Shown piece after piece: positions 1 through 64,000 of a stretch of DNA of 64,000 bases. How positions within the stretch are numbered: position 1 is the first letter of the stretch; the number at the start of each line of letters is the position of its first letter. This DNA is from an uncultured Eubacteriales bacterium (GTDB lineage: Bacteria; Bacillota; Clostridia; Christensenellales; Aristaeellaceae): contig CADASK010000003.1 of NCBI GenBank assembly GCA_902790495.1, positions 1-64,000 on the forward strand, read 5' to 3'. The position numbers were made by a program, and so were the translations under genes. The notes under the pieces are model-generated. The model did not search any database and was not told the DNA's origin. It was given only the letters and a program-made list of their open reading frames with translations.

Positions 1-43
1 GTATATAGGATAGGACGAGTACAAAAAAAGGAGATACACAGCC

Positions 44-1324
44 ATGGTTCAAATCGTAGTCGGAGCCAACTGGGGCGACGAGGGCAAGGGCAAAGTCACC
101 GACCTCCTCGCCGAGAAGAGCAGCGTCGTCGTCCGCTTCCAGGGCGGCGCGAACGCTGGCCACACCATCATCAACGAGTACGGCAAGTTCGCCCTGCACC
201 TGCTGCCCAGCGGCGTCTTCCATCAGAACGTGACCAACATCATCGGCCCCGGCGTGGCGCTGAACATCGAGTCTTTGCTCAGCGAACTGCACGCTCTCGA
301 GGAGCGCGGCGTGCCCGCGCCGAAGCTGCTCATCTCCGACCGCTGCCAGGTCATGATGCCCTGGCACGTGGACTTTGACCGCTTCGAGGAGGAGCGCCTG
401 GGCAAGCAGTCCTTCGGCTCCACCAAGTCCGGCATCGCGCCCTTCTATTCCGATAAGTTCGCCAAGGTGGGCCTGCAGGTCTGCCAGCTCTACGACGCGA
501 AGCTGCTGCGGGAGCGGCTGGCCATTGCCCTGGTGAAGGTCAACTGCCTGCTGGAGCACCTCTACCACAAGCCGACCCTGGACGTGGAGACCGTCGCCCG
601 GGAGATGGAAGCCCAGGCCGAGAAGATCCGCCCGATGGTGGCGGACACCACGCGCTTCCTGCACGAGGCGGACAAGCGCGGCGAGGTGATCCTGCTGGAG
701 GGCCAGCTGGGCACTCTGCGCGACCCCGACCACGGCATCTACCCCTACACCACCTCGTCCTCGCCGCTGGCGGGCTACGGCCCGGTGGGCGCGGGCGTGC
801 CGGTGCGCTCGGTGCAGGAGATCTACTGCGTGACCAAGGCCTACTCCAGCGCGGTGGGCGCGGGCCCCTTCACGGTGCGGCTGCACGGCGACGAGGCCGA
901 GAACCTGCGCCGCCGCGGCGGTGACGCGGGCGAGTACGGCGCGACGACGGGCCGTCCCCGGGACGTGGGCTGGTTCGACGCGGTGGCCACCCGCTACGGC
1001 GTGCAGGTGCAGGGCGCGACCCAGGTGGTCGTGACCAACCTGGACGTGCTGGGCTACCTGGACGAGATCCCGGTCTGCGTGGCCTATGAGACCGCCGACG
1101 GCCGGCGCATCACCGACTTCCCGGCGACCCCCGAGCTGATGGGCTGCAAGCCGATCTTCGAGAGGCTGCCCGGCTGGAAGTGCGACATCCGCGGCATCCG
1201 CGACTACGACGCCCTGCCGGAGAACTGCAAGCGCTACGTGGACTTCATCGAGAAAGCCGTCGGCGCCCCCGTGACCATGGTCTCCAACGGCCCGCGCCGC
1301 GAGGAAATGCTGTACAGGAAGTAA
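44..1324 (+). CDS. purA: Adenylosuccinate synthetase
   Basis: Makes adenylosuccinate from IMP, aspartate and GTP, the first committed step from IMP to AMP, in the cytosol. The 426-residue product has the usual family length. The GTP/IMP-binding signature GDEGKGK is at residues 11-17 (Asp12 is the catalytic base of the family), GGANAGHT near 34-41 carries the catalytic His, and TTGRPRDVGWFD lies near residue 303. An AAAGGAGA Shine-Dalgarno site precedes the ATG. The gene lies just upstream of the his genes on the same strand with a 27-base gap, so co-transcription with hisH is possible. Identification is secure. Confidence 0.98.
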   Translation: MVQIVVGANWGDEGKGKVTDLLAEKSSVVVRFQGGANAGHTIINEYGKFALHLLPSGVFHQNVTNIIGPGVALNIESLLSELHALEERGVPAPKLLISDRCQVMMPWHVDFDRFEEERLGKQSFGSTKSGIAPFYSDKFAKVGLQVCQLYDAKLLRERLAIALVKVNCLLEHLYHKPTLDVETVAREMEAQAEKIRPMVADTTRFLHEADKRGEVILLEGQLGTLRDPDHGIYPYTTSSSPLAGYGPVGAGVPVRSVQEIYCVTKAYSSAVGAGPFTVRLHGDEAENLRRRGGDAGEYGATTGRPRDVGWFDAVATRYGVQVQGATQVVVTNLDVLGYLDEIPVCVAYETADGRRITDFPATPELMGCKPIFERLPGWKCDIRGIRDYDALPENCKRYVDFIEKAVGAPVTMVSNGPRREEMLYRK

Positions 1325-1351
1325 TATCGTTTCTAACGGAGGTGAACCACC

Positions 1352-1954
1352 GTGATCGCCATCATCGACTACGGCTTCGGCAACCTGCGCAGCGTCCAAA
1401 AAGCCCTCGAATCCCTCGGGGCGGACGCCCGCATCACCGACCGCGCCGCGGACATCGCCGATGCGGATCACGTGGTGCTCCCGGGCGTCGGCGCCTTCCG
1501 CGACGCCATCGCCCGCCTCCGCGAGACCGGCCTGGATCAGGCGGTGCTTGCCAGCGTCCGGGCCGGCAAGCCTCTGCTGGGCATCTGCCTGGGCATGCAG
1601 CTGATGTACGAGGCCAGCGAGGAGAACGGCCACTATGCGGGCCTCGGCCTGCTGCCGGGCAGCATCACCAGGCTGCGGGGCGGCGAGGGCCTCAAGATCC
1701 CCCACATGGGCTGGAACCGCCTCGAAACACGGGACTGTCCCCTCTTCGCGGCGGGAGAAAACCCCTTCGTCTACTTCGTGCACTCCTACTGCGCCGCGGC
1801 GGTGGACGGCAACACCGCCGCCACCTGCGACTACGGCCAGACCTTCACCGCTGCCGCCTGCCGGGACAACGTCCTGGCGACTCAGTTCCACCCGGAAAAG
1901 AGCGGCGACGCAGGGCTCAACATGCTCAAAGGCTTTATTCGTTTTCAGGGCTGA
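1352..1954 (+). CDS. hisH: Imidazole glycerol phosphate synthase, glutaminase subunit
   Basis: Class I glutamine amidotransferase that releases ammonia from glutamine and channels it to HisF in histidine synthesis. At 200 residues it is the normal length. It starts with IAIIDYGFGNLRSV, has the nucleophile in GICLGMQ (Cys79) and the His-Glu pair in FHPEKS near the C-terminus. Translation begins at GTG 1352 behind ACGGAGGTGA. hisF follows within 12 bases, matching the heterodimer they form. Confidence 0.97.
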   Translation: MIAIIDYGFGNLRSVQKALESLGADARITDRAADIADADHVVLPGVGAFRDAIARLRETGLDQAVLASVRAGKPLLGICLGMQLMYEASEENGHYAGLGLLPGSITRLRGGEGLKIPHMGWNRLETRDCPLFAAGENPFVYFVHSYCAAAVDGNTAATCDYGQTFTAAACRDNVLATQFHPEKSGDAGLNMLKGFIRFQG

Positions 1955-1966
1955 GGAGGGATGACC

Positions 1967-2725
1967 ATGCTGACCAAAAGAATCATCCCCTGCCTGGACA
2001 TCCGTGACGGCCGCGTCGTCAAGGGCGTGCAGTTCGTGGACATCCGCGACGCGGGCGACCCCGTCGAGGCCGCCATCCGCTACAACGCCCGCGGGGCGGA
2101 CGAGCTGGTGCTGCTGGACATCAACGCCTCCCACGAGGGCCGCGGCGCGATGCTCGACGTGGTCAGCCGCGTGGCCGAGCGCGTCTTCATCCCCTTCACG
2201 GTGGGCGGCGGCATCGGCGAGATCGGCCAGATCCGCGAGCTGCTGCGCCTGGGCGCGGACAAGGTGTCCGTCAACAGCCCGGCGGTCAAGAACCCGGACT
2301 TCATCACCGAGGCCGCGGAGCGCTTCGGCAGCCAGTGCGTGGTGCTGGCGATGGACGTGAAGGCCCGCGCAGGCGGCGGCTGGGATGTGTACGTCCACGG
2401 CGGCCGCGTCAACACGGGCCTGGACGCCCTGGAGTGGGCCGTGGAGGGCGTGCGGCGCGGCGCGGGCGAGATCCTGCTGACCAGCATGGACCGCGACGGC
2501 GAGGGCAGCGGCTTCGCGCTGGATGTGACGCGGGCCATCGCCGACGCGGTGCCGGTGCCGGTGATCGCCTCCGGCGGCGCGGGCAAGCGGGAGCACTTCC
2601 GCGATGTGCTGACCGAGGGCCACGCCGACGCGGCCCTGGCGGCGACGCTGTTCCACTTCGGGATTCTCCCGATTCCCGAGCTGAAGGCGTATCTCGCAGA
2701 GGAAGGCGTCCCGGTGAGACAGTAG
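1967..2725 (+). CDS. hisF: Imidazole glycerol phosphate synthase, cyclase subunit
   Basis: Closes the imidazole ring to give imidazole glycerol phosphate and AICAR, using ammonia from HisH. It is a (beta/alpha)8 barrel of about 252 residues. I choose ATG 1967 rather than 1961 because AGGAGG at 1954-1959 is 7 bases away and because this start puts the catalytic Asp at residue 11 (IPCLDIRDG), as in the family. The second catalytic Asp is in LAMDVKA, and the phosphate-binding loops (GGGI, ASGGAG) are present. It is one of only two genes here that end in TAG. A long family-A repeat begins directly after the stop codon. Confidence 0.97.
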
Positions 2726-2848
2726 GTTCCGCGCCTGCGGGCGCGGGGAGGGGGTTTTGCGATCGGTCCGGGGCTGCCGCCCGCTCTCCGCTGAAAACTC
2801 CATAACATGGAGTTTTCCAGGCGCTCCGAGCCCCCTCCACCCCTTCGC
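2726..2848 (-). repeat. Family-A palindromic element, long form (copy A1)
   Basis: Directly abuts the hisF stop. Read on the minus strand it has an outer stem GGAGGGGGC / CCCCCTCC, an inner AAAACTCCAT / ATGGAGTTTT stem-loop, the conserved GATCGCAAA segment and a terminal CCGCGCC / GGCGCGG hairpin. It is closely related to the copies at 36114 and 55021. There is no T-run, so it is not a simple terminator. Confidence 0.85.
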
Positions 2849-2941
2849 TCGCCGTTTTTTTGATCAGCATAGAAGATATAGCAGTTTGTGGCCGCGCCCA
2901 TAGGCGCGGAATCCCCGCAATCGACCTAATGAGGTATCACG

Positions 2942-3994
2942 ATGGCCTACGAAAGCTCGCTGGCGCTGTCCCTCACCCCCTACACCGCGGGTGAGCAGCC
3001 CAAGATCCCCGGCCTCATCAAGCTGAACACCAACGAGAACCCCTACCCGCCGTCGCCGCGCGTGGCGGAGGCGCTGCAGGGCCTCGCGGACAGCCTGCGC
3101 CTCTACCCGGACATGGAGGCCACCGCCCTGCGCGAGGCCATCGCCCAGGTCAACGGCGTGGTGCCGGAGCAGGTTTTCTGCGGCAACGGCTCGGACGAGG
3201 TGCTGGCCTTCGCCTTCGCGGCCTTCTTTGCCGGAAAGACCCTGGCTGTGCCGGACATCACCTACTCTTTCTACCCGGTGTACGCGAAGCTCTTCGGCGT
3301 CGCTCTGCACACGGTGCCGCTGCGGGAGGACTTCACGGTGGACGTGCCCGCCATGCAGGCGGAGGGGCCTATCGCCCTGGCAAACCCCAACGCGCCCACG
3401 GGCGTCCGTCTGCCGTTGGAGCGGGTGCGGACGCTGGCGGAGCACTGCCGCGACAAGGACGCCGTGCTGCTGGTGGACGAGGCCTACGCGGCCTTCGCCG
3501 AGGAGAATGCGCGCCCGCTGATGGACGATTTTGACAATGTGCTGATCGTGCGCACCTTCTCCAAGAGCCACGGCCTGGCGGGATTGCGGCTCGGCTATGC
3601 GCTGGGCAGCCGGCGGCTGATCGACGCCCTGCGCCGTGTGCGGGATTCCTTCAACAGCTACCCGGTGGACCGCCTGGCCCAGGCCGCCGCGCGCGCGGCC
3701 ATCCTGGACACGGCCTACACGGAGGAAGCCGTGCGCCGGGTGAAGGCAACCCGCGACGGATGCGCGGAGGCCCTGCGGGCGCTGGGCTATCAAGTGCTGC
3801 CCTCGGAGACCAACTTTCTGTTCGTCCGCGCGGACGAGACGGACGCCGCGCCGGTGATGCAGGCCCTGCGCGAGCAGCGGATTCTCGTGCGGCACTTCTC
3901 CGCGCCGAGGCTGAAGGCGTGGCTGCGGATCACCGTCGGCACGCAGGAGGAGATGGAGCGGGTTGTGGAGGCTCTGGGAAGGCTCAAAGCGTAA
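2942..3994 (+). CDS. hisC: Histidinol-phosphate aminotransferase
   Basis: PLP-dependent class I/II aminotransferase that converts imidazole-acetol phosphate and glutamate to histidinol phosphate. The 350-residue length is typical. Visible landmarks are LNTNENPYPPSP (29-39), NPNAPTG (149-154), the aspartate in LLVDEAYAAF (near 179) and the PLP lysine in TFSKSHGLAGLRLGY (Lys208). It is the third his gene of the cluster, separated from hisF by a family-A element rather than a promoter I can recognise. A strong terminator follows. Confidence 0.96.
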   Translation: MAYESSLALSLTPYTAGEQPKIPGLIKLNTNENPYPPSPRVAEALQGLADSLRLYPDMEATALREAIAQVNGVVPEQVFCGNGSDEVLAFAFAAFFAGKTLAVPDITYSFYPVYAKLFGVALHTVPLREDFTVDVPAMQAEGPIALANPNAPTGVRLPLERVRTLAEHCRDKDAVLLVDEAYAAFAEENARPLMDDFDNVLIVRTFSKSHGLAGLRLGYALGSRRLIDALRRVRDSFNSYPVDRLAQAAARAAILDTAYTEEAVRRVKATRDGCAEALRALGYQVLPSETNFLFVRADETDAAPVMQALREQRILVRHFSAPRLKAWLRITVGTQEEMERVVEALGRLKA

Positions 3995-4017
3995 TCGAAT
4001 GAGATTTATATGAAAAA

Positions 4018-4061
4018 ACAGCCGGACAGCCTTGTGTGAAAAGGTTGTCCGGCTGTGTTTT
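4018..4061 (+). terminator. Rho-independent terminator after hisC
   Basis: A stem of ACAGCCGGACA... paired with ...TGTCCGGCTGT, followed by GTTTTCT. It lies between the convergent hisC and acyltransferase genes and could serve both. Confidence 0.85.
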
Positions 4062-4075
4062 CTATTGAAAGATGC

Positions 4076-4744
4076 TCACTGAAACATACCGTTCAGGATC
4101 TGCCGGGACAGCTCCGGCACCTGCTCCTCCAGAGAGCGCCCGGCGTCCCAGACGATGGGGGCCTTCACCCGCAGGGCGTGGGCCCGGGCGTCCAGATGGA
4201 TCGGCCAGATCTTCAGCTCCTCGCCGGTCAGCTTTCGATACATCGGCAGCAGATTCAGGAAGCCCTCGTTGATCTTGTCCGTGCTGTGCTCCCCGTAGCC
4301 CGTGGGGATCTCCGGGAAGATGACGATGTGCTGCTTCTCGTCCCGCAGCACGCGCAGGGTCTCCTTCATGGTGCGCACGGCGCGGATGTCGTGATAGACC
4401 GGCACGTGGGGCACGGAGCGCAGGATCGGCGGCAGCAGCACCGACACCACCGGCGGGATCACCGCGTTGTAGAAGGGTGCGAGGCGCGAGGTCTCGTTCC
4501 ACCAGTGATCCTGGCGCACATAGGCCGGGGTGGTCTCGCGGCTGAGGGGATCGGCGAAGATCCAGATGCGGCTCTCGTCCACCAGGGGGAAGTTGACCGC
4601 CATCTCCAGCGGACCCATGGCGCGGTCGTGGTTGCACACGAAAACGCAGGGCCTGCCGTCAAAGGGCACTTCCCAGGTGGTCTCCACCCGGGGAAGAAAG
4701 GGACGCACGACGAAACGGAGAAAATGATACAGCCGAAGACCCAA
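4076..4744 (-). CDS. PlsC-like acyltransferase with altered HX4D motif
   Basis: A 222-residue protein resembling the PlsC/LPLAT glycerophosphate acyltransferase superfamily, with an N-terminal hydrophobic stretch (LYHFLRFVVRPFLP) and a block around VCNHDRAMGPLE (residues 36-47) where the catalytic NHX4D motif should be. His39 is present, but the position of the catalytic Asp is Gly44. The later block VIFPEIPTGYGE (141-152) corresponds to the FPEGxxS phosphate-binding motif and is also altered. It is therefore a divergent or non-canonical member, perhaps acting on another substrate. The gene is monocistronic and convergent with hisC. Family assignment is fairly good, activity uncertain. Confidence 0.7.
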   Translation of the reverse strand: MGLRLYHFLRFVVRPFLPRVETTWEVPFDGRPCVFVCNHDRAMGPLEMAVNFPLVDESRIWIFADPLSRETTPAYVRQDHWWNETSRLAPFYNAVIPPVVSVLLPPILRSVPHVPVYHDIRAVRTMKETLRVLRDEKQHIVIFPEIPTGYGEHSTDKINEGFLNLLPMYRKLTGEELKIWPIHLDARAHALRVKAPIVWDAGRSLEEQVPELSRQILNGMFQ

Positions 4745-4898
4745 GAGAAACCGCTCCTTCCAGCTTGGTCAAAGGTGACGGCCTCCATCTTACCACATCC
4801 GGGCCGCGCGGGCAAGAGCGGGAAGGCGACAGCCGCGCTGTCCGGGCCGCCCGTGTGAAAAATTTCCCCGCGGCCTACCCGTGGGCCGCCATCTGTGC

Positions 4899-4904
4899 TA
4901 TGAT
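4899..4904 (+). promoter_or_regulatory. Putative -10 box upstream of the MBL lipoprotein gene
   Basis: TATGAT lies about 60 bases before the ATG at 4963. No convincing -35 hexamer accompanies it. Confidence 0.35.
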
Positions 4905-4962
4905 AAACAGACAGCGATCATGAGCCGGGAATGCCCAGAAACCCCGGCGGGAAGGAAACCCG

Positions 4963-5865
4963 ATGAAGATCCTCACACGCCTGCTGGCGTTTTCCCTTTG
5001 CCTCGTGCTGCTGTGCGGCTGCGCCCTCGGCGAATAGCACGTCTACGCGGCCTCGACCTCGGAGCCCTTCGACGGCAGCACGCCGCTGCTCACCCTCTAC
5101 GTCTGCCCGCTCTACGGCGCGGACTGCATGCTGATGACCTACGACGGCCTGACCATGATGATCGACGGCGGCCTCACCGAGCAGGTGGAGACCATCCAGA
5201 AGATGCTGGACGAGGTCGGGGTGGATCACCTGGACATGTTCGTCAACAGCCACCCGCACAACGACCACCTCACCGGCTTCCTGACCCTGACGGAGCAGGG
5301 AACGCTCACGGCGGACGCCTTCTACACCTTCTTCCCCCACGACTACACCGAGTACACGGTCAGCCAGATGCGGGCGATGAAGCTGTGCGACGAGAAGGGC
5401 ATCGAGGTGATCGACGTGACCGACGGCGACACGATCCCCTTCGGCGACGTGGACATCCGCTGCATGCAGTTCAAGGGGCACAAGGCGGTCAACAACCTCT
5501 CGGGCGTGCTGCGCGTCCAGTACGGCGACTGCACCCTGCTGCTCACCGGCGACATCGACGGTGCGGCCCAGCGCGACCTGGCCAAGCGCTATGACCTGCA
5601 CTGCGACATCGTGAAGGTGCCCCACCACGGCATCACCTCCCTGGAGTGGGCCTTCATGAAGGACATCACGCCGGAATACATGTTCATCCCCCACGGCGCG
5701 GGCGACACCGCCAAGGATCAGCAGGTGCTCAACAAGTACAAGATCCCCTACGGCTTCGCCTCCTGGGGCATGATCAAGCTGACCACCGACGGCACCCGCT
5801 GGCTGGTGGAGCAGCACGTGGACGATCCGAAACTCCAAAAAGATAAGCGTTTGAAGTTTTATTGA
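4963..5865 (+). CDS. MBL-fold lipoprotein (ComEC-type hydrolase domain), interrupted by in-frame TAG
   Basis: The reading frame from ATG 4963 encodes a lipoprotein signal peptide (MKILTRLLAFSLCLVLLCGC, lipobox LLCGC), meets TAG at codon 25 (5035-5037), and continues in the same frame without another stop to 5865. The remainder is a metallo-beta-lactamase domain like the C-terminal part of ComEC: MIDGGL, the metal motif SHPHNDHLTG, LLTGDID and KVPHHG. Third-codon positions are almost all G or C on both sides of the TAG, so it looks like one gene. Without readthrough only a cytosolic form from ATG 5128 could be made, and that ATG has no visible ribosome site. Decay, sequencing error or amber readthrough are all possible. 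Confidence 0.75.
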
Positions 5866-5881
5866 CCAGGAGGCGATCCCC

Positions 5882-6751
5882 TTGCATGTCTTCATCGTCA
5901 ACCCCATCGCCGGCGGCGGCTTCGCCCTCAAAGCCGAGGAAGCCCTGCGCAGCGAGATGAACCGCCGCCATGCCCCCTGCGTCTTCCTGCGCACGGAAAG
6001 CCCCGGCCACGCCGAGGTGCTGGCCACCCAAGCCGCCCTCTCCGGCGCATCCGCCGTCATCTCCGTGGGCGGCGACGGCACCTCCCTGGAGGTCGCCCGG
6101 GGCCTGGTGGGCAAGAGGGCCGTGCTGGGCATCATCCCGGCGGGCACGGGCAACGACCTGGTCAAGACCCTGGGTATTCCCCGGGATCTGAAAAGCGCAC
6201 TGGACGTGGCCCTGAACGGCACGCCGCGGAAGGTGGACGCCGCCCGCATCAACGGGAAGCTCTTCCTGAACGTGGCCGGCCTGGGCTTCGACGTGCGCGT
6301 GCTGGATGAGACCGAGCGCTTCAAGAAGCACCTGCGCGGCCTGCTGCCCTACCTGTGCGGCTTAGTCTGCGCGATTGTTCGCTACAAGCCGACCCACGTG
6401 CGGCTGACCACGGACAGCGGCGAGCAGGAGCTGGACGCCCTGATCTGCGCGGCGGCTAACGGCCGGTACATCGGCGGCGGCATCGCCATCTGCCCGGACG
6501 CCTCGGTGGAGGACGGCCTGCTGGACGTGGTGGTGGTGCGGGATCAGCCCCGCTGGAAGCTGCCGCGCTACCTGCCGGGCCTGATGATGAAGCGCATCCT
6601 GAAGTTCCGCATCACCTCCCGGGTGAAGGCCAAGCGCGTGGAGATCGACTGCCCCGGCGCGCGGGTGCAGGTGGACGGCGAGATCAGCCCGATGGATCAC
6701 GTGGTGGTGGAGGCGCTGCCTGGCGCCCTGCAGATCAATCTGCCGGGATAA
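5882..6751 (+). CDS. Diacylglycerol kinase-family lipid kinase
   Basis: A DagK/YegS/BmrU-type kinase that phosphorylates a lipid such as diacylglycerol or a related lipid at the inner face of the membrane. The 289-residue product starts MHVFIVNPIAGGG, has the nucleotide-binding SVGGDGT motif near residues 60-66, PAGTGNDLVKTL, and the C-terminal YegS-like beta domain (ARVQVDGE). The start is TTG 5882: AGGAGG at 5868-5873 is 8 bases away and no in-frame ATG lies nearby. It follows the MBL gene by 16 bases and is probably co-transcribed with it. Confidence 0.9.
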   Translation: MHVFIVNPIAGGGFALKAEEALRSEMNRRHAPCVFLRTESPGHAEVLATQAALSGASAVISVGGDGTSLEVARGLVGKRAVLGIIPAGTGNDLVKTLGIPRDLKSALDVALNGTPRKVDAARINGKLFLNVAGLGFDVRVLDETERFKKHLRGLLPYLCGLVCAIVRYKPTHVRLTTDSGEQELDALICAAANGRYIGGGIAICPDASVEDGLLDVVVVRDQPRWKLPRYLPGLMMKRILKFRITSRVKAKRVEIDCPGARVQVDGEISPMDHVVVEALPGALQINLPG

Positions 6752-6786
6752 AGCAGGATTTTCACCATCCCTGTCGAATGAATATA

Positions 6787-6855
6787 AGATACCGCGAATA
6801 GATATGACGCACGTCGTGCTGTACGCCTGATGATCTGCAAACCGCCGCGGTATCT
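6787..6855. other. Perfect 10-bp inverted repeat in the intergenic leader
   Basis: AGATACCGCG at 6787-6796 is matched by CGCGGTATCT at 6846-6855, enclosing 49 bases that contain a smaller GCAC-GTC-GTGC hairpin. It ends about 34 bases before the start of the next gene. It could be a structured leader RNA or an operator. A weak TATAAG -10-like box overlaps its left arm. Confidence 0.5.
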
Positions 6856-6888
6856 CTCATCTGCTGCAATTAAAGGAGATGCTTTGAA

Positions 6889-7557
6889 ATGGCTGATCTC
6901 GGAACAACGATGAAGAACGCCTGGGTCAAGAGCATGGAGGCCATCGGCAACGCCGCCAATCAGCTGGCGACCAACACCCGCTTTAAGGTCAATGAGATGA
7001 ACCTCATCAACCACCGCAAGGAGATTCTCGACGGCTTCGGCGAGAAGGCCTACGCCCTGTGGAAGGACGGCGCCGCCCTGCCGGAGGAGCTGAGCAGCCT
7101 GCTGAAGGAGGTGGCCGGCCTGGACGAGCAGCTGGCCGCGATCCGCGCGGAGCACACCGCCGACAGCGAGAGCCGCGCCGCGAAGAACGAGGCCGCCCCG
7201 GAGGAGGCTCCCGCTGAGGAGGAGGCCGAACAGGCGGAGACCGCCGCGCCGGTGGTGGAGTCGGAGAAGGAGGAGCCCAAGCCGGAGAGCGGCATCCAGG
7301 GGAAGAGCAACCCCTTCGACCGCGCGCCGACCATGGACTTTTCCGCCGCCAGCGCTGAGGCGGAGGCCCCTGTGACCGACGACGCCGTGCCGACCCTGGA
7401 GATCCCCGACCAAAAGGAGATGGAGGACACCCTGGAGCAGGTGAGCCAGTCCATCGACAGCGCCATGGAGCGCCTGGGCCAGCTGGGCCAGACGGTCTCC
7501 CGCCAGGTGGATCAGGTCGTGGCCGATCTGGACAAGGAGCCCGGGAGTAAGGAATAA
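6889..7557 (+). CDS. Unknown acidic coiled-coil protein
   Basis: I do not recognise this 222-residue protein. Residues 1-70 form an amphipathic helical region (MADLGTTMKNAWVKSMEAIG... NHRKEILDGFGEKAYALWKDG). Residues about 70-105 look like a coiled coil, and residues 105-150 are rich in Glu, Ala and Pro. A C-terminal helix (MEDTLEQVSQSIDSAMERLGQL) ends the protein. There is no signal peptide or membrane segment. AAAGGAGA precedes the ATG. Shape and composition suggest a cytosolic scaffold or adaptor, but that is only a guess. Confidence 0.75.
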   Translation: MADLGTTMKNAWVKSMEAIGNAANQLATNTRFKVNEMNLINHRKEILDGFGEKAYALWKDGAALPEELSSLLKEVAGLDEQLAAIRAEHTADSESRAAKNEAAPEEAPAEEEAEQAETAAPVVESEKEEPKPESGIQGKSNPFDRAPTMDFSAASAEAEAPVTDDAVPTLEIPDQKEMEDTLEQVSQSIDSAMERLGQLGQTVSRQVDQVVADLDKEPGSKE

Positions 7558-7567
7558 GGCGAGAGCG

Positions 7568-7897
7568 ATGCCGGATCGTTATTATGCTTACCATGCAAAC
7601 ACCTTTGTCTGGGATGAGGAAAAGAACATCAAAAACATCCGCAAGCATGGTATATCCTTTCCCATCGCAGCGCATGTTTTTGATGATGAACTGAGACTGG
7701 AGTATCCGGATCCGGAGCACAGTGAGGAGGAAGAACGCTGGCACACCATCGGCCTGGTTCATGATATCCTGACCGTCGTATACTGCGACCGCGTCAATCG
7801 TGTGACCGGCCAAACGGATATCCGCATCATTTCAGCAAGGCTTGCAACCAGGATTGAACGCGACGCCTACAACAATAACATCATTGGGCGATATTGA
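7568..7897 (+). CDS. BrnT-family toxin
   Basis: The 109-residue sequence has the BrnT ribonuclease-toxin layout: FVWDEEKNIKNIRKHGISF near the N-terminus, then VFDD, a WHTIG strand, a TVVYCDR strand and RIISARLATRIERDAY at the end, the family's typical closing block. It starts only 10 bases after the preceding gene and is followed at once by a short acidic protein, as expected for a toxin-antitoxin pair. Codon usage is less GC-biased than the neighbours, which fits acquisition by transfer. Confidence 0.85.
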   Translation: MPDRYYAYHANTFVWDEEKNIKNIRKHGISFPIAAHVFDDELRLEYPDPEHSEEEERWHTIGLVHDILTVVYCDRVNRVTGQTDIRIISARLATRIERDAYNNNIIGRY

Positions 7898-7921
7898 ATG
7901 CTGACAGAAGGAGGCTGCCTG

Positions 7922-8128
7922 ATGGAGAGATGGATCACCTATGAATTGAAGCCCGGCACGCCGCTGACGGAAGAGGAAATCGCCATGATTGAGGCGGCAA
8001 AGAGCCTGCCGGCTGAGCCAGACGAGGACAACCCTGAAATCAATCCGGTCACTACGCCCAAGCAGTATGCAGCGCTCATGCAGGCGGTGGCCCGGCGCAA
8101 TCGGCGCATTGCGCGCCCTGCCGGGTAA
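7922..8128 (+). CDS. Probable antitoxin partner of BrnT, atypical
   Basis: A 68-residue protein (MERWITYELKPGTPLTEEEIAMIEAAK...). GAAGGAGG at 7907-7914 supports ATG 7922; an in-frame ATG also exists at 7898, next to the toxin stop. The LTEEEIAMIEAAK segment resembles the N-terminal part of BrnA antitoxins, but the usual C-terminal ribbon-helix-helix DNA-binding part is not evident. Instead it ends in a basic helix (ARRNRRIARPAG). Position supports an antitoxin role; sequence alone does not prove it. Confidence 0.6.
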   Translation: MERWITYELKPGTPLTEEEIAMIEAAKSLPAEPDEDNPEINPVTTPKQYAALMQAVARRNRRIARPAG

Positions 8129-8138
8129 TCATTTCTGG

Positions 8139-8168
8139 AAAAACCCTGGACATTTGTCCGGGGTTTTT
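8139..8168 (+). terminator. Terminator after the BrnT pair
   Basis: AAAAACCCTGGACA paired with TGTCCGGGGTTTTT around a TTTG loop. It ends the toxin-antitoxin transcript before the deoB promoter. Confidence 0.85.
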
Positions 8169-8207
8169 GCGACGGTGGAAAATGGCCTGTCAGATGAAAC
8201 CTACCGC

Positions 8208-8236
8208 TTTTCAATCCCCATGTTTTATTGTATAAT
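8208..8236 (+). promoter_or_regulatory. Sigma-A-type promoter for deoB
   Basis: TTTTCA (8208-8213), 17-base spacer, TATAAT (8231-8236), about 27 bases before the deoB start. Confidence 0.7.
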
Positions 8237-8262
8237 AGCCAGAGAAGGAGCGTGATGCGCTT

Positions 8263-9426
<1,164 letters not shown>

Positions 9427-9466
9427 CGCGCCCTATCCCAATCTATAACGAATAAAGGAGTTCTCT

Positions 9467-10282
9467 ATGATTGATATGGAAACCCTCCGCCAGGCCGCGG
9501 GCTACGTCCGCGCGCAGCTTGGCCCCGCCGACATCGGCATCGTCCTGGGCAGCGGCCTCGGCTCCTACACCGAGACCCTGGAGAACCGGGCCTGCGTGCC
9601 CTACAAGGCCATCCCGGACTTCCCCGTGAGCACGGCCCCGGGCCACGAGGGCAAGTGGTGGGCCGGCGACCTGGGCAGCAAGCGCGTCTACATGCTGCAG
9701 GGCCGCATCCACTTCTATGAGGGCCGCAGCCTGGACGAGGTGACCATGTACGTCCGCATGATGAAGCTGCTGGGCGTGCGCGCGCTGATCCTCACCAATG
9801 CGGCGGGCTGTGTCAACGCCTCCTGGGAGGCGGGCGACCTGATGCTCATCCGCGACTTCATCAACTATTCGGGCATCAACCCGCTCATCGGGCCGAACCT
9901 GGACGAGATGGGCCCGCGGTTCCCGGACATGGGCGCGGCCTGCGACAAGGCCATGGGCACCCTCTGCCTGGAGCAGGCGAAGCGCCTGGACATCCGTCTG
10001 CGGGAGGGCGTGTACATGTGGTTCTCCGGCCCGAGCTACGAGACGCCCGCCGAGGTGCGCATGGCGCGCATTTTAGGCGCGGACGCGGTGGGCATGTCCA
10101 CCGTGCCGGAGCTGATTGTGGCGCGGCACTGCGGCCTGCCGACCCTGGGCATCTCCTGCCTGACCAACATGGCCGCGGGGATTCTGGATCAGCCGCTGAA
10201 TCACCTGGAGGTGATGGAGGCTGCCAACCGCGTGCAGCAGGCCTTCCGCTCGCTGATCACAGCGACGGTGGAAGCCCTTTGA
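9467..10282 (+). CDS. punA: Purine nucleoside phosphorylase (trimeric, type I)
   Basis: Phosphorolyses inosine and guanosine to free base plus ribose 1-phosphate, which DeoB then isomerises. The 271-residue product has GIVLGSGLGSYTE (phosphate-binding loop, residues 24-36), GRIHFYEG near 83-90, ILTNAAGCVN near 108, and the C-terminal GADAVGMSTVPE block. AAGGAG precedes ATG 9467. It probably forms a two-gene salvage operon with deoB. Confidence 0.95.
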   Translation: MIDMETLRQAAGYVRAQLGPADIGIVLGSGLGSYTETLENRACVPYKAIPDFPVSTAPGHEGKWWAGDLGSKRVYMLQGRIHFYEGRSLDEVTMYVRMMKLLGVRALILTNAAGCVNASWEAGDLMLIRDFINYSGINPLIGPNLDEMGPRFPDMGAACDKAMGTLCLEQAKRLDIRLREGVYMWFSGPSYETPAEVRMARILGADAVGMSTVPELIVARHCGLPTLGISCLTNMAAGILDQPLNHLEVMEAANRVQQAFRSLITATVEAL

Positions 10283-10299
10283 TGGTACATCGGCTGCCA

Positions 10300-10354
10300 C
10301 GAAGAGTCCAGAGGCGACCGGAAAGCCTCTGGTCGCCGCCCGCAGGCGGCGAAA
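10300..10354 (+). repeat. Family-A palindromic element (copy A2)
   Basis: Stem 1 is CCAGAGGC / GCCTCTGG around GACCGGAAA; stem 2 is CGCCGCC / GGCGGCG with loop CGCA. Confidence 0.85.
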
Positions 10355-10374
10355 TCTCCTGCTGGCAGCAAGGA

Positions 10375-10413
10375 GTTCCGCGCCTGCGGGCGCGGGCAAA
10401 GGGCTTTGCAATC
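10375..10413 (-). repeat. Family-A palindromic element, partial (copy A3)
   Basis: Contains stem 2 (CCGCGCC / GGCGCGG) and one arm of stem 1. It is opposite in orientation to A2, 20 bases away, so the two form a tail-to-tail pair between punA and tldD. Confidence 0.75.
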
Positions 10414-10454
10414 TGCATAGCTCTTGACTTATTCTGTGAAAGGACTGATCTCCG

Positions 10455-11837
10455 ATGATCCATCCGAGCCTTGCCCAGGAGGTGCTGGCGAAGGCCACCG
10501 CCACCGGCGGCGACTTTGCCGAAATCTTCCTGGAGGACAGCCGCAGCCATTCCCTGCTGCTCAAGTCCGGCCATATGGACAGCGTCAACTCCCTGCGCTC
10601 CCACGGCGCGGGCGTGCGCGTGTTCAACGGCACCAGCGCCGTCTATGTCTACACCAACGACACCAGCCGCGAGGGCCTCATCGCCTGTGCCCAGAAGGCA
10701 GCCGCCGCCGTGACCGAGGGCAAGGGCTGCGCGCCCATCCCGCTGAATCCCTCAGACGCCCGCCGCCCGGAGGAGATCCGCGTGCTGCCCGGCGATGTGA
10801 CCGCCGCGCGCAAGGCCGAGAAGCTCCGCGCCGCGGACGCTGCCGCCCGGGCCGTCTCCGGCGAGATCGTCCAGGTGAACGCGCGCTACAGCGACACCGT
10901 GCAGGACGTGCTGATCGCCAACACCGAGGGCACCTTCGTCACCGACCGCCGCGTCTACACGCGCCTGGCCTGCACCGCCGTGGCCTCCGACGGTACGGAG
11001 AACCAGAGCGGCAGCACGAACCCCGGCGCGTCCATGGGCTTTGAGCTCTTCGACAGCCGCGTCGACCCGGAGGCCTGCGGAAAACTGGCCGCGAACCAGG
11101 CCGTCACCATGCTCCACGCCCCGGTCTGCCCGGCGGGCGTCTATCCCGTGGTGATCGACAACGGCTTCGGCGGCGTCATCTTCCACGAGGCGTGCGGCCA
11201 CTCCCTGGAAGCCACCAGCGTGGCCTACGGCATCAGCGAGTTCAGCGGACGGCTGGGCGAGATGATCGCCGCGCCCTGCGTCACCGCCATCGACGACGGC
11301 ACCATCCCCAACGAGTGGGGCTCCGAGCACGTGGACGACGAGGGCATGCCCACCACCCGCCTGGTGCTGATCGAGAACGGCAAGCTGGTGGGCTACATGA
11401 TCGACAAGCTCGGTGGCCGCCGCATGGGTATGGCCCCGACCGGCTCGGGCCGCCGCGAGAGCTACCAGTGGGCCCCGACCTCCCGCATGCGCAACACCTA
11501 CATCGCCGCCGGCAAGGACGACGAGGCGGAGATGATCGCCACCATGGGCGAGGGCCTCTACGCCAAGGCCATGGGCGGCGGCTCGGTGAACCCCGCCACG
11601 GGCGAGTTCAACTTCGCCGTGAACGAGGGCTACTGGGTGAAGGACGGCAAAATCGTTCACCCGGTGCGCGGCGCGTCCCTGATCGGCCGCGGCAGCGAGG
11701 TGCTGCTGCGCATCGACCGCGTGGGCCGCGATATGCGCATGGCCCAGGGCATGTGTGGCTCCATGAGCGGCAGCATCCCGGTCAATGTGGGCCAGCCGAT
11801 GATCCGCGTGTCGAGCCTGACCGTGGGCGGACGCTGA
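10455..11837 (+). CDS. tldD: TldD-type metalloprotease subunit
   Basis: The catalytic half of the TldD/TldE (PmbA) heterodimer, a zinc protease that in other bacteria trims unfolded peptides and modified-peptide leaders. The 460-residue protein contains the HExxxH zinc motif in IFHEACGHSLEA (His244, Glu245, His249) and the family C-terminal block with CGSMSGSIPVNVGQPMIRV. The partner gene follows within 16 bases. No peptide natural-product cluster is visible nearby, so a housekeeping role is likelier. Confidence 0.93.
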   Translation: MIHPSLAQEVLAKATATGGDFAEIFLEDSRSHSLLLKSGHMDSVNSLRSHGAGVRVFNGTSAVYVYTNDTSREGLIACAQKAAAAVTEGKGCAPIPLNPSDARRPEEIRVLPGDVTAARKAEKLRAADAAARAVSGEIVQVNARYSDTVQDVLIANTEGTFVTDRRVYTRLACTAVASDGTENQSGSTNPGASMGFELFDSRVDPEACGKLAANQAVTMLHAPVCPAGVYPVVIDNGFGGVIFHEACGHSLEATSVAYGISEFSGRLGEMIAAPCVTAIDDGTIPNEWGSEHVDDEGMPTTRLVLIENGKLVGYMIDKLGGRRMGMAPTGSGRRESYQWAPTSRMRNTYIAAGKDDEAEMIATMGEGLYAKAMGGGSVNPATGEFNFAVNEGYWVKDGKIVHPVRGASLIGRGSEVLLRIDRVGRDMRMAQGMCGSMSGSIPVNVGQPMIRVSSLTVGGR

Positions 11838-11853
11838 GGGAGGTTGGAAAGAC

Positions 11854-13206
11854 ATGGATAGAGTACAGATGGACAGCTTCATCGACCGTCTGCTGGCCGC
11901 GGCGAAGGAGGCCGGGCTGGAGACGGCGGAGGTCTATTACACCGAGGCCGAGGCCTTCAGTGTCGGGCTGATGAAGGGCGAGGTGGACAGCTACGAGGTC
12001 TCCACCTCCGGCGGGCTGGGCCTGCGCGGCACGGTGGACGGCCGCATGGGCTACGCCGCCACCGAGGCCTACGACGAGGACGCCATCGCCCAGCTGATCG
12101 AGGGCGTGAAGGAATCCGCGGCCCTCAACGAGGCCCAGGAGCAGGACACGATCTTCGCGGGGGACGCAGTCTACCCCGAGATTGGGAAGCCCGAGAGCGA
12201 CCTGGCGGCCTGGAGCGCCGAAAAGAAGATCGCCCTGGCCCACGAGATCGAGCAGGCGGCTCTCAGCCGCGACAGCCGCGTCAGCCAGACCCAGGGCGTC
12301 TCGGTCTCCACCTCGCGCGGGGTGCGCATCCTGCGCAACAGCTACGGCCTGAACCTGCGCCGCGAGGGCGAGGTGTGCGTCGCCTACGCTTCCCCGATTG
12401 CGCGGGAGGGCGAGGACACCTCCACAGGCTTCAAGATCGCGGCGGGCTACCGGCTCGGCGACGTGAAGCCGGCTGAGCTGGGCGCGGGCGCCGCGGACGA
12501 CGCCCTGGCCATGCTCCACGCCAAGCCGGTGCCCTCCGGGGACTATCGCGTGATCCTCCGCCGCGAGGCCATGGGCGATCTGCTGGCGACCTTCTCCGGG
12601 GTCTTCTCCGCCGAGAACGCCCAGCAGAAGCTCTCCCTGCTGGCCGGCCGCGAGGGCGAGAAGATCGCCTCCGACGCGGTGACGCTGATGGACGATCCGC
12701 TGCTGCCGGGCGGCTTTGCCTCCACGCCCTTCGACGGCGAGGGCAGCGCGTCGCGCACGAAGGCCGTGATCGACGCCGGCACCCTGACGACCCTGCTGCA
12801 CTCGCGCAAGACAGCGAAGAAGCAGGGCGTCGAGACCACGGGCAACGCCCTGCGCGCGGGCTATGCGGGCGCGGTACGCGTCGGCCCGACCAACTTCTTC
12901 ATCCGGCCCGGCGAAAAGACGCTGGAGCAGCTGATGGCGGAGATGGGCGACGGCCTGGTCATCACCGACGTGAGCGGCCTGCACGCGGGCGCGAACCCCA
13001 TCAGCGGCGACTTCTCGCTGCTGAGCAAGGGCTTCGTCATCCGGGACGGCAAACAGGCCGAGCCGGTGGAGCAGGTGACGGTGGCCGGCAACTTCTACGC
13101 CCTGTTAAAAAGCATTCGCGCTGTGGCGGATGACCTTCGCTTCGACGGCCGGAGCATCGCCAGTCCCTCCGTGGACGCGGGCGTGATGAAGGTGAGCGGG
13201 AAGTAA
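11854..13206 (+). CDS. TldE/PmbA-type metalloprotease partner subunit
   Basis: A 450-residue paralogue of TldD that lacks the HExxxH motif, as expected of the non-catalytic TldE/PmbA partner. Recognisable blocks are GLGLRGTVDGRMGYAATEAYDE (near residue 50), VILRREAMGDLLATFSGVFSAENAQ (near 230) and the C-terminal MVSF-like stretch GFVIRDGKQAEPVEQVTVAGNFY. It lies in one operon with tldD. Confidence 0.9.
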   Translation: MDRVQMDSFIDRLLAAAKEAGLETAEVYYTEAEAFSVGLMKGEVDSYEVSTSGGLGLRGTVDGRMGYAATEAYDEDAIAQLIEGVKESAALNEAQEQDTIFAGDAVYPEIGKPESDLAAWSAEKKIALAHEIEQAALSRDSRVSQTQGVSVSTSRGVRILRNSYGLNLRREGEVCVAYASPIAREGEDTSTGFKIAAGYRLGDVKPAELGAGAADDALAMLHAKPVPSGDYRVILRREAMGDLLATFSGVFSAENAQQKLSLLAGREGEKIASDAVTLMDDPLLPGGFASTPFDGEGSASRTKAVIDAGTLTTLLHSRKTAKKQGVETTGNALRAGYAGAVRVGPTNFFIRPGEKTLEQLMAEMGDGLVITDVSGLHAGANPISGDFSLLSKGFVIRDGKQAEPVEQVTVAGNFYALLKSIRAVADDLRFDGRSIASPSVDAGVMKVSGK

Positions 13207-13297
13207 AGGCCCGGACCTCGCGGGAAATGGAAACCAGCTGCAGAGATTGGAAATTTATTACAGTTCTAATATCGTAAGAAAAAATTTTCCAAAGCCC

Positions 13298-13326
13298 TGT
13301 ACAGACAGGGAAACGTGTGCTATAAT
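13298..13326 (+). promoter_or_regulatory. Promoter upstream of the zinc-ribbon gene
   Basis: TGTACA (13298-13303), 17 bases, TATAAT (13321-13326). The leader to the gene at 13447 is then about 115 bases long. Confidence 0.55.
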
Positions 13327-13446
13327 GGCAGATGGAAAACCCACCGGTATGCTTCTCTCCTTTGGTGTCGCGCATCGTTTGCCGGAAACCATGGAAGCTC
13401 AGCATGGCATGAGATGGGTGACATTATTCTAAGGAGGAAACCAACC

Positions 13447-13734
13447 ATGTACCAGGACGAAACCTTGACTTGCCGTGACTGCGGCCGCGAATTCGTGTTC
13501 TCTGCTTCCGAGCAGGCCTTCTTCGCCGAGAAGGGCTTCCAGAACAAGCCCAGCCGCTGCCCCGAGTGCCGTGCCGCCAAGCGCGCTGCCAACAATGGCG
13601 CCGCTCCCCGGCAGATGTTCAAAGTGATCTGCGACGGCTGCGGCCGTGAGACCGAGGTGCCCTTCCAGCCCCGCGGTGACCGCCCCGTCTACTGCCGCGA
13701 GTGCTTTGCCGCTCAGCGCGAAGCCCGCTTCTGA
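13447..13734 (+). CDS. Small protein with two zinc-ribbon knuckle pairs
   Basis: A 95-residue protein with CRDCGREF and CPECRAAKR forming a first four-Cys zinc site (residues about 10-45), and CDGCGRE with YCRECF forming a second (residues about 64-90). The N-terminal part matches the probable zinc-binding domain found in many small Firmicutes proteins. AAGGAGG at 13432-13438 supports ATG 13447. It probably binds nucleic acid or protein; no specific function is known to me. Its own promoter and terminator make it monocistronic. Confidence 0.85.
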   Translation: MYQDETLTCRDCGREFVFSASEQAFFAEKGFQNKPSRCPECRAAKRAANNGAAPRQMFKVICDGCGRETEVPFQPRGDRPVYCRECFAAQREARF

Positions 13735-13746
13735 GAACAAAAACAA

Positions 13747-13770
13747 GGCCAGTCTTCGGACTGGCTTTTC
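13747..13770 (+). terminator. Terminator after the zinc-ribbon gene
   Basis: GCCAGTC-TTCG-GACTGGC followed by TTTTCTTGT. Confidence 0.9.
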
Positions 13771-13817
13771 TTGTGCCCCAAAGCACTTCTTCAACAGAAG
13801 GATCAAAAGCGGCCGCC

Positions 13818-13872
13818 CGAAGAGTCCAGGGGCGATCGCAAAGCCCCCTGCCCGTGCCCGCAGGCGGCGAAA
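13818..13872 (+). repeat. Family-A palindromic element (copy A4)
   Basis: AGGGGC-GATCGCAAA-GCCCC core. The second hairpin is damaged in this copy (GTGCCCGCAGGCGGCG), so one arm has drifted. Confidence 0.75.
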
Positions 13873-13965
13873 TGCTCCCTGCATAGGGAAAACTTGCGAA
13901 AAACCTGCCTTCATGCTATGATGACCTCATAAGCGGGACACCCACAGTGAACAGGAGGGAACCTT

Positions 13966-15126
13966 ATGACTTATCTGATTCGCGGCGGCCACATCAAAAC
14001 CATCACCAACGGCGACATCGCCTGCGGTGACCTGCTGATCGAAAACGGCAAGATCGCGGCCATCGCCGAGCACATCGACGCGCCCGAGGGCTGCGAGATC
14101 GTGGACGCCGCGGGCTGCCTGGTGACGCCCGGCCTGATGGACGCCCACACCCACATCGGCATCGACGAGACCGCCATCCGCTGGGAGGGCGCGGACTACA
14201 ACGAGACCTCCAACCCTGTGACCCCCGAGATGCGCGGCATCGACGGCATCAACCCGATGGACGAGGCCTTCGACGACGCGCTGGCCGGCGGCGTGACCGC
14301 GGCCATCACCGGCCCCGGCTCGGCCAACGTGATCGGCGGCACCTTTGTGGCGCTGAAGCTGCGCGGCAAGTGCGTGGACGACATGGTGCTGCGCAATCCC
14401 GCCGCGATGAAGGTGGCCTTCGGCGAGAACCCCAAGGGCTGCTACGGCCAGCAGGGCCGCAAGGAGCCGGTGACCCGCATGGGCGTGGCCGCCCTGCTGC
14501 GCGAGGAGCTGGCGAAGACGAAGAAGTACGCCGAGGACATCGACGCGGCGGAGAAGGATCCCGCGAAGTCCCGGCCCTTCGACTTCAAGCTGGAGGCCAT
14601 GCTGCCGGTCATCCGCCGGGAGCTGCCCCTGAAGTGCCACGCCCACCGCGCCGACGATATCCTGACCATGCTGCGCATCGCCCATGAGTTCAACATCGAC
14701 GTGACGCTGGACCACGTGACCGAGGGCCACCTGATCGCGGACATCCTGGCCAAGGAGGGCCGTCCCGTGCTGGTGGGGCCGTCCTTCGGCTCCAAGTCCA
14801 AGTTCGAGCTGAAGAACAAGACCTTCGCGACCCCGGGCATCCTCTACAAGGCGGGGCTGGAGGTGTGCATCATCACCGACGCGCCGGTGACGCCCCTGTG
14901 CTACCTGCCCCTGTGCGCGGGCCTGGCCATGAAGGAGGGCCTGCCGGAGGACGCGGCCTGGCGCGCCATCACCATCAACCCGGCGAAGGTCGCCCGCGTG
15001 GACGACCGCATCGGCTCCCTGGAGGTCCGCAAGGACGCGGACATCGCGATCTTTGACGGCCATCCGCTCAGGGACATCCAGTGCCGCACGCGCCAGGTCT
15101 TCGTGGACGGCGAACCGGTGCTGTAA
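13966..15126 (+). CDS. Amidohydrolase (imidazolonepropionase-like)
   Basis: A 386-residue metal-dependent hydrolase of the amidohydrolase superfamily. The N-terminal small beta domain leads into PGLMDAHTHIGID (metal HxH, residues 57-65). Later His residues lie in KCHAHRADD and LDHVTEGH, and the catalytic Asp in IITDAPVTPL. It ends with the composite-domain signature DADIAIFDGHPL. This subgroup hydrolyses cyclic amides or ureas, but the substrate cannot be fixed from sequence. The gene is monocistronic, with a terminator behind it. Confidence 0.88.
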   Translation: MTYLIRGGHIKTITNGDIACGDLLIENGKIAAIAEHIDAPEGCEIVDAAGCLVTPGLMDAHTHIGIDETAIRWEGADYNETSNPVTPEMRGIDGINPMDEAFDDALAGGVTAAITGPGSANVIGGTFVALKLRGKCVDDMVLRNPAAMKVAFGENPKGCYGQQGRKEPVTRMGVAALLREELAKTKKYAEDIDAAEKDPAKSRPFDFKLEAMLPVIRRELPLKCHAHRADDILTMLRIAHEFNIDVTLDHVTEGHLIADILAKEGRPVLVGPSFGSKSKFELKNKTFATPGILYKAGLEVCIITDAPVTPLCYLPLCAGLAMKEGLPEDAAWRAITINPAKVARVDDRIGSLEVRKDADIAIFDGHPLRDIQCRTRQVFVDGEPVL

Positions 15127-15148
15127 GCGGGAAGCCTTTACATCAGCC

Positions 15149-15183
15149 AACCGGCAGAGACGCTGTGCGCTCATGCCGGTTTT
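15149..15183 (+). terminator. Terminator after the amidohydrolase
   Basis: AACCGGCA paired with TGCCGGTT across a 17-base loop, followed by a short T-run. Confidence 0.7.
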
Positions 15184-15210
15184 GCTTTGCTTCTTATACG
15201 CGCATGTGTA

Positions 15211-15239
15211 TTGCAATGCGACATACATTTTGCTATAAT
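15211..15239 (+). promoter_or_regulatory. Promoter of the RelBE-type operon
   Basis: TTGCAA (15211-15216), 17 bases, TATAAT (15234-15239). The antitoxin ATG follows 23 bases later. Confidence 0.75.
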
Positions 15240-15262
15240 GCAAGTGAAAGGCGGTGTCAGAT

Positions 15263-15580
15263 ATGACGATGAAAAGCGCAAACGTGGCCGCGAGAGTCGA
15301 GCCTGAGATCAAGGAGCAGGCGGAGCACATTCTCGCACAGCTGGGTATCTCGGCTTCCGGTGGCATCAATATGTTTTATCGTCAGGTCATCCTGTCCAAC
15401 GGATTGCCGTTCCGCCCGTCGATCCCGTCCGCGCGGCCTGTGTCCCTGGACGAGATGACCCGCGAGGAACTGGACGCAAAGCTGTCCCGTGCGCTGGAAC
15501 AGGCTAAGGCTGGGGAAGGTATACCCGCGGATGATTTCTTCACGAAACTGAGAGAGGAGACGCTTCGCGGCTATGTCTGA
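15263..15580 (+). CDS. RelB/DinJ-family antitoxin
   Basis: About 105 residues. The N-terminal part (SANVAARVEPEIKEQAEHILAQLGISASGGINMFYRQV) is a ribbon-helix-helix DNA-binding domain of RelB/DinJ type. The C-terminal part (LSRALEQAKAGEGIPADDFFTKLRE) is the usual toxin-neutralising tail. I prefer ATG 15263 over GTG 15254 because of the distance to AAAGG. It overlaps the toxin gene by 8 bases, so the two are translationally coupled. Such antitoxins usually repress their own promoter. Confidence 0.88.
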   Translation: MTMKSANVAARVEPEIKEQAEHILAQLGISASGGINMFYRQVILSNGLPFRPSIPSARPVSLDEMTREELDAKLSRALEQAKAGEGIPADDFFTKLREETLRGYV

Positions 15581-15914
15581 GGCATACTCTCTGATTATCC
15601 TGCCTGAGGCCCAGGAGGATATGCGGAAGATTTCGCAATATATCGCGCAGGAGCTGGCTGCGCCAGCTGCAGCGCTTAAGCTGCAGGACGCGCTGCTGGA
15701 TGCGATTCACTCTCTCTCGGTGATGCCCAAACGCATCAGGACGGTGATGGATGCGCCTTGGAAGCAGATCGGCGTGAGGAGAATGCGCGTCAAGAACTAC
15801 TACCTGTATTTTCTCGTGGACGACGAGGAGAAAACGGTTAAGATCATGGCCGTCATCTCGATCCGCAGGGATCAGGCGCGGCAGATGATGGAACGGGCAG
15901 CGATCTGGAGCTGA
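15573..15914 (+). CDS. RelE/ParE-superfamily toxin
   Basis: A 113-residue toxin-like protein: LIILPEAQEDMRKISQYIAQEL at the N-terminus, then GVRRMRVKNYYLYFLVDDEEKTVKIMAVISIRRD, the central and C-terminal strands of the RelE/ParE fold. Whether it is an mRNA interferase (RelE, YafQ) or a gyrase poison (ParE) cannot be decided here. A DinJ-like antitoxin partner leans towards a ribosome-dependent RNase. Confidence 0.88.
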   Translation: MSEAYSLIILPEAQEDMRKISQYIAQELAAPAAALKLQDALLDAIHSLSVMPKRIRTVMDAPWKQIGVRRMRVKNYYLYFLVDDEEKTVKIMAVISIRRDQARQMMERAAIWS

Positions 15915-15985
15915 TGCTGCCGCAGGCGTGTGGCATGAATAGGATAAAAACGGTTGATACGAATGAGCATCCAGGAGGTATCACC

Positions 15986-16276
15986 TTGTACAACGCGCAG
16001 GATATCCAGCGTATCGTTGCGCCCATCGCGGCGCGCTACGGCGTGGAACGCATGTACCTGTTTGGTTCCTATGCCCGTGGGGACAATACGGAACAGAGCG
16101 ATATTGATCTCCGCATCGACAAGGGACAGGTGAAGGGCCTGCGTATGGCCTTTCTTCTCTCGGACTTGGAGGATGCGCTGCACAAGCCGGTGGATCTGCT
16201 CTCCACCTCAGCGCTGGACAGGCAGTTCCTGAATGCGATCAGGGGAGAGGAGCGGCTGCTGTATGCGAGGGAATGA
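15986..16276 (+). CDS. MntA-type nucleotidyltransferase (orphan antitoxin-like)
   Basis: About 96 residues of minimal nucleotidyltransferase fold with the active-site motif LFGSYARGDNTEQSDIDLRID (GSxARG...SDIDL). The frame is open from ATG 15914, at the toxin stop, but AGGAGG at 15973-15978 sits 7 bases before TTG 15986, which I take as the start. In HEPN/MNT systems such proteins neutralise a HEPN toxin by AMPylating it. No HEPN gene follows; instead it sits behind a RelBE-type pair. Confidence 0.85.
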   Translation: MYNAQDIQRIVAPIAARYGVERMYLFGSYARGDNTEQSDIDLRIDKGQVKGLRMAFLLSDLEDALHKPVDLLSTSALDRQFLNAIRGEERLLYARE

Positions 16277-16340
16277 CAGGGCTTGACTTCAGTGCTTCCT
16301 GGATGGCCATGCCCCGCGCAGAATTTATACTGCCGGTTGA

Positions 16341-16369
16341 TAGACAAAGGGCGCGGACTGTGCTATGAT
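16341..16369 (+). promoter_or_regulatory. Putative promoter for the 41-residue ORF
   Basis: TAGACA (16341-16346), 17 bases, TATGAT (16364-16369), 41 bases before the ATG. Confidence 0.5.
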
Positions 16370-16410
16370 AGGCGTATCGATCAGGGCGAAAGCCCGGAAA
16401 GGAGAGGACC

Positions 16411-16536
16411 ATGGCGACCATGCTTCTGTACTTGAATGCCACGAATACGGCCTGGTTCCTGTCGGAGAATGCGACGGGAGAAGTCTGTCTGTATGCGCGC
16501 AGAGGGAAATCGAAGAGAGCCGCCGGCCTTCTCTGA
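16411..16536 (+). CDS. 41-residue small protein
   Basis: ATG 16411 stands 6 bases behind AAAGGAGAGG, one of the best ribosome sites in the window, and the frame runs 41 codons to TGA. The product starts MATMLLYLNATNTAWFLSEN and ends in a basic tail (ARRGKSKRAAGLL). It has its own candidate promoter and a strong terminator 16 bases downstream, so it looks like a complete small transcription unit. I do not recognise the family. It could be a small structural or regulatory peptide. Confidence 0.55.
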   Translation: MATMLLYLNATNTAWFLSENATGEVCLYARRGKSKRAAGLL

Positions 16537-16551
16537 CGGTTAGGTTCCTTC

Positions 16552-16577
16552 ACCCCTCTCGCGGGAGAGGGGTTTTT
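16552..16577 (+). terminator. Strong terminator after the small ORF
   Basis: CCCCTCTC-GCG-GGAGAGGGG followed by TTTTT. The following XRE gene's first ATG is immediately after the T-run. Confidence 0.9.
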
Positions 16578-16847
16578 ATGTGCTGGAAAACGGATGAGCG
16601 GGAGCGGCAAGTCCTTCCCGTGATCGACCCTGCGGCGACGGGACGGAATATCGTCCGCCTGCGGAGGCGGGCCGGGCTGAGCGTGCGGGACATGCAGGAA
16701 TTGTTCGGCTTCACCACACCCCAGGCGATCTACAAGTGGCAGAACGGCGAAGCCCTGCCGACCCTGGAGCACATCGCGGCCCTGTCGCGGGCGCTGGGGG
16801 TCACCATCGAAGAGATCATCGTTTTTGAATCAAGAGAAGGAGCCTGA
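16578..16847 (+). CDS. XRE-family transcriptional regulator
   Basis: An 89-residue protein with a Cro/C1-type helix-turn-helix: GRNIVRLRRRAGLSVRDMQELFGFTTPQAIYKWQNGEALPTLEHIAALSRALGV (residues about 22-77). The first in-frame ATG (16578) directly follows a terminator T-run and has no ribosome site. GTG 16620, after GGGAGCGG, is an alternative and would still include the whole DNA-binding domain. It is followed 4 bases later by an MFS exporter, which it may control. Confidence 0.82.
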   Translation: MCWKTDERERQVLPVIDPAATGRNIVRLRRRAGLSVRDMQELFGFTTPQAIYKWQNGEALPTLEHIAALSRALGVTIEEIIVFESREGA

Positions 16848-16851
16848 TGCT

Positions 16852-18108
16852 ATGAAGGAGAACACGCCCGCACAAGTGAAAAACCCGCTGTGGACGCGGG
16901 ACTTTACGATCATCACCGCCGGCAGCGTGGTGTCCATGCTGGGCAACACGCTCTCCGGCTTTGCCATGAACCTGATGGTGCTGGACGCCACGGGTTCCAC
17001 CCTGATGTACGCCATCTATAACATTCTCTACCTGATCCCCAACGCCCTGGCCCCGATCCTGATCGGGCCGTTCCTCGACCGCTTTTCCCGGAAGAAGACG
17101 ATCTACACCCTCGACTTTGCGACCGCGGGCCTCTTCGCGGTGATGAGCCTCCTGCTGTACACGGGGCATTTCAGCTTTGTGCTGCTGGCGGCGGCGAACT
17201 GCCTGCTGGGCGCTATCGGCGGCGTCTACCTGGTGGCCTACGACAGCTTCTACCCGCTGCTGGTCAGCGAGGGCAACTATCAGAAGGCCTACTCGGTCTC
17301 CGCGACCCTGGAAACCCTGACCGTGGTGATGGTACCGCTCTCCACGCTGATCTATCGCACCTTCGGCATCGTGCCGCTGTTCATCGTCAACACGGCCACC
17401 TACCTGACCGCGGCCATCATGGAGACCCGCATCCGGGCGGAGGAAACCTACATCGCGGCGCGGCAGGAGGACGGCGCGCGGGGCATCCGGCGCTTCACCG
17501 CCGACCTGACGGAGGGCCTGCGCTACCTGGCGGGGGAGAAGGGACTGCTGGCCATCGCGGTGTACTTCCTGTTCTCCAGCCTCTGCGGAGGCATGACGAA
17601 CACGGTGACGCTGCCCTATTTCCGCAAGGCCTTTGCGGACGGGGAATACCTCTACACCCTGACCTGGGGCATGTCCAGCCTCGCGCGGTTTCTCATCGGC
17701 ATCGTGCACTACAACGTGCGCCTGCCCGTGCGGATGAAATACGGCATCGCGCTGGGCGTGTACATTGGCCTGGCGGTGCTGGAGGGCGGCTACCTGTTCT
17801 GCTCCGTGCCGGCGATGATGGTGATGATGTTTATCACTGGCCTGCTGGGCATGACCTCCTACAACATCCGCATCTCCGCCACGCAGAAGTATGTGCCGGA
17901 CGAAAAAAAGGGCCGCTTCAACGGCGCCTTCGGCACGCTGAGCACGGTCGGCGCCATCGCGGGGGAGGCCATCGCCGGGGCTCTGTCCCTGGCCGTGAGC
18001 GAGCGGGCCGTGGTGGTCATCGCCAACGCCCTGTGCCTGACGGCCGCCCTGGTGTGCATCGGCGGCAGGAAGAAGGACGTGGCGAAGATTTATAATGTGG
18101 AGACGTAA
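16852..18108 (+). CDS. MFS transporter (macrolide-efflux-like)
   Basis: A 418-residue integral membrane protein with about 12 hydrophobic segments, of the major facilitator family. FLDRFSRKKTIYTLDF after the second segment is the loop 2-3 motif A of the MefA-like drug-exporter branch. AGAAGGAG supports ATG 16852; an upstream TTG (16825) is too early. Probably a drug or metabolite exporter under the adjacent XRE regulator, but the substrate is unknown. Confidence 0.85.
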   Translation: MKENTPAQVKNPLWTRDFTIITAGSVVSMLGNTLSGFAMNLMVLDATGSTLMYAIYNILYLIPNALAPILIGPFLDRFSRKKTIYTLDFATAGLFAVMSLLLYTGHFSFVLLAAANCLLGAIGGVYLVAYDSFYPLLVSEGNYQKAYSVSATLETLTVVMVPLSTLIYRTFGIVPLFIVNTATYLTAAIMETRIRAEETYIAARQEDGARGIRRFTADLTEGLRYLAGEKGLLAIAVYFLFSSLCGGMTNTVTLPYFRKAFADGEYLYTLTWGMSSLARFLIGIVHYNVRLPVRMKYGIALGVYIGLAVLEGGYLFCSVPAMMVMMFITGLLGMTSYNIRISATQKYVPDEKKGRFNGAFGTLSTVGAIAGEAIAGALSLAVSERAVVVIANALCLTAALVCIGGRKKDVAKIYNVET

Positions 18109-18137
18109 TAAAAACACGCACGCTTATATGGCGGCGG

Positions 18138-18193
18138 CGAAGGGGTGCAGGGGGCGATCGCAAAGCCCCCTGCCCGCGCCCGCAGGCGCGGAA
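18138..18193 (+). repeat. Family-A palindromic element (copy A5)
   Basis: CAGGGGGC-GATCGCAAA-GCCCCCTG, then CCGCGCC-CGCA-GGCGCGG. This is a near-consensus copy between the convergent MFS and htpG genes. Confidence 0.88.
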
Positions 18194-18229
18194 TCTCTGA
18201 TAGTGTATAGCGTTTACAGAGAATAATTA

Positions 18230-18282
18230 AAGACCGCCCTGCAGGGTTCCTTCACGGAAAGCCCTGCAGAGCGGTCTTTTTT
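18230..18282. terminator. Bidirectional terminator between the MFS gene and htpG
   Basis: AAAGACCGC...CTGCAGGG paired with CCCTGCAG...GCGGTCTTTTTT. The flanking A- and T-runs allow use by both convergent genes. Confidence 0.8.
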
Positions 18283-18292
18283 GATGTTGCTT

Positions 18293-20197
18293 TTACTTCG
18301 CTGCGATCATGCCCAGCAGCTTCTGGCTGCGGGCGAGGAAGGCGGTGATCTCCTCGCCCTCCAGGGGCTTGGCGGACATGCGGGCCAGGTCGTACACCTG
18401 CTCGCACAGCAGCTTCGTGGTCTCGTCCTCGGGATCGCGGGCCGCGATGGCCTGGATCGTCGCGCTGCGGCGGTTCAGGGCGAGGCTGTCCTCCACGGGC
18501 ATGTCCTTCATGCGGTAGACCTCGCGGAAGCGGCGGGCCTGCTCGTTCTCGGTCACCACGGCGACGAGGTTCTCGTCCGCCATGGCGTTCAGGGTCACGG
18601 TCAGGTTCTCCCGGCCCAGGGCTTTGCGGAAGAGCGCCTGCAGCTTGTCGGCGTCCAGCTCCTTGCCCTCCTCGCTCTCCTCGGTCAGGCCGGAGACGTC
18701 CGCGTCCACCCGGGCGAAAGACAGGCCCTCGTTGCCGCCGCCGAACTCCATGAAGTTCATGAAGGCCGCGTCCAGCTCGCGGAAGTCCATCACCGCCACG
18801 TCGATGCCGCGCTGGGTGTACAGGGCTACGGAGGCCGCCTGGCGCTTCTCGTCGGAGGTGTAGTAGACCTTGCCGTTCGTCTTGTCGCCGTTGCGCTGCT
18901 TGTACTCCTCCAGCGTCTTGTAGGTGCCGTCCGTCAGCTTGAACAGCAGGGCGGACTTGACCTGCTCGTAGAACTTGTTGTCCGAGATGCAGCCGTAGCG
19001 CACGAAGGGGCTGATGTCCTTCCAGTAGCCCTCGTAGGCCTCGCGCTGGGTGTTGAACAGGCCGGTCAGCTTGTCTGCCACCTTCTTGGTGATGTGGGCG
19101 GAGAGCTTCTTGACGTAGCCGTCGTTCTGCAGGAAGGAGCGGCTGACGTTCAGCGGGATGTCCGGGCAGTCGATGACGCCGCGCAGCAGCATCAGGAATT
19201 CGGGGATGATCTCCTTGATGTTGTCCGCCACGAAGACCTGGCCGCTGAAGAGCTTGATCTCGCCCTCCCGCACGCCGAAGTCCTCCTTCAGCTTGGGGAA
19301 GTAGAGGATGCCCTTGAGGTTGAAGGGGTAGTCCACGTTCAGGTGCACCCAGAACAGCGGGTCGTCGTAGTCGGTGAACACCTTGTGGTAGAAGGCCTTG
19401 TACTCCTCGTCGGTGCAGTCCGCGGGCTTGCGCAGCCACAGGGGGTTGGTGTCGTTGATCTGCTCGGGCTTGGGCTCCTCGGTGATCTTGCGCTTCACGG
19501 GGTTGCCGTCCGCGTCGGTCTCGCCCTCCACGGTCTCCTCGCGCTCGACGGGCTTGGCGTTGGCGTCGAAGAGCAGGATGGGCCAGGCCATGTAGCCGCA
19601 GTACCGGGTGAGGATCTCCCGGACGCGGTAGAGCTCCAGGAAGTCCTTGTCCTCCTCGCTGATGTGCAGGGTCACGGTGGTGCCGTGGGCGGCGCGGGCG
19701 CCCTCGGACATCTCGAAGCTCATGCCGTCCTCGGAGACCCAGTGCACGGGCTCGGCGCCCTCCTGCCAGGAGCGGGTGTCGATCTCGACCTTGTCGCTGA
19801 CCATGAACACGGAGTAGAAGCCCAGGCCGAAGTGGCCGATGATGTCGCTCTTGCCGTCCTTCTTCTCGTCGTCCTTGGCGTCGGCGAACTGCTTCATAAA
19901 CTCCGCCGCGCTGGAGAAGGCGACCTGGTTGATGTACTTCTTCACCTCGTCGGCCGTCATGCCGATGCCGGTGTCGTCGATGCGGATCTCCTTCTTCTCC
20001 TTGTCCACGGTGACGGTGACGGACATGGCCGCGTCGTCGCCCGGGTTCAGCATGCGGTACTTGGTGATGGCGTCGCAGCCGTTGGACACGGCCTCGCGCA
20101 GGAAGATGTCCTTATCCGAATAGAGCCAGCGCTTGATGACCGGCATGATATTTTCCGCGTCGATGGAGACGCTGCCCTTTTCCAGTTCCACTGCCAT
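18293..20197 (-). CDS. htpG: Hsp90-family chaperone HtpG
   Basis: ATP-dependent cytosolic chaperone of 634 residues, full length. The GHKL ATPase domain has LREAVSNGCDAITKYR (catalytic Glu and Mg Asn region), DTGIGM and GHFGLGFYSVFMV. The middle domain (SRSFLQNDGYVKKLSAHI) and C-terminal dimerisation domain follow. The start at 20197 (MAVELEKGS) is preceded by AAGGGGG on the minus strand; an upstream in-frame ATG at 20242 lacks family support. A perfect CIRCE operator lies upstream of its promoter, indicating heat-shock control by HrcA. Confidence 0.97.
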   Translation of the reverse strand: MAVELEKGSVSIDAENIMPVIKRWLYSDKDIFLREAVSNGCDAITKYRMLNPGDDAAMSVTVTVDKEKKEIRIDDTGIGMTADEVKKYINQVAFSSAAEFMKQFADAKDDEKKDGKSDIIGHFGLGFYSVFMVSDKVEIDTRSWQEGAEPVHWVSEDGMSFEMSEGARAAHGTTVTLHISEEDKDFLELYRVREILTRYCGYMAWPILLFDANAKPVEREETVEGETDADGNPVKRKITEEPKPEQINDTNPLWLRKPADCTDEEYKAFYHKVFTDYDDPLFWVHLNVDYPFNLKGILYFPKLKEDFGVREGEIKLFSGQVFVADNIKEIIPEFLMLLRGVIDCPDIPLNVSRSFLQNDGYVKKLSAHITKKVADKLTGLFNTQREAYEGYWKDISPFVRYGCISDNKFYEQVKSALLFKLTDGTYKTLEEYKQRNGDKTNGKVYYTSDEKRQAASVALYTQRGIDVAVMDFRELDAAFMNFMEFGGGNEGLSFARVDADVSGLTEESEEGKELDADKLQALFRKALGRENLTVTLNAMADENLVAVVTENEQARRFREVYRMKDMPVEDSLALNRRSATIQAIAARDPEDETTKLLCEQVYDLARMSAKPLEGEEITAFLARSQKLLGMIAAK

Positions 20198-20275
20198 GGG
20201 AAAGCCCCCTTGATGTTGATGGTTGGAGGGCCGAGGGGACACTGATGTTCTTTGCCCTTTCGGCCCGCGAGGGGT

Positions 20276-20304
20276 ATTGTAACACCTTTCGGAGGGAAAT
20301 GCAA
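20276..20304 (-). promoter_or_regulatory. Promoter of htpG
   Basis: On the minus strand TTGCAT (20304-20299), 17 bases, TACAAT (20281-20276). The CIRCE operator is immediately upstream. Confidence 0.75.
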
Positions 20305-20311
20305 TAGAAAA

Positions 20312-20338
20312 TTAGCACTCATCAAGAAAGAGTGCTAA
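20312..20338. promoter_or_regulatory. CIRCE operator (HrcA-binding site)
   Basis: TTAGCACTC-N9-GAGTGCTAA, an exact match to the CIRCE consensus, 8 bases upstream of the htpG -35 box. In Firmicutes CIRCE binds the heat-shock repressor HrcA and is usually found at groESL and hrcA-dnaK. Confidence 0.96.
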
Positions 20339-20400
20339 CAAAATGAGCCATCGGACGCTGAGCGGCAGCCCGGCGGCTTCCCGGCAGACAAGCCTTGTCC

Positions 20401-20510
20401 TCACAGCTCCCTGCGCAGCCAGAGGCTTTCTGCTGTCCTGGATGCCTCTGTAAAGCCGTGCTTCAGAAACAGCCTGACCGCGGGATTGTCCGCGGCGATA
20501 CCTGGGTTCG
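20401..20510 (-). pseudogene. C-terminal remnant of a GNAT acetyltransferase
   Basis: The minus strand reads NPGIAADNPAVRLFLKHGF then TEASRTAESLWLRREL and a stop. This is the typical acetyl-CoA-binding end of a GNAT enzyme (A-D-NPAVRLFxKHGFxE). Upstream, the frame is closed by stops and no N-terminal part is present, so only about 35 codons survive. Confidence 0.7.
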
Positions 20511-20572
20511 TAGAGCGTCAGCATATCGCTGCATCCTCTCCTTATCGCTGCTTCTTCCCGCACGGACTTCCG

Positions 20573-21087
20573 TCAGAGATACCCCTCCGCCATCAGCAGC
20601 TCGAGCACCCTGGCCTCGCGCTCCACCATCGCCCGGTTGTATGGATTCAGGGAAGCCCGGCGGTTTTCGGGATGACGTCCTGCGGACGGACGAAGGTCAG
20701 CGAAAAGTGCTCGTCCGCCTCGTAAGCATCCAGCTGCTGGGGGACCAGGGCTTCCCAGGCCTCACAGAGAAAGTAGTAATTGTCCTGCACAAAGATCTCG
20801 GTCGGATCGGTGGCGCTCCTCTGAACCCTGTGCACATACCCGTATTCCCGAATGCTGTCCGGGATCACCACCAGGCCGGCCTCCTCGCGGGTCTCGCGGA
20901 TCAGGGCTTCCACGGGCGCTTCGCCGGGATGGATGCCGCCGCCGGGAAACTTGTAGTCATCATACTTCAGGCTGTGGACCATGGCCACCCGGCCGTCCCG
21001 GATGATGATGCTTCTCGCCGAGTTGCGCACAAAGGAATGCGTGCAGTCGGCATAATCGCGCTTGTCCATCTCAAACAGCAGCCGCAT
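20573..21087 (-). pseudogene. Nudix hydrolase gene with a frameshift near the 3' end
   Basis: Starting at 21087 the protein reads MRLLFEMDKRDYADCTHSF and contains the Nudix box FPGGGIHPGEAPVEALIRETREEAGL (GX5EX7REUXEEXG, residues about 48-70). The frame stops at 20647, but shifting by one base near 20671 continues as ENRRASLNPYNRAMVEREAR and VLELLMAEGYL to a stop at 20573. A one-base loss in the run CCCG(G)AAAA explains it. The Nudix box itself is intact, so a shortened active enzyme is possible. Alternatively it is a sequencing error. Confidence 0.75.
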
Positions 21088-21258
21088 GCGCTGTCACCGT
21101 CCTGTCTGTTCTTGTCTCTCGGGGATGATGTCCTCATTATACTCCCGGTCCAGCCCGCTGGCAAGCAGCTGCTGGAAGCAGCCGGATCCTCCATGCGCCT
21201 CCGCACAGGCGCGATGGGAAGGAAATTGCAAAATAAAAAGACGAAATGCAATATATAG

Positions 21259-21287
21259 ATGACATTTTCGACGCGATCATCTATAAT
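21259..21287 (+). promoter_or_regulatory. Promoter of the XRE/small membrane protein operon
   Basis: ATGACA (21259-21264), 17 bases, TATAAT (21282-21287), about 38 bases before the XRE gene. Confidence 0.55.
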
Positions 21288-21325
21288 GAGCAACGTGATC
21301 CAAGCTGATCCGAGGTGGTGATCCC

Positions 21326-21553
21326 ATGAGAAATCTGAAACTGAAATTCCGCCGGATTGAAGTCAATATGTCGCAAACGGAACTGGCGAAGCAGGTCGGT
21401 GTGACAAGGCAGACGATCGGTCTGATCGAGGCCGGGGAGTTCAATCCCTCGATCAGACTGTGCAACAGGATCTGCCGTGCCCTCGGTGTGACATTGAACG
21501 ATCTGTTCTGGGAGGAGACAGAGCATGAAGAGGAAGAAGAGTATCAGCGCTGA
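21326..21553 (+). CDS. XRE-family regulator
   Basis: A 75-residue protein made almost entirely of a Cro/C1 helix-turn-helix: RRIEVNMSQTELAKQVGVTRQTIGLIEAGEFNPSIRLCNRICRALGVTLNDLF, ending in an acidic tail (EETEHEEEEE). This compact type often controls its own operon with small membrane proteins. The stop codon overlaps the ATG of the next small gene (TGATG). Codon use is less GC-rich than the surrounding chromosome. Confidence 0.88.
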   Translation: MRNLKLKFRRIEVNMSQTELAKQVGVTRQTIGLIEAGEFNPSIRLCNRICRALGVTLNDLFWEETEHEEEEEYQR

Positions 21554-21669
21554 TGACGGTTGCCGTCACATTCGTGCTGTGCTTTGCGGCCTTGAAGATA
21601 TCCATGAAAGCGACTTACAGAAGGCAAAAGCAGCTGGAGGAAGAACCGGAAGACGCGAATCAAATGTAA
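21553..21669 (+). CDS. 38-residue single-span membrane protein
   Basis: MTVAVTFVLCFAALKISMKA followed by a charged tail (TYRRQKQLEEEPEDANQM). Its ATG shares a base with the XRE stop (TGATG), a standard coupling arrangement. One short hydrophobic segment is visible. Function unknown; it belongs to the XRE operon. Confidence 0.6.
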   Translation: MTVAVTFVLCFAALKISMKATYRRQKQLEEEPEDANQM

Positions 21670-21702
21670 GGACAAAAGAAAAACAGATGGAGGAAAGATA
21701 AC

Positions 21703-21897
21703 ATGAAACAGTTCATTCAGGCAATCAGCGGAAAGAAAGCGCTCTATGTGGTCATGGCCCTTGCGGTGATTGCAACCGTTCTCGAGATCGTGACATCCAT
21801 CAGAAACGGAACCAACACAGACTGGCAGGGCATGGCTGTTTACTGGGTAGCGATCGCCGGCTGGGCAGCATGCCTTGCGGAGAAGAAAAAAAGCTGA
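21703..21897 (+). CDS. 64-residue membrane protein with two spans
   Basis: Two hydrophobic segments (ALYVVMALAVIATVLEIV and GMAVYWVAIAGWAACLA) separated by a short polar loop, with a KKKS tail. GGAGGAAAG precedes the ATG. It is the last gene of the XRE operon before a hairpin terminator. Function unknown; perhaps a small stress or immunity-like membrane protein. Confidence 0.7.
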   Translation: MKQFIQAISGKKALYVVMALAVIATVLEIVTSIRNGTNTDWQGMAVYWVAIAGWAACLAEKKKS

Positions 21898-21921
21898 TTC
21901 TATTACCACAAGGTTTCACTG

Positions 21922-21965
21922 AACAGATCCTCGGGCTGGATATATCCTGATCGGGGATCTGTTTT
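21922..21965 (+). terminator. Probable terminator of the XRE operon
   Basis: AACAGATCC paired with GGATCTGTT at the ends of a longer hairpin, followed by TTTTG. Confidence 0.6.
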
Positions 21966-22128
21966 GCAGGATTATCAGGATATGCAACGAATCATCACTT
22001 TCAGAAGGCCGTGTTTGTGGTACATGGATCGTGCCTGAAACATGGCTGTTCGGGATGAGACAGAAGCGACTGAACGCTGAAGTTCATGAATCATCGACAA
22101 ATCGGGATTTGAAGGAGAAAGACGCCCA

Positions 22129-22644
22129 ATGCTTTTAACCGAGAGTTTAGAAACGCCAAGATTAACAATTCGCTCTTGGCGGAAGTCTGATAAAGACTTT
22201 ACGCTGTCTCTGTGGGGAGATAAAGAAAACGGAAAGTATATGAGCGACCCTATCCGTGAGAACATGGATGAAGCATATCTCAAATGTGTTGATGAGATGG
22301 AAGACAACCCAGAGGGGTATTACTTGGTTGCTGAATGGAAAGAGAAAGGTACACCTGTCGGTACCTGCTGCATATTCCCTGAAAACGGAAATTATGATAT
22401 CGGGTATTGCATCGCAAAAGAGCATTGGAAAGAAGGCCTTGGAACCGAAGTGATTGACGCTATCATCCGTTGGGTAAAAGCGGAAGGCGGCAAGTCCATC
22501 ACGGCAGAAGTGGCCGATATCAATCTTGCGTCGGTTGCACTTCTTCGCAAATTTGGATTTTCAGAGGATAGAAAAACTTGCTATAAAAAATGGGGAGAAG
22601 AAACCTATTTTGATTCCCATTATTATAAGCTGAACTTAGCGTGA
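22129..22644 (+). CDS. GNAT acetyltransferase (RimJ/RimL-like)
   Basis: A 171-residue N-acetyltransferase: LETPRLTIRSWRKSDKDF at the start, IGYCIAKEHWKEGLGTEVIDAIIRW carrying the acetyl-CoA pyrophosphate loop, and NLASVALLRKFGFSED at the end. This subgroup acetylates ribosomal proteins, amino groups of antibiotics or other small amines; the target is unknown. The gene is visibly more AT-rich (for example AAA, GAT, TTT codons) than its neighbours, which suggests recent transfer. Confidence 0.88.
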   Translation: MLLTESLETPRLTIRSWRKSDKDFTLSLWGDKENGKYMSDPIRENMDEAYLKCVDEMEDNPEGYYLVAEWKEKGTPVGTCCIFPENGNYDIGYCIAKEHWKEGLGTEVIDAIIRWVKAEGGKSITAEVADINLASVALLRKFGFSEDRKTCYKKWGEETYFDSHYYKLNLA

Positions 22645-22867
22645 GCATTCCATTCATTACAGCCAATTCCAGTTTGTCGGGCAAAGGATGGGCAGAACCC
22701 CGGGCACTCATGGAGCCAACACCAGCCGTACTAAGCCATGCACGGGAAACTGCATGGTTTTTTGGATGCGCCCTGTCATGCATGGCTTCGGGCCTGAAGC
22801 CACCCTGCCATCCGGCTGCTGCACAAGATCGCCATCTCTTCCCAGAGCATGTTAAATGTTTATCATA
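22645..22867. other. Intergenic region before the ABC importer genes
   Basis: No gene is visible. It holds one terminator hairpin (22736-22763) and, at its end, the promoter of the binding-protein gene. Confidence 0.5.
22736..22763 (+). terminator. Terminator hairpin
   Basis: CCATGCA paired with TGCATGG, then TTTTTT. It separates the GNAT gene from the ABC importer genes. Confidence 0.8.
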
Positions 22868-22896
22868 TTGACAAAGCCCCTCAGGTGGACTATACT
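22868..22896 (+). promoter_or_regulatory. Near-consensus sigma-A promoter of the ABC importer
   Basis: TTGACA (22868-22873), 17 bases, TATACT (22891-22896). The leader of about 45 bases contains GTCCCC...GGGGAC arms that could form a small hairpin. Confidence 0.85.
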
Positions 22897-22948
22897 GGTC
22901 GGGTCCCCGACAGGAGAACCGACAGGGGACAGCAAGGAGAATCAACCT

Positions 22949-23801
22949 ATGAAGAAACTCATCGCTCTTGTCCTCGCGGCCCTGCTGGCGCTGAGCCTGT
23001 GCGCAGCGGGCGCCGAAGGCTTCACCCTCACCGCGCCCAGCGGCGCGCCCGCCCTGGCCGTGGCCACCCTGGCGACCCAGAACCCCGAGGCCTTCACCTT
23101 CATCTCGGCGGAGACCATCCCCGCGGCCTTCGCGGCCAACGAGGCCGACTTCATCATCGCCCCCATCAACGCGGGCGCGAAGCTCTTCAAGGCCGGCAAG
23201 TCCACCTACCGCCTGGCGGCCGTGGTCACCTGGGGCAACCTGTACTTCGCCTCCCAGCGCGAGGGCTTCCAGCTGGCCGACATGAACGGCGCGAAGGTCA
23301 CCCTCTTCGGCGAGAACACCATCAACGCCTCCGTCGCCCTCTACGCCCTGAAGCAGAACGGCATCGAGCCTGCGGAGGTGGAGTACCTCGCCGGCGCGGC
23401 CAACACCCAGGCCCTGCTGCTCTCCGACGCCGAGGCCATCGTGCTGACCGCCGAGCCCGCCCTGACCGCCGCCAAGATCAAGAACGACAAGGTGACCGGC
23501 TATGCCGTGAACGATCTCTTCCGCGAGGCCACCGGCTTTGACGGCTACACCCAGGCCGGTCTGTTCGTGCGCGCCGAGACCGCCGACACCCAGGCCGAGG
23601 CCGTGGCCGCCTACCTGAAGGAGATCGAGGCCGCCGATCCTGCCCAACGCCAAGGTGGCGACCGCCGCCATCCCGAACTGCGCCATCCGCTACACCGCCG
23701 CGACAGAGGCGAAGGCGCAGGTGGAGGCCACCGCGCAGATCGACCTGACCCAGTTCGGCGGCGCTGTGCCCGCTGACGATTTCTACTATGGAGCAGAGTA
23801 A
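22949..23801 (+). pseudogene. ABC importer substrate-binding protein (NMT1/SsuA-like), frameshifted
   Basis: From ATG 22949 there is a signal peptide (MKKLIALVLAALLALSLCAA) and a periplasmic-binding-protein-like domain of NMT1/nitrate-sulfonate type (FIIAPINAGAKLFKAGKSTYRLAAVVTWGNLYF...). Frame 1 is good to about 23637, after which it degenerates into Arg/Gln-rich sequence. Moving one frame restores sense: ILPNAKVATAAIPNCAIRYT and onward to TAA at 23799-23801, which overlaps the permease ATG by 14 bases. A two-base loss in GC(GAC)ATC would explain it. Either the gene is broken or the sequence has an error. Confidence 0.8.
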
Positions 23802-24579
23802 GCGAAACCGCATCATCACACAGGGACTGGGCGTTCTCCTCATCGGCCTGCTCGTGCAGGGCACGGGCTGGCTGAAGGGGAACAGCCTGGTCTTTCCGGG
23901 CGTGGGGGAGATTCTCCGCGCCTTTTTCGCCTTGCTGGGAAAGGGCCAGACCTACCGCCTCATCGGCACCACGGTGCTGCACCTGGCGGAGGCCCTGGTC
24001 CTCTCCAGCCTCGCGGGCATCGCCCTGGGCCTGCTGGAGGGCGTGTGGGATTTCGCCCATGAGCTGCTCACCCCGCTGATGACCCTGCTGCGTTCCATCC
24101 CGATGGTGGTGCTGGCGGTGGTCATCATGGTGCTGACGAAGTACGAGCGGGTGCCGCTGATCGCCACCTCGCTGATCCTGATCCCCCTCATCAGCGAGGC
24201 GGTCTGCGAGGGCTGCCGCGCGATTCCCCAGGAGCTGCTGGATGTCTACCGGCTGAACAGCCCCCTGAACCTCACCGTGGTGCGACTGGTCTATCTGCCG
24301 ATGATGGCGGGCTACCTGCGCCAGGCCTATGTCAGCGCCGTGGGCATGGGGGTGAAGATGGTGGTCTCCACCGAGTACCTGGTGCAGACCCGGGACTCCC
24401 TGGGCAAGGCCATCCACAACAGCATCTATTTTAACGACTACCAGGATATCTACGCCTATGTGCTGCTGATCGCCCTGGTGGTGCTGCTGCTCGGGCGGCT
24501 GCCCGCGGCCCTGATCAGCCTCAATGAGAAGCACAAAAAAACTTCCCCCACTGGGAGAAGTTCACGCGCACGCCGGTAA
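23788..24579 (+). CDS. ABC importer permease (SsuC/TauC-like)
   Basis: A 263-residue integral membrane protein of the binding-protein-dependent permease family. The ATPase-contact EAA-like loop is VCEGCRAIPQELLDVYRLNSPLNLTVVRLVYLPMM (residues about 135-170). It pairs with the upstream binding protein. The usual ATPase gene is missing; rpsT follows on the other strand. The last 15 codons (KKTSPTGRSSRARR) read through the rpsT terminator, so the natural 3' end may have been lost. Confidence 0.85.
   Translation: MEQSKRNRIITQGLGVLLIGLLVQGTGWLKGNSLVFPGVGEILRAFFALLGKGQTYRLIGTTVLHLAEALVLSSLAGIALGLLEGVWDFAHELLTPLMTLLRSIPMVVLAVVIMVLTKYERVPLIATSLILIPLISEAVCEGCRAIPQELLDVYRLNSPLNLTVVRLVYLPMMAGYLRQAYVSAVGMGVKMVVSTEYLVQTRDSLGKAIHNSIYFNDYQDIYAYVLLIALVVLLLGRLPAALISLNEKHKKTSPTGRSSRARR
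24535..24563 (-). terminator. rpsT terminator, inside the permease 3' end
   Basis: On the minus strand AACTTCTCCC-AGT-GGGGGAAGTT followed by TTTTTTG. It lies within the last codons of the convergent permease gene. Confidence 0.85.
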
Positions 24580-24581
24580 AA

Positions 24582-24848
24582 TTACACAGCGGCAGCCTTG
24601 TTCAGCCTCTTCGCGAGACGAGCCTTCTTGCGGTTGGCTGCATTCTTGCTGATGACGCCCTTGGTCACGGCCTTGTCGATAGCGGAGGCGGTCGCGTTCA
24701 GCTGCGTGCCGGCGCTCGCAGGATCAGCGGCCACCGCGGCATCAAACTTCTTCAGAGAAGTACGCACACCGCTCATCACCATGCGATTGTGCAGGTTCTT
24801 CTTCTCGCTGACCTTCACGCGCTTCTTGGCGGACTTGATGTTCGGCAA
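24582..24848 (-). CDS. rpsT: 30S ribosomal protein S20
   Basis: An 88-residue basic helical protein that binds 16S rRNA in the small subunit. MPNIKSAKKRV at the start and the SAIDKAVTKGVISKNAANRKKARLAKRLN block are diagnostic. It starts with TTG (24848), preceded by AAGGAGGTGA. TTG or other rare starts at rpsT are known in other bacteria and help limit expression. The leader can form a small hairpin (GCGATG...CATCGC). Confidence 0.97.
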   Translation of the reverse strand: MPNIKSAKKRVKVSEKKNLHNRMVMSGVRTSLKKFDAAVAADPASAGTQLNATASAIDKAVTKGVISKNAANRKKARLAKRLNKAAAV

Positions 24849-24894
24849 CTCGATTCACCTCCTTAAGCGATGGATGTTTCAAACATCGCAAGCT

Positions 24895-24923
24895 ATTGTA
24901 GCATAGAACAAACGAAAAAGCAA
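24895..24923 (-). promoter_or_regulatory. Promoter of rpsT
   Basis: On the minus strand TTGCTT (24923-24918), 17 bases, TACAAT (24900-24895). Confidence 0.75.
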
Positions 24924-25010
24924 GGGTCATCTTTTGCCGGAATCGTGTTCTTGGGATTGTTCTTTTGTAACAAATGTGCGAAGAAAGCGTGACGGAGCCT
25001 TCTGGCCGCG

Positions 25011-25039
25011 TTGCCATGCCCGGGGTTTTATGCTACAAT
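25011..25039 (+). promoter_or_regulatory. Promoter of the CDF transporter
   Basis: TTGCCA (25011-25016), 17 bases, TACAAT (25034-25039). Confidence 0.65.
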
Positions 25040-25095
25040 GGCCTGGGTTTCCAACTCAAAAACCGAACCGGGGAACTGAAAGGAAGCATTTCGCC

Positions 25096-26232
25096 GTGAG
25101 CGATCAGACAAACGAAACCGTGACGACCCAAAGCCGGGACAAGGTGATCATCCGCACCAGCGTCATTGGCATCCTGACCAACGTGCTGCTGGCCGCCTTC
25201 AAGGCCGCGGTCGGCATTCTCTCCCACTCCATCGCGGTGACGCTGGACGCGGTGAACAACCTCTCCGACGCCCTGTCCTCCATCATCACCATTGTGGGCA
25301 CCAAGCTGGCGGGCCGCCTGCCGGACAAGAAGCATCCCCTGGGCTATGGCCGCATCGAGTACCTGAGCGCCATGATCGTCTCCGGCCTGGTGCTCTACGC
25401 CGGCATCACCTCGGGCGTCGAGTCCGTGAAGAAGATCCTGCACCCGGAGCTGCCGGACTACAGCACGGTGTCCCTCGTCATCATCGCCGTGGCGGTGGCC
25501 GCGAAGGTGATCCTGGGGCGCTATGTGAAGGCCCAGGGCAAAAAGGTGAACTCCGGCTCCCTGGTGGCCTCCGGCTCGGACGCCCTCAATGACGCCATCC
25601 TCTCCGCCTCCGTGCTGGCGTGCGCGCTGATCTTCAAGCTGACGGGCCTCTCGCTGGAGGCGTGGGTCGGCATCGTGATCGCCGTGTTCATCATCAAGGC
25701 GGGCATCGAGATGATGATCGAGACCCTGAACGACATCCTCGGCACCCGGGCGGACGCGGAAACCACCGGGCAGATCCGGGAGATCATCAAGGGCATGCCG
25801 AATGTGCGCGGCGCCTACGACCTGGTCCTGCACAACTACGGCCCGAATAAGAACCTGGCCTCGGTGCACGTGGAGCTGCCGGACACCATGACCGTGGAGG
25901 AGCTGGACCGCCTGACCCGCCGCATGGAGAGCGAGGTCTTCCGGAAGACCGGCGTCATCCTCACGGGCGTGGGCGTCTACTCCTACAACACGGGCAACGA
26001 CGAGGCCGCGAGGACGCAGGAGGCCGTGCGCAGCCTGGTGCTGTCCCATGACTGGGCGCTGCAGATGCACGGCTTCTACCTGGACACGGCGGAAAAGACC
26101 ATGCGCTTTGACGTGGTGCTGAGCTTTGACATCCGCCCGAAGGAGGCCCTGGCGATCCTCAACGAGGAGGTCCGGAAGGCCTACCCGGATTACCGCCTGC
26201 AGATCATCGCAGACGTGGATCTGGCGGACTGA
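25096..26232 (+). CDS. Cation diffusion facilitator (Zn/Mn/Fe-type exporter)
   Basis: A 378-residue membrane protein of the CDF family that exports divalent metals in exchange for protons. The metal site AVTLDAVNNLSDALSS (HxxxD is D-x-x-x-D here) lies in helix 2 and GSDALNDAILS in helix 5. HPLGYGRIEYLSAM follows helix 2. The C-terminal cytosolic domain is longer than usual (about 165 residues) and ends VQLQI-like YRLQIIADVDLAD. GTG 25096 is chosen behind AAAGGAAG. The N,D/D,D site pattern suggests Mn, Fe or Zn but does not fix the metal. Confidence 0.9.
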   Translation: MSDQTNETVTTQSRDKVIIRTSVIGILTNVLLAAFKAAVGILSHSIAVTLDAVNNLSDALSSIITIVGTKLAGRLPDKKHPLGYGRIEYLSAMIVSGLVLYAGITSGVESVKKILHPELPDYSTVSLVIIAVAVAAKVILGRYVKAQGKKVNSGSLVASGSDALNDAILSASVLACALIFKLTGLSLEAWVGIVIAVFIIKAGIEMMIETLNDILGTRADAETTGQIREIIKGMPNVRGAYDLVLHNYGPNKNLASVHVELPDTMTVEELDRLTRRMESEVFRKTGVILTGVGVYSYNTGNDEAARTQEAVRSLVLSHDWALQMHGFYLDTAEKTMRFDVVLSFDIRPKEALAILNEEVRKAYPDYRLQIIADVDLAD

Positions 26233-26267
26233 GAAAACCCGCTGCGATAACGCTTCGGGAGGGCATG

Positions 26268-26534
26268 ATGGAATACGTGTATGGGAAGGAGCAGCTGCTG
26301 CCGCGCGTTGCTGAGGTGGAGGTCTGCCCCGAATATCAGTTGCTGCTGACTTTCCGCAATGGCGAGAAGAGAGTCTTTGATATGCGTCCCTATCTGACCA
26401 TGCCGGCATACAGGACACTGCGGGCAGTATTCGCCTCGGCGCAGGTGGCTTTTGGCACGGTGGTATGGCCTGGGGATGTGGGCATCAGTCCGGAAACGAT
26501 GTATCTGAAATCAGTGCCTGTCGAATACGCCTAA
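26268..26534 (+). CDS. DUF2442 domain protein
   Basis: An 88-residue protein with the DUF2442 layout: VAEVEVCPEYQLLLTFRNGEKRVFDMRPYL, then FGTVVWPGDVGISPETMYL. Such proteins often sit beside toxin-antitoxin-like genes with DUF4160, but none is next to it here. ATG 26268 is preferred to 26265 for its distance from GGGAGGG. Function unknown. Confidence 0.85.
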   Translation: MEYVYGKEQLLPRVAEVEVCPEYQLLLTFRNGEKRVFDMRPYLTMPAYRTLRAVFASAQVAFGTVVWPGDVGISPETMYLKSVPVEYA

Positions 26535-26661
26535 GAAGCCTGAGTCTTCAACCCGCCCCCTTTGTCCGCGGACGCGATGCAGCCGGGGAATCTCGCGGAC
26601 AGCAGATAGAACGATCGCAACCGGGGGAGAATCCGCACATTGCCAAAGGAGATGAAAAGAG

Positions 26662-27204
26662 ATGAAGCAACTCGTAGCCCTGCTGCTGACCCTGCTGCTC
26701 TGCGCCTCAGTGAGTGTCCACGCGGAGGGCCGGGAAACCGAGTTCGTCCTCAACGGCTTTGACACCGTCGATATTTATGGCGCCAAGGCCGACGCGAGCC
26801 TGTACGAGGGCTATGACCTCATCATGCTCAACGTGTGGGCGACCTACTGTCCGCCGTGCCTGGAGGAGATGCCGGAGCTGGGCAGGCTCGCGGAGGAGTG
26901 GGCCCCTAAGGGCGTGCGCATCCTCGGCCTGGTCAGCGATGTGCTGACCAACAGCCTGGAGCCGGACGAGGGCCAGATGGCGCTGGCCCGCCAGGTCGCG
27001 GAGAAGACCGGCGCCGCCTACACCCACCTGGTGCCGGATCTGGAGCTGGTGATGAAGGTGCTGATGGGCGTGCAGTACGTGCCGACCACGATCTTCCTGA
27101 CGGGGGACGGCCGGCTGACCGGCCAGGTCTACGTCGGCTCCTATGGCTATGACGAATGGAACACCGCCATCGAGACAACCCTGAAAGGCCTGGAGGCGAA
27201 GTAA
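26662..27204 (+). CDS. TlpA-like secreted thioredoxin-fold protein
   Basis: A 180-residue exported protein. The signal peptide MKQLVALLLTLLLCASVSVHA is followed by a TlpA/ResA-type thioredoxin domain with the redox motif WATYCPPCLEEMPEL (CPPC near residues 65-68) and the cis-Pro loop VQYVPTTIFL. It probably reduces disulfides of proteins outside the membrane. A small membrane protein gene follows 23 bases downstream and may be co-transcribed. Confidence 0.88.
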   Translation: MKQLVALLLTLLLCASVSVHAEGRETEFVLNGFDTVDIYGAKADASLYEGYDLIMLNVWATYCPPCLEEMPELGRLAEEWAPKGVRILGLVSDVLTNSLEPDEGQMALARQVAEKTGAAYTHLVPDLELVMKVLMGVQYVPTTIFLTGDGRLTGQVYVGSYGYDEWNTAIETTLKGLEAK

Positions 27205-27227
27205 GGCGATCGAATGGGGGAAAGCGT

Positions 27228-27500
27228 ATGCAGAGCAAAAAGAATGCGGCGATCATCGTGCTGGCGATTCTCGTTGTGGCGCTGGCCATCCTGCTTTATC
27301 TGACCAACGCCGACAAGAACCGGCTGGCCGACATGAACGCCGGCCTGACCGGGCAGGTGGAGAGCCTGAGCGGAGAGAAGTAGGGCTGGACGGCCTTCTC
27401 GATGGCCAACGACTGGGGCACCTTCTACGGCGAAGGCGTGGAGAAGGTGGGCCTGCCCGGCGCGGAGCAGGAAGCCGAGGCCCTGCCGGACGCCGCGTAA
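27228..27500 (+). CDS. Small membrane-anchored protein, interrupted by in-frame TAG
   Basis: From ATG 27228 the frame encodes a positively charged start and one membrane span (NAAIIVLAILVVALAILLYL), then a polar segment (TNADKNRLADMNAGLTGQVE). TAG is codon 52 (27381-27383), after which the same frame runs 38 more codons (GWTAFSMANDWGTFYGEGVE...ALPDAA) to TAA 27500. Nearly every codon after the TAG ends in G or C, as in real genes here. So either an 89-residue protein read through the TAG or a 51-residue truncated one is made. I do not recognise the family. Confidence 0.6.
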
Positions 27501-27689
27501 AACAGTTTTAATCAGATTTTCAGATTTGGACGAAGGCTGCGAAGGGCTGTCAGGGGCTTTGCCATTCCCCCGGCAGCCCTTTGCATCTGCCTCTTCCAAA
27601 TCACAGAAAAACATGGTAGAATGTCAGGTGAGCAACAGCCCGGCGCGGAGGGAAAGACCGCGTCGGTTTTGTCGAAGGGGGGAAACGGA

Positions 27690-29153
27690 TTGAAGACCGA
27701 TATCATCGTCATCGGCGCGGGCGTCACGGGCTGCGCGGTGGCGCGGATGCTGAGCCGGTACGAGGCGGACGTCACGGTGCTCGAGCGCGGCTGCGACTGC
27801 GCGGAGGGCGCGAGCAAGGCCAACAGCGGCATCGTGCACGCGGGCTTTGACGCGGTGCCCGGCACGAAGAAGGCCCTGTACAACGTGCGCGGCGCGGAGA
27901 TGTACGAGGCGCTGACTGGCGAACTGGGCGTGCCCTACCGCCGCAACGGCGCGCTGGTGGTTGCCTTCTCCGAGGAGGAGCGCCCCGTGCTGCGGGAGCT
28001 GCTGGAGCAGGGCGAGAGGAACGGCGTGAAGGAGCTGCGCATCGTCGAGAAGGACGAGCTGCACGCCCTGGAGCCGAACCTGAACCCGGAGGCGGTCTGC
28101 GCCCTCTACGCGCCCACCAGCGGCCTGGTGAGTCCCTACGAGATGACCTACGCCCTGGCCGACCACGCGGCGGTCAACGGCGTGCGCTTCGTCTTTGACA
28201 CGAATGTCACCGGCCTCAGGCGCGAGGACGGCCTCTGGCACGTGGCCACGGACAACGGCGAGTGGGAGGCCCGCGCGGTGGTCAACTGCGCCGGCTGCGG
28301 GGCGGACACCCTGCACAACGCCATCTGCGCCGCGGGGGAGGAGATCCACATCATCCCGCGCCGCGGCCAGTACGATATCCTCGACCATCCGGACGCGGAG
28401 CCCTTTGCGCGCACAATGTTCCAGTGCCCCTCGAAAATGGGCAAGGGCATCCTCGTCGCGCCGACCGTGCACCGCAACGTGCTGCTGGGCCCCACCGCCG
28501 AGGACATCGACGACGAGCGCGACAACAGCACCACGGCGGAGGGCCTGAGCGAGGTGAGCCGCGTGGCGGCGAGAACCTGGCCGGCCATCAGCCTGCGCAC
28601 GGTGATCACCAACTTCTCCGGCGTGCGCGCCCACGAGGCGAAGGGCGACTTCGTCATCGGCGCGGTGCCCGGCGCGGAGATGGCCTGGGAGGCCGCCGGC
28701 ATCGAGAGCCCTGGTCTGAGCGCTGCCCCCGCCATCGGCGAGGCCCTGGCGGAGATGATCGCCGAGGGCATGGGCCTCGGGAAGAAGGCCGAATGGAAGC
28801 CCGCGCCCGCCCGTCCCAAGCCCTTCAACGAGATGAACGAGGAGGAGCGCGCGGCGGCGGTGGCGGCCGATCCCGAGAACGGTCACATCATCTGCCGCTG
28901 CGAGGTGGTGACCGAGGCGGAGATCCGCGCGGCCATCCGCCGGCCCGTGGGCGCGAAGACCATCGACGGCGTGAAGCGCCGCACCCGCGCCGGCATGGGC
29001 CGCTGCCAGGGCGGCTTCTGCTCGCCCCGCGTGGCGGAGATCCTGGCCGAGGAGCTGCGTGAGCCGCTGACCGCCGTCACCAAGGACGGCCATGGCAGCG
29101 AGCTGCTGGTGGGCACGGTACACAGCGCGATGGAGGAGGCGGCACAGGCATGA
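27690..29153 (+). CDS. FAD-dependent oxidoreductase with BFD-like [2Fe-2S] domain (GlpA-like)
   Basis: A 487-residue flavoprotein. The N-terminal FAD fold has DIIVIGAGVTGCAVARML and a DAO-type domain follows. The C-terminal domain has the four-Cys pattern HIICRCEVVTEAEI...RAGMGRCQGGFC (C-x-C...C-x4-C) of the BFD/GlpA [2Fe-2S] domain. In Firmicutes this architecture with the two genes downstream resembles an anaerobic glycerol-3-phosphate dehydrogenase. TTG 27690 is chosen because AAGGGGGG lies 7 bases upstream. No glpK or glpF is visible, so the substrate is inferred only. Confidence 0.85.
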   Translation: MKTDIIVIGAGVTGCAVARMLSRYEADVTVLERGCDCAEGASKANSGIVHAGFDAVPGTKKALYNVRGAEMYEALTGELGVPYRRNGALVVAFSEEERPVLRELLEQGERNGVKELRIVEKDELHALEPNLNPEAVCALYAPTSGLVSPYEMTYALADHAAVNGVRFVFDTNVTGLRREDGLWHVATDNGEWEARAVVNCAGCGADTLHNAICAAGEEIHIIPRRGQYDILDHPDAEPFARTMFQCPSKMGKGILVAPTVHRNVLLGPTAEDIDDERDNSTTAEGLSEVSRVAARTWPAISLRTVITNFSGVRAHEAKGDFVIGAVPGAEMAWEAAGIESPGLSAAPAIGEALAEMIAEGMGLGKKAEWKPAPARPKPFNEMNEEERAAAVAADPENGHIICRCEVVTEAEIRAAIRRPVGAKTIDGVKRRTRAGMGRCQGGFCSPRVAEILAEELREPLTAVTKDGHGSELLVGTVHSAMEEAAQA

Positions 29154-30406
29154 GCATCAAGAAGGATCTGGTGATTGTAGGCGGAGGCCCCGCCGGTCTG
29201 GCCGCGGCCATCGGCGCGCGGGAGGCCGGCATCGAGGATCTGGTCATCCTGGAGCGCGAGCACCAGGCGGGCGGCATCCTGCGGCAGTGCATCCACAACG
29301 GCTTCGGCCTGCACCGCTTCGGCGAGGAGCTGACCGGCCCGGAGTACGCCCAGCGTGACATCAATCGCGCTGAGGAGCTGGGCCTGGACATCCGCTGCGA
29401 CACGACCGTGCTGGCGGTGGATCACGACCGCCGGGTCACCTGCGTCAGCGCCGAGCGCGGCGTGGAGGTGTTTGAGGCCGGCGCGGTGGTGCTGGCCATG
29501 GGCTGCAGGGAGCGTCCCCGCGGCGCCCTGGGCACCCCCGGCACGCGGTGCGCGGGCGTCTACACCGCCGGCACGGCCCAGCGCTTCGTCAACCTGATGG
29601 GCGAGATGCCCGGCAAGCGCGTGGTCATCCTCGGCAGCGGCGACATCGGCCTGATCATGGCCCGCCGCATGACCCTGCAGGGCGCGAAGGTGCTGGCCTG
29701 CGTGGAGCTGATGCCCTACTCTTCCGGCCTCAACCGCAACATCGTGCAGTGCCTGGAGGACTACGACATCCCGCTGTACCTGAGCCACACGGTGACCGCC
29801 ATCGAGGGCCGCGAGCGCCTGACCGGCGTGACCGTGAGCGCGGTGGACGAGCGCCGCCGCCCGATCCCCGGCACGGAAAAGCACTTCGACTGCGACACCC
29901 TGCTGCTCTCCGTGGGCCTGATCCCGGAAAATGAGCTGAGCCGAGGGGCCGGCGTGGAGCTGTCCCCGGTGACCAGCGGCGCGGTGGTGGACGACAGCCT
30001 GGCCACCAGCATCCCCGGCGTGTTCGCCTGCGGCAACGTGCTGCACGTGCACGACCTGGTGGATCACGTCTCCAACGAGAGCTTTTTGGCCGGACGCGCG
30101 GCGGCGGCCTTCATCCGCGAGGGCGAGCACAAGGGCGCCAGCGTGCGCGTGCTGGACGGCAAGGGTGTGCGCGGCGTGGTACCCCAGCGCATCCGCCTCC
30201 AGGGCGCCAACAGCGTGGACGTGCAGCTGATGTTCCGGCCCGACGCGGTCTACAGGAACGCGACGGTGGTCGCCGAGTGCGGCGGACAGGTGCTGGCGAA
30301 GAAGCGCGCGATGATCTTCACCCCCGGCGAGATGGCGGTGCTGCCGCTCAAGGCCGAGGCGCTGAAGGGCGTCGCGGGCGACATCACCGTGCGGATGGAC
30401 GTGTGA
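29150..30406 (+). CDS. NAD(P)/FAD-dependent oxidoreductase subunit
   Basis: A 418-residue pyridine-nucleotide-disulfide-type flavoprotein. DLVIVGGGPAGLAAAIGAREAG binds FAD at the N-terminus, RVVILGSGDIGLIMARRM (near residue 160) is the second Rossmann motif, and GVFACGNVLHVHDLVDHVSNES closes the FAD site. It overlaps the upstream GlpA-like gene by 4 bases (ATGA), indicating translational coupling and probably a complex that passes electrons between the flavins and the Fe-S centre. Confidence 0.88.
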   Translation: MSIKKDLVIVGGGPAGLAAAIGAREAGIEDLVILEREHQAGGILRQCIHNGFGLHRFGEELTGPEYAQRDINRAEELGLDIRCDTTVLAVDHDRRVTCVSAERGVEVFEAGAVVLAMGCRERPRGALGTPGTRCAGVYTAGTAQRFVNLMGEMPGKRVVILGSGDIGLIMARRMTLQGAKVLACVELMPYSSGLNRNIVQCLEDYDIPLYLSHTVTAIEGRERLTGVTVSAVDERRRPIPGTEKHFDCDTLLLSVGLIPENELSRGAGVELSPVTSGAVVDDSLATSIPGVFACGNVLHVHDLVDHVSNESFLAGRAAAAFIREGEHKGASVRVLDGKGVRGVVPQRIRLQGANSVDVQLMFRPDAVYRNATVVAECGGQVLAKKRAMIFTPGEMAVLPLKAEALKGVAGDITVRMDV

Positions 30407-30420
30407 CGGAGGGATGAGAG

Positions 30421-30774
30421 ATGACTGAACGCGTGATTACATGCATCAACTGCCCCATGGGCTGCCGCATGACGGTGGCCCTGGAGGGCGATCAGGTGGT
30501 GAGCGTCACCGGCAACACCTGCAAGCGCGGCGACACCTACGCCCGCCAGGAGTGCACCGATCCCCAGCGGATGGTGACCGCCGTGGTGGAGGTGGAGGGC
30601 AGCGCCTGCCCGCTCTCCGTCAAGACCCGCACGCCCATCCCGAAGGCGCGCATCCGCGACTGCATGGCCGCCCTGGCTCAGGTGAAGCTGACCGCCCCCG
30701 TGCGCGAGCACGACGTGGTGATCGCCAATGTCTGCGGCACCGGCGTGGACGTGATCGCGACCCGGAGCGTGTGA
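30421..30774 (+). CDS. DUF1667 domain protein
   Basis: A 117-residue protein with ITCINCPMGCRM at the start and NTCKRGDTYARQE near residue 38. The four Cys are likely metal or Fe-S ligands. DUF1667 proteins almost always follow the GlpA-like and FAD oxidoreductase genes, as here, and are taken to be the third subunit. The GGAGGGATGAG site overlaps the gap after the preceding stop. Confidence 0.88.
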   Translation: MTERVITCINCPMGCRMTVALEGDQVVSVTGNTCKRGDTYARQECTDPQRMVTAVVEVEGSACPLSVKTRTPIPKARIRDCMAALAQVKLTAPVREHDVVIANVCGTGVDVIATRSV

Positions 30775-31163
30775 GACAGCCCGATTTTCGGCTGAAATGC
30801 GCCCCGAAAACGAAACTTTTACACCTGTGAATCGCATGTAAACGCTGCAAAGCTCTGTTCACAGATGGACAATAAGGGAACAACAGCAACCGCTGGACAC
30901 AAATCCGGCGGCTGCTTTGCGCCTTCAGCGGTAAAGATTCCCGGAGAAAAGCTGTCAAATTTGGTCAAACGCAGCCCGGCTGTCGAAGGGAATCGGGCAA
31001 AAGTCAGAAAAACGAAATAAATACGAAACATTCCAAAAAGAAATCTTCATAAATGGTTGACAAAACGCTTGCCCTTGCTATAATATTCTCTGAAATCTGT
31101 TTGGCGCAGGTACCGTCCGTCCAAGGCGGAGCCGTGACCATCATGAAAGGAAAGGTGAGTCAA
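30775..31163. other. 389-base intergenic region
   Basis: No gene is visible. It is more AT-rich than the coding flanks. It contains weak hairpins near 30783-30812 and 30884-30920, neither with a good T-run, and the promoter of the large surface protein at its end. Confidence 0.5.
31057..31084 (+). promoter_or_regulatory. Strong promoter of the large secreted protein
   Basis: TTGACA (31057-31062), 16 bases, TATAAT (31079-31084): both hexamers are consensus. The leader is about 70 bases. Confidence 0.88.
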
Positions 31164-34100
31164 GTGAGAAAGTTGCTTGCGATGCTGATCGCTCTGGCGA
31201 TGCTCCTGCAGATGACCGGTCCGGTTTTTGCGGAAGCTGAACCCGCCGAAGTGATGAACGCGGTCAGCGCCATGGCAGCGGAAGCGGGCCTGCCTATGCG
31301 GTTCTTCAAACCTGAGGCTCCCGCGGCTGAGGCCGAGCCTGTGGCTGTGGTGGCTGAGCCCGCTGCAGAACCTGTCGAAGCCCCCGCTGAGGCGGTCGAG
31401 CCCCCTGTGGAGGCTGTGGCCGAGGAGGAAATCACCCTCGAGCCCGCCGTTGAGGTGATCCCCGTTGTGGAGGCCGTCACCGAGGAAGTCCCCGCTGTGG
31501 TGGCTCCCGTGGCCGAGACCCCCGTGGCGGAGACCCCCGCCGCAGAAGCCCCCGCTGCGGAAACTCCCGCTGCGGCCGAGGAACCCGCTGTTGCCGCGGA
31601 CGAACCCGTTGTGGTTCCCTTCGTGGCGATGGTGTCCGTGAAGGCCGACAAGGAGAAGGCCGTCGAGGGTGAGGAAGTCGTGCTGACCGCGAAGGTCGAG
31701 TCCGGCTTCGCCTACACCGTGATTTGGGAAGCCCACGATCCCGCTACCGATGTGGAGGGCGAGGAGATTGTGTGGGTGAAGGTCGCCGACGGCGACACCT
31801 GTACCTATGTGGCTGATCCCGCCAAGGCCGCGGTGGAATACCGCGCTGTGGCCGTGGCCGCCGAGGGCGAGGGCCGCGTGGCTTCCGTGCCGGTGACTGT
31901 GGCCGTGGAAGCCAAGGCCGCCGAGGAAGCCGCCCCCGTGGCGGAGGTGCCCGCTGTGGCCGAAGCGCCCGCCGAGGCTGCCGCTCCCGCTGCGGAAGCT
32001 GCCCCCGCAGAGGCCGCCGAAGCCCCCGCTGAGGTTGCTGAAGCGCCCGCCGAGGCTCCTGCCGAGGAAGCCGCTCCCGCTGAGGAAGCCGCTCCCGCCG
32101 AGGAGGAAGGCGTCGCGATCGCCATCGACCTGGGCAATGTCGAGGAGGCCGCCGTTGAGGTGGCTGCCGAGGCCGCTGAGGAAGCCGCTCCCGCCGCTGA
32201 GGGCGAGGAGGTCGTAGAGGCCGAGGCCGCTGAGGTGGTTGAGGAAGTCGTCGAGGAGACCGAGGAAGCGGTCGTGGTCGAGGGCGCCGAGGAAGCCTAC
32301 GGCGAGAAGACCCTGGCTGTGAACGCGGCTCCTGTCACCGACTCCCTGAACAATGTCACGAAGCAGAGCCAGATCTGGAAGATTACCACGAGCAGCGTGG
32401 GCAGTCTGAATGTCTACGTGGATCCCCAGACCCTGCTGACCGGCGGCATGACCCTGACCGTGACCCTCTACAATGAGGACATGAGCATGATCATCGACGG
32501 CCCGAAGACCGGCAGCACCCGCGTGACCGCCGGCTTCAGCTGGCTGGACGCCGGTACCTATTATGCGAAGGTCGAAGCCCTGAACGGCTTCCCGGCTCCC
32601 ACCGGTGTTCTGCCTTATACCATTGAGGCCAAGCAGAATGCCGCGGGCGTCAACTTCAACAACAACCGCTCCCAGATGAACGCTCTGACCCTGACCAGCG
32701 GCACCCTGGTGACCGGCGCGCTGACCTGGCAGACCGCCATTCAGCACTGGTTGAATTGGTGGGATTACGCGCAGTTCACCGTGGGCAGCGCGAGCCGCCT
32801 CAAGATCGAGCTCACCAACTACACGAACAAAGAGCTGGACATCATCCTCTATAACGGCGATATCACGGAAGCGCTGGGCACCACGCCCAGGTTCCAGGCG
32901 GCCCCGGGTTCCGAGAACGCAGGAACGCCGACAACGCGGGAGGCTTATGTGGAACCCGGCACCTACTTCCTGCGCATTCAGGGCATGGAGAAGGAACAGG
33001 TCGGCAAGTATGATCTGCGTGTGACCTGGACCTCCTGCGAGACCACCGAAGTGGAGCCCAACGGCGGCATCGGCAATCCGACCGCCATCACCTACGGTCA
33101 GACCCACCGCGGCGCGCTGACCCTGACGGACAACTCGGATTACTATCGCATCACCACCGGCGCCGGTTATGCCCAGGAAGTGGACATCACTGTGAACGAC
33201 GGCATGGGCGTGATCGTGTCCGTGCTGGATGTCAACGAGCAGCCTGTGCTGTATAACAGCTTTGCCACCAACGGCTATTACTACACCGCGCCCAACGGCA
33301 CCGCCAATTCTCCGGTGCTGACCAACCCCTATTCTATCACCCCCGTGGGCACCGAGTCCAACAAGACCCAGGCTGTGTTCCACGTCAAGCTGAACCCCAG
33401 CACCGCCTACTACATCGTGATCAACCGCCAGACGCCCGTCGACACTACCTGGACGGCCGGCACCACGATGCAGACCGGTGTGTACGACATCACTCTGACT
33501 GCCGACAAGACCGTGCAGAGCATGGTGGCGGCCGTGTATGACAACTGGGCTGTCGCCACCGGCGACATGACCGACCGTTACCAGGCTGTGGCCCGCTTCA
33601 CCAATCCCGCTCCCACCTCCGCTCTGGACAATGGCTGCTGGGAGATCGTGAACGCCACCACCGGCAAGGTGCTGACCCCCCTGCAGGACTACCGCATCCA
33701 CGGTATCTCCACCACCAGTGGTCAGAACGGCTGGCTGCCCTTCCTGAACTACACAGGCCCCATCCCGAAGGAACAGCTCATCAACCACGTGGCGCTGGTG
33801 GGCGGCGACGTGTGGTCTGCCATCGTGGTGGACTTCATGCGGCCCAACGGCACCTACAGTGTGAGCGCCGGCGATCAGCTTTACTTCCGCTTCATCATGA
33901 ACGACAGCGCGAAGAACCGTGAGCATCGTCATTCCAGCTTCAACGTGACCATCGGCGGCGGCACCTCTGTGGTGCGCGTGAACATGCCTGTCATCGACAG
34001 CGTGCCCGCCGGCACCCAGTTCACCGTGACCGCCGACCTGTCCGCTGGCAGCATCCCGAACCGCACCTACCTGTGGTGGCTCGTGGACAACGCCACCGGC

Positions 34101-35267
34101 AAGACCGTGGCGACCCAGGTGACCACCGCGCCCGCTGCGAACTTCACCGTGAACACGCCCGGCACCTACTTCTGCCAGATGTTCTGGTGGAATCCGAACA
34201 TGGTCAACCCGATCACGGGCCTGGCCACCGGTTACTGGGAGTATGGTGCGAACCACGACTCCAGGAACAACACGTCTCCCTACATGCAGTACCTGACGGT
34301 CACCAGCAACATGGGCGTGACCAGCGTCGTGCTGACCAAGAAGAGCGACACCGTGCTGCACGTGAAGATGAACGCGACCATCGCGCCCATCTACACCAAC
34401 TTCGTGGTGTACCTGGACGGCGTGAAGCAGACCGACAGCTACTACTTCACCAACGGCACCACCGAGTTTGACATGAACGTGTCCAACTCCGGTACCTATG
34501 TGGTGTATGGCCAGGCCTGGGACGGCGTGAGCGGCTCCTGGGTGACTGTGCCCTCCAACGCTGTGAACATCGCCGCCGGCGATCACCTGATGTCCGTGAC
34601 GGCCAATCCCACCACGGTCAGCAAGGGTGGCAGCGTGGCCTACACGCTGAACTACACCGGCACGCTGAGCAACGCGCAGTACGCTCTGTACTACTACGCG
34701 ACCAGCCCTGGCACGCCCACCCTGGTGGCCACCTGGGCCGGCGCGCAGCCTGTGCACGTGTTCCAGCTGGATACCGTCGGCTACTATGTGGTCGTCGCGA
34801 CGGCCTGGTTCCCGACCCGCACCGAGGTCAAGACCTCCGAGATCGTGCAGGTGGTGGACACCGCGCCCTACGTGATCACTGCTGGCGGCGCCAAGGTGGC
34901 TGCAAGCACCACGACCGACGCGATCCTGATCTCCAACAAGAAGCCCGAGAAGCAGCTTGGCCAGAAGACCAGCTTCAGCATCAAGACCGGCGGCAGTGCC
35001 ACCACCCACATCAAGTGGGAGCTGTACAAGGCCTCCGACAACAGCCTGGTGCTGAGCGACGAGGGCAACCAGAAGACCTTCGTGCTGAACACCGCCACGC
35101 TGGGCGACCAGTTCATGAACAAGGATACCAAGGGCAACATGATCAGCACCGACTTCTATGTGAAGGTGTACCTGACCAGCGACACCAAGGCGCCTTACAC
35201 CTATCAGTGGTGGCAGAGCCAGAACGTGACCGTGTATCTGCCCGTCGCGCCCGAATCCGGCCTGTAA
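31164..35267 (+). CDS. Large secreted repeat-rich surface protein
   Basis: About 1367 residues. I take GTG 31164 as start because AAAGGAAAGG lies about 8 bases upstream; ATG 31143 would add seven residues. A signal peptide (RKLLAMLIALAMLLQMTGPVFA) is followed by a Pro/Ala/Glu-rich stretch (residues about 50-380) split by one Ig-like beta domain (FVAMVSVKADKEKAVEGEEV..., about 152-250). Then come several beta-sandwich segments, two resembling bacterial pre-peptidase C-terminal domains (EPNGGIGNPTAITYGQTHRG...NSDYYRI), and Ig-like domains to the end. There is no LPxTG, S-layer homology or membrane anchor at the C-terminus, so it may be released or held non-covalently. Its consensus promoter suggests abundant expression. 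Confidence 0.85.
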   Translation: MRKLLAMLIALAMLLQMTGPVFAEAEPAEVMNAVSAMAAEAGLPMRFFKPEAPAAEAEPVAVVAEPAAEPVEAPAEAVEPPVEAVAEEEITLEPAVEVIPVVEAVTEEVPAVVAPVAETPVAETPAAEAPAAETPAAAEEPAVAADEPVVVPFVAMVSVKADKEKAVEGEEVVLTAKVESGFAYTVIWEAHDPATDVEGEEIVWVKVADGDTCTYVADPAKAAVEYRAVAVAAEGEGRVASVPVTVAVEAKAAEEAAPVAEVPAVAEAPAEAAAPAAEAAPAEAAEAPAEVAEAPAEAPAEEAAPAEEAAPAEEEGVAIAIDLGNVEEAAVEVAAEAAEEAAPAAEGEEVVEAEAAEVVEEVVEETEEAVVVEGAEEAYGEKTLAVNAAPVTDSLNNVTKQSQIWKITTSSVGSLNVYVDPQTLLTGGMTLTVTLYNEDMSMIIDGPKTGSTRVTAGFSWLDAGTYYAKVEALNGFPAPTGVLPYTIEAKQNAAGVNFNNNRSQMNALTLTSGTLVTGALTWQTAIQHWLNWWDYAQFTVGSASRLKIELTNYTNKELDIILYNGDITEALGTTPRFQAAPGSENAGTPTTREAYVEPGTYFLRIQGMEKEQVGKYDLRVTWTSCETTEVEPNGGIGNPTAITYGQTHRGALTLTDNSDYYRITTGAGYAQEVDITVNDGMGVIVSVLDVNEQPVLYNSFATNGYYYTAPNGTANSPVLTNPYSITPVGTESNKTQAVFHVKLNPSTAYYIVINRQTPVDTTWTAGTTMQTGVYDITLTADKTVQSMVAAVYDNWAVATGDMTDRYQAVARFTNPAPTSALDNGCWEIVNATTGKVLTPLQDYRIHGISTTSGQNGWLPFLNYTGPIPKEQLINHVALVGGDVWSAIVVDFMRPNGTYSVSAGDQLYFRFIMNDSAKNREHRHSSFNVTIGGGTSVVRVNMPVIDSVPAGTQFTVTADLSAGSIPNRTYLWWLVDNATGKTVATQVTTAPAANFTVNTPGTYFCQMFWWNPNMVNPITGLATGYWEYGANHDSRNNTSPYMQYLTVTSNMGVTSVVLTKKSDTVLHVKMNATIAPIYTNFVVYLDGVKQTDSYYFTNGTTEFDMNVSNSGTYVVYGQAWDGVSGSWVTVPSNAVNIAAGDHLMSVTANPTTVSKGGSVAYTLNYTGTLSNAQYALYYYATSPGTPTLVATWAGAQPVHVFQLDTVGYYVVVATAWFPTRTEVKTSEIVQVVDTAPYVITAGGAKVAASTTTDAILISNKKPEKQLGQKTSFSIKTGGSATTHIKWELYKASDNSLVLSDEGNQKTFVLNTATLGDQFMNKDTKGNMISTDFYVKVYLTSDTKAPYTYQWWQSQNVTVYLPVAPESGL

Positions 35268-35335
35268 GACAGACCTGAGACAGGCGAAGGCAAGCCGCAG
35301 CGCATGACGTGAACGCTTGCTGAAGACAAAACCCT

Positions 35336-35366
35336 GTGCCAACCGGCCTCAAAACCGGTTGGCACT
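35336..35366 (+). terminator. Terminator after the large secreted protein
   Basis: GTGCCAACCGG paired with CCGGTTGGCAC, then TTTTCG. Confidence 0.9.
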
Positions 35367-35391
35367 TTTCGTTATTTGGCAGCCTGCGGCC

Positions 35392-35420
35392 TTGACGTTT
35401 TCCCTGCGTTCTGCTACAGT
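35392..35420 (+). promoter_or_regulatory. Orphan sigma-A-like promoter
   Basis: TTGACG (35392-35397), 17 bases, TACAGT (35415-35420). No gene on the plus strand follows; the transcript would run through a small hairpin (35448-35472), family-A copy A6, and antisense into the DUF4332 gene. Confidence 0.45.
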
Positions 35421-35490
35421 AGAAGCCGCGCGCAGCGCAAAAGAAAAACGCCGATGACCAGCATCGACGTTCATGGGAGACAAGCTGCCT

Positions 35491-35544
35491 CGAAGGTCCA
35501 GGGCGATCGGAAAGCCCTGGTCGCCGCCCTCAGGCGGCGAAACC
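35491..35544 (+). repeat. Family-A palindromic element (copy A6)
   Basis: CCAGGGC-GATCGGAAA-GCCCTGG, then CGCCGCC-CTCA-GGCGGCG. It touches the stop codon of the convergent DUF4332 gene. Confidence 0.85.
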
Positions 35545-35545
35545 C

Positions 35546-35950
35546 TTAGTACTCTACACCCCGGGGCATTTCCTTCGCCTGGCGAACCCAGTCGGTCACC
35601 TGGCTCAGGGCGGGCACGCGGCGCACCAGCTTCTTCTCGACGTTCACTTCGTTCATCTTCTTGAAGAGGTTGTCGGGCTTGCGGGTCGCCAGCTCGGCCA
35701 CGGTGTCCACACCGGCCTCCTCCAGCAGGTCGGCGTACTCGCTGCCCACACCCTTGATGCGGAACAGGTCGCAGTGGTTGACCCACTCCAGGATCAGCTT
35801 CTCGCTGATGCCGCTCTTCTCGGCCAGCTCCTTGCGGCCCTTCTTGGTGTTGCCCGCCTTATAGAGCTGATCGACTGTGGCGATGCCGGCGTTGGTCAGC
35901 TGGGCCTGGTAGGTCTCACCGATGCCCTCGATAAAACTCAGTTTTGCCAT
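35546..35950 (-). CDS. DUF4332 helix-hairpin-helix protein
   Basis: A 134-residue protein with two helix-hairpin-helix-type repeats: FIEGIGETYQAQLTNAGIATVDQLYKAG and FRIKGVGSEYADLLEEAGVDTVAELATR, the DUF4332 pattern also seen in proteins fused to nucleic-acid enzymes. It likely binds DNA or RNA. ATG 35950 (MAKLSFIEG) is the conserved start; longer in-frame starts upstream have no domain support. Confidence 0.87.
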   Translation of the reverse strand: MAKLSFIEGIGETYQAQLTNAGIATVDQLYKAGNTKKGRKELAEKSGISEKLILEWVNHCDLFRIKGVGSEYADLLEEAGVDTVAELATRKPDNLFKKMNEVNVEKKLVRRVPALSQVTDWVRQAKEMPRGVEY

Positions 35951-36004
35951 TGTGTGCCATCCTTTCCCTTGATCAGATTTGGTGGAATGGTTTCCATTAA
36001 GCAC

Positions 36005-36033
36005 ATTATAGCAAAACGCACCCCAAAAGACAA
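36005..36033 (-). promoter_or_regulatory. Promoter of the DUF4332 gene
   Basis: On the minus strand TTGTCT (36033-36028), 17 bases, TATAAT (36010-36005). Confidence 0.7.
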
Positions 36034-36113
36034 CCCGCAACAAGGAAAAAACAGCGTCCATTCACAATTTGAATGCAACAGCTTCGCGACACAACGGCAT
36101 ATGTGCGAAGGGG

Positions 36114-36236
36114 CGAAGGGGTGGAGGGGGCTCGGAGCGCCCGGAAAACGCCATGTTATGGCGTTTTCAGCGGAGAGCGGGCGGTAGCCCCGGACCGATC
36201 GCAAAGCCCCCTCCCCGCGCCCGCAGGCGCGGAACC
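36114..36236 (+). repeat. Family-A palindromic element, long form (copy A7)
   Basis: Outer stem GGAGGGGGC / GCCCCCTCC, middle stem CGCCCG / CGGGCG, inner stem AAAACGCCAT / ATGGCGTTTT with loop GTT, conserved GATCGCAAA, then terminal CCGCGCC / GGCGCGG hairpin. A stray half of the terminal hairpin recurs at 36284-36302. Confidence 0.88.
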
Positions 36237-36327
36237 CTGTTGCCGCCGCAAAGAACGACCCTTATCATGGAGCCAAGCATTCGTGCCGCAGGCGCGGAAT
36301 CCCTACATAGAAAGGAATGTATCCATC

Positions 36328-36777
36328 ATGCGATGTGTCATCCAGCGCGTCACCCAGGCCAGCGTCCTCTCCGACGGAGAGGAGGTGGGCCGCATCGGCT
36401 CGGGCCTCATGATCCTCATCGGCGTCCGCGTCTCGGACACCCACGACGACGTAAAGTACATGGCCGAGCGCGTGCCCGTGCTCCGCATCTTCGAGGACGA
36501 GGCGGGCAAGATGAACCGTTCCATCCTCGACGTGGGCGGCGAGATCCTGGCGGTGAGCCAGTTCACCCTCTACGCGGACACCCGCGGCCAGCGCAGGCCG
36601 GGCTTCACGCAGGCGGCCAGGCCGGAGCAGGCCAACGCCCTCTACGAGGAGCTGATCGAGGCCTGGCGGGCGCAGGGGATCCATGTGGAGACCGGAAGAT
36701 TCCGCACCGAGATGCAGGTGAGTCTGACCAATGATGGCCCCACGACAATCCTGATGGACTCGGAGAAAACGATCTGA
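36328..36777 (+). CDS. dtd: D-aminoacyl-tRNA deacylase
   Basis: Hydrolyses D-amino acids from mischarged tRNA. The 149-residue length is typical. It starts [13 protein letters not shown], has the active-site SQFTLYAD (near residues 78-85) and the C-terminal substrate loop NDGPTT (NDGPVT in most members). AAAGGA precedes ATG 36328. The frame stays open far upstream through the family-A element, but family alignment fixes this start. Confidence 0.95.
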
Positions 36778-36787
36778 TGGGTATAAG

Positions 36788-36815
36788 AAAAGCCATCCTC
36801 AAGGATGGCTTTTTG
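36788..36815 (+). terminator. Terminator between dtd and the YczE-like gene
   Basis: AAAAGCCATCCT / AGGATGGCTTTTT. It could serve both convergent genes. Confidence 0.85.
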
Positions 36816-36825
36816 TGTGCCGCGC

Positions 36826-37482
36826 TCAGCGCTTCTTCCCGTACCGCACAGGCTCCCAGATCGTCTTGTTGAACATGGCGATGATGGGGCCCATGCACAG
36901 GGCGGTGATGATGGTGCCCACGTGCACGATGGCGGTGACGTCCTCCCCGGCAAAGATGCACAGCGCGCCGCCAATCACCACGCAGGCCACATCGGTGATG
37001 ATGCGGCACAGGCGGAAGGGCACGGTGCTCCGCTCCGACCAGGTGATGGCCATGGCGTCATAGACCGAGACGCCCATGTCCGCCACCATGTAGCACGAGG
37101 CGAACACGCAGGAGACCATCAGCGCGGCGGCGAACAGCACCAGCCGCACCGGCAGCAGCTCCACCGGCAGGGCGGCGCGGACGAGGGCCTCCGACGCGTC
37201 GATCACAAAGCCCAGCAGGAACATGTTGATCAGCGTGCCGAGGCCGATCTTCCTGCGGTTCATCAGCAGGACGATCACCAGCATGATGCCGCTGAGGGCG
37301 GTGTAGTAGGTGCCGTAGCTCAGCGAAGGCCAGACGGTGCGCAGGGCGTAGAAGACGCCCCAGGCGAAGACCTGGAAGGGATCGACGCCGAGGGCGGCGC
37401 CCTTGTACATGCCCACGGCGACGCCGGTCATGAGGACGCCGACGGTGGTCATGACCACCCGGCGGAGGGTTTCCTGTTTCAT
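36826..37482 (-). CDS. YczE/YyaS/YitT-like membrane protein
   Basis: A 218-residue integral membrane protein with about five or six spans. The segment GVAVGMYKGAALGVDPFQVFAWG near the N-terminus and the later ADMGVSVYDAMAITWSERS match the YczE-type family of unknown function. No transport substrate is established. It is the downstream gene of a two-gene minus-strand unit with the next membrane protein. Confidence 0.75.
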   Translation of the reverse strand: MKQETLRRVVMTTVGVLMTGVAVGMYKGAALGVDPFQVFAWGVFYALRTVWPSLSYGTYYTALSGIMLVIVLLMNRRKIGLGTLINMFLLGFVIDASEALVRAALPVELLPVRLVLFAAALMVSCVFASCYMVADMGVSVYDAMAITWSERSTVPFRLCRIITDVACVVIGGALCIFAGEDVTAIVHVGTIITALCMGPIIAMFNKTIWEPVRYGKKR

Positions 37483-37555
37483 GAGATAACCTCTTTCTTG
37501 ATTGATGGCAGCAGGGGTTCTGCGCCCGACGTCGTGTTTTGGCGAGAAACCCGTA

Positions 37556-38134
37556 TCAGCTGCGAAGGAATTTGAGCTTCGGCCTCAGCTTCTGGGCGTA
37601 GAGCGCCACCAGCGGCATCAGCAGTCGGTCGTAGAGCAGCAGGCACAGGGCCGTCGCCGCGAAGAACAGCGCGGTCATCACCCGGCCCATCTCGCCGAAC
37701 TCGGCGGTGATGGCGTCCAGGTGAAGGACATAGCCGATGAAGGCGTACATCGCGAGGATCGCCGCGAGGAAGATGGCGAGCTTCAGCAGGAGGCGCGGCG
37801 TCTTTTTGGGGACGCGCTTCTCGAGCTGCCACTTCACCAGCGGCCACCAGCCGATGAATAGATAGAAGAAGGCGGCCTCCTTATCCAGGCCGAGGATCAG
37901 CGCCAGCAGGCCCGTGGCCAGCCAGCAGGTCCAGCCGGCCCTGCGCCCGTATTCCAGCATGGGCGGGAGCAGCAGGGCGGAGGCGAGCAGCGGCGCGGCG
38001 TAGGTCGCGATGAACATCACCCCGCCCGCGAGCATCAGCACCACGGAGAGGGCGGTCATCAGCCCGCAGAGGGCGATCATCGCGCTCATCTCCCGGGAGG
38101 AGCGCCGCCTGGTCGGTGGAGAATCTGGGGACAT
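37556..38134 (-). CDS. Multi-span membrane protein of unknown function
   Basis: A 192-residue protein with a charged N-terminus (MSPDSPPTRRRSSREMSAMI) and about five hydrophobic segments (ALCGLMTALSVVLMLAGGV, YAAPLLASALLLPPML, LATGLLALILGLD, LLLKLAIFLAAILAMYAFIG, ALFFAATALCLLLYD). The arrangement is reminiscent of energy-coupling-factor S components, but I see no decisive motif. GAGGAGG lies 6 bases before ATG 38134. Confidence 0.7.
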   Translation of the reverse strand: MSPDSPPTRRRSSREMSAMIALCGLMTALSVVLMLAGGVMFIATYAAPLLASALLLPPMLEYGRRAGWTCWLATGLLALILGLDKEAAFFYLFIGWWPLVKWQLEKRVPKKTPRLLLKLAIFLAAILAMYAFIGYVLHLDAITAEFGEMGRVMTALFFAATALCLLLYDRLLMPLVALYAQKLRPKLKFLRS

Positions 38135-38165
38135 GGGAGGCCTCCTCTCGCGCGTGCTGGTGGTT

Positions 38166-38193
38166 ATTGTAGCACCAAAGGGGAGAAAGTCAA
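38166..38193 (-). promoter_or_regulatory. Promoter of the minus-strand membrane-protein unit
   Basis: On the minus strand TTGACT (38193-38188), 16 bases, TACAAT (38171-38166). It is divergent from the promoter at 38247. Confidence 0.75.
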
Positions 38194-38246
38194 GCAAAAG
38201 CACAGCCCAAATCCGCGCAAAAGTGCAACAAAAAAGGCATGAGGTG

Positions 38247-38275
38247 TTGACAAACTGCCCGTCTTTCCTTATACT
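38247..38275 (+). promoter_or_regulatory. Promoter of the secreted protein at 38306
   Basis: TTGACA (38247-38252), 17 bases, TATACT (38270-38275). Confidence 0.85.
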
Positions 38276-38305
38276 TTGTTTACAATTGTGACAAAGGGGG
38301 TGAAA

Positions 38306-38992
38306 ATGGCTGTGAGGAAAGTGTGTTCGATGATGCTCGCGGGCGTGCTGCTTTGGCTCGCGGCTGTTTCCGCCCTCGGCGAAGGCGCGCTGCCGACCTG
38401 CGAGGGCATGGCCTACATCTTCCAGGCCGGCACCACCATCACCGGCAAGAGCGCCTTCCCGCGCTACCTCTCGGACTTCCAGAGCCAGTGGAAGCGGCTG
38501 GAGCCGAAGGCCGCGTGGACGGAGCCGGAGGAGACGGGCATCCTGCGCTGCATCCGCTCTGACCGCGAGGGCTGCGGTGTCGCCATCCTCTATGTGGAGG
38601 AGAGCCAGCACGTGCTGGCGGTCTCCGTGTACAAGACCTTTACCCCGGACAAGAGCCGCACGGCCCGCACGGGGCTGATGGCGACGGCCCGCCAGATGAC
38701 GGAGGCCCTGATCCGTCTGGAGCACGAGGACGGCGCGGCCCAGGTGCGCCAGCAGCGCTCCGCCACCAACGAGGCCCTGCGCACCCTGCTGGCTCCGCTG
38801 ACCGACCCGGACAGTCTGGTGGAGGCGATCTTCTCCGGGCTGCGGGTGGAGGCCACGCTGGCGGGACACCAGGCGGTGTGCGAGCTGAACTACGACACCG
38901 AGGCCATGACCCTCACCGCGTCCATCGTGGTGGCCCCGACAGGCCCTTCGATGCAAGCGTCCAATGCGGGGGAGAGGCCCGGGAGAACCTGA
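38306..38992 (+). CDS. Secreted protein of unknown function
   Basis: A 228-residue protein with a signal peptide (MAVRKVCSMMLAGVLLWLAA VSALGEG) and a soluble domain I do not recognise (YIFQAGTTITGKSAFPRYLSDFQ..., VAILYVEESQHVLAVSVYKTF). A long amphipathic helix (TGLMATARQMTEALIRLEHEDGAAQVRQQ) lies near the middle. GGGGGTGA precedes ATG 38306 by 6 bases. It is monocistronic between its own promoter and a terminator. Confidence 0.7.
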   Translation: MAVRKVCSMMLAGVLLWLAAVSALGEGALPTCEGMAYIFQAGTTITGKSAFPRYLSDFQSQWKRLEPKAAWTEPEETGILRCIRSDREGCGVAILYVEESQHVLAVSVYKTFTPDKSRTARTGLMATARQMTEALIRLEHEDGAAQVRQQRSATNEALRTLLAPLTDPDSLVEAIFSGLRVEATLAGHQAVCELNYDTEAMTLTASIVVAPTGPSMQASNAGERPGRT

Positions 38993-39019
38993 TGTGCCTG
39001 ACCAGGTTGGAGACAGGAT

Positions 39020-39047
39020 AAAAGAGCCTTCGCGCTCTTTTTTCTTT
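39020..39047 (+). terminator. Terminator after the secreted protein
   Basis: AAAGAGC paired with GCTCTTT, then TTTTCTTTT. Confidence 0.8.
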
Positions 39048-39057
39048 TCCTGTTCGC

Positions 39058-39085
39058 TTGACATTCGCCGGAGAACAGTTATAGT
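39058..39085 (+). promoter_or_regulatory. Promoter of the amino-acid ABC pair
   Basis: TTGACA (39058-39063), 16 bases, TATAGT (39080-39085). Confidence 0.82.
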
Positions 39086-39147
39086 AGAGAAGTCTGCCGC
39101 GTGTGCGGCGGATGGGAACCAAAGCATGGGAGGCATCAATTATCCTT

Positions 39148-39818
39148 ATGAATGACCGCGTGATCCAAATCCTGAAGGACGCCTTTCCGCAGCTGATCGA
39201 GAAGTTCTTCACCATGACCATTCCCCTCACCGCCCTCTCCTTCACCCTGGCGCTGGTCATCGCCGTGGTCACCGCCATGATCCAGTACGCGAACGTGAAG
39301 GGGCTGCGGCAGCTGTGCCGCGTCTATATCTGGATCATCCGCTGCACGCCCCTGCTGGTGCAGCTCTACCTCGTGTTCTATGGCCTGCCGAGCCTGGGCA
39401 TCCTGCTGGACGCCTTCCCGACGGCGGTGCTGGTCTTCGGCATCAACGAGGGCGCGTACATGGCGGAGACCATGCGCGGCTCGCTGGAGGCCGTGCCCTC
39501 CGGCCAGATGGAGGCCGGCTACTGCGTGGGCATGAACTACCTGCAGATCATGGGCCACGTCATCCTGCCCCAGGCCTTCCGCACGGCCTTCCCGTCGCTG
39601 AGCAACTCGCTCATCAGCATGGTGAAGGGCACGTCGCTGGCCTCGGTCATCACGGTGACGGAGATGTTCCGCCAGGCGATCGTCATCAACGGCCGCGTGT
39701 ACGAATCCCTCGCGCTCTACACTGAGGTGGCCTTGATCTACCTGGTCTTCTGCTCCCTGCTGACGCTGCTGCAGCGCTGGGGCGAGAAGAAGCTGAACGC
39801 CTATGGAGGTGCCCGCTG

Positions 39819-39819
<1 letters not shown>
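39148..39819 (+). CDS. Polar amino-acid ABC importer permease
   Basis: A 223-residue membrane protein of the His/Glu/Gln/Arg permease family: TMTIPLTALSFTLALVIAVVTAMIQ, IRCTPLLVQLYLVFYGLP, and the ATPase-contact loop EAVPSGQMEAGYCVGMNYLQIMGHVILPQAFRTAFPSLSN. The start at ATG 39148 is set by the family N-terminus; GGGAGG is about 14 bases upstream, which is rather far. The ATPase gene overlaps its stop. No binding-protein gene is next to it. Confidence 0.9.
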
Positions 39820-40571
<752 letters not shown>

Positions 40572-40612
40572 GAATCTGATATCATAACAATGCGACAAGC
40601 CCAACGGGCACC

Positions 40613-40671
40613 CGAAGGTTTCCAAAGGGCGATCGGAAAGCCCTTTGGCCGCGCCCGCAGGCGCGGAACCC
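40613..40671 (+). repeat. Family-A palindromic element (copy A8)
   Basis: CCAAAGGGC-GATCGGAAA-GCCCTTTGG, then CCGCGCC-CGCA-GGCGCGG. Confidence 0.88.
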
Positions 40672-40712
40672 TACTGTTGTAGACATATGCAGTCATGAGT
40701 CTTGCAAAGGAT

Positions 40713-40766
40713 GTCGGCCTGCGGGCCGACCCGGGGGCTTTGCGATCGCCCCCGGGACCCCTTCGC
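40713..40766 (-). repeat. Family-A palindromic element (copy A9)
   Basis: A variant copy: terminal hairpin GTCGGCC-TGCG-GGCCGAC and stem 1 CCGGGGGC / GCCCCCGG around the conserved loop. It faces A8 head-on with 41 bases between. Confidence 0.85.
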
Positions 40767-40811
40767 AGCATGACTTGAATATGGCAATTCTCTTTGAGAA
40801 GAATCAAACAC

Positions 40812-40850
40812 AAAGAGGCTCTCTGCCTGAAACGGACAGAGAGCCTCTTT
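40812..40850 (-). terminator. Terminator of the small membrane protein gene
   Basis: A 14-base stem AAAGAGGCTCTCTG / CAGAGAGCCTCTTT; on the minus strand it is followed by a T-rich tract. Confidence 0.75.
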
Positions 40851-40861
40851 GTCTATGAGCC

Positions 40862-41059
40862 TTAGTTTTTGCGGCTGCCAAGCATCATCCTGACGCCCGT
40901 ATAAATCAGCGCGATCGGGATCGCGTACCGCAGCACGCCGAACACCGCGCTGATTAGCAGACCGCCCAGCACAAAGAACAGCCAGAACCAGGCCGTGCGC
41001 ATGAGCGCCGCCATGAGGCGAAGGGGGAGAAAGAACAGATCCATCAGTGCGAACAACAT
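40862..41059 (-). CDS. 65-residue membrane protein
   Basis: MLFALMDLFFLPLRLMAALM, then two closely spaced hydrophobic segments (AWFWLFFVLGGLLISAVFGV and YAIPIALIYTGVRMMLG) and a basic end. GAGAGG is 9 bases before ATG 41059; an in-frame ATG at 41068 is too close to it. The family is not recognised. Confidence 0.65.
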   Translation of the reverse strand: MLFALMDLFFLPLRLMAALMRTAWFWLFFVLGGLLISAVFGVLRYAIPIALIYTGVRMMLGSRKN

Positions 41060-41592
41060 GTGAAACATCCTCTCTGCCGGAAGCCTGCGCCGGGATGATA
41101 AGCCGCCGCGTCGCTTTCGACAATGACAGTATACCGCCGGGGCACATGAGAAACCAGGGGAAACAGATGAGAATTTGATGAGAAAGAGGAAACCCGGCAT
41201 GGATGCGAAGAAGCGGGCGCGATGCCATGCAATCCGAACGATGGGCGGGACAGCGGCGCGTCGGAGCCGGAAAGGCAATCCACAGCCCTGAATCGCTGTG
41301 GAGAACCTGTGAAGATTGTAACAGACCGAAGTCTCTTTCGCAAACACGGCCATCAGGCCGAAAATACCCCCGAACAACCGTTCTTTCGATCTGTAAACAA
41401 AAGTTATCCACAGCCTTCTGCACATGATGGGGATAAACAGGGGGATTTTATCCACACCTTTCCACAGGTTATCCACAGGTATTAGGGAAATCTAACACGA
41501 ACGTTAGACCGGAGTCTGTCGCGCTGGTTCGGCAAGAGGCGCGTTTTTAGCCCCTAGAGGCCTGCTACCCCCGCCAGGCCGCGCAAAAGAAC
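41060..41592. other. 533-base intergenic region with a DnaA-box cluster
   Basis: No convincing gene is visible on either strand. The right half (41280-41480) carries the DnaA boxes listed separately. A GTTAG / CTAAC palindrome lies at 41493-41508. The promoter of the CoA-transferase gene follows. Confidence 0.6.
41404..41477. promoter_or_regulatory. Cluster of three perfect DnaA boxes (oriC-like)
   Basis: TTATCCACA occurs exactly at 41404-41412, 41448-41456 and 41469-41477, all in the same orientation. One-mismatch TGTGGAGAA lies at about 41297-41305 on the opposite strand, and looser matches are at 41278 and 41458. The block is AT-richer than its surroundings. It could be a replication origin part, a DnaA-titration site or a DnaA-controlled promoter. 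No dnaA, dnaN or rpmH is in the window. Confidence 0.75.
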
Positions 41593-41621
41593 TTTACAAA
41601 TACAATGGGTTCGGGTATGCT
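41593..41621 (+). promoter_or_regulatory. Promoter of the CoA-transferase gene
   Basis: TTTACA (41593-41598), 17 bases, TATGCT (41616-41621). Confidence 0.65.
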
Positions 41622-41709
41622 GTTAAGGCGTATCCGGCCGTCACGGCCGGCGCCGCCTCCCTCACGCGGAGGCATGAACAGGAAATCGAAAAGGAAGGCC
41701 GAACCGACC

Positions 41710-43218
41710 ATGTATCAGCTGATGTCCCCCGACCAGGCCGTGCGCCTCATCCAGAGCGGTGACTGCATCTGCGTCAACTCCTTCGTCGGCATCGAGAACC
41801 CGGTGGAGCTGCACGAGGCCCTCTACCGCCGCTACCGCGACACCCGAGCGCCCAGCCGCCTGACCCTCGTCTCCTCCGCCGGCTTCGGCGTGTGGGACGA
41901 AAACCGCAACGCCGAGGGCTACATCCGCGATGGCGCGGTGGAGCGGCTCATCTGCGGCCACTTCGGGGCCATGCTCTCCACCAAGAAGCTGGTGCTGGAG
42001 GATCGCTTCGAGGCCTACAACCTGCCCCTGGGCTGCATCAGCCACGCCATCCGTGCCCAGGCGGGCGGCCTGCCGGGAGCGCTGAGCAAGGTCGGCCTGG
42101 ACATCTTCGTCGACCCGCGCCGGGAGGGCCCCGGCATCAACCGGGTTTCCCGCGACACCGACCTGGTCAAGCTGGTGGAGGTGGACGGCGAGGAGTTCCT
42201 CTATTACCAGCTGCCCAAGCTGAACATCGCCCTGATCAAGGGCACGGCGGCGGACCGCTTCGGCAACATCTCCTTCGACGATATGTACATGTCCGGCGAC
42301 GCCCTGTCCATCTGCCAGGCCGTGCGCGCCAACCACGGCAAGGTGATCGTGCAGGTGGACCGCCTGGTGACCACGCCCTCGCGCCCGCGCAACACCATCA
42401 TTCCCGGCTGCCTGGTGGACGTGATCGTGGTGACGGAGCCGGAGCCGCGGCCCGTGGCCTTCAAGGCGCTGACCGGCAGCTTTGAGATCCCCTACGAGGA
42501 GTGGAAGGGCTGGCAGGAGATGGTGGACGACCTCTCCAACGCCCGCACCAACGGCAGCCCGGCCTTCAACACCATCGGCCGCCGCGCCGCGCGCGAGCTG
42601 CACCCGGACGACATCGTCAACATCGGCATCGGCATCCCGGAGACCGTGGCGAAGTACGCCCGCAAGAACGGCATGCTGGACAAGATCACCCTCACGGTGG
42701 AGTCCGGCGGCATCGGCGGCTTCCCGGCCAGCGGCACCGTCTTCGGCGCGATGATCGGCGCGGCCTCGGTGTACGACATGGCCAACCAGTTCGACCTGTA
42801 CAACCACGGCGGCCTGAACATCTGCTTCATGGGCGCCTTCGAGGTGGACCGCTGGGGCAACGTCAACGCCCACCGCGGGCCGGAGAATTTCAGCGGCATC
42901 GGCGGCTTCGCCAACATCACCGCGAAGACCCCCACGGTGGTGTTCTGCTTGACCTTCAACACCAAGGGCCTGAGGATGGAGCGCCACCGCGACGACGTGA
43001 CCATCCTCGAAAACGGCACGGTGCCCAAGTTTGTGGAGGAGGTGCGCAGTATCAGCTTCTCTGCCAAGCGGGCCAGGGAGAATGGCCAGCGCGTGCTCTA
43101 CGTCACCGAGCGCTGCGTGTTTGAGCTGGGGGAGAAGGGCCTCCGCCTGAAGGAGGTCTACCCCGGTGTGGATATCCAGAAGGACATCCTGGATTTGCTG
43201 CCGTTTGAAGTAGAATAA
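41710..43218 (+). CDS. Family I acyl-CoA:carboxylate CoA-transferase
   Basis: A 502-residue fused alpha-beta CoA-transferase that moves CoA between an acyl-CoA and a short-chain acid such as acetate, propionate or an oxoacid. It starts MYQLMSPDQAVRLIQSGDCI, has KLNIALIKGTAADRFGN in the alpha half, and in the beta half NIGIGIPE and the catalytic glutamate in TLTVESGGIGGFP. The start at ATG 41710 is set by the family N-terminus and AAAAGGAAG upstream; an in-frame ATG at 41605 precedes the predicted transcription start. Likely part of fermentation. The substrate is not determined. Confidence 0.9.
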   Translation: MYQLMSPDQAVRLIQSGDCICVNSFVGIENPVELHEALYRRYRDTRAPSRLTLVSSAGFGVWDENRNAEGYIRDGAVERLICGHFGAMLSTKKLVLEDRFEAYNLPLGCISHAIRAQAGGLPGALSKVGLDIFVDPRREGPGINRVSRDTDLVKLVEVDGEEFLYYQLPKLNIALIKGTAADRFGNISFDDMYMSGDALSICQAVRANHGKVIVQVDRLVTTPSRPRNTIIPGCLVDVIVVTEPEPRPVAFKALTGSFEIPYEEWKGWQEMVDDLSNARTNGSPAFNTIGRRAARELHPDDIVNIGIGIPETVAKYARKNGMLDKITLTVESGGIGGFPASGTVFGAMIGAASVYDMANQFDLYNHGGLNICFMGAFEVDRWGNVNAHRGPENFSGIGGFANITAKTPTVVFCLTFNTKGLRMERHRDDVTILENGTVPKFVEEVRSISFSAKRARENGQRVLYVTERCVFELGEKGLRLKEVYPGVDIQKDILDLLPFEVE

Positions 43219-43263
43219 TAGCAACCCTTCAGACTGTAACCTTCAAGAGGATGCGCGAAGGGT

Positions 43264-43288
43264 TGCCCCCGGGACCCCTTCGCAGCAT
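43264..43288 (-). repeat. Family-A fragment (copy A10)
   Basis: A 25-base stretch identical to the end of copy A9 including its flank (GCCCCCGGG...CAGCATG). The rest of the element is missing. Confidence 0.7.
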
Positions 43289-43346
43289 GCGTTTACGGTG
43301 GACAATCTTATTGCAATGTGCATAAGATGAAGAAATTCATGATTTT

Positions 43347-43380
43347 CGGGAGACAAACCTTGATTTGTCTCCCGGTTTTT
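43347..43380 (+). terminator. Terminator after the CoA-transferase
   Basis: CGGGAGACAAA / TTTGTCTCCCG, then GTTTTTATT. Confidence 0.92.
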
Positions 43381-43437
43381 ATTATGATGCTCATGCGGGA
43401 ATGCTCCCGCAAACCCCTTTAGGCAGGTGATCCCCTG

Positions 43438-44340
43438 ATGGAAATCAACTGGTACCCCGGACATATGGCGAAGGCCAAGCGCCTCCTGAGCGACCAGCTC
43501 TCCCGCGTGGACGTGGTGGTCGAGCTCTGCGACGCGCGCCTGCCCCTCTCCAGCCGCAATCCGGATCTCGAAAAACTCACGCGCGGCAAGAAGCGCATCC
43601 TTCTGCTCAACAAGGCCGACCTGGCCGACGCCAACGCCACCGCGGCCTGGGTGCGCGCCTTCAAGGCGGAGGGCCTGGACGCCGCGCCCTTCAACGCCTC
43701 GGGCAGCCGCGCCAAGGAGGCCCTGACCCTCATCGACCGCGCGGCGAAGGAAGCCGTGGAGCGCGCGGCCATCAAGGGCGTGCACAAGGTGGTGCGAGCT
43801 ATGGTGGTCGGCGTGCCGAATGTGGGCAAAAGCACACTCATCAACAAGCTCTACGGCTCCGGCATCGCGCGCACGGGCAACAAGCCCGGCGTGACCCGCG
43901 CCAACCAGTGGGTCAACATCACGCCCTACCTGCAGCTGATGGATTCCCCCGGCCTCATGTGGCCGAAGCTGGACGACCAGGTGGCCGCGCGGCGGCTGTG
44001 CTACATCGGCTCCATCAAGGACGACGTGGTGGATGTGCCGATGCTGACCATCTGCCTGCTGGAGGATCTGCTGGAGGCGGGCTCCACGGCGGCGGCCGAG
44101 CGCTTCCGCATCAGCGACACGTCCCTGCGGGGCGAGGCTCTCCTGGAGAATGTGTGCCGGGGCCGCGGCTTCCTGATGCGCGGCGGCGTGTGCGACATCG
44201 ACCGCTGCTGCGGCGTGGTGCTGGAGGAGTTCCGCGCCGGCAAGTGCGGCAAGGTGACGCTGGAGCGCCCGCCGAGACGGGAAAAGCCCCAGAGCGAGAC
44301 GGCGGCGGAGGTGCAGGGCGATGGCGCGCATCCCGCGTGA
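43438..44340 (+). CDS. rbgA: Ribosome biogenesis GTPase YlqF/RbgA
   Basis: A circularly permuted GTPase needed for late 50S assembly in Firmicutes. The 300-residue protein starts INWYPGHMAKAKR; its G motifs are in permuted order: LLNKADL (G4), FNASGSR (G5), GVPNVGKSTLINKL (G1), KPGVTR (G2) and DSPGLMWP (G3). GGCAGGTGA precedes the ATG. It overlaps rnhB by 20 bases, a linkage common in Firmicutes. Confidence 0.96.
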   Translation: MEINWYPGHMAKAKRLLSDQLSRVDVVVELCDARLPLSSRNPDLEKLTRGKKRILLLNKADLADANATAAWVRAFKAEGLDAAPFNASGSRAKEALTLIDRAAKEAVERAAIKGVHKVVRAMVVGVPNVGKSTLINKLYGSGIARTGNKPGVTRANQWVNITPYLQLMDSPGLMWPKLDDQVAARRLCYIGSIKDDVVDVPMLTICLLEDLLEAGSTAAAERFRISDTSLRGEALLENVCRGRGFLMRGGVCDIDRCCGVVLEEFRAGKCGKVTLERPPRREKPQSETAAEVQGDGAHPA

Positions 44341-44944
44341 GGAGAAGGCCCGGGCGCTGCTGGCCTTCGAGGAGCCCTGGCGCGGGCAAGGCTTAGTTGT
44401 CGCCGGGATGGACGAGGCCGGGCGCGGCCCCCTGGCGGGCCCCGTGGTCACCGCTTGCGTGGTGATGCCGCCGGAGCCGCTGCTCATCTGGGTGGACGAC
44501 TCGAAAAAGCTCAGCGAGAAGCGCCGGGAGCAGGTCTATGAGGAGATCCTGGCGACGGCCCTGGCCGTGGGCGTGGGCATCGCGGACGCGGAGGAGATCG
44601 ACCGGGTCAACATCCTGCAGGCCACGAAGAACGCCATGCGGCGCGCCGCCGGCCAGGTGCAGGCGGACGTCTGCCTGATCGACGCGGTGGAGAATCTGGG
44701 CCTCGCCATGCGCGAGGTGCCGATCATCCGCGGCGACGCCCAGGCCTACTCCATCGCCGCGGCGAGCATCGTGGCGAAGGTGACCCGTGACCGGATGCTC
44801 CGGGAGCTGGACACCCGCTACCCGGACTACGGCTTCGCGCGCAACAAGGGCTACGGCACGGCGGAGCACATCGCCGCCCTGAAGCACCTCGGCCCCTGCC
44901 CGGAGCACCGCAGGAGCTTCATCGGGCATTTTGTAACAGTTTAG
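44321..44944 (+). CDS. rnhB: Ribonuclease HII
   Basis: Removes RNA from RNA-DNA hybrids and single ribonucleotides from DNA. The 207-residue protein has VVAGMDEAGRGPLAGPVV (catalytic Asp-Glu), the third acidic residue in CLIDAVENL, ASIVAKVTRDRML and YGFARNKGYGT. GGAGGTG at 44306-44312 supports ATG 44321 inside the end of rbgA. It ends in TAG, one of two such genes, directly before a family-B repeat. Confidence 0.96.
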   Translation: MARIPREEKARALLAFEEPWRGQGLVVAGMDEAGRGPLAGPVVTACVVMPPEPLLIWVDDSKKLSEKRREQVYEEILATALAVGVGIADAEEIDRVNILQATKNAMRRAAGQVQADVCLIDAVENLGLAMREVPIIRGDAQAYSIAAASIVAKVTRDRMLRELDTRYPDYGFARNKGYGTAEHIAALKHLGPCPEHRRSFIGHFVTV

Positions 44945-44962
44945 ATTTGCAAAGGCTTGAGG

Positions 44963-45084
44963 ACCTCATCCGTCAGCGTCTGACGACGCTGCCACCTTCC
45001 CCATAGGGGAAGGCTTTAGGGACCGTTCCCCAGCCTTCCCCCTTGGGGAAGGTGTCAGCCCGCTTGCGGGCTGACGGATGAGGT
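44963..45084. repeat. Family-B nested inverted repeat
   Basis: Perfect 14-base outer arms ACCTCATCCGTCAG (44963-44976) and CTGACGGATGAGGT (45071-45084) enclose further hairpins: CCTTCCCC / GGGGAAGG twice and TCAGCCCGC / GCGGGCTGA. The whole could form a multi-stem cruciform or RNA. Directly after it (45085-45104) is half of a family-A terminal hairpin. A truncated relative is at 61676-61730. Confidence 0.85.
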
Positions 45085-45109
45085 CGCCCGCAAGCGCGGA
45101 ACCCATGCA

Positions 45110-45505
45110 ATGAATCCGATAACAAAGATGAGCAATACAACAAACATCCGAACGCAATACACCTCCGGCCTCGCCGGTGAAACCCAGGCCGAGCGCTATC
45201 TCGCCTCCCTGGGCTACACCCCGATCACGCGCCGTTACCGCGGCGGCGACGGCGAGATCGACCTGATCCTCCGGGACGGGGACACCCTGGTCTTTGTGGA
45301 GGTCAAGGCGCGGCCCCGGGGCGCGGCGGGGCAGGGGCTGCTGGCCGTGACGTCTGCCAAGCAGAGACGCATGACCCACGCGGCCAGGCGGTTTTTGCTG
45401 GAGCGGGATGCTTTGGACAGCCCCGTTCGTTTTGATGTGGTGGAGATTACAGCCAGTGGGCTGCTCCACGTGAAGGATGCGTTCAGGCCGCAAAGAGCGT
45501 GGTAA
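45110..45505 (+). CDS. yraN: UPF0102 protein YraN
   Basis: A 131-residue protein with an endonuclease-like fold: GLAGETQAERYL, RYRGGDGEIDLIL...LVFVEVKAR (PD-(D/E)xK-like core), and VRFDVVEI. It has been linked to DNA processing but lacks an assigned reaction. The rbgA-rnhB-yraN order is common. There is no clear ribosome site; ATG 45110 or 45128 are both possible, both before the conserved part. Confidence 0.9.
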   Translation: MNPITKMSNTTNIRTQYTSGLAGETQAERYLASLGYTPITRRYRGGDGEIDLILRDGDTLVFVEVKARPRGAAGQGLLAVTSAKQRRMTHAARRFLLERDALDSPVRFDVVEITASGLLHVKDAFRPQRAW

Positions 45506-45537
45506 AATGCCCTTTGCGGTTGCATGGCAGCAGAGGG

Positions 45538-45595
45538 TTTCGCCGCCTGCGGGCGGCGACCAAAGGGCTTTGCGATCGCCCTTTGGAAACCTTCG
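45538..45595 (-). repeat. Family-A palindromic element (copy A11)
   Basis: CCAAAGGGC / GCCCTTTGG stem with the GGCTTTGCGATCGCC loop region, and terminal CGCCGCC-TGCG-GGCGGCG hairpin. Confidence 0.88.
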
Positions 45596-45666
45596 CCCTT
45601 CGCCGTTATCGTGTGCTGCTGTTTACTTGAGCTTGTTTAATTGTTGCCTACAGGAAGTGTGAGCCT

Positions 45667-48600
45667 ATGGTGATGCTGAGAGAACGTGCGCGGCTGCTGG
45701 CGGCGGGGGTGCTGCTGGCGGCTTTGCTGTGCCTGCCCATCGCGGCGGGAGCGGACGGCGGGGAGAACCTGCTGACCAACCCCTCCTTTGAGACGGTGGG
45801 GAGCAACGGCCTGCCCTCGGGCTGGTCGACGGACGCCTACCTGCGCACCGAGGGCTACACCGTGTGGAGCACGGACGACGGCGCGCAGGACGGGAACGTC
45901 AGCGCGGCCATCCACAACATCGGCCTGAACGACGCCCGCTTCACCCAGCGCGTGCGGGTGGAGCCGGAGAGCCTCTACCGCCTGTCCGGCTGGGTGAAGG
46001 CCCAGAGCGACGCGGGCGACGAGAACGGCTGGGGCGCCAACCTCTCCGTCGAGGGCGTCTACGCCTCCACCGACTGGATCTACGACACCGACGGCGCGTG
46101 GCGTTATGTGGAGATGTACGGCGAGACCGGTGAGGATCAGACCGAGGTGGTGGTCTGCGCCCGCCTGGGCGGCTACAGCGGCGAGAGCGTGGGCATGGCC
46201 TGGTTTGACGACCTGCGGCTGGAAAAGGTGGACTCCGTGCCGGGCGAGGACATCGCCCTGCGCTGGTACAACGTGGCCCGGCCTGCGGCGGCGGAGAGCT
46301 TCGACGAGGACGAGGCGGCCCCCTTCTACCCGTGGCTCATCGCCATCGCGGCGGTCTACACCCTGGCGCTGCTGGGGATGCTGCGCTGGCTGGGGGAGAG
46401 GCGGCAGCCGCTGGAGAGCCGGCGGGAGCGGACGTCCCCGCTGTTCTGGGTCGGCCTGGCCCTGGCCTTCGGCCTGCGCGTCTTCATCGCCCTGCGGGTG
46501 GAGGGCTACCAGGTGGATGTCAACTGCTTCCGCGCCTGGGGCGACCGCATGGCCTCGGTGGGGGCGGCGGGCTTCTACAGCGCGGACTGGTTCTGCGATT
46601 ATCCCCCGGCCTATCTCTATGTCTTGGGGCTGTGCGGCAGGGCGGTGCGCGCGCTGTCGGCAGACGCGGCCCTCTCCGGCGAGGCGGCCATGCTGGTCTA
46701 CAAGCTGCCGGTGATGCTCTGTGACCTGGGCCTGGCGGCGCTGCTGGAGCGCTTCAGCCGGGAGCGCAGCGCGGACCGCGGGCGCTCGGCGGCCCTCGGC
46801 CTGCTGCTGGCCTTCCACCCGATGCTGATCCTCAACAGCGCGGCCTGGGGCCAGATCGACAGCGTGCTGGCCCTGCTGATCTGCGCGATTGCGTACCTCG
46901 CCATCCGCAAAAACTGGCGCGCGCTGATGCCGGTCTACATGCTGGCGGCGCTGGTGAAGCCCCAGGCGCTGATGCTGGGCTTTTTGGGCCTGACCTGCCT
47001 GGCGATGGTGGGACTCCGGGAGAAGGAGAGCCGCAAGGCCATGCTCCAGGGCGCCGGGCTGGCAGTGCTGGTGCTGCTGGCGGTGGTGACGCCCTTCTCC
47101 ATTCGTCAGCAGCCGGACTGGCTCTTCCTCAAGTACGGCGAGTCCCTGGCCTCCTACGCCCACGCGACGGTGAACACCGCCAACCTCTACTACCTCTTCG
47201 GGGCGAACTGGGCGAGCGTGACGCTGCCGGCGAACCTCGGCGCGGCCCTGTGCCTGTGCCTGACCGCGGCGCTGTGGGGCCTGTGCGTGTTCCGCCGCCT
47301 GCGGGCGGAGGGCAGGCGCCTCATCTGGGTGGAACCGACGCTGATGGCGGCCTTCGCCCTCTTCTTCCTCTCGGCGGGTCTGGCCGGGGCCTCCTGGTCG
47401 GTCGTCGGCTACGGCGCGATGGCCTTCGCCTTCGCGGTGACCCTGCCGCTGTACATCCGCGCGGGGAAGGTGGAAAATCTGCCGCTGCTGGGCGGGCTGC
47501 TCTTCCTGCTGCTGTACACCCTGGGCATCAAGATGCACGAGCGCTACCTCTTCCCGGCCATTGCCCTGCTGTTCATGGCCTGGGCGGTGCGGCGGGATGC
47601 GCGCATCCTCATCGCCCTGGCGCTGAGCGGCGCGGCCATGTTCGTCAACACGGGCATCGTGCTGGACAACTCCATCCGCCTGGGCAGCGCGCTGGGCCAC
47701 CTGAACAGCGACACCCAGGGCCTGGCGAATGGCCTGGCGGTGCTGAACCTGGCCTCGCTCATCCCGCTGCTGGGCGCGGCCCTGGACGCCTGCCTCTCGC
47801 CGGAGCGCGAGGTGCGGCTGCACCTGCCCTTTGGGCTGAGGCTGCGGGAGGCGGAGCCCGTGCCGGTCACGGCCTTCCGCACGGACGCGGGGCTGCACTG
47901 GTCGCGCAGGGACACGGCCATCCTCGCCGCCATCACCCTGGTCTACAGCGCGGTGGCCCTGTGGAACCTCGGCAGCACCAAGGCCCCGCAGACGGCCTGG
48001 ACCTCCACCGGCTACGACGAGCAGGTGGTGCTGGACCTGGGCGAGCGGCACGAGGACTTCTCCATGGCCTACTTCGCGCGGGTCAGCTACAGCAACTTCT
48101 CCGTGGAGACCAGCGACGATGGCGTCACCTGGTCCCAGCCCTATCCCGCGCAGATGGCCGAGGGCATGTGCTTCCACTGGACCTATCTGATGCCCGCCAC
48201 GGCGGACGCCTACGGCAACGCGAGCTTCGTCTCCTCCGTGCGCTACGCCGACGTGCAGAAGCTCTCCGGTCGCTACGTGCGGCTGACGGCGGATCAGATC
48301 GGCCTGCAGCTGTGCGAGGTGATCTTCCGCGAGAGCGTGACCGAGGCCGTGAACCACACCGATGCGGAGAACGGGAGCACCTGGACGGAATACGTGCAGC
48401 ACAGCGGCGCGGAGATCCCCGCGACGTTCGTGCGGCAGACCGGCATCAACATGGATTCGCCGCTGCTCTCGGACGGGGCGGCGGTCTGCGACGAGCCGGG
48501 CACCCTCGAGGGCGAGCCGGGCTGGTACAACTCCACCTACTTCGACGAGATCTACCACGCGCGCACGGCCTACGAGCACCTGCACGGCCTGGTACCCTAC

Positions 48601-49908
48601 GAGACGACGCACCCGCCGCTGGGCAAGCTGCTGATGAGCGCGTGCGTGGCCGTGTTTGGCATGACGCCCTTCGGCTGGCGCTTCGCCGGGGCGCTGGCGG
48701 GCATCCTGATGCTGCCGGCGATGTACCTGCTGGGCAAGCAGCTGACCAAGCGCACGAGCCTCGCGGCCCTGGCCTGCGGGCTGCTGGCGCTGGACTGCAT
48801 GCACCTGACCCAGACGCGCATCGCCACCATCGACAGCTTCCCGGTGCTGTTCATCCTGTTGGCGACACTGTTCATGCTGCGCTTCATGCAGCGGGATCTC
48901 TCTGCGCCCGTGCCGGGGCTTTTGACGGAGCGGCAGGGCGGCTTTAGGGCTGTGCGATCCTTCCTGCCTGACCTGGCCTGCAGTGGCTTCTTCATGGGCT
49001 GCGCGGTGGCGAGCAAGTGGATCGGCGTCTATGCAGGCCTGGGGCTGGCGGTGCTCTACTTCTGGACCTGTCTGCGCCATCTGCGCATGGGCCGCGAGGC
49101 GAAGCGCCTGCTGCGGGAGCATGCCGCGCTGGACGCTGAGACCCGGGCCGCGCTGGAGGTGCGGGCGGACTGCGCCTTCACCCGGTTCGTGGCCCTATGC
49201 CTGTGCTGTCTCGTCTTCTTTGTGGCGGTGCCGGTTATCGTGTACCTGCTGTGCTACCTGCCGTACTTCGCCTACCGGATGCCGGTCTCCCCGCTGGAAT
49301 ACCTGCGGCTGGTGGTGCAGGCCCAGGAGTACATGCTCAGCTACCACGGCGAGCCGGGCCGCGGCATGGACCATCCCTTCTATTCCCCCTGGTACGAGTG
49401 GCCGGTCAACGGGCGGCCGATGTATTACGCCATGGGCTACTACCAGCGGCCGGGGTACAGCCAGGCCATCTTCTGCTTCGGCAACCCGGCGGTGTGGTAC
49501 GTGGGCCTGGCCGCGGTGGGCCTGCTGGCCCTGCTCTGGGCGCGCCGCCACGTCTATCGCCGCGCGGGCACGGAGGGGCTGCTGCATCCCCGGGCATATA
49601 CGGACGCCATCGGCCCGGCCTTCGTGCTCATCAGCCTGCTGGCCCAGTACCTGCCCTGGGTGCTGGTGCCCCGCGGCACCTACATCTACCACTACTTCGC
49701 CTCCGTGCCCTTCCTGATCCTGGCAACCGTGCTGGTAGTGGGCTGGGCGATGGAGCGCCTGCCGCGTCTGGGCGTCTGGCCGGTGATCGTCCTGCTGCTG
49801 GCGGCGCTGATCGGCTTCGGCATCTTCTACCCCTACGCCAGCGGCGTCACCACGCCGGTGGACTGGCTGAATATCGGAAGCCATTTCCTGACGCTGTATC
49901 ACACGTAA
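45667..49908 (+). CDS. Giant membrane GT-C glycosyltransferase fusion
   Basis: One uninterrupted 1413-residue frame. A signal peptide or first span (LLAAGVLLAALLCLPIAAGA) leads to a CBM-like beta domain (NLLTNPSFETVGSNGLPSGW..., residues about 35-195). A multi-span GT-C module follows with GYQVDVNCFRAWGDRMA in its first loop (near 283). A discoidin-like beta domain (SNFSVETSDDGVTW...SGRYVRLTADQIGLQLCEVIF, about 785-890) comes next. The last part is a dolichyl-phosphate-mannose protein mannosyltransferase-type GT-C module with YFDEIYHARTAYEHLHG near 957, THPPLGKLLM, and LDCMHLTQTRIATIDSF. It probably transfers sugars from a lipid carrier on the outer face of the membrane. Two GT-C halves in one chain is unusual. 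It is followed by a strong terminator. Confidence 0.85.
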   Translation: MVMLRERARLLAAGVLLAALLCLPIAAGADGGENLLTNPSFETVGSNGLPSGWSTDAYLRTEGYTVWSTDDGAQDGNVSAAIHNIGLNDARFTQRVRVEPESLYRLSGWVKAQSDAGDENGWGANLSVEGVYASTDWIYDTDGAWRYVEMYGETGEDQTEVVVCARLGGYSGESVGMAWFDDLRLEKVDSVPGEDIALRWYNVARPAAAESFDEDEAAPFYPWLIAIAAVYTLALLGMLRWLGERRQPLESRRERTSPLFWVGLALAFGLRVFIALRVEGYQVDVNCFRAWGDRMASVGAAGFYSADWFCDYPPAYLYVLGLCGRAVRALSADAALSGEAAMLVYKLPVMLCDLGLAALLERFSRERSADRGRSAALGLLLAFHPMLILNSAAWGQIDSVLALLICAIAYLAIRKNWRALMPVYMLAALVKPQALMLGFLGLTCLAMVGLREKESRKAMLQGAGLAVLVLLAVVTPFSIRQQPDWLFLKYGESLASYAHATVNTANLYYLFGANWASVTLPANLGAALCLCLTAALWGLCVFRRLRAEGRRLIWVEPTLMAAFALFFLSAGLAGASWSVVGYGAMAFAFAVTLPLYIRAGKVENLPLLGGLLFLLLYTLGIKMHERYLFPAIALLFMAWAVRRDARILIALALSGAAMFVNTGIVLDNSIRLGSALGHLNSDTQGLANGLAVLNLASLIPLLGAALDACLSPEREVRLHLPFGLRLREAEPVPVTAFRTDAGLHWSRRDTAILAAITLVYSAVALWNLGSTKAPQTAWTSTGYDEQVVLDLGERHEDFSMAYFARVSYSNFSVETSDDGVTWSQPYPAQMAEGMCFHWTYLMPATADAYGNASFVSSVRYADVQKLSGRYVRLTADQIGLQLCEVIFRESVTEAVNHTDAENGSTWTEYVQHSGAEIPATFVRQTGINMDSPLLSDGAAVCDEPGTLEGEPGWYNSTYFDEIYHARTAYEHLHGLVPYETTHPPLGKLLMSACVAVFGMTPFGWRFAGALAGILMLPAMYLLGKQLTKRTSLAALACGLLALDCMHLTQTRIATIDSFPVLFILLATLFMLRFMQRDLSAPVPGLLTERQGGFRAVRSFLPDLACSGFFMGCAVASKWIGVYAGLGLAVLYFWTCLRHLRMGREAKRLLREHAALDAETRAALEVRADCAFTRFVALCLCCLVFFVAVPVIVYLLCYLPYFAYRMPVSPLEYLRLVVQAQEYMLSYHGEPGRGMDHPFYSPWYEWPVNGRPMYYAMGYYQRPGYSQAIFCFGNPAVWYVGLAAVGLLALLWARRHVYRRAGTEGLLHPRAYTDAIGPAFVLISLLAQYLPWVLVPRGTYIYHYFASVPFLILATVLVVGWAMERLPRLGVWPVIVLLLAALIGFGIFYPYASGVTTPVDWLNIGSHFLTLYHT

Positions 49909-49921
49909 GGGTAAGCAACAG

Positions 49922-49961
49922 AAAAACCATGCGAGGTTTCAAGGCTTCGCATGGTTTTTTC
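49922..49961 (+). terminator. Terminator after the giant glycosyltransferase
   Basis: AAAAACCATGCGA paired with TCGCATGGTTTTTT. It is nearly identical to the terminator at 59474. Confidence 0.92.
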
Positions 49962-49990
49962 TGTGGGTCTTTCATCCTGCCAAAGCGCGC

Positions 49991-51040
49991 TCATTTGGGC
50001 TCCTGATACCTTCTCCTGTATTCGCTGGGGGTTGCGCCGTTATGCTTGCGGAAGGCTCTGATGAACTGGTCGCTGCCCTCGTAGCCGATCTGCAGGGCGA
50101 TATCCAGGATGCTGATGGAGGTGTCCCGCAGCAGCTGCTTGGCGTTCTCCAGGCGGATGCTGGTCAGCAGCTGGGTGAAGGTCTGGCCGGTGGTGTGGCG
50201 GATCATGCGGGAGGCGTGCTCCGGGGAATAGTGGAAGGCCTCGGCGAGCTGGGTGAGCGTGGTGTCCGACGCGTGGTCCTGGATGTAGCGCGCAAAGCGG
50301 ATGGCCGCGTCGGAATCCGCCGGCTGGTCCGCAGGCAGCTCGCAGCTGGCCATGTACCGCCGGAGCAGCAGCACGAAAATCTTGGTGACCACCGCGTTGA
50401 TCAGCTCGTTGTAGTAGGCCTCCTGGTCAAAGGTTTCGCTGCACAGCTCGACGAAGGCGTAGTGCAGGTCCATGTCGTCCCGGGTGTGGAAGAGCAGGTA
50501 GTCAATGCCCGGCTTGCTCAGCAGCGTGCTCATGAAGAAGTTGGACAGCAGGTTGTCCCCGCGCAGGATGCTGTAGAAATACTGGCGGAAGGTGGAGCGG
50601 CGGATCAGCACGTCGATGATGATGCTCTCGTCGTTCACATCCAGGGAGTGGGTGACCTTGGGCTGGATGAAGCAGAGGTCGCCCGTGCGGAGGATGGAGC
50701 GGTTTTCGCCCACCTGATGGATGCACTTGCCCTCCAGCACGAAGAACATCTCAAAGAAATTGTGGTGGTGGGGGATGGCCGGGGTGTAGCAGTTGTGCTT
50801 GAAGACGTGGATGCCCTCCCGCCAGTCGGAGGAGAAGAACCAGTCCTCCAGGTACTCCGGCGGGATCGTGTCCTTCCACTCCGGCACCAGGAGGTTGTCC
50901 CGGTAGACCTGCTCGCGGTCGATCCCGGCGAGGTATTCCTCAAAGCCCATGGAGGAGGCCTTGGCCAGCCGGTAATTCCGGTAAAAGATCTCGCTGTCGT
51001 TCAGGGCGTGGAGCCGGCTCATCAGCTGAGGTTCGTTCAT
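49991..51040 (-). CDS. AraC-family transcriptional regulator
   Basis: A 349-residue regulator. The middle has a cupin-like sensor domain (NCYTPAIPHHHNFFEMFFVLEGKCIHQVGENRSILRTGDLCFIQP, residues about 95-140). The C-terminus carries two AraC helix-turn-helix motifs (TQLAEAFHYSPEHASRMIRHTTG and ISILDIALQIGYEGSDQFIRAFRKHNGATPSEYRRRY). It is transcribed away from the sugar ABC operon across a 252-base gap, so it probably responds to the imported sugar and activates that operon. Confidence 0.93.
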   Translation of the reverse strand: MNEPQLMSRLHALNDSEIFYRNYRLAKASSMGFEEYLAGIDREQVYRDNLLVPEWKDTIPPEYLEDWFFSSDWREGIHVFKHNCYTPAIPHHHNFFEMFFVLEGKCIHQVGENRSILRTGDLCFIQPKVTHSLDVNDESIIIDVLIRRSTFRQYFYSILRGDNLLSNFFMSTLLSKPGIDYLLFHTRDDMDLHYAFVELCSETFDQEAYYNELINAVVTKIFVLLLRRYMASCELPADQPADSDAAIRFARYIQDHASDTTLTQLAEAFHYSPEHASRMIRHTTGQTFTQLLTSIRLENAKQLLRDTSISILDIALQIGYEGSDQFIRAFRKHNGATPSEYRRRYQEPK

Positions 51041-51082
51041 GCTTCTTGTCCTTCCTTCCCGGATGCGGTCGGGGATGAGGAC

Positions 51083-51111
51083 AGGATATACGCGAAGGAG
51101 AGAATTGTCAA
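51083..51111 (-). promoter_or_regulatory. Promoter of the AraC regulator gene
   Basis: On the minus strand TTGACA (51111-51106), 17 bases, TATCCT (51088-51083). A perfect palindrome CCTGATCAGG lies at 51161-51170 between the divergent promoters and may be a regulator site. Confidence 0.65.
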
Positions 51112-51248
51112 TACCCCATGCCTGATTTGCAGACAGTCTTTTGTTTTGTGAGGAATCAGCCCTGATCAGGCAGCTTATGGACAGATGATATCAAATATTG
51201 CATGCTCAATCAATCAAATATGATCGAACACAGACCGCGGCGTCATGC

Positions 51249-51254
51249 TATAAT
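51249..51254 (+). promoter_or_regulatory. -10 box of the sugar ABC operon
   Basis: TATAAT at 51249-51254 without a recognisable -35 hexamer 17 bases upstream, a pattern typical of activator-dependent promoters. This fits control by the divergent AraC protein. Confidence 0.6.
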
Positions 51255-51292
51255 GCGGGTATCAGGAATCGTTCACGATTGGGGTGATTTTG

Positions 51293-52780
51293 TTGGAGCC
51301 GATTTTAACGGTGCGGGGCATGGACAAGAGCTTCGGCGCCACCGTCGCGCTGCGGCAGGTGGATCTGGACGTGTATCCCGGGGAGATCCGGGGTCTGATC
51401 GGCGAGAACGGCAGCGGCAAATCCACGCTGACCTCCATCATTGCGGGCATCCAGAAGGCGGACGCGGGGGAGATCCGCTTCCACGGCCAGCCCTGGCAGC
51501 CCGCCTCCATGATCGACGCCCTGGCCCACGGCATCGGCATGATCGTGCAGGAAACCGGCACGATCCCAGGCATCACCGTGGCGGAAAACCTCTTCCTCGG
51601 CGAGAGCAGCCGCTTCCGCACGCCGCTGGGGCTGGTCAGCCGCCACGCCATGGAGCGGGAGGCCCGTCAGGCCCTGGACGTGATCCACGCCGACCACATC
51701 CAGCCCGGGATGCCCACCGCCATGCTGGACCTGCAGGAGCGCAAGCTGGTGGAGGTCGCCAAGGTGATGGTGAAGAAGCCGGAGATTCTGGTGGTGGACG
51801 AGACCACCACGGCCCTCTCCCAGAAGGGCCGCGAGCTGCTGTACCGGCTGATGAACAGCCTGAAGGCGGAGGGCAAGTCCGTCATCTTCATCTCCCACGA
51901 CCTGGACGAGATCAAGCAGGTCTGCGACACGCTGACCGTGCTGCGGGACGGACGGATCATCACCCATTTCACCCGAGAGACCTACGACGACGATGCCATC
52001 AAGACCAGCATGATCGGCCGGGAGATGCAGGGCGATTACTACCGCTCGGACAGCGAGCCCTCCTGGCGGGAGGACGTGCTGCTGAGGGCCGAGCACCTGA
52101 CCGGCAGCGGGCTGCGGGACATCTCCCTGGAGGTCCGGGCCGGGGAGATCCTCGGCGTCGGCGGCCTGAGCGAGTGCGGCATGCACACCCTGGGCAAGGC
52201 CCTGTTCGGCAGCGCCCAGCTGACCGGCGGCACCGTGGAGACCGAGGGCAAGGCCTTCAGCGATCCCAGACAGGCCACGAAGCTCGGCGTGGGCTATGTT
52301 TCCAAGGAGCGGGACACCGAGTCCCTGTGCCAGCAGGCCTCCATCCGGGACAACATCGCCATCGCCGGCCTCAAGCACATCCAGCATAAGCGCCTGATCC
52401 TCAAAAAGCGGGAGACGGCCTACGTGCAGAAGCAGGTGGACGCCCTGAGCATCAAGTGCCGGCACATGGAGCAGCCCGTCAGCGCCATGTCGGGCGGCAA
52501 CAAGCAGAAGGTCGTCTTCGGCAAGTGGCTGGGCGCGGGGAGCAGGGTGCTGATCCTCGACTGCCCCACCCGCGGCGTGGACATCGGCGTGAAGCAGAGC
52601 ATGTACCAGCTGATCACCCAGATGAAGCGCGAGGGCAAGGCCATCCTGATCATCTCCGAGGAGATGGCGGAGCTGATCGGCATGTGCGACCGCCTGCTGG
52701 TGATGAAGGACGGCGTGGTGCAGAAGGAATTCCTGCGCGGGCAGATGAACGAGGCGGACATCATCCGCTACATGATTTGA
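51293..52780 (+). CDS. Sugar ABC importer ATPase (RbsA/MglA type)
   Basis: A 495-residue protein with two ABC domains, as in ribose/galactose importers. The first has Walker A GENGSGKSTL and DETTTALS; the second has GLSECGMHTLGKALFG in the degenerate Walker A position, the signature MSGGNKQKVVFGKWLG and Walker B LILDCPTRGVDIG. GGGGTGAT at 51281-51288 supports a TTG start at 51293 (or 51290); GTG 51284 lies inside that site. It is the first gene of a six-gene sugar operon. Confidence 0.93.
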   Translation: MEPILTVRGMDKSFGATVALRQVDLDVYPGEIRGLIGENGSGKSTLTSIIAGIQKADAGEIRFHGQPWQPASMIDALAHGIGMIVQETGTIPGITVAENLFLGESSRFRTPLGLVSRHAMEREARQALDVIHADHIQPGMPTAMLDLQERKLVEVAKVMVKKPEILVVDETTTALSQKGRELLYRLMNSLKAEGKSVIFISHDLDEIKQVCDTLTVLRDGRIITHFTRETYDDDAIKTSMIGREMQGDYYRSDSEPSWREDVLLRAEHLTGSGLRDISLEVRAGEILGVGGLSECGMHTLGKALFGSAQLTGGTVETEGKAFSDPRQATKLGVGYVSKERDTESLCQQASIRDNIAIAGLKHIQHKRLILKKRETAYVQKQVDALSIKCRHMEQPVSAMSGGNKQKVVFGKWLGAGSRVLILDCPTRGVDIGVKQSMYQLITQMKREGKAILIISEEMAELIGMCDRLLVMKDGVVQKEFLRGQMNEADIIRYMI

Positions 52781-52792
52781 GGAGGCGGTCGT

Positions 52793-53752
52793 ATGGGCAA
52801 GCAGACAATCCGTGAGCGCATCCCGGCCTTTGCCTCCATCCTGGGGCTGCTGGTGCTGATCGCTGCCTACTACATCGTCGGCGCGATCCGGGACGCCAAC
52901 GTGGCCTACGGCCTCAAGGCCGTCGTCAACCAGAGCGTGGTGGTGGCGCTGGTGGCCACCGGCGCGGTCTTCATCTACACCCTGGGCAGCTTTGACATCA
53001 GCCTCGGCGCGGCCACCGGCGTCAGCGCGCTGCTGGGCGCCATGGCCTACAACGCCACGGGGAGCCTGGCGGTCATGTTCCTCGTGTGCGTCGGGGTCGC
53101 CGTGGCCATCGGCTTCATCAATTCCTCCCTGGCGTCGGTCTTCAACCTGCCCATCTTCGTCACCACGGTGGCGATGATGAGCGTGCTCAGCGCCTTCATG
53201 CTGATCCTCATCGGCTGGAACGGCGCGGGCGACACCATCAAGGTGAAGGCCCGGGACGTGCGGCCCCTGGACAACATTCCCTTCAAGGTGGCGATCCTCG
53301 CGGCCTACATCGCCCTGTGCTGGTTCGTGTTCACCCTGCTGCCCACGGGCCGCGAGGCCAAGTTCATCGGCGGCAACCCGGTGTGCGCGCGGCTCAGCGG
53401 CATCAACGAGAAGAAGCTGGCCGTCATCGCCTCGCTGATCTCCGCCGTCGGCATCGGCCTGGGCGCGTTCCTGACCATCGTCTACGCGCCGACGCTCAAC
53501 AAGGACACGGCCTCCTCCATCGGCATGGACGTGATCATCGCCATCGTCTTCGGCGGCATGCCGGTCTCCGGCGGCCCCCGCAGCCGCATCCTGTCGGCGG
53601 TGGTCGGCGCCTTCTCCATGGGCTTCCTCAGCCAGATCATGTCCATGCTGAACCTGGGCAGCGGCTACGGCCAGATGATCAAGGCGGCCATCTTCCTGCT
53701 GGTGGTGTTCATCGCCCTGGGCAGCCAGCGCGGCAAGCTTCTCACAAGATGA
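52793..53752 (+). CDS. Sugar ABC importer permease (RbsC-like)
   Basis: A 319-residue membrane protein with about 8-10 spans. The GSFDISLGAATGVSALLG and FIGGNPVCARLSGINEKK blocks and the final FGGMPVSGGPRSRILSAVVGAFSMGFLSQIM are diagnostic of the RbsC/XylH family. GGAGG lies close to ATG 52793. A second permease of the same family follows the binding protein, so the channel is probably a heterodimer. Confidence 0.92.
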   Translation: MGKQTIRERIPAFASILGLLVLIAAYYIVGAIRDANVAYGLKAVVNQSVVVALVATGAVFIYTLGSFDISLGAATGVSALLGAMAYNATGSLAVMFLVCVGVAVAIGFINSSLASVFNLPIFVTTVAMMSVLSAFMLILIGWNGAGDTIKVKARDVRPLDNIPFKVAILAAYIALCWFVFTLLPTGREAKFIGGNPVCARLSGINEKKLAVIASLISAVGIGLGAFLTIVYAPTLNKDTASSIGMDVIIAIVFGGMPVSGGPRSRILSAVVGAFSMGFLSQIMSMLNLGSGYGQMIKAAIFLLVVFIALGSQRGKLLTR

Positions 53753-53798
53753 TAACGCGGCAAGCGTTACAATAAAAAGCAAAAAAGGAGAAACGAAC

Positions 53799-54986
53799 AT
53801 GAAGAACCTGAAGCGTTTCCTGTCCCTGGCCCTGTGCCTGATGCTGGCGCTGGCCTGCGTGCCGGCTATGGCGGACGGCCATGTGAAGATCGGCGTGCTG
53901 GTCTCCGACGCCACCTCCTCCGAGGCACTGGCCTTCCGCGCCTACTACACCGAGTACATCGCCAAGGCCTACGGCGTGGAGTTCATCTACTCCGACGAGC
54001 TGACCGACGCCGCCGGCGAGAAGAGCGCCATCGACAACTTCATCGTCAACAACTGCAAGGCGGTCATCTCCTTCTCCTCCTTTGACCGTCCCTCCCAGAT
54101 CGACCAGTGTGACGCGGCCGGCATCTACTACGCCGTGGCCACCGGCACCCTGAGCGACGAACAGTACAACGAGTACAAGGACTACGAGACCTATGTCGGC
54201 GCCATCGGCCCCAGCAACCAGATCGAGTTCCAGGCCGGCTATGACATGGCCGCCTACTACATCGACCAGGGCATGACCAAGTTCGGCATGTTCGGCGGCG
54301 CCGTGCCCTACTACAACGACATGCACATCTACCGTGCCGCCGGCATGCTGGCCGCCATGGTGGAGAAGGGCGGCGAAGGCGCGAACTACAAGGGCGCCGA
54401 CAACGCCGGCGCCATCATCGGCCAGATCTACGCGGACGGCAGCATCGAGCCCTGCACCATCGGCAGCCTGGAGCTGGCGGCCTATGTGGGCGGCTACGAC
54501 TTCAACGACGCCTGGTTCGGCAAGCTGGCCCAGATGGTGGGCACCGAGGGCATCCAGGCGATCCTGACCGTGGGCAGCGGCGTGGACGTGCTGGGCGGCT
54601 TCATCTCCGGCTCCGGCGTCAAGCTGGCGACCGTGGACAGCTTCACCCCCGCCATGAAGGAAGCCATGGACAACGGCATCCTGGACTACATGGCTGGCAA
54701 GTTTGCCGCCTCCATCGGCCCGATCTTCGCCGCCATGCTGAACGCCGTGAACGGCCAGCCCATCCGCGACGGCGAGGGCAATGCGCTGGCCCTGGGCCAG
54801 GGCTACTGGGTCGCCACCAGCGCGGAGCAGTTCGCGGAGTACAGCGCCGTGGATTCTTCCATGACCGATCCCGCCTACACCAAGGAGATTCTGGATCAGT
54901 ACGCCGCTGCGGGCGTGAGCTATGACGACTTCGCGGAGTTTGTGTCCAAGTACAGCTTTGACGAGATTGTTGCGCTGAAGAAATAA
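53799..54986 (+). CDS. Sugar ABC importer binding protein
   Basis: A 395-residue secreted protein with the signal peptide MKNLKRFLSLALCLMLALAC (ending AMA) and a two-lobed type I periplasmic-binding fold: HVKIGVLVSDATSSEALAFRAY at the start and VGSGVDVLGGFISGSGVKLATVD in the middle. There is no lipobox Cys immediately after the signal region beyond LALAC-V, so a lipid anchor is uncertain. AAAAGGAGAAA precedes the ATG. It delivers the sugar to the two permeases. Confidence 0.88.
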   Translation: MKNLKRFLSLALCLMLALACVPAMADGHVKIGVLVSDATSSEALAFRAYYTEYIAKAYGVEFIYSDELTDAAGEKSAIDNFIVNNCKAVISFSSFDRPSQIDQCDAAGIYYAVATGTLSDEQYNEYKDYETYVGAIGPSNQIEFQAGYDMAAYYIDQGMTKFGMFGGAVPYYNDMHIYRAAGMLAAMVEKGGEGANYKGADNAGAIIGQIYADGSIEPCTIGSLELAAYVGGYDFNDAWFGKLAQMVGTEGIQAILTVGSGVDVLGGFISGSGVKLATVDSFTPAMKEAMDNGILDYMAGKFAASIGPIFAAMLNAVNGQPIRDGEGNALALGQGYWVATSAEQFAEYSAVDSSMTDPAYTKEILDQYAAAGVSYDDFAEFVSKYSFDEIVALKK

Positions 54987-55020
54987 TCCATTTCTCTCAT
55001 CGACTTGCGATGTGTCAGGG

Positions 55021-55143
55021 GTTCCGCGCCTGCGGGCGCGGGGAGGGGGCTTTGCGATCGGTCCGGGGCTGCCGCCCGTTCTCCGCTGAAAACTCCATAA
55101 CATGGAGTTTTCCGGGCGCTCCGAACCCCCTCCACCCCTTCGC
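55021..55143 (-). repeat. Family-A palindromic element, long form (copy A12)
   Basis: Very similar to copy A1 (inner stem AAAACTCCAT / ATGGAGTTTT). It lies between the binding-protein gene and the second permease, inside what should be one operon. Confidence 0.87.
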
Positions 55144-55282
55144 CCCGCATCCTGATGTTGAGCGAGTATAAGTATCCTGCCGGGGCGGAGAATGCTCCGT
55201 TCCCGGCGCTCTTTCTGCGGAGGCACGTTTAAGGCGCGCCTCTGCAAAAGGAGCGCCTATTTCGCCAAAGGAGTGACCTGGT

Positions 55283-56263
55283 ATGAAGAAAAGGCCCTTG
55301 CTGAAAAAACTGCTGCTGAGCCTGCTGATCCCCTGCGCGGTGCTGCTGGTGCTGGAGGCCATCGCCCTGGGCAAGGGCGTGCGCCTCTTCGCCAATGCCG
55401 ACAGCTGGAAGCTGTTCTTCCGCGCGGTGGCGAATGTGACGCTGACCACCTTCGCCCTGTCCATCAACCTGGACTCCGGCCGGTTCGACTTCTCCCTGGG
55501 CGCGGTCTCCATGCTCTCCGCCACGGTGGCGGGCACCCTGGCCCAGCAATGGGGGATCGGCCCCTGGCCGACCCTGGCCATCGCGGTGGCCGTGGCGGCG
55601 CTGCTGGGGCTGATCCACGGCGGCGTGTACGTGCTCACGCGCATCCCGCCCATCATCGTGTCCCTGGGCATGGCCCTGTTCTACGAGGGCTGCGCCTTCG
55701 CCTTCACCGGCGGCAAGGGCGTGTCCCTGGTGACGCGCACGGACATCATCGGCTTCTCCACCATCGGGAACTACATCCTGGTGACGGCCGTCGCCGTGGC
55801 GCTGATCGTGCTGCTCTTCGATTTCACCCGCTTCGGCGCGAATTACCGCGCCCTGGTCAGCGGCCAGAAGATCGCCGTGGAGACCGGCATCCACGAGGTC
55901 GGCAACGCCCTGGGCTGCTACGCCGTGAGCGGCGCGCTGATGGGCGTGGTGGGCTTCATCAGCCTGGCCAACACGGGCAGCCAGCAGATGGCGCTGAACT
56001 TCGGCTCCATCGGCATCATGTTCACCGCCTTCCTGCCCATGTTCATCGGCGGCTGGATCGGCCGGTACATCAACAAGCGCGTGGGCATCATGCTGGGCGC
56101 GGTCTCCATGGCGCTGATCTCCCTGGCCTTCGCCCGGTTCGACACGGCGTCCTCGGTGCAGAGCATCGTCTCCGCCCTGCTGCTGGTGCTGTTCCTGATC
56201 TACCTGAACAACGAGTTCGCTATTCTCTCCAAATTCCGCGGGAAAAAGGAGGCCGAATCATGA
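55283..56263 (+). CDS. Second sugar ABC importer permease
   Basis: A 326-residue permease of the RbsC family: NLDSGRFDFSLGAVSMLSATVAGTLAQQW, ALVSGQKIAVETGIHEVGNALGCYAVSGALMG, then an atypical C-terminus (GWIGRYINKRVGIMLGAVSMALISLAF) that lacks the usual GGxxxxGGxG segment of the first permease. AAAGGAG precedes ATG 55283. It overlaps the GH3 gene by 4 bases. Confidence 0.88.
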   Translation: MKKRPLLKKLLLSLLIPCAVLLVLEAIALGKGVRLFANADSWKLFFRAVANVTLTTFALSINLDSGRFDFSLGAVSMLSATVAGTLAQQWGIGPWPTLAIAVAVAALLGLIHGGVYVLTRIPPIIVSLGMALFYEGCAFAFTGGKGVSLVTRTDIIGFSTIGNYILVTAVAVALIVLLFDFTRFGANYRALVSGQKIAVETGIHEVGNALGCYAVSGALMGVVGFISLANTGSQQMALNFGSIGIMFTAFLPMFIGGWIGRYINKRVGIMLGAVSMALISLAFARFDTASSVQSIVSALLLVLFLIYLNNEFAILSKFRGKKEAES

Positions 56264-57936
56264 GCATCGATCTGAAAGCCAAGCCCTTTTGCCTGAACGA
56301 CGCGCAGATTGCCTGGGTGCGTGAGACCCTGTCCGCCATGACGGAGGACGAGAAGATCGGGCAGCTCTTCCTGCCCATCGCCTTCTCCTCGGACGAAAAC
56401 TATCTGCGCTACGAGATGCTGCGCTACCACATCGGCGGGCTGCTGTTCAAGACCAGCCCCTCCAAGGAGGTACGCGCGGCCCTGCAATTCATGCAGGAGA
56501 ACAGCAAGATCCCTCTGCTGTGCGCGGCCAACCTCGAGTTCGGCTCCACCGGTTTTTTGGAGGACGGCACGCTGTTCGGCCAGCAGCTGGGCATCGGCGC
56601 CACGGATGACCCGGAGCAGGCGTACCGCATGGGTTCCGTCTCCTGCAAGGAGGCCGCGGCGGCGGGCTGCAATTTCGCCTTCGCCCCGGTGAGCGACCTG
56701 GATCTCAACTGGCGCAATCCCATCATCAACGTGCGTTCCTACGGCCGCGACCCGGAGAAGGTGCTGGCCTTCTGCAAGGCCTACAAGCGCGGCGCGGACG
56801 AGAACGGCGTGGCCGTCTCGGTCAAGCACTTCCCTGGCGACGGCGTGGACGAGGTGGATCAGCACCTGCTGGTCTCCGTCAACACCATGCCCATCGATGA
56901 GTGGGAGGCCACCTACGGCCGGGTCTACCGCGGCATGATCGAGGACGGGGCCATGAGCTTCATGATCGGCCATATCGACCACCCCGCCTGGCGGCACAGG
57001 CTGAACCCCGCTCTGCCCGAGGGCACGGTGCCGGCCACCCTCTCCAGGGAGCTGATGACCGGCCTGCTGCGGGAGCACCTGGGCTTCAACGGCCTGATCA
57101 TCACCGACGCGACGCCGATGGTGGGCTACAACTGCTCCATGAAGCACGCGGACGCCGTGCCCACCACCATCGCGGCCGGCGCGGATATGTTCCTGTTCAA
57201 CAAGAGCCTGCCGGAGGACTTCGCCTACATGAAGGACGGCATCCGGCGGGGCCTGCTGACCTGGGCGCGGGTGGACGAGGCCGTGACCCGCATCCTGGCC
57301 ATGAAGGCCGCTCTCCGTCTCAACGAGCAGACCGTGCAGCCGGAGGAGGCGATGGCCTGCATCGGCTGCGCGCAGCACCACGCCTGGGCGCGGGAGCTGG
57401 CGGACGAGGCCGTCACCCTGGTGAAGGAGACGGAGCACAACCTGCCCCTGAATCCCCGGAAGACGAAGCGGCTGCTGCTGGAGGTGCTGGGCGGCTGCCC
57501 GTCGGAGCAGCACATCGCCGGGTACATGCGTGAGAAGCTGACCGCGGAGGGCTTCGAGGTCACCCTGTACCAGCCGGAGGATTTCTCCACCTACCAGTTC
57601 GGCGTGAAGCCCTTCACGGACGCCTACGACGCCGTGCTGTACCTGGGCAACATCGAGAACGCCAGCAACAAGACGACGAACCGCATCAGCTGGAACACCT
57701 TCTGGGGGCACGGCAACAACGTGCCGTGGTTCGTACACGAGGTGCCCACGGTGTTCGCCTCCCTGGCGAATCCCTATCACCTGGTGGACGTGCCCATGAT
57801 CAAGACCTACATCAACTGCTATTCCAACAACGACGAGACCCTGGATGCGCTGGTGGAAAAGCTGATGGGCCGGGACACCTTCCGGGGCCAGTCGCCCACG
57901 GACCCCTTCTGCGGGAAGGAATATCTGCGCTATTGA
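56260..57936 (+). CDS. Glycoside hydrolase family 3 enzyme
   Basis: A 558-residue protein without a signal peptide, so it acts on sugar imported into the cytosol. MTEDEKIGQLFLPIAF near residue 28 opens the GH3 barrel; SVKHFPGDGVDEVDQHL (near 190) is the substrate-binding KHFPGDG motif; LIITDATPMVGY (near 285) holds the likely nucleophile Asp. KHFPGDG is typical of beta-N-acetylhexosaminidase-like GH3, but specificity is not certain. ATG 56260 follows AAAGGAGG. Confidence 0.88.
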   Translation: MSIDLKAKPFCLNDAQIAWVRETLSAMTEDEKIGQLFLPIAFSSDENYLRYEMLRYHIGGLLFKTSPSKEVRAALQFMQENSKIPLLCAANLEFGSTGFLEDGTLFGQQLGIGATDDPEQAYRMGSVSCKEAAAAGCNFAFAPVSDLDLNWRNPIINVRSYGRDPEKVLAFCKAYKRGADENGVAVSVKHFPGDGVDEVDQHLLVSVNTMPIDEWEATYGRVYRGMIEDGAMSFMIGHIDHPAWRHRLNPALPEGTVPATLSRELMTGLLREHLGFNGLIITDATPMVGYNCSMKHADAVPTTIAAGADMFLFNKSLPEDFAYMKDGIRRGLLTWARVDEAVTRILAMKAALRLNEQTVQPEEAMACIGCAQHHAWARELADEAVTLVKETEHNLPLNPRKTKRLLLEVLGGCPSEQHIAGYMREKLTAEGFEVTLYQPEDFSTYQFGVKPFTDAYDAVLYLGNIENASNKTTNRISWNTFWGHGNNVPWFVHEVPTVFASLANPYHLVDVPMIKTYINCYSNNDETLDALVEKLMGRDTFRGQSPTDPFCGKEYLRY

Positions 57937-57945
57937 GGAGCAGTT

Positions 57946-59418
57946 ATGTTTGAAGAAAAGAAAGCGGCCTGGCTGGCCCGGGCGGAGGCCTGCAAGCCCG
58001 CGCTCCGCACGGAGACGGTGCGGCCCGCCGCCGGCATGCCCGCGCAGACGCTCAGGGAAAACGACAGCGTCGTGCTGGACTTCGGCAACCACTTCGTGGG
58101 CAGGCTGACCCTCAGGCTGCGCAGCGAGGGCAGCCACCCGGACGCCCCGGCCTGGCTGCAGGTGAAGTTCTGCGAGAACAGCCGGGAGCTGAACGAGACG
58201 CTGGAGGGCTACCAGGGCTGGATCAGCAAAGGCTGGGTGCAGCAGGAGTAGGTGCACGTGGATGTGCTGCCGGCCGTGCTGGCTCTGCCCAGGCGCTACG
58301 CCTTCCGCTATGTCCGGATCGACGTGCTGGCGCTCTCCTCCAAGTACAGCCTGGTGATCGAGGACGCCTGGGCCGAGACCACGACCTCCGCCGACGACAG
58401 CACGGTGGAAGCGCTCCGGGGCGAAACCTGGGAGGAGGCCATCGACCGTGTGGCCCTGCGCACCCTGCGCAGCTGCATGCAGGACGTCTTCGAGGACGGG
58501 CCCAAACGGGACCGCCGCCTGTGGCTGGGCGACCTGTGCCTGCAGACCCTGGCCAACAGCGTGACCTACCGCCGCTTTGACCTGGTGAAGCGCTGCCTGT
58601 ATCTCTTCGCCTGTGCGGCGGATGGCGAGGGCCGCATCCCCGCCTGCCTCTTCACCGAGCCTCAGGTGGAGGGCGACGACACCTACATGTTTGACTACTC
58701 CCTGTTCTTCATCCCGACCCTGCTGCAGTATGTCCAGGCCAGCGGCGACCGGGAGACGGGGGAGGAGCTGCTGCCGCTGGCGCTGCATCAGCTGAAGCTG
58801 GCGGAGGAGCGGTTTGACCCCGAAACCCAGCTCATCCGGGACAGCGATCAGCTGGGCTGGTGCTTTGTGGACTGGAACCTGCAGCTGAACAAGCAGTGCT
58901 CCGCCCAGGCCGTCTGGCTCTATTGCGCCCAGGCCGCCCTGCAGCTGAAGGAGGATCCGGCGCTGGCCGGTCTGATTGAGACGCGGAAGGCCGCCATGCT
59001 CGCCCACTGGTACGACCGCGGGCGCCATCTGTTTGTCAGCGGCGCAGAGCGGCAGATCTCCCGGGCCTCCCAGGTGTGGGCCATCCTGGCCGGCGCCGTG
59101 ACCGGCGAGGAGGCGCGTGCCTGCCTGGACGCCGCCGCGGCCTGCCCCGAGGCCCTGGCCATGGTGACGCCCTACATGATGCACCACTACGCCGAGGCCC
59201 TGTGCCTCGTCGGCCGGAGGCAGGAAGCGCGCCAGGTCATCCGGGACTACTGGGGCGCGATGGTGAACAGCGGCGCGGACACCTTCTGGGAGCTGTTCAA
59301 TCCCGCCGACCCCGACGAATCCCCCTACGGCTCCCCGGTGGTCAACAGCTACTGCCACGCCTGGAGCTGCACGCCCACGTGGTTCCTGAGAAGCGGGGTG
59401 CTGGGGGAAAACAGCTAA
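57946..59418 (+). CDS. GH78-like alpha-L-rhamnosidase, interrupted by in-frame TAG
   Basis: From ATG 57946 the frame runs 101 codons, meets TAG at 58249-58251, and then continues without a stop to TAA 59418. The first part (VLDFGNHFVGRLTLRL...WISKGWVQQE) is a beta-sandwich typical of the N-terminal side of GH78 enzymes. The part after TAG contains VLPAVLALPRRYAFRYVRID and the (alpha/alpha)6 catalytic domain with FEDGPKRDRRLWLGDL, which carries the acid residue region. AGGAG before the TAG could allow restart at GTG 58252 or 58258. With readthrough it would be a 489-residue cytosolic enzyme completing the sugar operon. Confidence 0.78.
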
Positions 59419-59473
59419 GATACAATCTCGGCCGGATGCGCCTGGGAAGCGGCGGTCCAGCCATGGGGAATAC

Positions 59474-59513
59474 AGAAAAACCATGCGAGGGTTTGAGGCT
59501 TCGCATGGTTTTT
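59474..59513 (+). terminator. Terminator of the sugar operon
   Basis: AAAAACCATGCGA / TCGCATGGTTTTT, near-identical to the hairpin at 49922 including the central loop. Confidence 0.9.
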
Positions 59514-59528
59514 GTATGCATCTGTCTG

Positions 59529-61442
59529 TCATTCCGCCGCCTCGGCTTCCAGCGCCTCCCACTTCTCGTAGAGCTGGGCGATCTCGTCCTTCTTGCGCTG
59601 GTAGCTCTTCGCCAGCTCGGCGGCGAGGGCGGCGTCCTGGTAGGTCTCCGGGGCGGCGAGGCGGGCCTCCAGCTCGGCGGCCTCCTCCTCGGCGCGCATC
59701 ACGGCGGCCTCGGCCTCCTTCACCGCCAGGGCAAGGGCCTTCTGGCGCTGCTGCTCCTCGCGGGAGCGCCGCTTCTCCTTCTGCTGGGCGGTGCGGGTCT
59801 GGGCGGGCAGGCTGCCGTCCGGCGGCATCTCCCGGTTAATCTTCTCGAAGTAGTCGTCGTAGTTGCCCAGGTACTCGTCGATGTGGCCGTCCTGGAGCAC
59901 CAGCACCTTCTCGGCAAAGCGGTTGATGAAGTACCGGTCGTGGCTGATGGCGAGGATGGTGCCGGGGAAATCCTGCAGGGCCTGCTCCAGCACCTCGCGG
60001 CTGTCCATGTCCAGGTGGTTGGTGGGCTCGTCCAGCAGGAGCAGGTTGTCCTTGTGCAGCATCAGCTTGGTGAGGGCGACGCGGCCCTTCTCGCCGCCGG
60101 AGAGGGTGTCGATGGGCATCAACACGTCGTCGCCGGTGAAGAGGAACAGCCCCAGCGCGCCGCGCACCTCGGTCTGATCCAGGCGGCGGAAGTCGTCCCA
60201 GACCTCGTCCAGCACGGTCTTCATGGGGTGCAGCTTGGCCTGGTGCTGGTCGTAGTAGCCGATGTCCACGCCGGTGCCGAAGCGGATGACGCCCCGGTCG
60301 GGCTTTTCCTCGCCCACGATGCACTTGAGCAGGGTGGATTTGCCCGTGCCGTTGTCGCCGATGAGGGCGCAGCGGTCGCCGGCGCGCAGGTGCAGGTTCA
60401 CCCCGTCGAAGAGGGTGCGGCCGTCGTAGCCCTTGCCCAGCTCCTCGATCATCAGCACGTCGTCGCCGGTGCGGCGGCGGCACTCGAAGCGGAAGCGGAT
60501 GGCGCTCTCGTCCTCGGGCCGCTCCAGGCGCTCCAGCTTCTCCAGCCGCTTCTCGCGGCTCTCGGCGGCGCGGATGGATTTCTCCCGGTTGAAGGAGCGG
60601 TAGCGGGCGATGATGGCCTCCTGCCGCGCGATCTCCCGCTGCTGCATCTGCCAGGCCTTGCGGCGGATCTCGAAGCGCTCGGCGCGCTGGCCGATGTAGT
60701 CGGTGTAGTTGCCGTTGTAGCACTCCACGGTGCCGAAGAGCAGCTCGCCGATGCGGCCGCACACGTGATCCATGAAGGCGCGGTCGTGGCTGATGAGCAG
60801 CACGGCCCCGCGGTAGCTGTTCAGGTAATCCTCCAGCCAGGCGATGGACTTCAGGTCCAGGTGGTTGGTGGGCTCGTCCAGCAGCAGGATGTCCGGCTCG
60901 GTCAGCAGCATGCGGCCCAGGCAGAGCCGGGTGCGCTCGCCGCCGGAGAGCAGCGCCGCCCGCTGTCCCTGCTGATCCTTGCGGAAGCCGAGGCCGGCCA
61001 GCACGCCCTGCACGGTGGAGCGCCAGCCGTAGCCGTTGGCGCGCTCGAAGTCCCGGGTCAGCTGGTCGTACTGGCTGCCCAGACGGCGCAGGAGGTCGGC
61101 GTCCTCGGCGGCGTCGGCCATCTGCTCCTCCAAGGCGCGGAGCTGCTGCTCCATGGCGACCACCGGCTCGAAGACGCTCTCCAGCTCCTCCAGCACGGTG
61201 CGGCTTTCGTCCACCTCGCCCTGCTGGGCCAGGTAGCCGAAGCGCAGGCCCTTCTGCTGGGTGATGGTGCCGCCGTCGGAGGTCTCCAGCCCCGCGAGGA
61301 TCTTCATCAGGGTGGATTTGCCGCTGCCGTTGACGCCGACCAGGCCCATGCGCTCCCCGTCCTGCAGGGTGAACGAAACGTCCTTGAGCACCTCGTTGGT
61401 GCCAAAGCTCTTGCGGACGCCCTGTAAGGCCAGGAGGATCAT
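59529..61442 (-). CDS. ABC-F family ATPase
   Basis: A 637-residue soluble protein with two ABC domains and no membrane segments. Walker A motifs are GVNGSGKSTLMK and GDNGTGKSTLLK, signatures LLSGGERTRLCLGRML and LSGGEKGRVALTKLM, with Walker B DILLLDEPTNHLD and NLLLLDEPTNHLD. The linker and a C-terminal coiled coil (REEQQRQKALALAVKEAEAAVMRAEEEAAELEARL) are the ABC-F layout. Such proteins act on stalled or drug-bound ribosomes. ATG 61442 follows AAAGGAGA; an upstream in-frame ATG at 61484 has no family support. Confidence 0.94.
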   Translation of the reverse strand: MILLALQGVRKSFGTNEVLKDVSFTLQDGERMGLVGVNGSGKSTLMKILAGLETSDGGTITQQKGLRFGYLAQQGEVDESRTVLEELESVFEPVVAMEQQLRALEEQMADAAEDADLLRRLGSQYDQLTRDFERANGYGWRSTVQGVLAGLGFRKDQQGQRAALLSGGERTRLCLGRMLLTEPDILLLDEPTNHLDLKSIAWLEDYLNSYRGAVLLISHDRAFMDHVCGRIGELLFGTVECYNGNYTDYIGQRAERFEIRRKAWQMQQREIARQEAIIARYRSFNREKSIRAAESREKRLEKLERLERPEDESAIRFRFECRRRTGDDVLMIEELGKGYDGRTLFDGVNLHLRAGDRCALIGDNGTGKSTLLKCIVGEEKPDRGVIRFGTGVDIGYYDQHQAKLHPMKTVLDEVWDDFRRLDQTEVRGALGLFLFTGDDVLMPIDTLSGGEKGRVALTKLMLHKDNLLLLDEPTNHLDMDSREVLEQALQDFPGTILAISHDRYFINRFAEKVLVLQDGHIDEYLGNYDDYFEKINREMPPDGSLPAQTRTAQQKEKRRSREEQQRQKALALAVKEAEAAVMRAEEEAAELEARLAAPETYQDAALAAELAKSYQRKKDEIAQLYEKWEALEAEAAE

Positions 61443-61507
61443 GGCGTGGTCTCCTTTCGGCAAATGTTTTTTAAAGAAATGCATTCATATGCTGAATGCA
61501 GGAGCAG

Positions 61508-61565
61508 GTTCCGCGCCTGCGGGCGCGGGCAGGGGGCTTTGCGATCGCCCCCTGCACCCCTTCGC
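61508..61565 (-). repeat. Family-A palindromic element (copy A13)
   Basis: Stem CAGGGGGC / GCCCCCTG around the conserved loop and a CCGCGCC-TGCG-GGCGCGG terminal hairpin. It is paired with A14 in opposite orientation, 35 bases away. Confidence 0.88.
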
Positions 61566-61600
61566 GTCGCCTTTTTTTCAAGCTGCGAAAAGGTGCGGCC

Positions 61601-61654
61601 CGAAGGTCCAGGGCGATCGGAAAGCCCTGGTCGCCGCCCGCAGGCGGCGAAATC
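61601..61654 (+). repeat. Family-A palindromic element (copy A14)
   Basis: CCAGGGC-GATCGGAAA-GCCCTGG, then CGCCGCC-CGCA-GGCGGCG. It belongs to the other stem subtype than its neighbour A13. Confidence 0.88.
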
Positions 61655-61675
61655 CTTTTGCATAAGAGTGCAGAC

Positions 61676-61730
61676 CCTCATCCGTCAGCGTCTTGCGACG
61701 CTGCCACCTTCCCCCAGAAGGGGGAAGGCT
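61676..61730. repeat. Family-B repeat, truncated
   Basis: Begins like the family-B left arm (CCTCATCCGTCAGCGTC) and contains CCTTCCCCC / GGGGGAAGG, but lacks the right outer arm. It touches the stop codon of the walJ-like gene. Confidence 0.75.
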
Positions 61731-61732
61731 TA

Positions 61733-62557
61733 TCAAGCGAGCGCAACCGCATCGGGCTGGGCGAGCGTATACACCCCGCCCACGCGATCCCGCCAGGCCA
61801 GATCAATCCGGATATCCTCGCCCAGGCGCATGCCCTCCAGCTCCACGCGGTTCTCGCTGGTGGTCAGCGCGAGGCTGGGCGTGTTGTTCTCCCCGGAGAG
61901 GTGGCCGAGGATCAGGCTGCGGGTGCCGGCCTCCGCCAGGCGGACAATGGCCTCCGCGCAGGCTTCGTTGCTCAGGTGGCCGTGGTTGGAGAGGATGCGT
62001 CTCTTCAGCGCGGCGCTGTAGTGCGGGTTGCACCGCAGCATGTCGGGGTCATGGTTGCTCTCCAGCAGGATCAGGTCGCTGCCGGAGATGGCGCTGTGCA
62101 CGCTCTCGGTGTAGTGGCCGATGTCCGTGGCGGTGGAAAGGCTGACCCCGCTGCCCCACAGCCGGAAGCCGCAGGGCTCCGCCGCGTCGTGGGGGATGGC
62201 GAAGGGCACCACACCGATGTCGCCCAGGTAGAAGTCGCTGGAACGGTCGAAGACCCGCGCGAGCCCGGCGGGGACGCTGCCGAGCTTGCCGGTCATGGCC
62301 TGCCAGGTCAGCTCCGTGGCGTAGATCGGGATGCCGTACCTGCGGGCGAGGATGCCGGCCCCGGCGATGTGGTCGCTGTGCTCGTGGGTGATGAGCAGGG
62401 CGTCGATGCTCCCCGGCTCCACGCCGATGAACCTCAGTGCGTCGGTGATCATCTTGCCGGAGCGCCCCGCGTCGATGAGCAGGCGTGTGTTCCCGTATTG
62501 CACAAACAGGCAGTTTCCGCTGGACCCAGAGTACAGCGGGCAGAAAATCATGTCCAT
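61733..62557 (-). CDS. walJ: MBL-fold hydrolase of the WalJ/YycJ type
   Basis: A 274-residue cytosolic metallo-beta-lactamase-fold protein. It starts FCPLYSGSSGNCLFVQYGNTRLLIDAG and has the metal motif LLITHEHSDHIAG (near residue 55); further metal ligands are in LLESNHD and SNHGHLSN, and it ends in LILGHLSGENN. The SGSSGN start is typical of WalJ/YycJ, which in other Firmicutes lies beside the walRK cell-wall regulators and affects DNA processing. Those regulators are not nearby here, so the symbol is given on sequence only. Confidence 0.85.
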   Translation of the reverse strand: MDMIFCPLYSGSSGNCLFVQYGNTRLLIDAGRSGKMITDALRFIGVEPGSIDALLITHEHSDHIAGAGILARRYGIPIYATELTWQAMTGKLGSVPAGLARVFDRSSDFYLGDIGVVPFAIPHDAAEPCGFRLWGSGVSLSTATDIGHYTESVHSAISGSDLILLESNHDPDMLRCNPHYSAALKRRILSNHGHLSNEACAEAIVRLAEAGTRSLILGHLSGENNTPSLALTTSENRVELEGMRLGEDIRIDLAWRDRVGGVYTLAQPDAVALA

Positions 62558-62624
62558 GAAAATCCTATTCTGTCTTACACGATAACCAAGTGTGCGCTAA
62601 ACCGCAGCATGAAAGGAGGCGATG

Positions 62625-62683
62625 CGAAGGGGTGCAGGGGGCGATCGCAAAGCCCCCTGCCCGCGCCCGCAGGCGCGGAACCC
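62625..62683 (+). repeat. Family-A palindromic element (copy A15)
   Basis: CAGGGGGC-GATCGCAAA-GCCCCCTG, then CCGCGCC-CGCA-GGCGCGG. It is almost identical to copy A5. Confidence 0.88.
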
Positions 62684-62716
62684 CATGCAAAGGAAAGACG
62701 AGGAGAAAGACTTTTC

Positions 62717-63466
62717 TTAAACGTCAAGATGTTTGGCAACTCTCTCACTCTCCGGCGGCGGTGTCATATAATCCGCCCCGAAGAGAATCGTCAGCACCTC
62801 GTCATACTTCACAGGAATCAGCACCGGGATGCCCTCGAAGGGCACGGTCATCTTCTCCGCAAACTGCTCCGGATGCCAGATGTGCATCATCAGCTCAAAC
62901 GCACCGTTGCTCATGCACAGGTCGTCGCCCGTCTTGTACTTCGTGGAGATCTTCTCATAGCGGCTGGTCTTCCACTTCGTGGAGAAGGGCAGGCCCATCA
63001 GGTGCGTCACCCGCAGGAGGATGCGGTTTTTCAGCCCGAAGCGGCTGTAGTCCACATTCCGCTTCAGCATGCCCTGCAGCAGGTGCAGCCGCAGGAACCA
63101 CCACTTGCGCTGGAAGCCCTCCGGCGGCACATGGTCGAGGATGAACAGGTCGGTGAAGGCGGCGGCCTTCTCCGGATCGCGGTTCATCACGCGGGGCGTC
63201 CACGTGTTCAGGTAGGTCAGCTCGAAGCGCTTGTCGCACTCCTTCGGGTAGACCACGCGGAAGCGCTCGAACTCCTCGCGGGTGATGAGGAGGTCCACGT
63301 CGTCGTCCCAGGGGATGAAGCCCTTGTGGCGCACGGCCCCCAGCAGGGAGCCGCACATCATGTTGTACTGGATGTGGTGGCGGTCGCACACCGCGGTGAT
63401 GTCGCGGAGCTGCTCCAGCAGCTCGGCGTGAATGGCGTCGAGGGAAAGTTTGGTTTGTTCAGCCAT
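62717..63466 (-). CDS. LicD-family phosphotransferase
   Basis: A 249-residue protein with the LicD nucleotidyltransferase fold: LLEQLRDITAVCDRHHIQYNMMCGSLLGAVRHKGFIPWDDDVDLLITREEFERF, where GSLLGAVRHKGFIPWDDDVD is the family signature with metal-binding Asp residues. LicD enzymes attach phosphocholine or related phospho-groups to cell-surface glycans. The rest of the chain is the variable acceptor part. No other surface-polymer genes are adjacent. Confidence 0.92.
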   Translation of the reverse strand: MAEQTKLSLDAIHAELLEQLRDITAVCDRHHIQYNMMCGSLLGAVRHKGFIPWDDDVDLLITREEFERFRVVYPKECDKRFELTYLNTWTPRVMNRDPEKAAAFTDLFILDHVPPEGFQRKWWFLRLHLLQGMLKRNVDYSRFGLKNRILLRVTHLMGLPFSTKWKTSRYEKISTKYKTGDDLCMSNGAFELMMHIWHPEQFAEKMTVPFEGIPVLIPVKYDEVLTILFGADYMTPPPESERVAKHLDV

Positions 63467-63514
63467 AAGGCATACTCCTATTCAAACGGAGTGATTTCTT
63501 TTTGCGTGACGCAG

Positions 63515-63552
63515 GGGTTCCGCGCCTGCGGGCGCGGGTCAGGGGCTTTTGG
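63515..63552 (-). repeat. Family-A palindromic element, partial (copy A16)
   Basis: The terminal hairpin CCGCGCC-TGCG-GGCGCGG and one arm (CAGGGGCTTTTGGGAAGG); the rest is lost. Confidence 0.75.
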
Positions 63553-63570
63553 GAAGGTGAGCTGTGGATA

Positions 63571-64000
63571 TTATGGTTTCAGCCACTCCAGGGTCTTCTT
63601 GCAGATGGCCTCATCATCCATCCCGTAGACGCCGCGCAGGTACTGCTGGGTGCCCACGATGGAGGAGTAGATGTCGGGCATGCCGATGCGCTTGACGCGG
63701 CAGGGGAGGCCCTCATCCGCCACGACCTCGGCCACGGCCGAGCCGAAGCCGCCCACCACCGTGTGCTCCTCGACGGTGACCAGCAGCGGGAAGCGCCGGG
63801 CCAGCTCGAGGATCTTCTCCCGGTCGATGGGCTTGATGGACGGGAAGGACACCACCTCGGCGCTGACGCCCTGGGCTGCCAGCTTTTCCGCGGCGGAGAC
63901 GGTCTGGGTCAGGATGCCGCCGGCCGAGAGCAGGGCGACGTCGCTGCCTTCGCGCAGGGTCAGGGCCTGGGGGAGACGCCAGCCCTCGATGGGCTTCGTG
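63571..64000 (-). CDS. Transketolase, C-terminal half subunit (partial)
   Basis: The frame is open from the window edge at 64000 to the stop at 63571, about 142 residues. It reads TKPIEGWRLPQALTLREGSD, then DVALLSAGGILTQTVSAAEKLAAQG, VVSFPSIKPID and LLVTVEEHTVVGGFGSAVAE, the transketolase C-terminal domain as found in the split two-subunit transketolases of Firmicutes. The N-terminal part of this subunit and its partner lie beyond the window. It works in the non-oxidative pentose phosphate pathway. Confidence 0.88.
   Translation of the reverse strand, partial: TKPIEGWRLPQALTLREGSDVALLSAGGILTQTVSAAEKLAAQGVSAEVVSFPSIKPIDREKILELARRFPLLVTVEEHTVVGGFGSAVAEVVADEGLPCRVKRIGMPDIYSSIVGTQQYLRGVYGMDDEAICKKTLEWLKP

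Follow-up and report, generated by a model that had tools for sequence, protein, structure and literature searches.

Whether triplex DNA has a function in cells has long been debated, the arguments resting on in vitro folding and on single sequences. In Streptococcus pneumoniae, the BOX elements are modular repeats, in which an optional middle part lies between conserved ends. The element that we report here is REP-like, probably mobile, and probably a variant form of the intrastrand-triplex repeats (TMECO/PIT) of Holder et al. 2015 (PMC4666352). In the excerpts of that paper on which we draw, the third strand runs antiparallel and forms A(T)AT and GGC triplets, and the TMECO triplex was demonstrated in vitro by CD, NMR and melting, while DMS footprinting of the E. 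coli motif gave no stable triplex in vivo. The same excerpts state that the authors' BLAST searches did not link TMECO/PIT to transposons.

Architecture and copies in the window

The window is a stretch of 64,000 nt from an uncultured Eubacteriales bacterium (contig CADASK010000003.1; genome G000). It holds 13 full copies of the element, 10 of a short A form and 3 of a long B form, together with fragments. The loop motif GATCGSAAA occurs 12 times, compared with an expectation of 0.76 and a largest shuffled count of 4. From 5′ to 3′, the element consists of SCGA, a segment L1 (the candidate third strand), the stem-1 purine arm, the loop, the 3′ arm and stem 2. The type example of the A form (18137..18193, + strand) has the full motif: the pseudoknot 5′ strand GCGA (18137-18140, predicted partner TCGC at 18158-18161), the predicted third strand AGGGGT (18141-18146), stem 1 (purine arm 18147-18155, 3′ arm 18165-18173) with loop GATCGCAAA at 18156-18164, and stem 2 with loop CGCA (18174-18191), all on the + strand.

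The other A forms lie at 10299..10354 (+; loop GACCGGAAA), 13817..13872 (+; chimeric, with mismatched halves), 35490..35544 (+; stem 1 of 7 bp, L1 of 4 nt), 45536..45596 (−) and 62624..62682 (+), and in two opposed pairs: 40612..40670 (+) with 40717..40766 (−), and, head to head, 61507..61565 (−) with 61600..61652 (+), the latter again with a 7-bp stem 1 and a 4-nt L1. B forms are found at 2725..2848 (−), 36113..36236 (+) and 55020..55143 (−). They carry 65 extra nucleotides between a stem-1 arm and the loop (at 36132-36196 in the second), so that the arms are intact but held apart. This insert, seen as a single copy inside one hairpin loop, may be an optional loop module.

Two fragments (10375..10413 and 63516..63554, both −) are 3′ halves only, consisting of the stem-1 3′ arm and stem 2. 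A possible 5′ half at 43265..43283 (−; E 0.04) has SCGA, L1 and the stem-1 5′ arm with no 3′ arm after it, and a weaker one lies at 27539..27557 (+; E 0.013). A lone 19-nt stem-2 match at 45085..45103 (+) is possibly a remnant, and a second weak stem-2-like match (47289-47316) falls within a predicted gene.

This inventory fits the roughly 16 copies of the original prediction, at the coordinates given there. The stem design proposed there is correct for the A form, but the B-form arms are separated by the insert and the arms of the copy at 13817 are mismatched. Its claim of both orientations and opposed pairs holds for the two pairs above and for many more in examined stretches of a relative, G099, where such pairs are frequent. 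The pseudoknot, third strand, long form and phage copies had not been seen.

Abundance and presence in phages

Rather than being confined to the window, a doubt raised with the original prediction, copies occur genome-wide: we found 456 sites with at most 2 mismatches in the 2.47 Mb source genome, and none in a reversed control. Among 12 species of one genus, copy number ranges from 0 to 413 exact sites (the genomes compared being incomplete MAGs), and genome G033 has 89 exact sites. Within the family, 20 of 150 genomes contain the element; for the order, a model (R1) applied with stricter filters, its scoring limited to 22 candidates per genome, gives 9 of 297. In another family, G345 has four matches, all on one contig; they look like G099 subfamilies, and a binning error may account for them.

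At least 100 IMG/VR stretches match the element, some of the contigs being near-duplicates, and 76 of the 100 matching stretches listed hold 109 full elements. Ten proteins from seven element-bearing viral contigs match tailed-phage families (portal, terminase, head protease, tail sheath, tape measure and head decoration). A 59-nt query matched 11 human-faecal phage records and no plasmid.

Covariation of stems and of the predicted pseudoknot and third strand

Stem covariation was assessed in 19 distinct cores. Paired cells made up 96.8% of the total, compared with 80.7% in shuffles (0 of 500 as high), although pairing is partly by construction because a row had to have 8 or more of its 9 arm pairs to be included. 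The covariation score was 0.433 versus 0.144 (0 of 500). Pairs changed on both sides (6 versus 4.9; 115 of 500) and further pair types (8 versus 8.2; 390 of 500) were not above chance. Compensatory changes were found, in line with the structural covariation that had been claimed for the stems, with two of the four measures lying within the shuffles.

The SCGA tag, usually 4-7 nt upstream of stem 1, covaries with the loop bases TCGS. Among 233 copies (the 5′ motif is missing in 2 of 235 hairpins), the 5′ base and the loop base are G-C in 89 and C-G in 141, with one T-G and two unpaired. The 109 viral copies divide into 92 C-G and 17 G-C. This covariation predicts a pseudoknot of 3-4 bp that would lock the hairpin; the fourth pair is broken in 36 of the 233 copies.

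L1 tracks the stem-1 purine strand read antiparallel, as G.G, A.A or T.A, which is the purine-motif triplex code. Only positions 3 and beyond are informative, because the choice of search motif leaves position 1 of L1 invariant, and the viral pattern demanded GGGC as well as the loop. Across 66 distinct L1-plus-arm strings, the code is satisfied at 181 of 225 informative positions, as against a mean of 125 and a maximum of 150 in 5,000 permutations of the same strings; these counts are not strict probabilities because the compared strings share descent. For the 31 virus-only strings, 93 of 120 positions fit (64.9 when permuted, maximum 80). Shifting the register by −2 to +2 lowers the fit. Facing position 3, arm A occurs with A in 12 strings and with T in 10, and arm G with G in 41 (3 exceptions); facing position 4 there are 46 G.G, 17 T.A and 2 exceptions. 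Of the 44 misfits, position 6 accounts for 24 and position 5 for 12. The innermost L1 base is an A opposite G, outside the triplet code. Plain mirror identity accounts for 123 of 175 positions and the triplex code for 155. Watson-Crick pairing of L1, which accounts for 37 of the same facing positions, was rejected.

The length of L1 also tracks that of the arm: 6 nt with 9 bp (125 copies), 4 with 7 (36) and 5 with 8 (26), the counter-case being 20 copies that combine a 10-bp arm with a 5-nt L1. Natural variants, by the dozen, alter the third strand along with the duplex as the triplex code demands, in both sequence and length, which provides comparative evidence for selection acting on a triple helix. 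L1, which separates SCGA from stem 1, is predicted to lie as a third strand in the major groove of the hairpin. The features of an intrastrand triplex, an antiparallel purine third strand with G.G-C and A(T).A-T, are present here as a sequence code only, and the element supplies a natural, testable ssDNA structure.

Probable mobility and exchange between copies

We compared 171 copies of the source genome with stretches of a sister species, G138, and 32 had a colinear interval. The core motif is missing from G138 at 28 of these 32 (25 intervals), including that of the copy at 45536..45596, by a test that detects the loop motif only and with several poor alignments. This is the presence/absence pattern of a MITE or other non-autonomous element, although absence could partly reflect loss in G138. 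The source-genome interval is longer than its counterpart by a median of 94 nt, the G138 interval being the longer one in 5 of the 28 cases. At the orthologous intervals, several of them poorly aligned, we could define no target-site duplication. At one orthologous locus the A and B forms are interchanged, with nearly identical flanks and the 65-nt insert precisely present or absent. In chimeric copies, the 5′ half comes from one subfamily and the 3′ half from another, with the junction at the loop. Truncation asymmetry was dropped as a sign of priming, as copies defective at the 5′ end and at the 3′ end both exist; most defective copies listed are chimeras, B forms or substitutions.

Search for a mobilising enzyme

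Profile searches of the element-rich genomes G000, G099 and G024, all incomplete MAGs, with PF01797 (Y1), PF00078 (RT), PF07282 (TnpB), PF02371 (IS110) and PF04986 (Y2) found no gene of these five families. The original prediction had suggested mobilisation by a RAYT-type Y1 transposase, and this candidate was rejected: PF01797 had no match in those three genomes, in G033, G044, G138 and G008, or in any of 49 viral records (G150, G153 and G032 were outside the search). Y1 genes occur in 7 of 21 genomes searched, six of which hold at least one element; G119, G112, G064, G071, G131 and G091 are such low- or moderate-copy genomes with Y1 genes. None of 17 Y1 loci has an element within about 1.5 kb.

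SINE-like reverse transcription was set aside, PF00078 being missing in G000, G099, G150, G138, G044 and G024 and present in 5 of 16 genomes (G033, G008, G112, G119 and G155). G033, with its 89 sites, does carry RT genes. We also rejected a TnpB guide RNA (PF07282 in 0 of 17 genomes), IS110 (1 of 17, G112) and Y2 (1 of 17, a partial match in G074, with none in 14 control genomes, a weak control). A multi-copy parent IS was rejected too: in a self-BLAST of 457 kb of the source genome, the 45 longest pairs listed were local tandem arrays and paralogue-like matches, with no long dispersed repeat. Since no mobilising gene was found, the mechanism of spread proposed below is one that we infer.

Alternative interpretations

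The element could instead act as RNA where genes end (in termination, processing or stability), with the pseudoknot functioning in the 3′ part of the transcript. An H-type pseudoknot with an AAA loop does resemble RNA, and the gene context, analysed with our own codon-model gene calls for A forms in 457 kb of the source genome, agrees in part. Copies avoid divergent intergenic regions there (2 of 71 copies, versus 29 of 203 intervals of at least 60 nt), less clearly so in G150 (5 of 37 versus 12 of 74). Among phage copies, 55 of 95 lie within 40 nt behind a stop codon. However, orientation relative to the nearest gene ending towards the copy is variable (same/opposite: 47/22 in G000, 11/21 in G150, 6/13 in G099 and 25/70 in viruses), and stem-1 single-defect copies show no preference for G.T over A.C (4 versus 6; n=14, small numbers). 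The base triples follow the purine motif, which the excerpts of PMC4666352 describe for DNA. Rfam 15 had no match in the window at the gathering threshold, and the elements of L009 and L056 matched just plant microRNA models, far below those models' own thresholds. We consider an RNA role unlikely, and the processed RNA or 3′-end stabiliser of the original prediction is not favoured given the variable orientation, the lack of G.T preference and the DNA-type code.

Two further explanations concern the spread of copies, and we regard each as quite improbable. The element could be an ordinary REP family whose RAYT-type Y1 transposase was lost, is too divergent, or is encoded in the few percent of sequence that the assemblies lack. 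The mostly intergenic positions (in the source genome, 6 of 73 copies overlap a predicted gene by at least 20 nt), opposed pairs, 5′ tetranucleotide and species-specific expansions match the REP/BIME lifestyle (as described in excerpts of PMC3733652), and Y1 genes do co-occur with the element in six genomes. Against this stand the seven genomes without a PF01797 match and the 17 Y1 loci that no element adjoins, as well as the geometry: the loop has 9 nt and SCGA usually stands 4-7 nt away from the stem, whereas the excerpts of PMC6006769 place GTAG/GTGG 0-2 nt from the hairpin. Alternatively, there might be no dedicated enzyme, the fold stalling replication and copies spreading by template switching, microhomology repair or gene conversion. 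The chimeric copies, the A/B interchange and the five families without a match would suit this. However, by our reasoning, a fixed unit at hundreds of unlinked sites with unrelated flanks is hard to achieve without a dedicated activity, and gene conversion suits the mixing of copies better than their dispersal.

With moderate confidence, we favour a REP-like chromosome and phage repeat, most likely a piece of non-autonomous mobile DNA. Its purine-rich strand, when single-stranded, is predicted to fold as a hairpin with a 3-4 bp pseudoknot and a major-groove third strand. Directly computed results bear on this reading: dispersal, copy differences between sister species, orthologous absences, phage presence, covariation of stem, pseudoknot and triple, and the negatives for five families. 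In the cell, it is DNA that would adopt this fold, such as the lagging strand or phage DNA during replication, and the fold may be the recognition signal of a trans-acting ssDNA-processing activity. That same activity might produce the copies, and phages may ferry the element from species to species. More tentatively, a pseudoknot and purine-motif triplex ssDNA fold, selected triple by triple, might be the recognition structure of a phage-carried element moved by a new class of ssDNA-processing enzyme. The element points to a new mobilising activity, one that would operate in Clostridia and in their phages. The original prediction is thus upheld in its REP/BIME-like dispersal, of intergenic palindromes mostly downstream of genes, and in its structural covariation, but not in RAYT mobilisation or an RNA or 3′-end role.

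Comparison with known repeats

A literature text search with six core 15-mers, whose coverage left out most subscription journals, gave no match. Like BOX, the element has an optional middle module, but it differs in sequence, and its insert is a single copy within one hairpin loop. Like the GTAG and CGTC super-families of REP/BIME (excerpts of PMC3733652 and PMC6006769), it is a short palindrome that carries a tetranucleotide on its 5′ side, forms opposed pairs and lies downstream of genes. CGTC REPs, too, lack a dedicated transposase, and for the element none was found. No unpaired GTAG/GTGG or CGTC tag stands at the foot of its hairpin, and no Y1 gene flanked by copies, as in RAYT-associated REPs, occurs in the genomes searched. 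Unlike the REPs of those excerpts, it has an SCGA predicted to pair with the loop, a third-strand segment between tag and stem and a 9-nt loop, and its hosts are Clostridia and phages.

With TMECO/PIT, as the excerpts of PMC4666352 present them, it shares dispersed intergenic copies, a 37-nt length, two types of inverted pair and the purine-motif code (G.G-C with A.A-T or T.A-T). TMECO is class II, its printed control oligo running pyrimidine, purine, third strand, whereas the element runs third strand, purine, pyrimidine and so departs from the order of TMECO proper. Covarying triplets between subfamilies are not seen for TMECO/PIT in those excerpts. Unlike TMECO/PIT, the element also has the predicted SCGA:TCGS pseudoknot, a second hairpin and a loop insert. 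Its highest count in one genome is 413 exact sites, compared with 23 for TMECO in E. coli MG1655, and it is carried by phages, whereas TMECO/PIT are reported there to be absent from phages and plasmids.

Structure and modular inserts

From 5′ to 3′ the element consists of an SCGA tetranucleotide, the L1 segment (for example AGGGGT, AGGTTT or AGGAGT), the purine 5′ arm of stem 1, the loop GAYCGSAAA, the 3′ arm of stem 1 (mostly 7-10 bp) and often a second hairpin. This second hairpin, often with the loop CGCA, lies downstream of stem 1 in many genomes, and is absent from the copies in genome G008, from most copies in G112 and from many phage copies among those listed.

The long B form keeps both stem-1 arms and has 65 nt inserted between the 5′ arm and GATCG. 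This insert has its own hairpin, which occurs with several matching arm pairs. At the same point, genomes G033, G008 and G024 have different structured inserts of about 60-100 nt with differing sequences (L050:11664, L056:9436, L056:4550 and L046:6950, between the stem-1 arm and GATCG); the inserts of G008 and one of G033 have ACCGAAACGAG...GACGATTGAGGTTGCGGAAC in common. At one orthologous locus, with otherwise nearly identical flanks, the window's genome (G000) carries an A form (L019:12007) and its nearest relative, G138, a B form (L152:8513), which differ by precisely the 65-nt loop module. Other copies are chimeric, with the 5′ half and its matching L1 from one subfamily and the 3′ half from another, joined at the conserved loop as if by recombination or template switching there (L020:15790, L020:6022, L016:276, L349:11049 and L360:12937, all on the minus strand; L355:442 on the plus strand; and window 13817-13872).

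Abundance in genomes and phages

The window contains 12 occurrences of GATCGSAAA, versus 0.76 expected, and 13 full element copies (ten A forms and three B forms), along with two 3′ halves, two matches resembling 5′ halves, and stem-2-like matches. A covariance model built from the element core recovered all ten A forms, each with an E value of 2e-5 or lower. G000 as a whole (2,466,513 bases in 78 contigs, 94.5% complete) has 456 sites matching GGGCGATCGSAAAGCCC with at most 2 mismatches, versus 0 for the reversed control, and 299 exact GGGCGAYCGSAAAGCCC sites. Within the genus, exact sites number 413, 299, 214 (in a genome that is 66% complete), 54, 45, 22, 6, 4, 2, 1, 1 and 0 per genome, and they are present in 20 of 150 genomes of the family. 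For one window protein, the nearest named relatives are metagenome-assembled Clostridia, many of ruminant gut origin, in a search that may omit entries from G000 itself.

The element pattern also matches at least 100 IMG/VR stretches. Among the matches listed, 76 stretches contain 109 full elements; the remainder are chance-like, degenerate or without the 5′ motif. Ten proteins from seven element-bearing viral contigs matched portal, terminase, head protease, tail sheath, tape measure and head decoration proteins. A 59-nt query matched 11 human-faecal phage records and no plasmids.

Several element copies are adjoined by another dispersed repeat, of approximate sequence CTCAGTC...GACAGCTCTCCCAGAGGGAGAGCCAAG, which lies upstream of the copies at L006:5456 and L015:14969 and downstream of the one at L016:258. 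A THF riboswitch lies at L009:6930-7027 on the minus strand (84 bits).

Covariation in stem 1 and the predicted pseudoknot

In 19 distinct stem-1 cores, which had been pre-selected for pairing, 96.8% of cells are paired versus 80.7% in shuffled data, and the covariation score is 0.433 versus 0.144 (neither value reached in 500 shuffles). Doubly changed pairs and pair types in these cores are not above the shuffles. For the predicted pseudoknot, SCGA base 1 and TCGS base 4 form G-C in 89, C-G in 141 and T-G in 1 of 233 A-form copies from 14 genomes, with 2 unpaired, and this variable pair is maintained in 109 of 109 viral copies. Because the search motifs dictate pairs two and three, these carry no information. 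The fourth pair (A-T) is broken in 36 of the 233 copies, with C responsible in 34.

A predicted triple helix between L1 and stem 1

Read from its 3′ end, L1 faces the purine arm of stem 1 such that an arm G is met by G, and an arm A by T or A. This code is obeyed at 155 of 175 facing positions in 35 distinct genome strings, which are related to one another and whose L1 position 1 was set in advance by the search motif; swapping right halves among equal-length strings gave a mean of 128.6 and a maximum of 144 in 10,000 permutations. When only the twenty 15-nt strings are considered, positions 3 and 4 agree with the code in 39 of 40 cases (permuted mean 22, maximum 35). A further 31 virus-only strings, from a pattern that demanded GGGC, fit at 93 of 120 positions from position 3 onwards (permuted 64.9, maximum 80 in 5,000). 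Together, genome and virus strings fit at 181 of 225 (permuted 125, maximum 150), and most of the 44 misfits adjoin the turn, with 24 at position 6 and 12 at position 5. The innermost L1 base, an A facing G, is not part of the code.

A one-position shift of the register brings the fit down from 0.92 to 0.63 or 0.72. Alternative rules applied to the same positions account for 37 of 175 (Watson-Crick or G.T) and 123 of 175 (plain mirror identity). In the common classes L1 is three nucleotides shorter than the arm (arm/L1 9/6 in 125 copies, 7/4 in 36 and 8/5 in 26), with an exception of 20 copies at 10/5. The L1/arm rule is the purine-motif code set out in PMC4666352, in which the third strand runs antiparallel and the triplets are GGC and A(T)AT. 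We reason that only the purine-rich strand satisfies this code throughout: in the T.A cases its complement would have to place A opposite A-T, a combination absent from the pyrimidine motif.

A possible weaker and simpler relative, judged by sequence, occurs in G237, from another family of the same order, as hairpins CAAGGGGC-GACC-GCCCCTTG (L229, L230, L231 and L232), with AAGGGGTT upstream in most copies listed. There the L1/arm code is retained, the loop is short and the pseudoknot is not visible.

DNA or RNA

Among 256 copies with at most 3 non-Watson-Crick pairs in a 9-bp stem 1, 14 have a single such pair, of which 4 are G.T and 6 A.C; in these small numbers, wobble is therefore not favoured. 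Orientation relative to the nearest gene ending towards the element is inconstant (same/opposite 47/22 in G000, 6/13 in G099, 11/21 in G150 and 25/70 in viral contigs). Together these two observations favour DNA over RNA, though not decisively. A stop codon lies within 40 nt of 55 of the 95 viral copies that have a gene ending towards them. Divergent intergenic regions contain 2 of 71 copies in G000 (29 of 203 intervals being divergent), 5 of 37 in G150 (12 of 74) and 1 of 20 in G099 (12 of 46).

Probable mobility and the search for an enzyme

The flanks and arrangement of copies differ between species: G099 has head-to-head pairs of two classes, G033 tandem copies and G024 paired classes. We examined 171 G000 copies, 32 of which had flanks aligning to one place in the examined part of G138. 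The core motif is absent at the G138 site for 28 of these 32 (25 intervals), with a median interval difference of +94 nt for G000 versus G138, and G138 the longer in 5 of 28. The four G138 sites with the motif comprise a different subfamily, an opposite orientation, the A/B locus and a shared copy. L361:1938 and L153:2871 mark one intergenic site shared by the two species, with a conserved terminator-like hairpin downstream of it. The site holds different subfamilies in the two, which suggests a preferred target or replacement.

Y1 (RAYT-type) transposases were not found in G000, G099, G024, G033, G044, G138 or G008 (G150, G153 and G032 lay outside this search), nor in any of the 49 element-bearing viral records searched, a set that includes many short fragments. 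Reverse transcriptase was not found in G000, G099, G150, G138, G044 or G024, and is present in G033, G008, G112, G119 and G155. TnpB was found in none of 17 genomes; IS110 was not found in 16 of 17, nor was Y2 in 16 of 17 in a weakly controlled search.

Comparison with known repeats

Canonical REPs carry GTAG/GTGG 0-2 nt from the foot of a hairpin whose loop is either short, at 2-5 nt, or a longer structure (PMC6006769); REP super-families are marked by a GTAG or a CGTC tag, and those with CGTC are without a dedicated transposase (PMC3733652). TMECO, described by Holder et al. 2015 (PMC4666352), is a class II purine triplex repeat that is 37 nt long and intergenic. It is reported to be stable in vitro, linked to instability, and not seen in phages or plasmids. 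The element and TMECO have the triplet code in common, but the strand order is reversed in the element, which adds a predicted pseudoknot clamp and phage carriage and reaches much higher copy numbers (PMC4666352).
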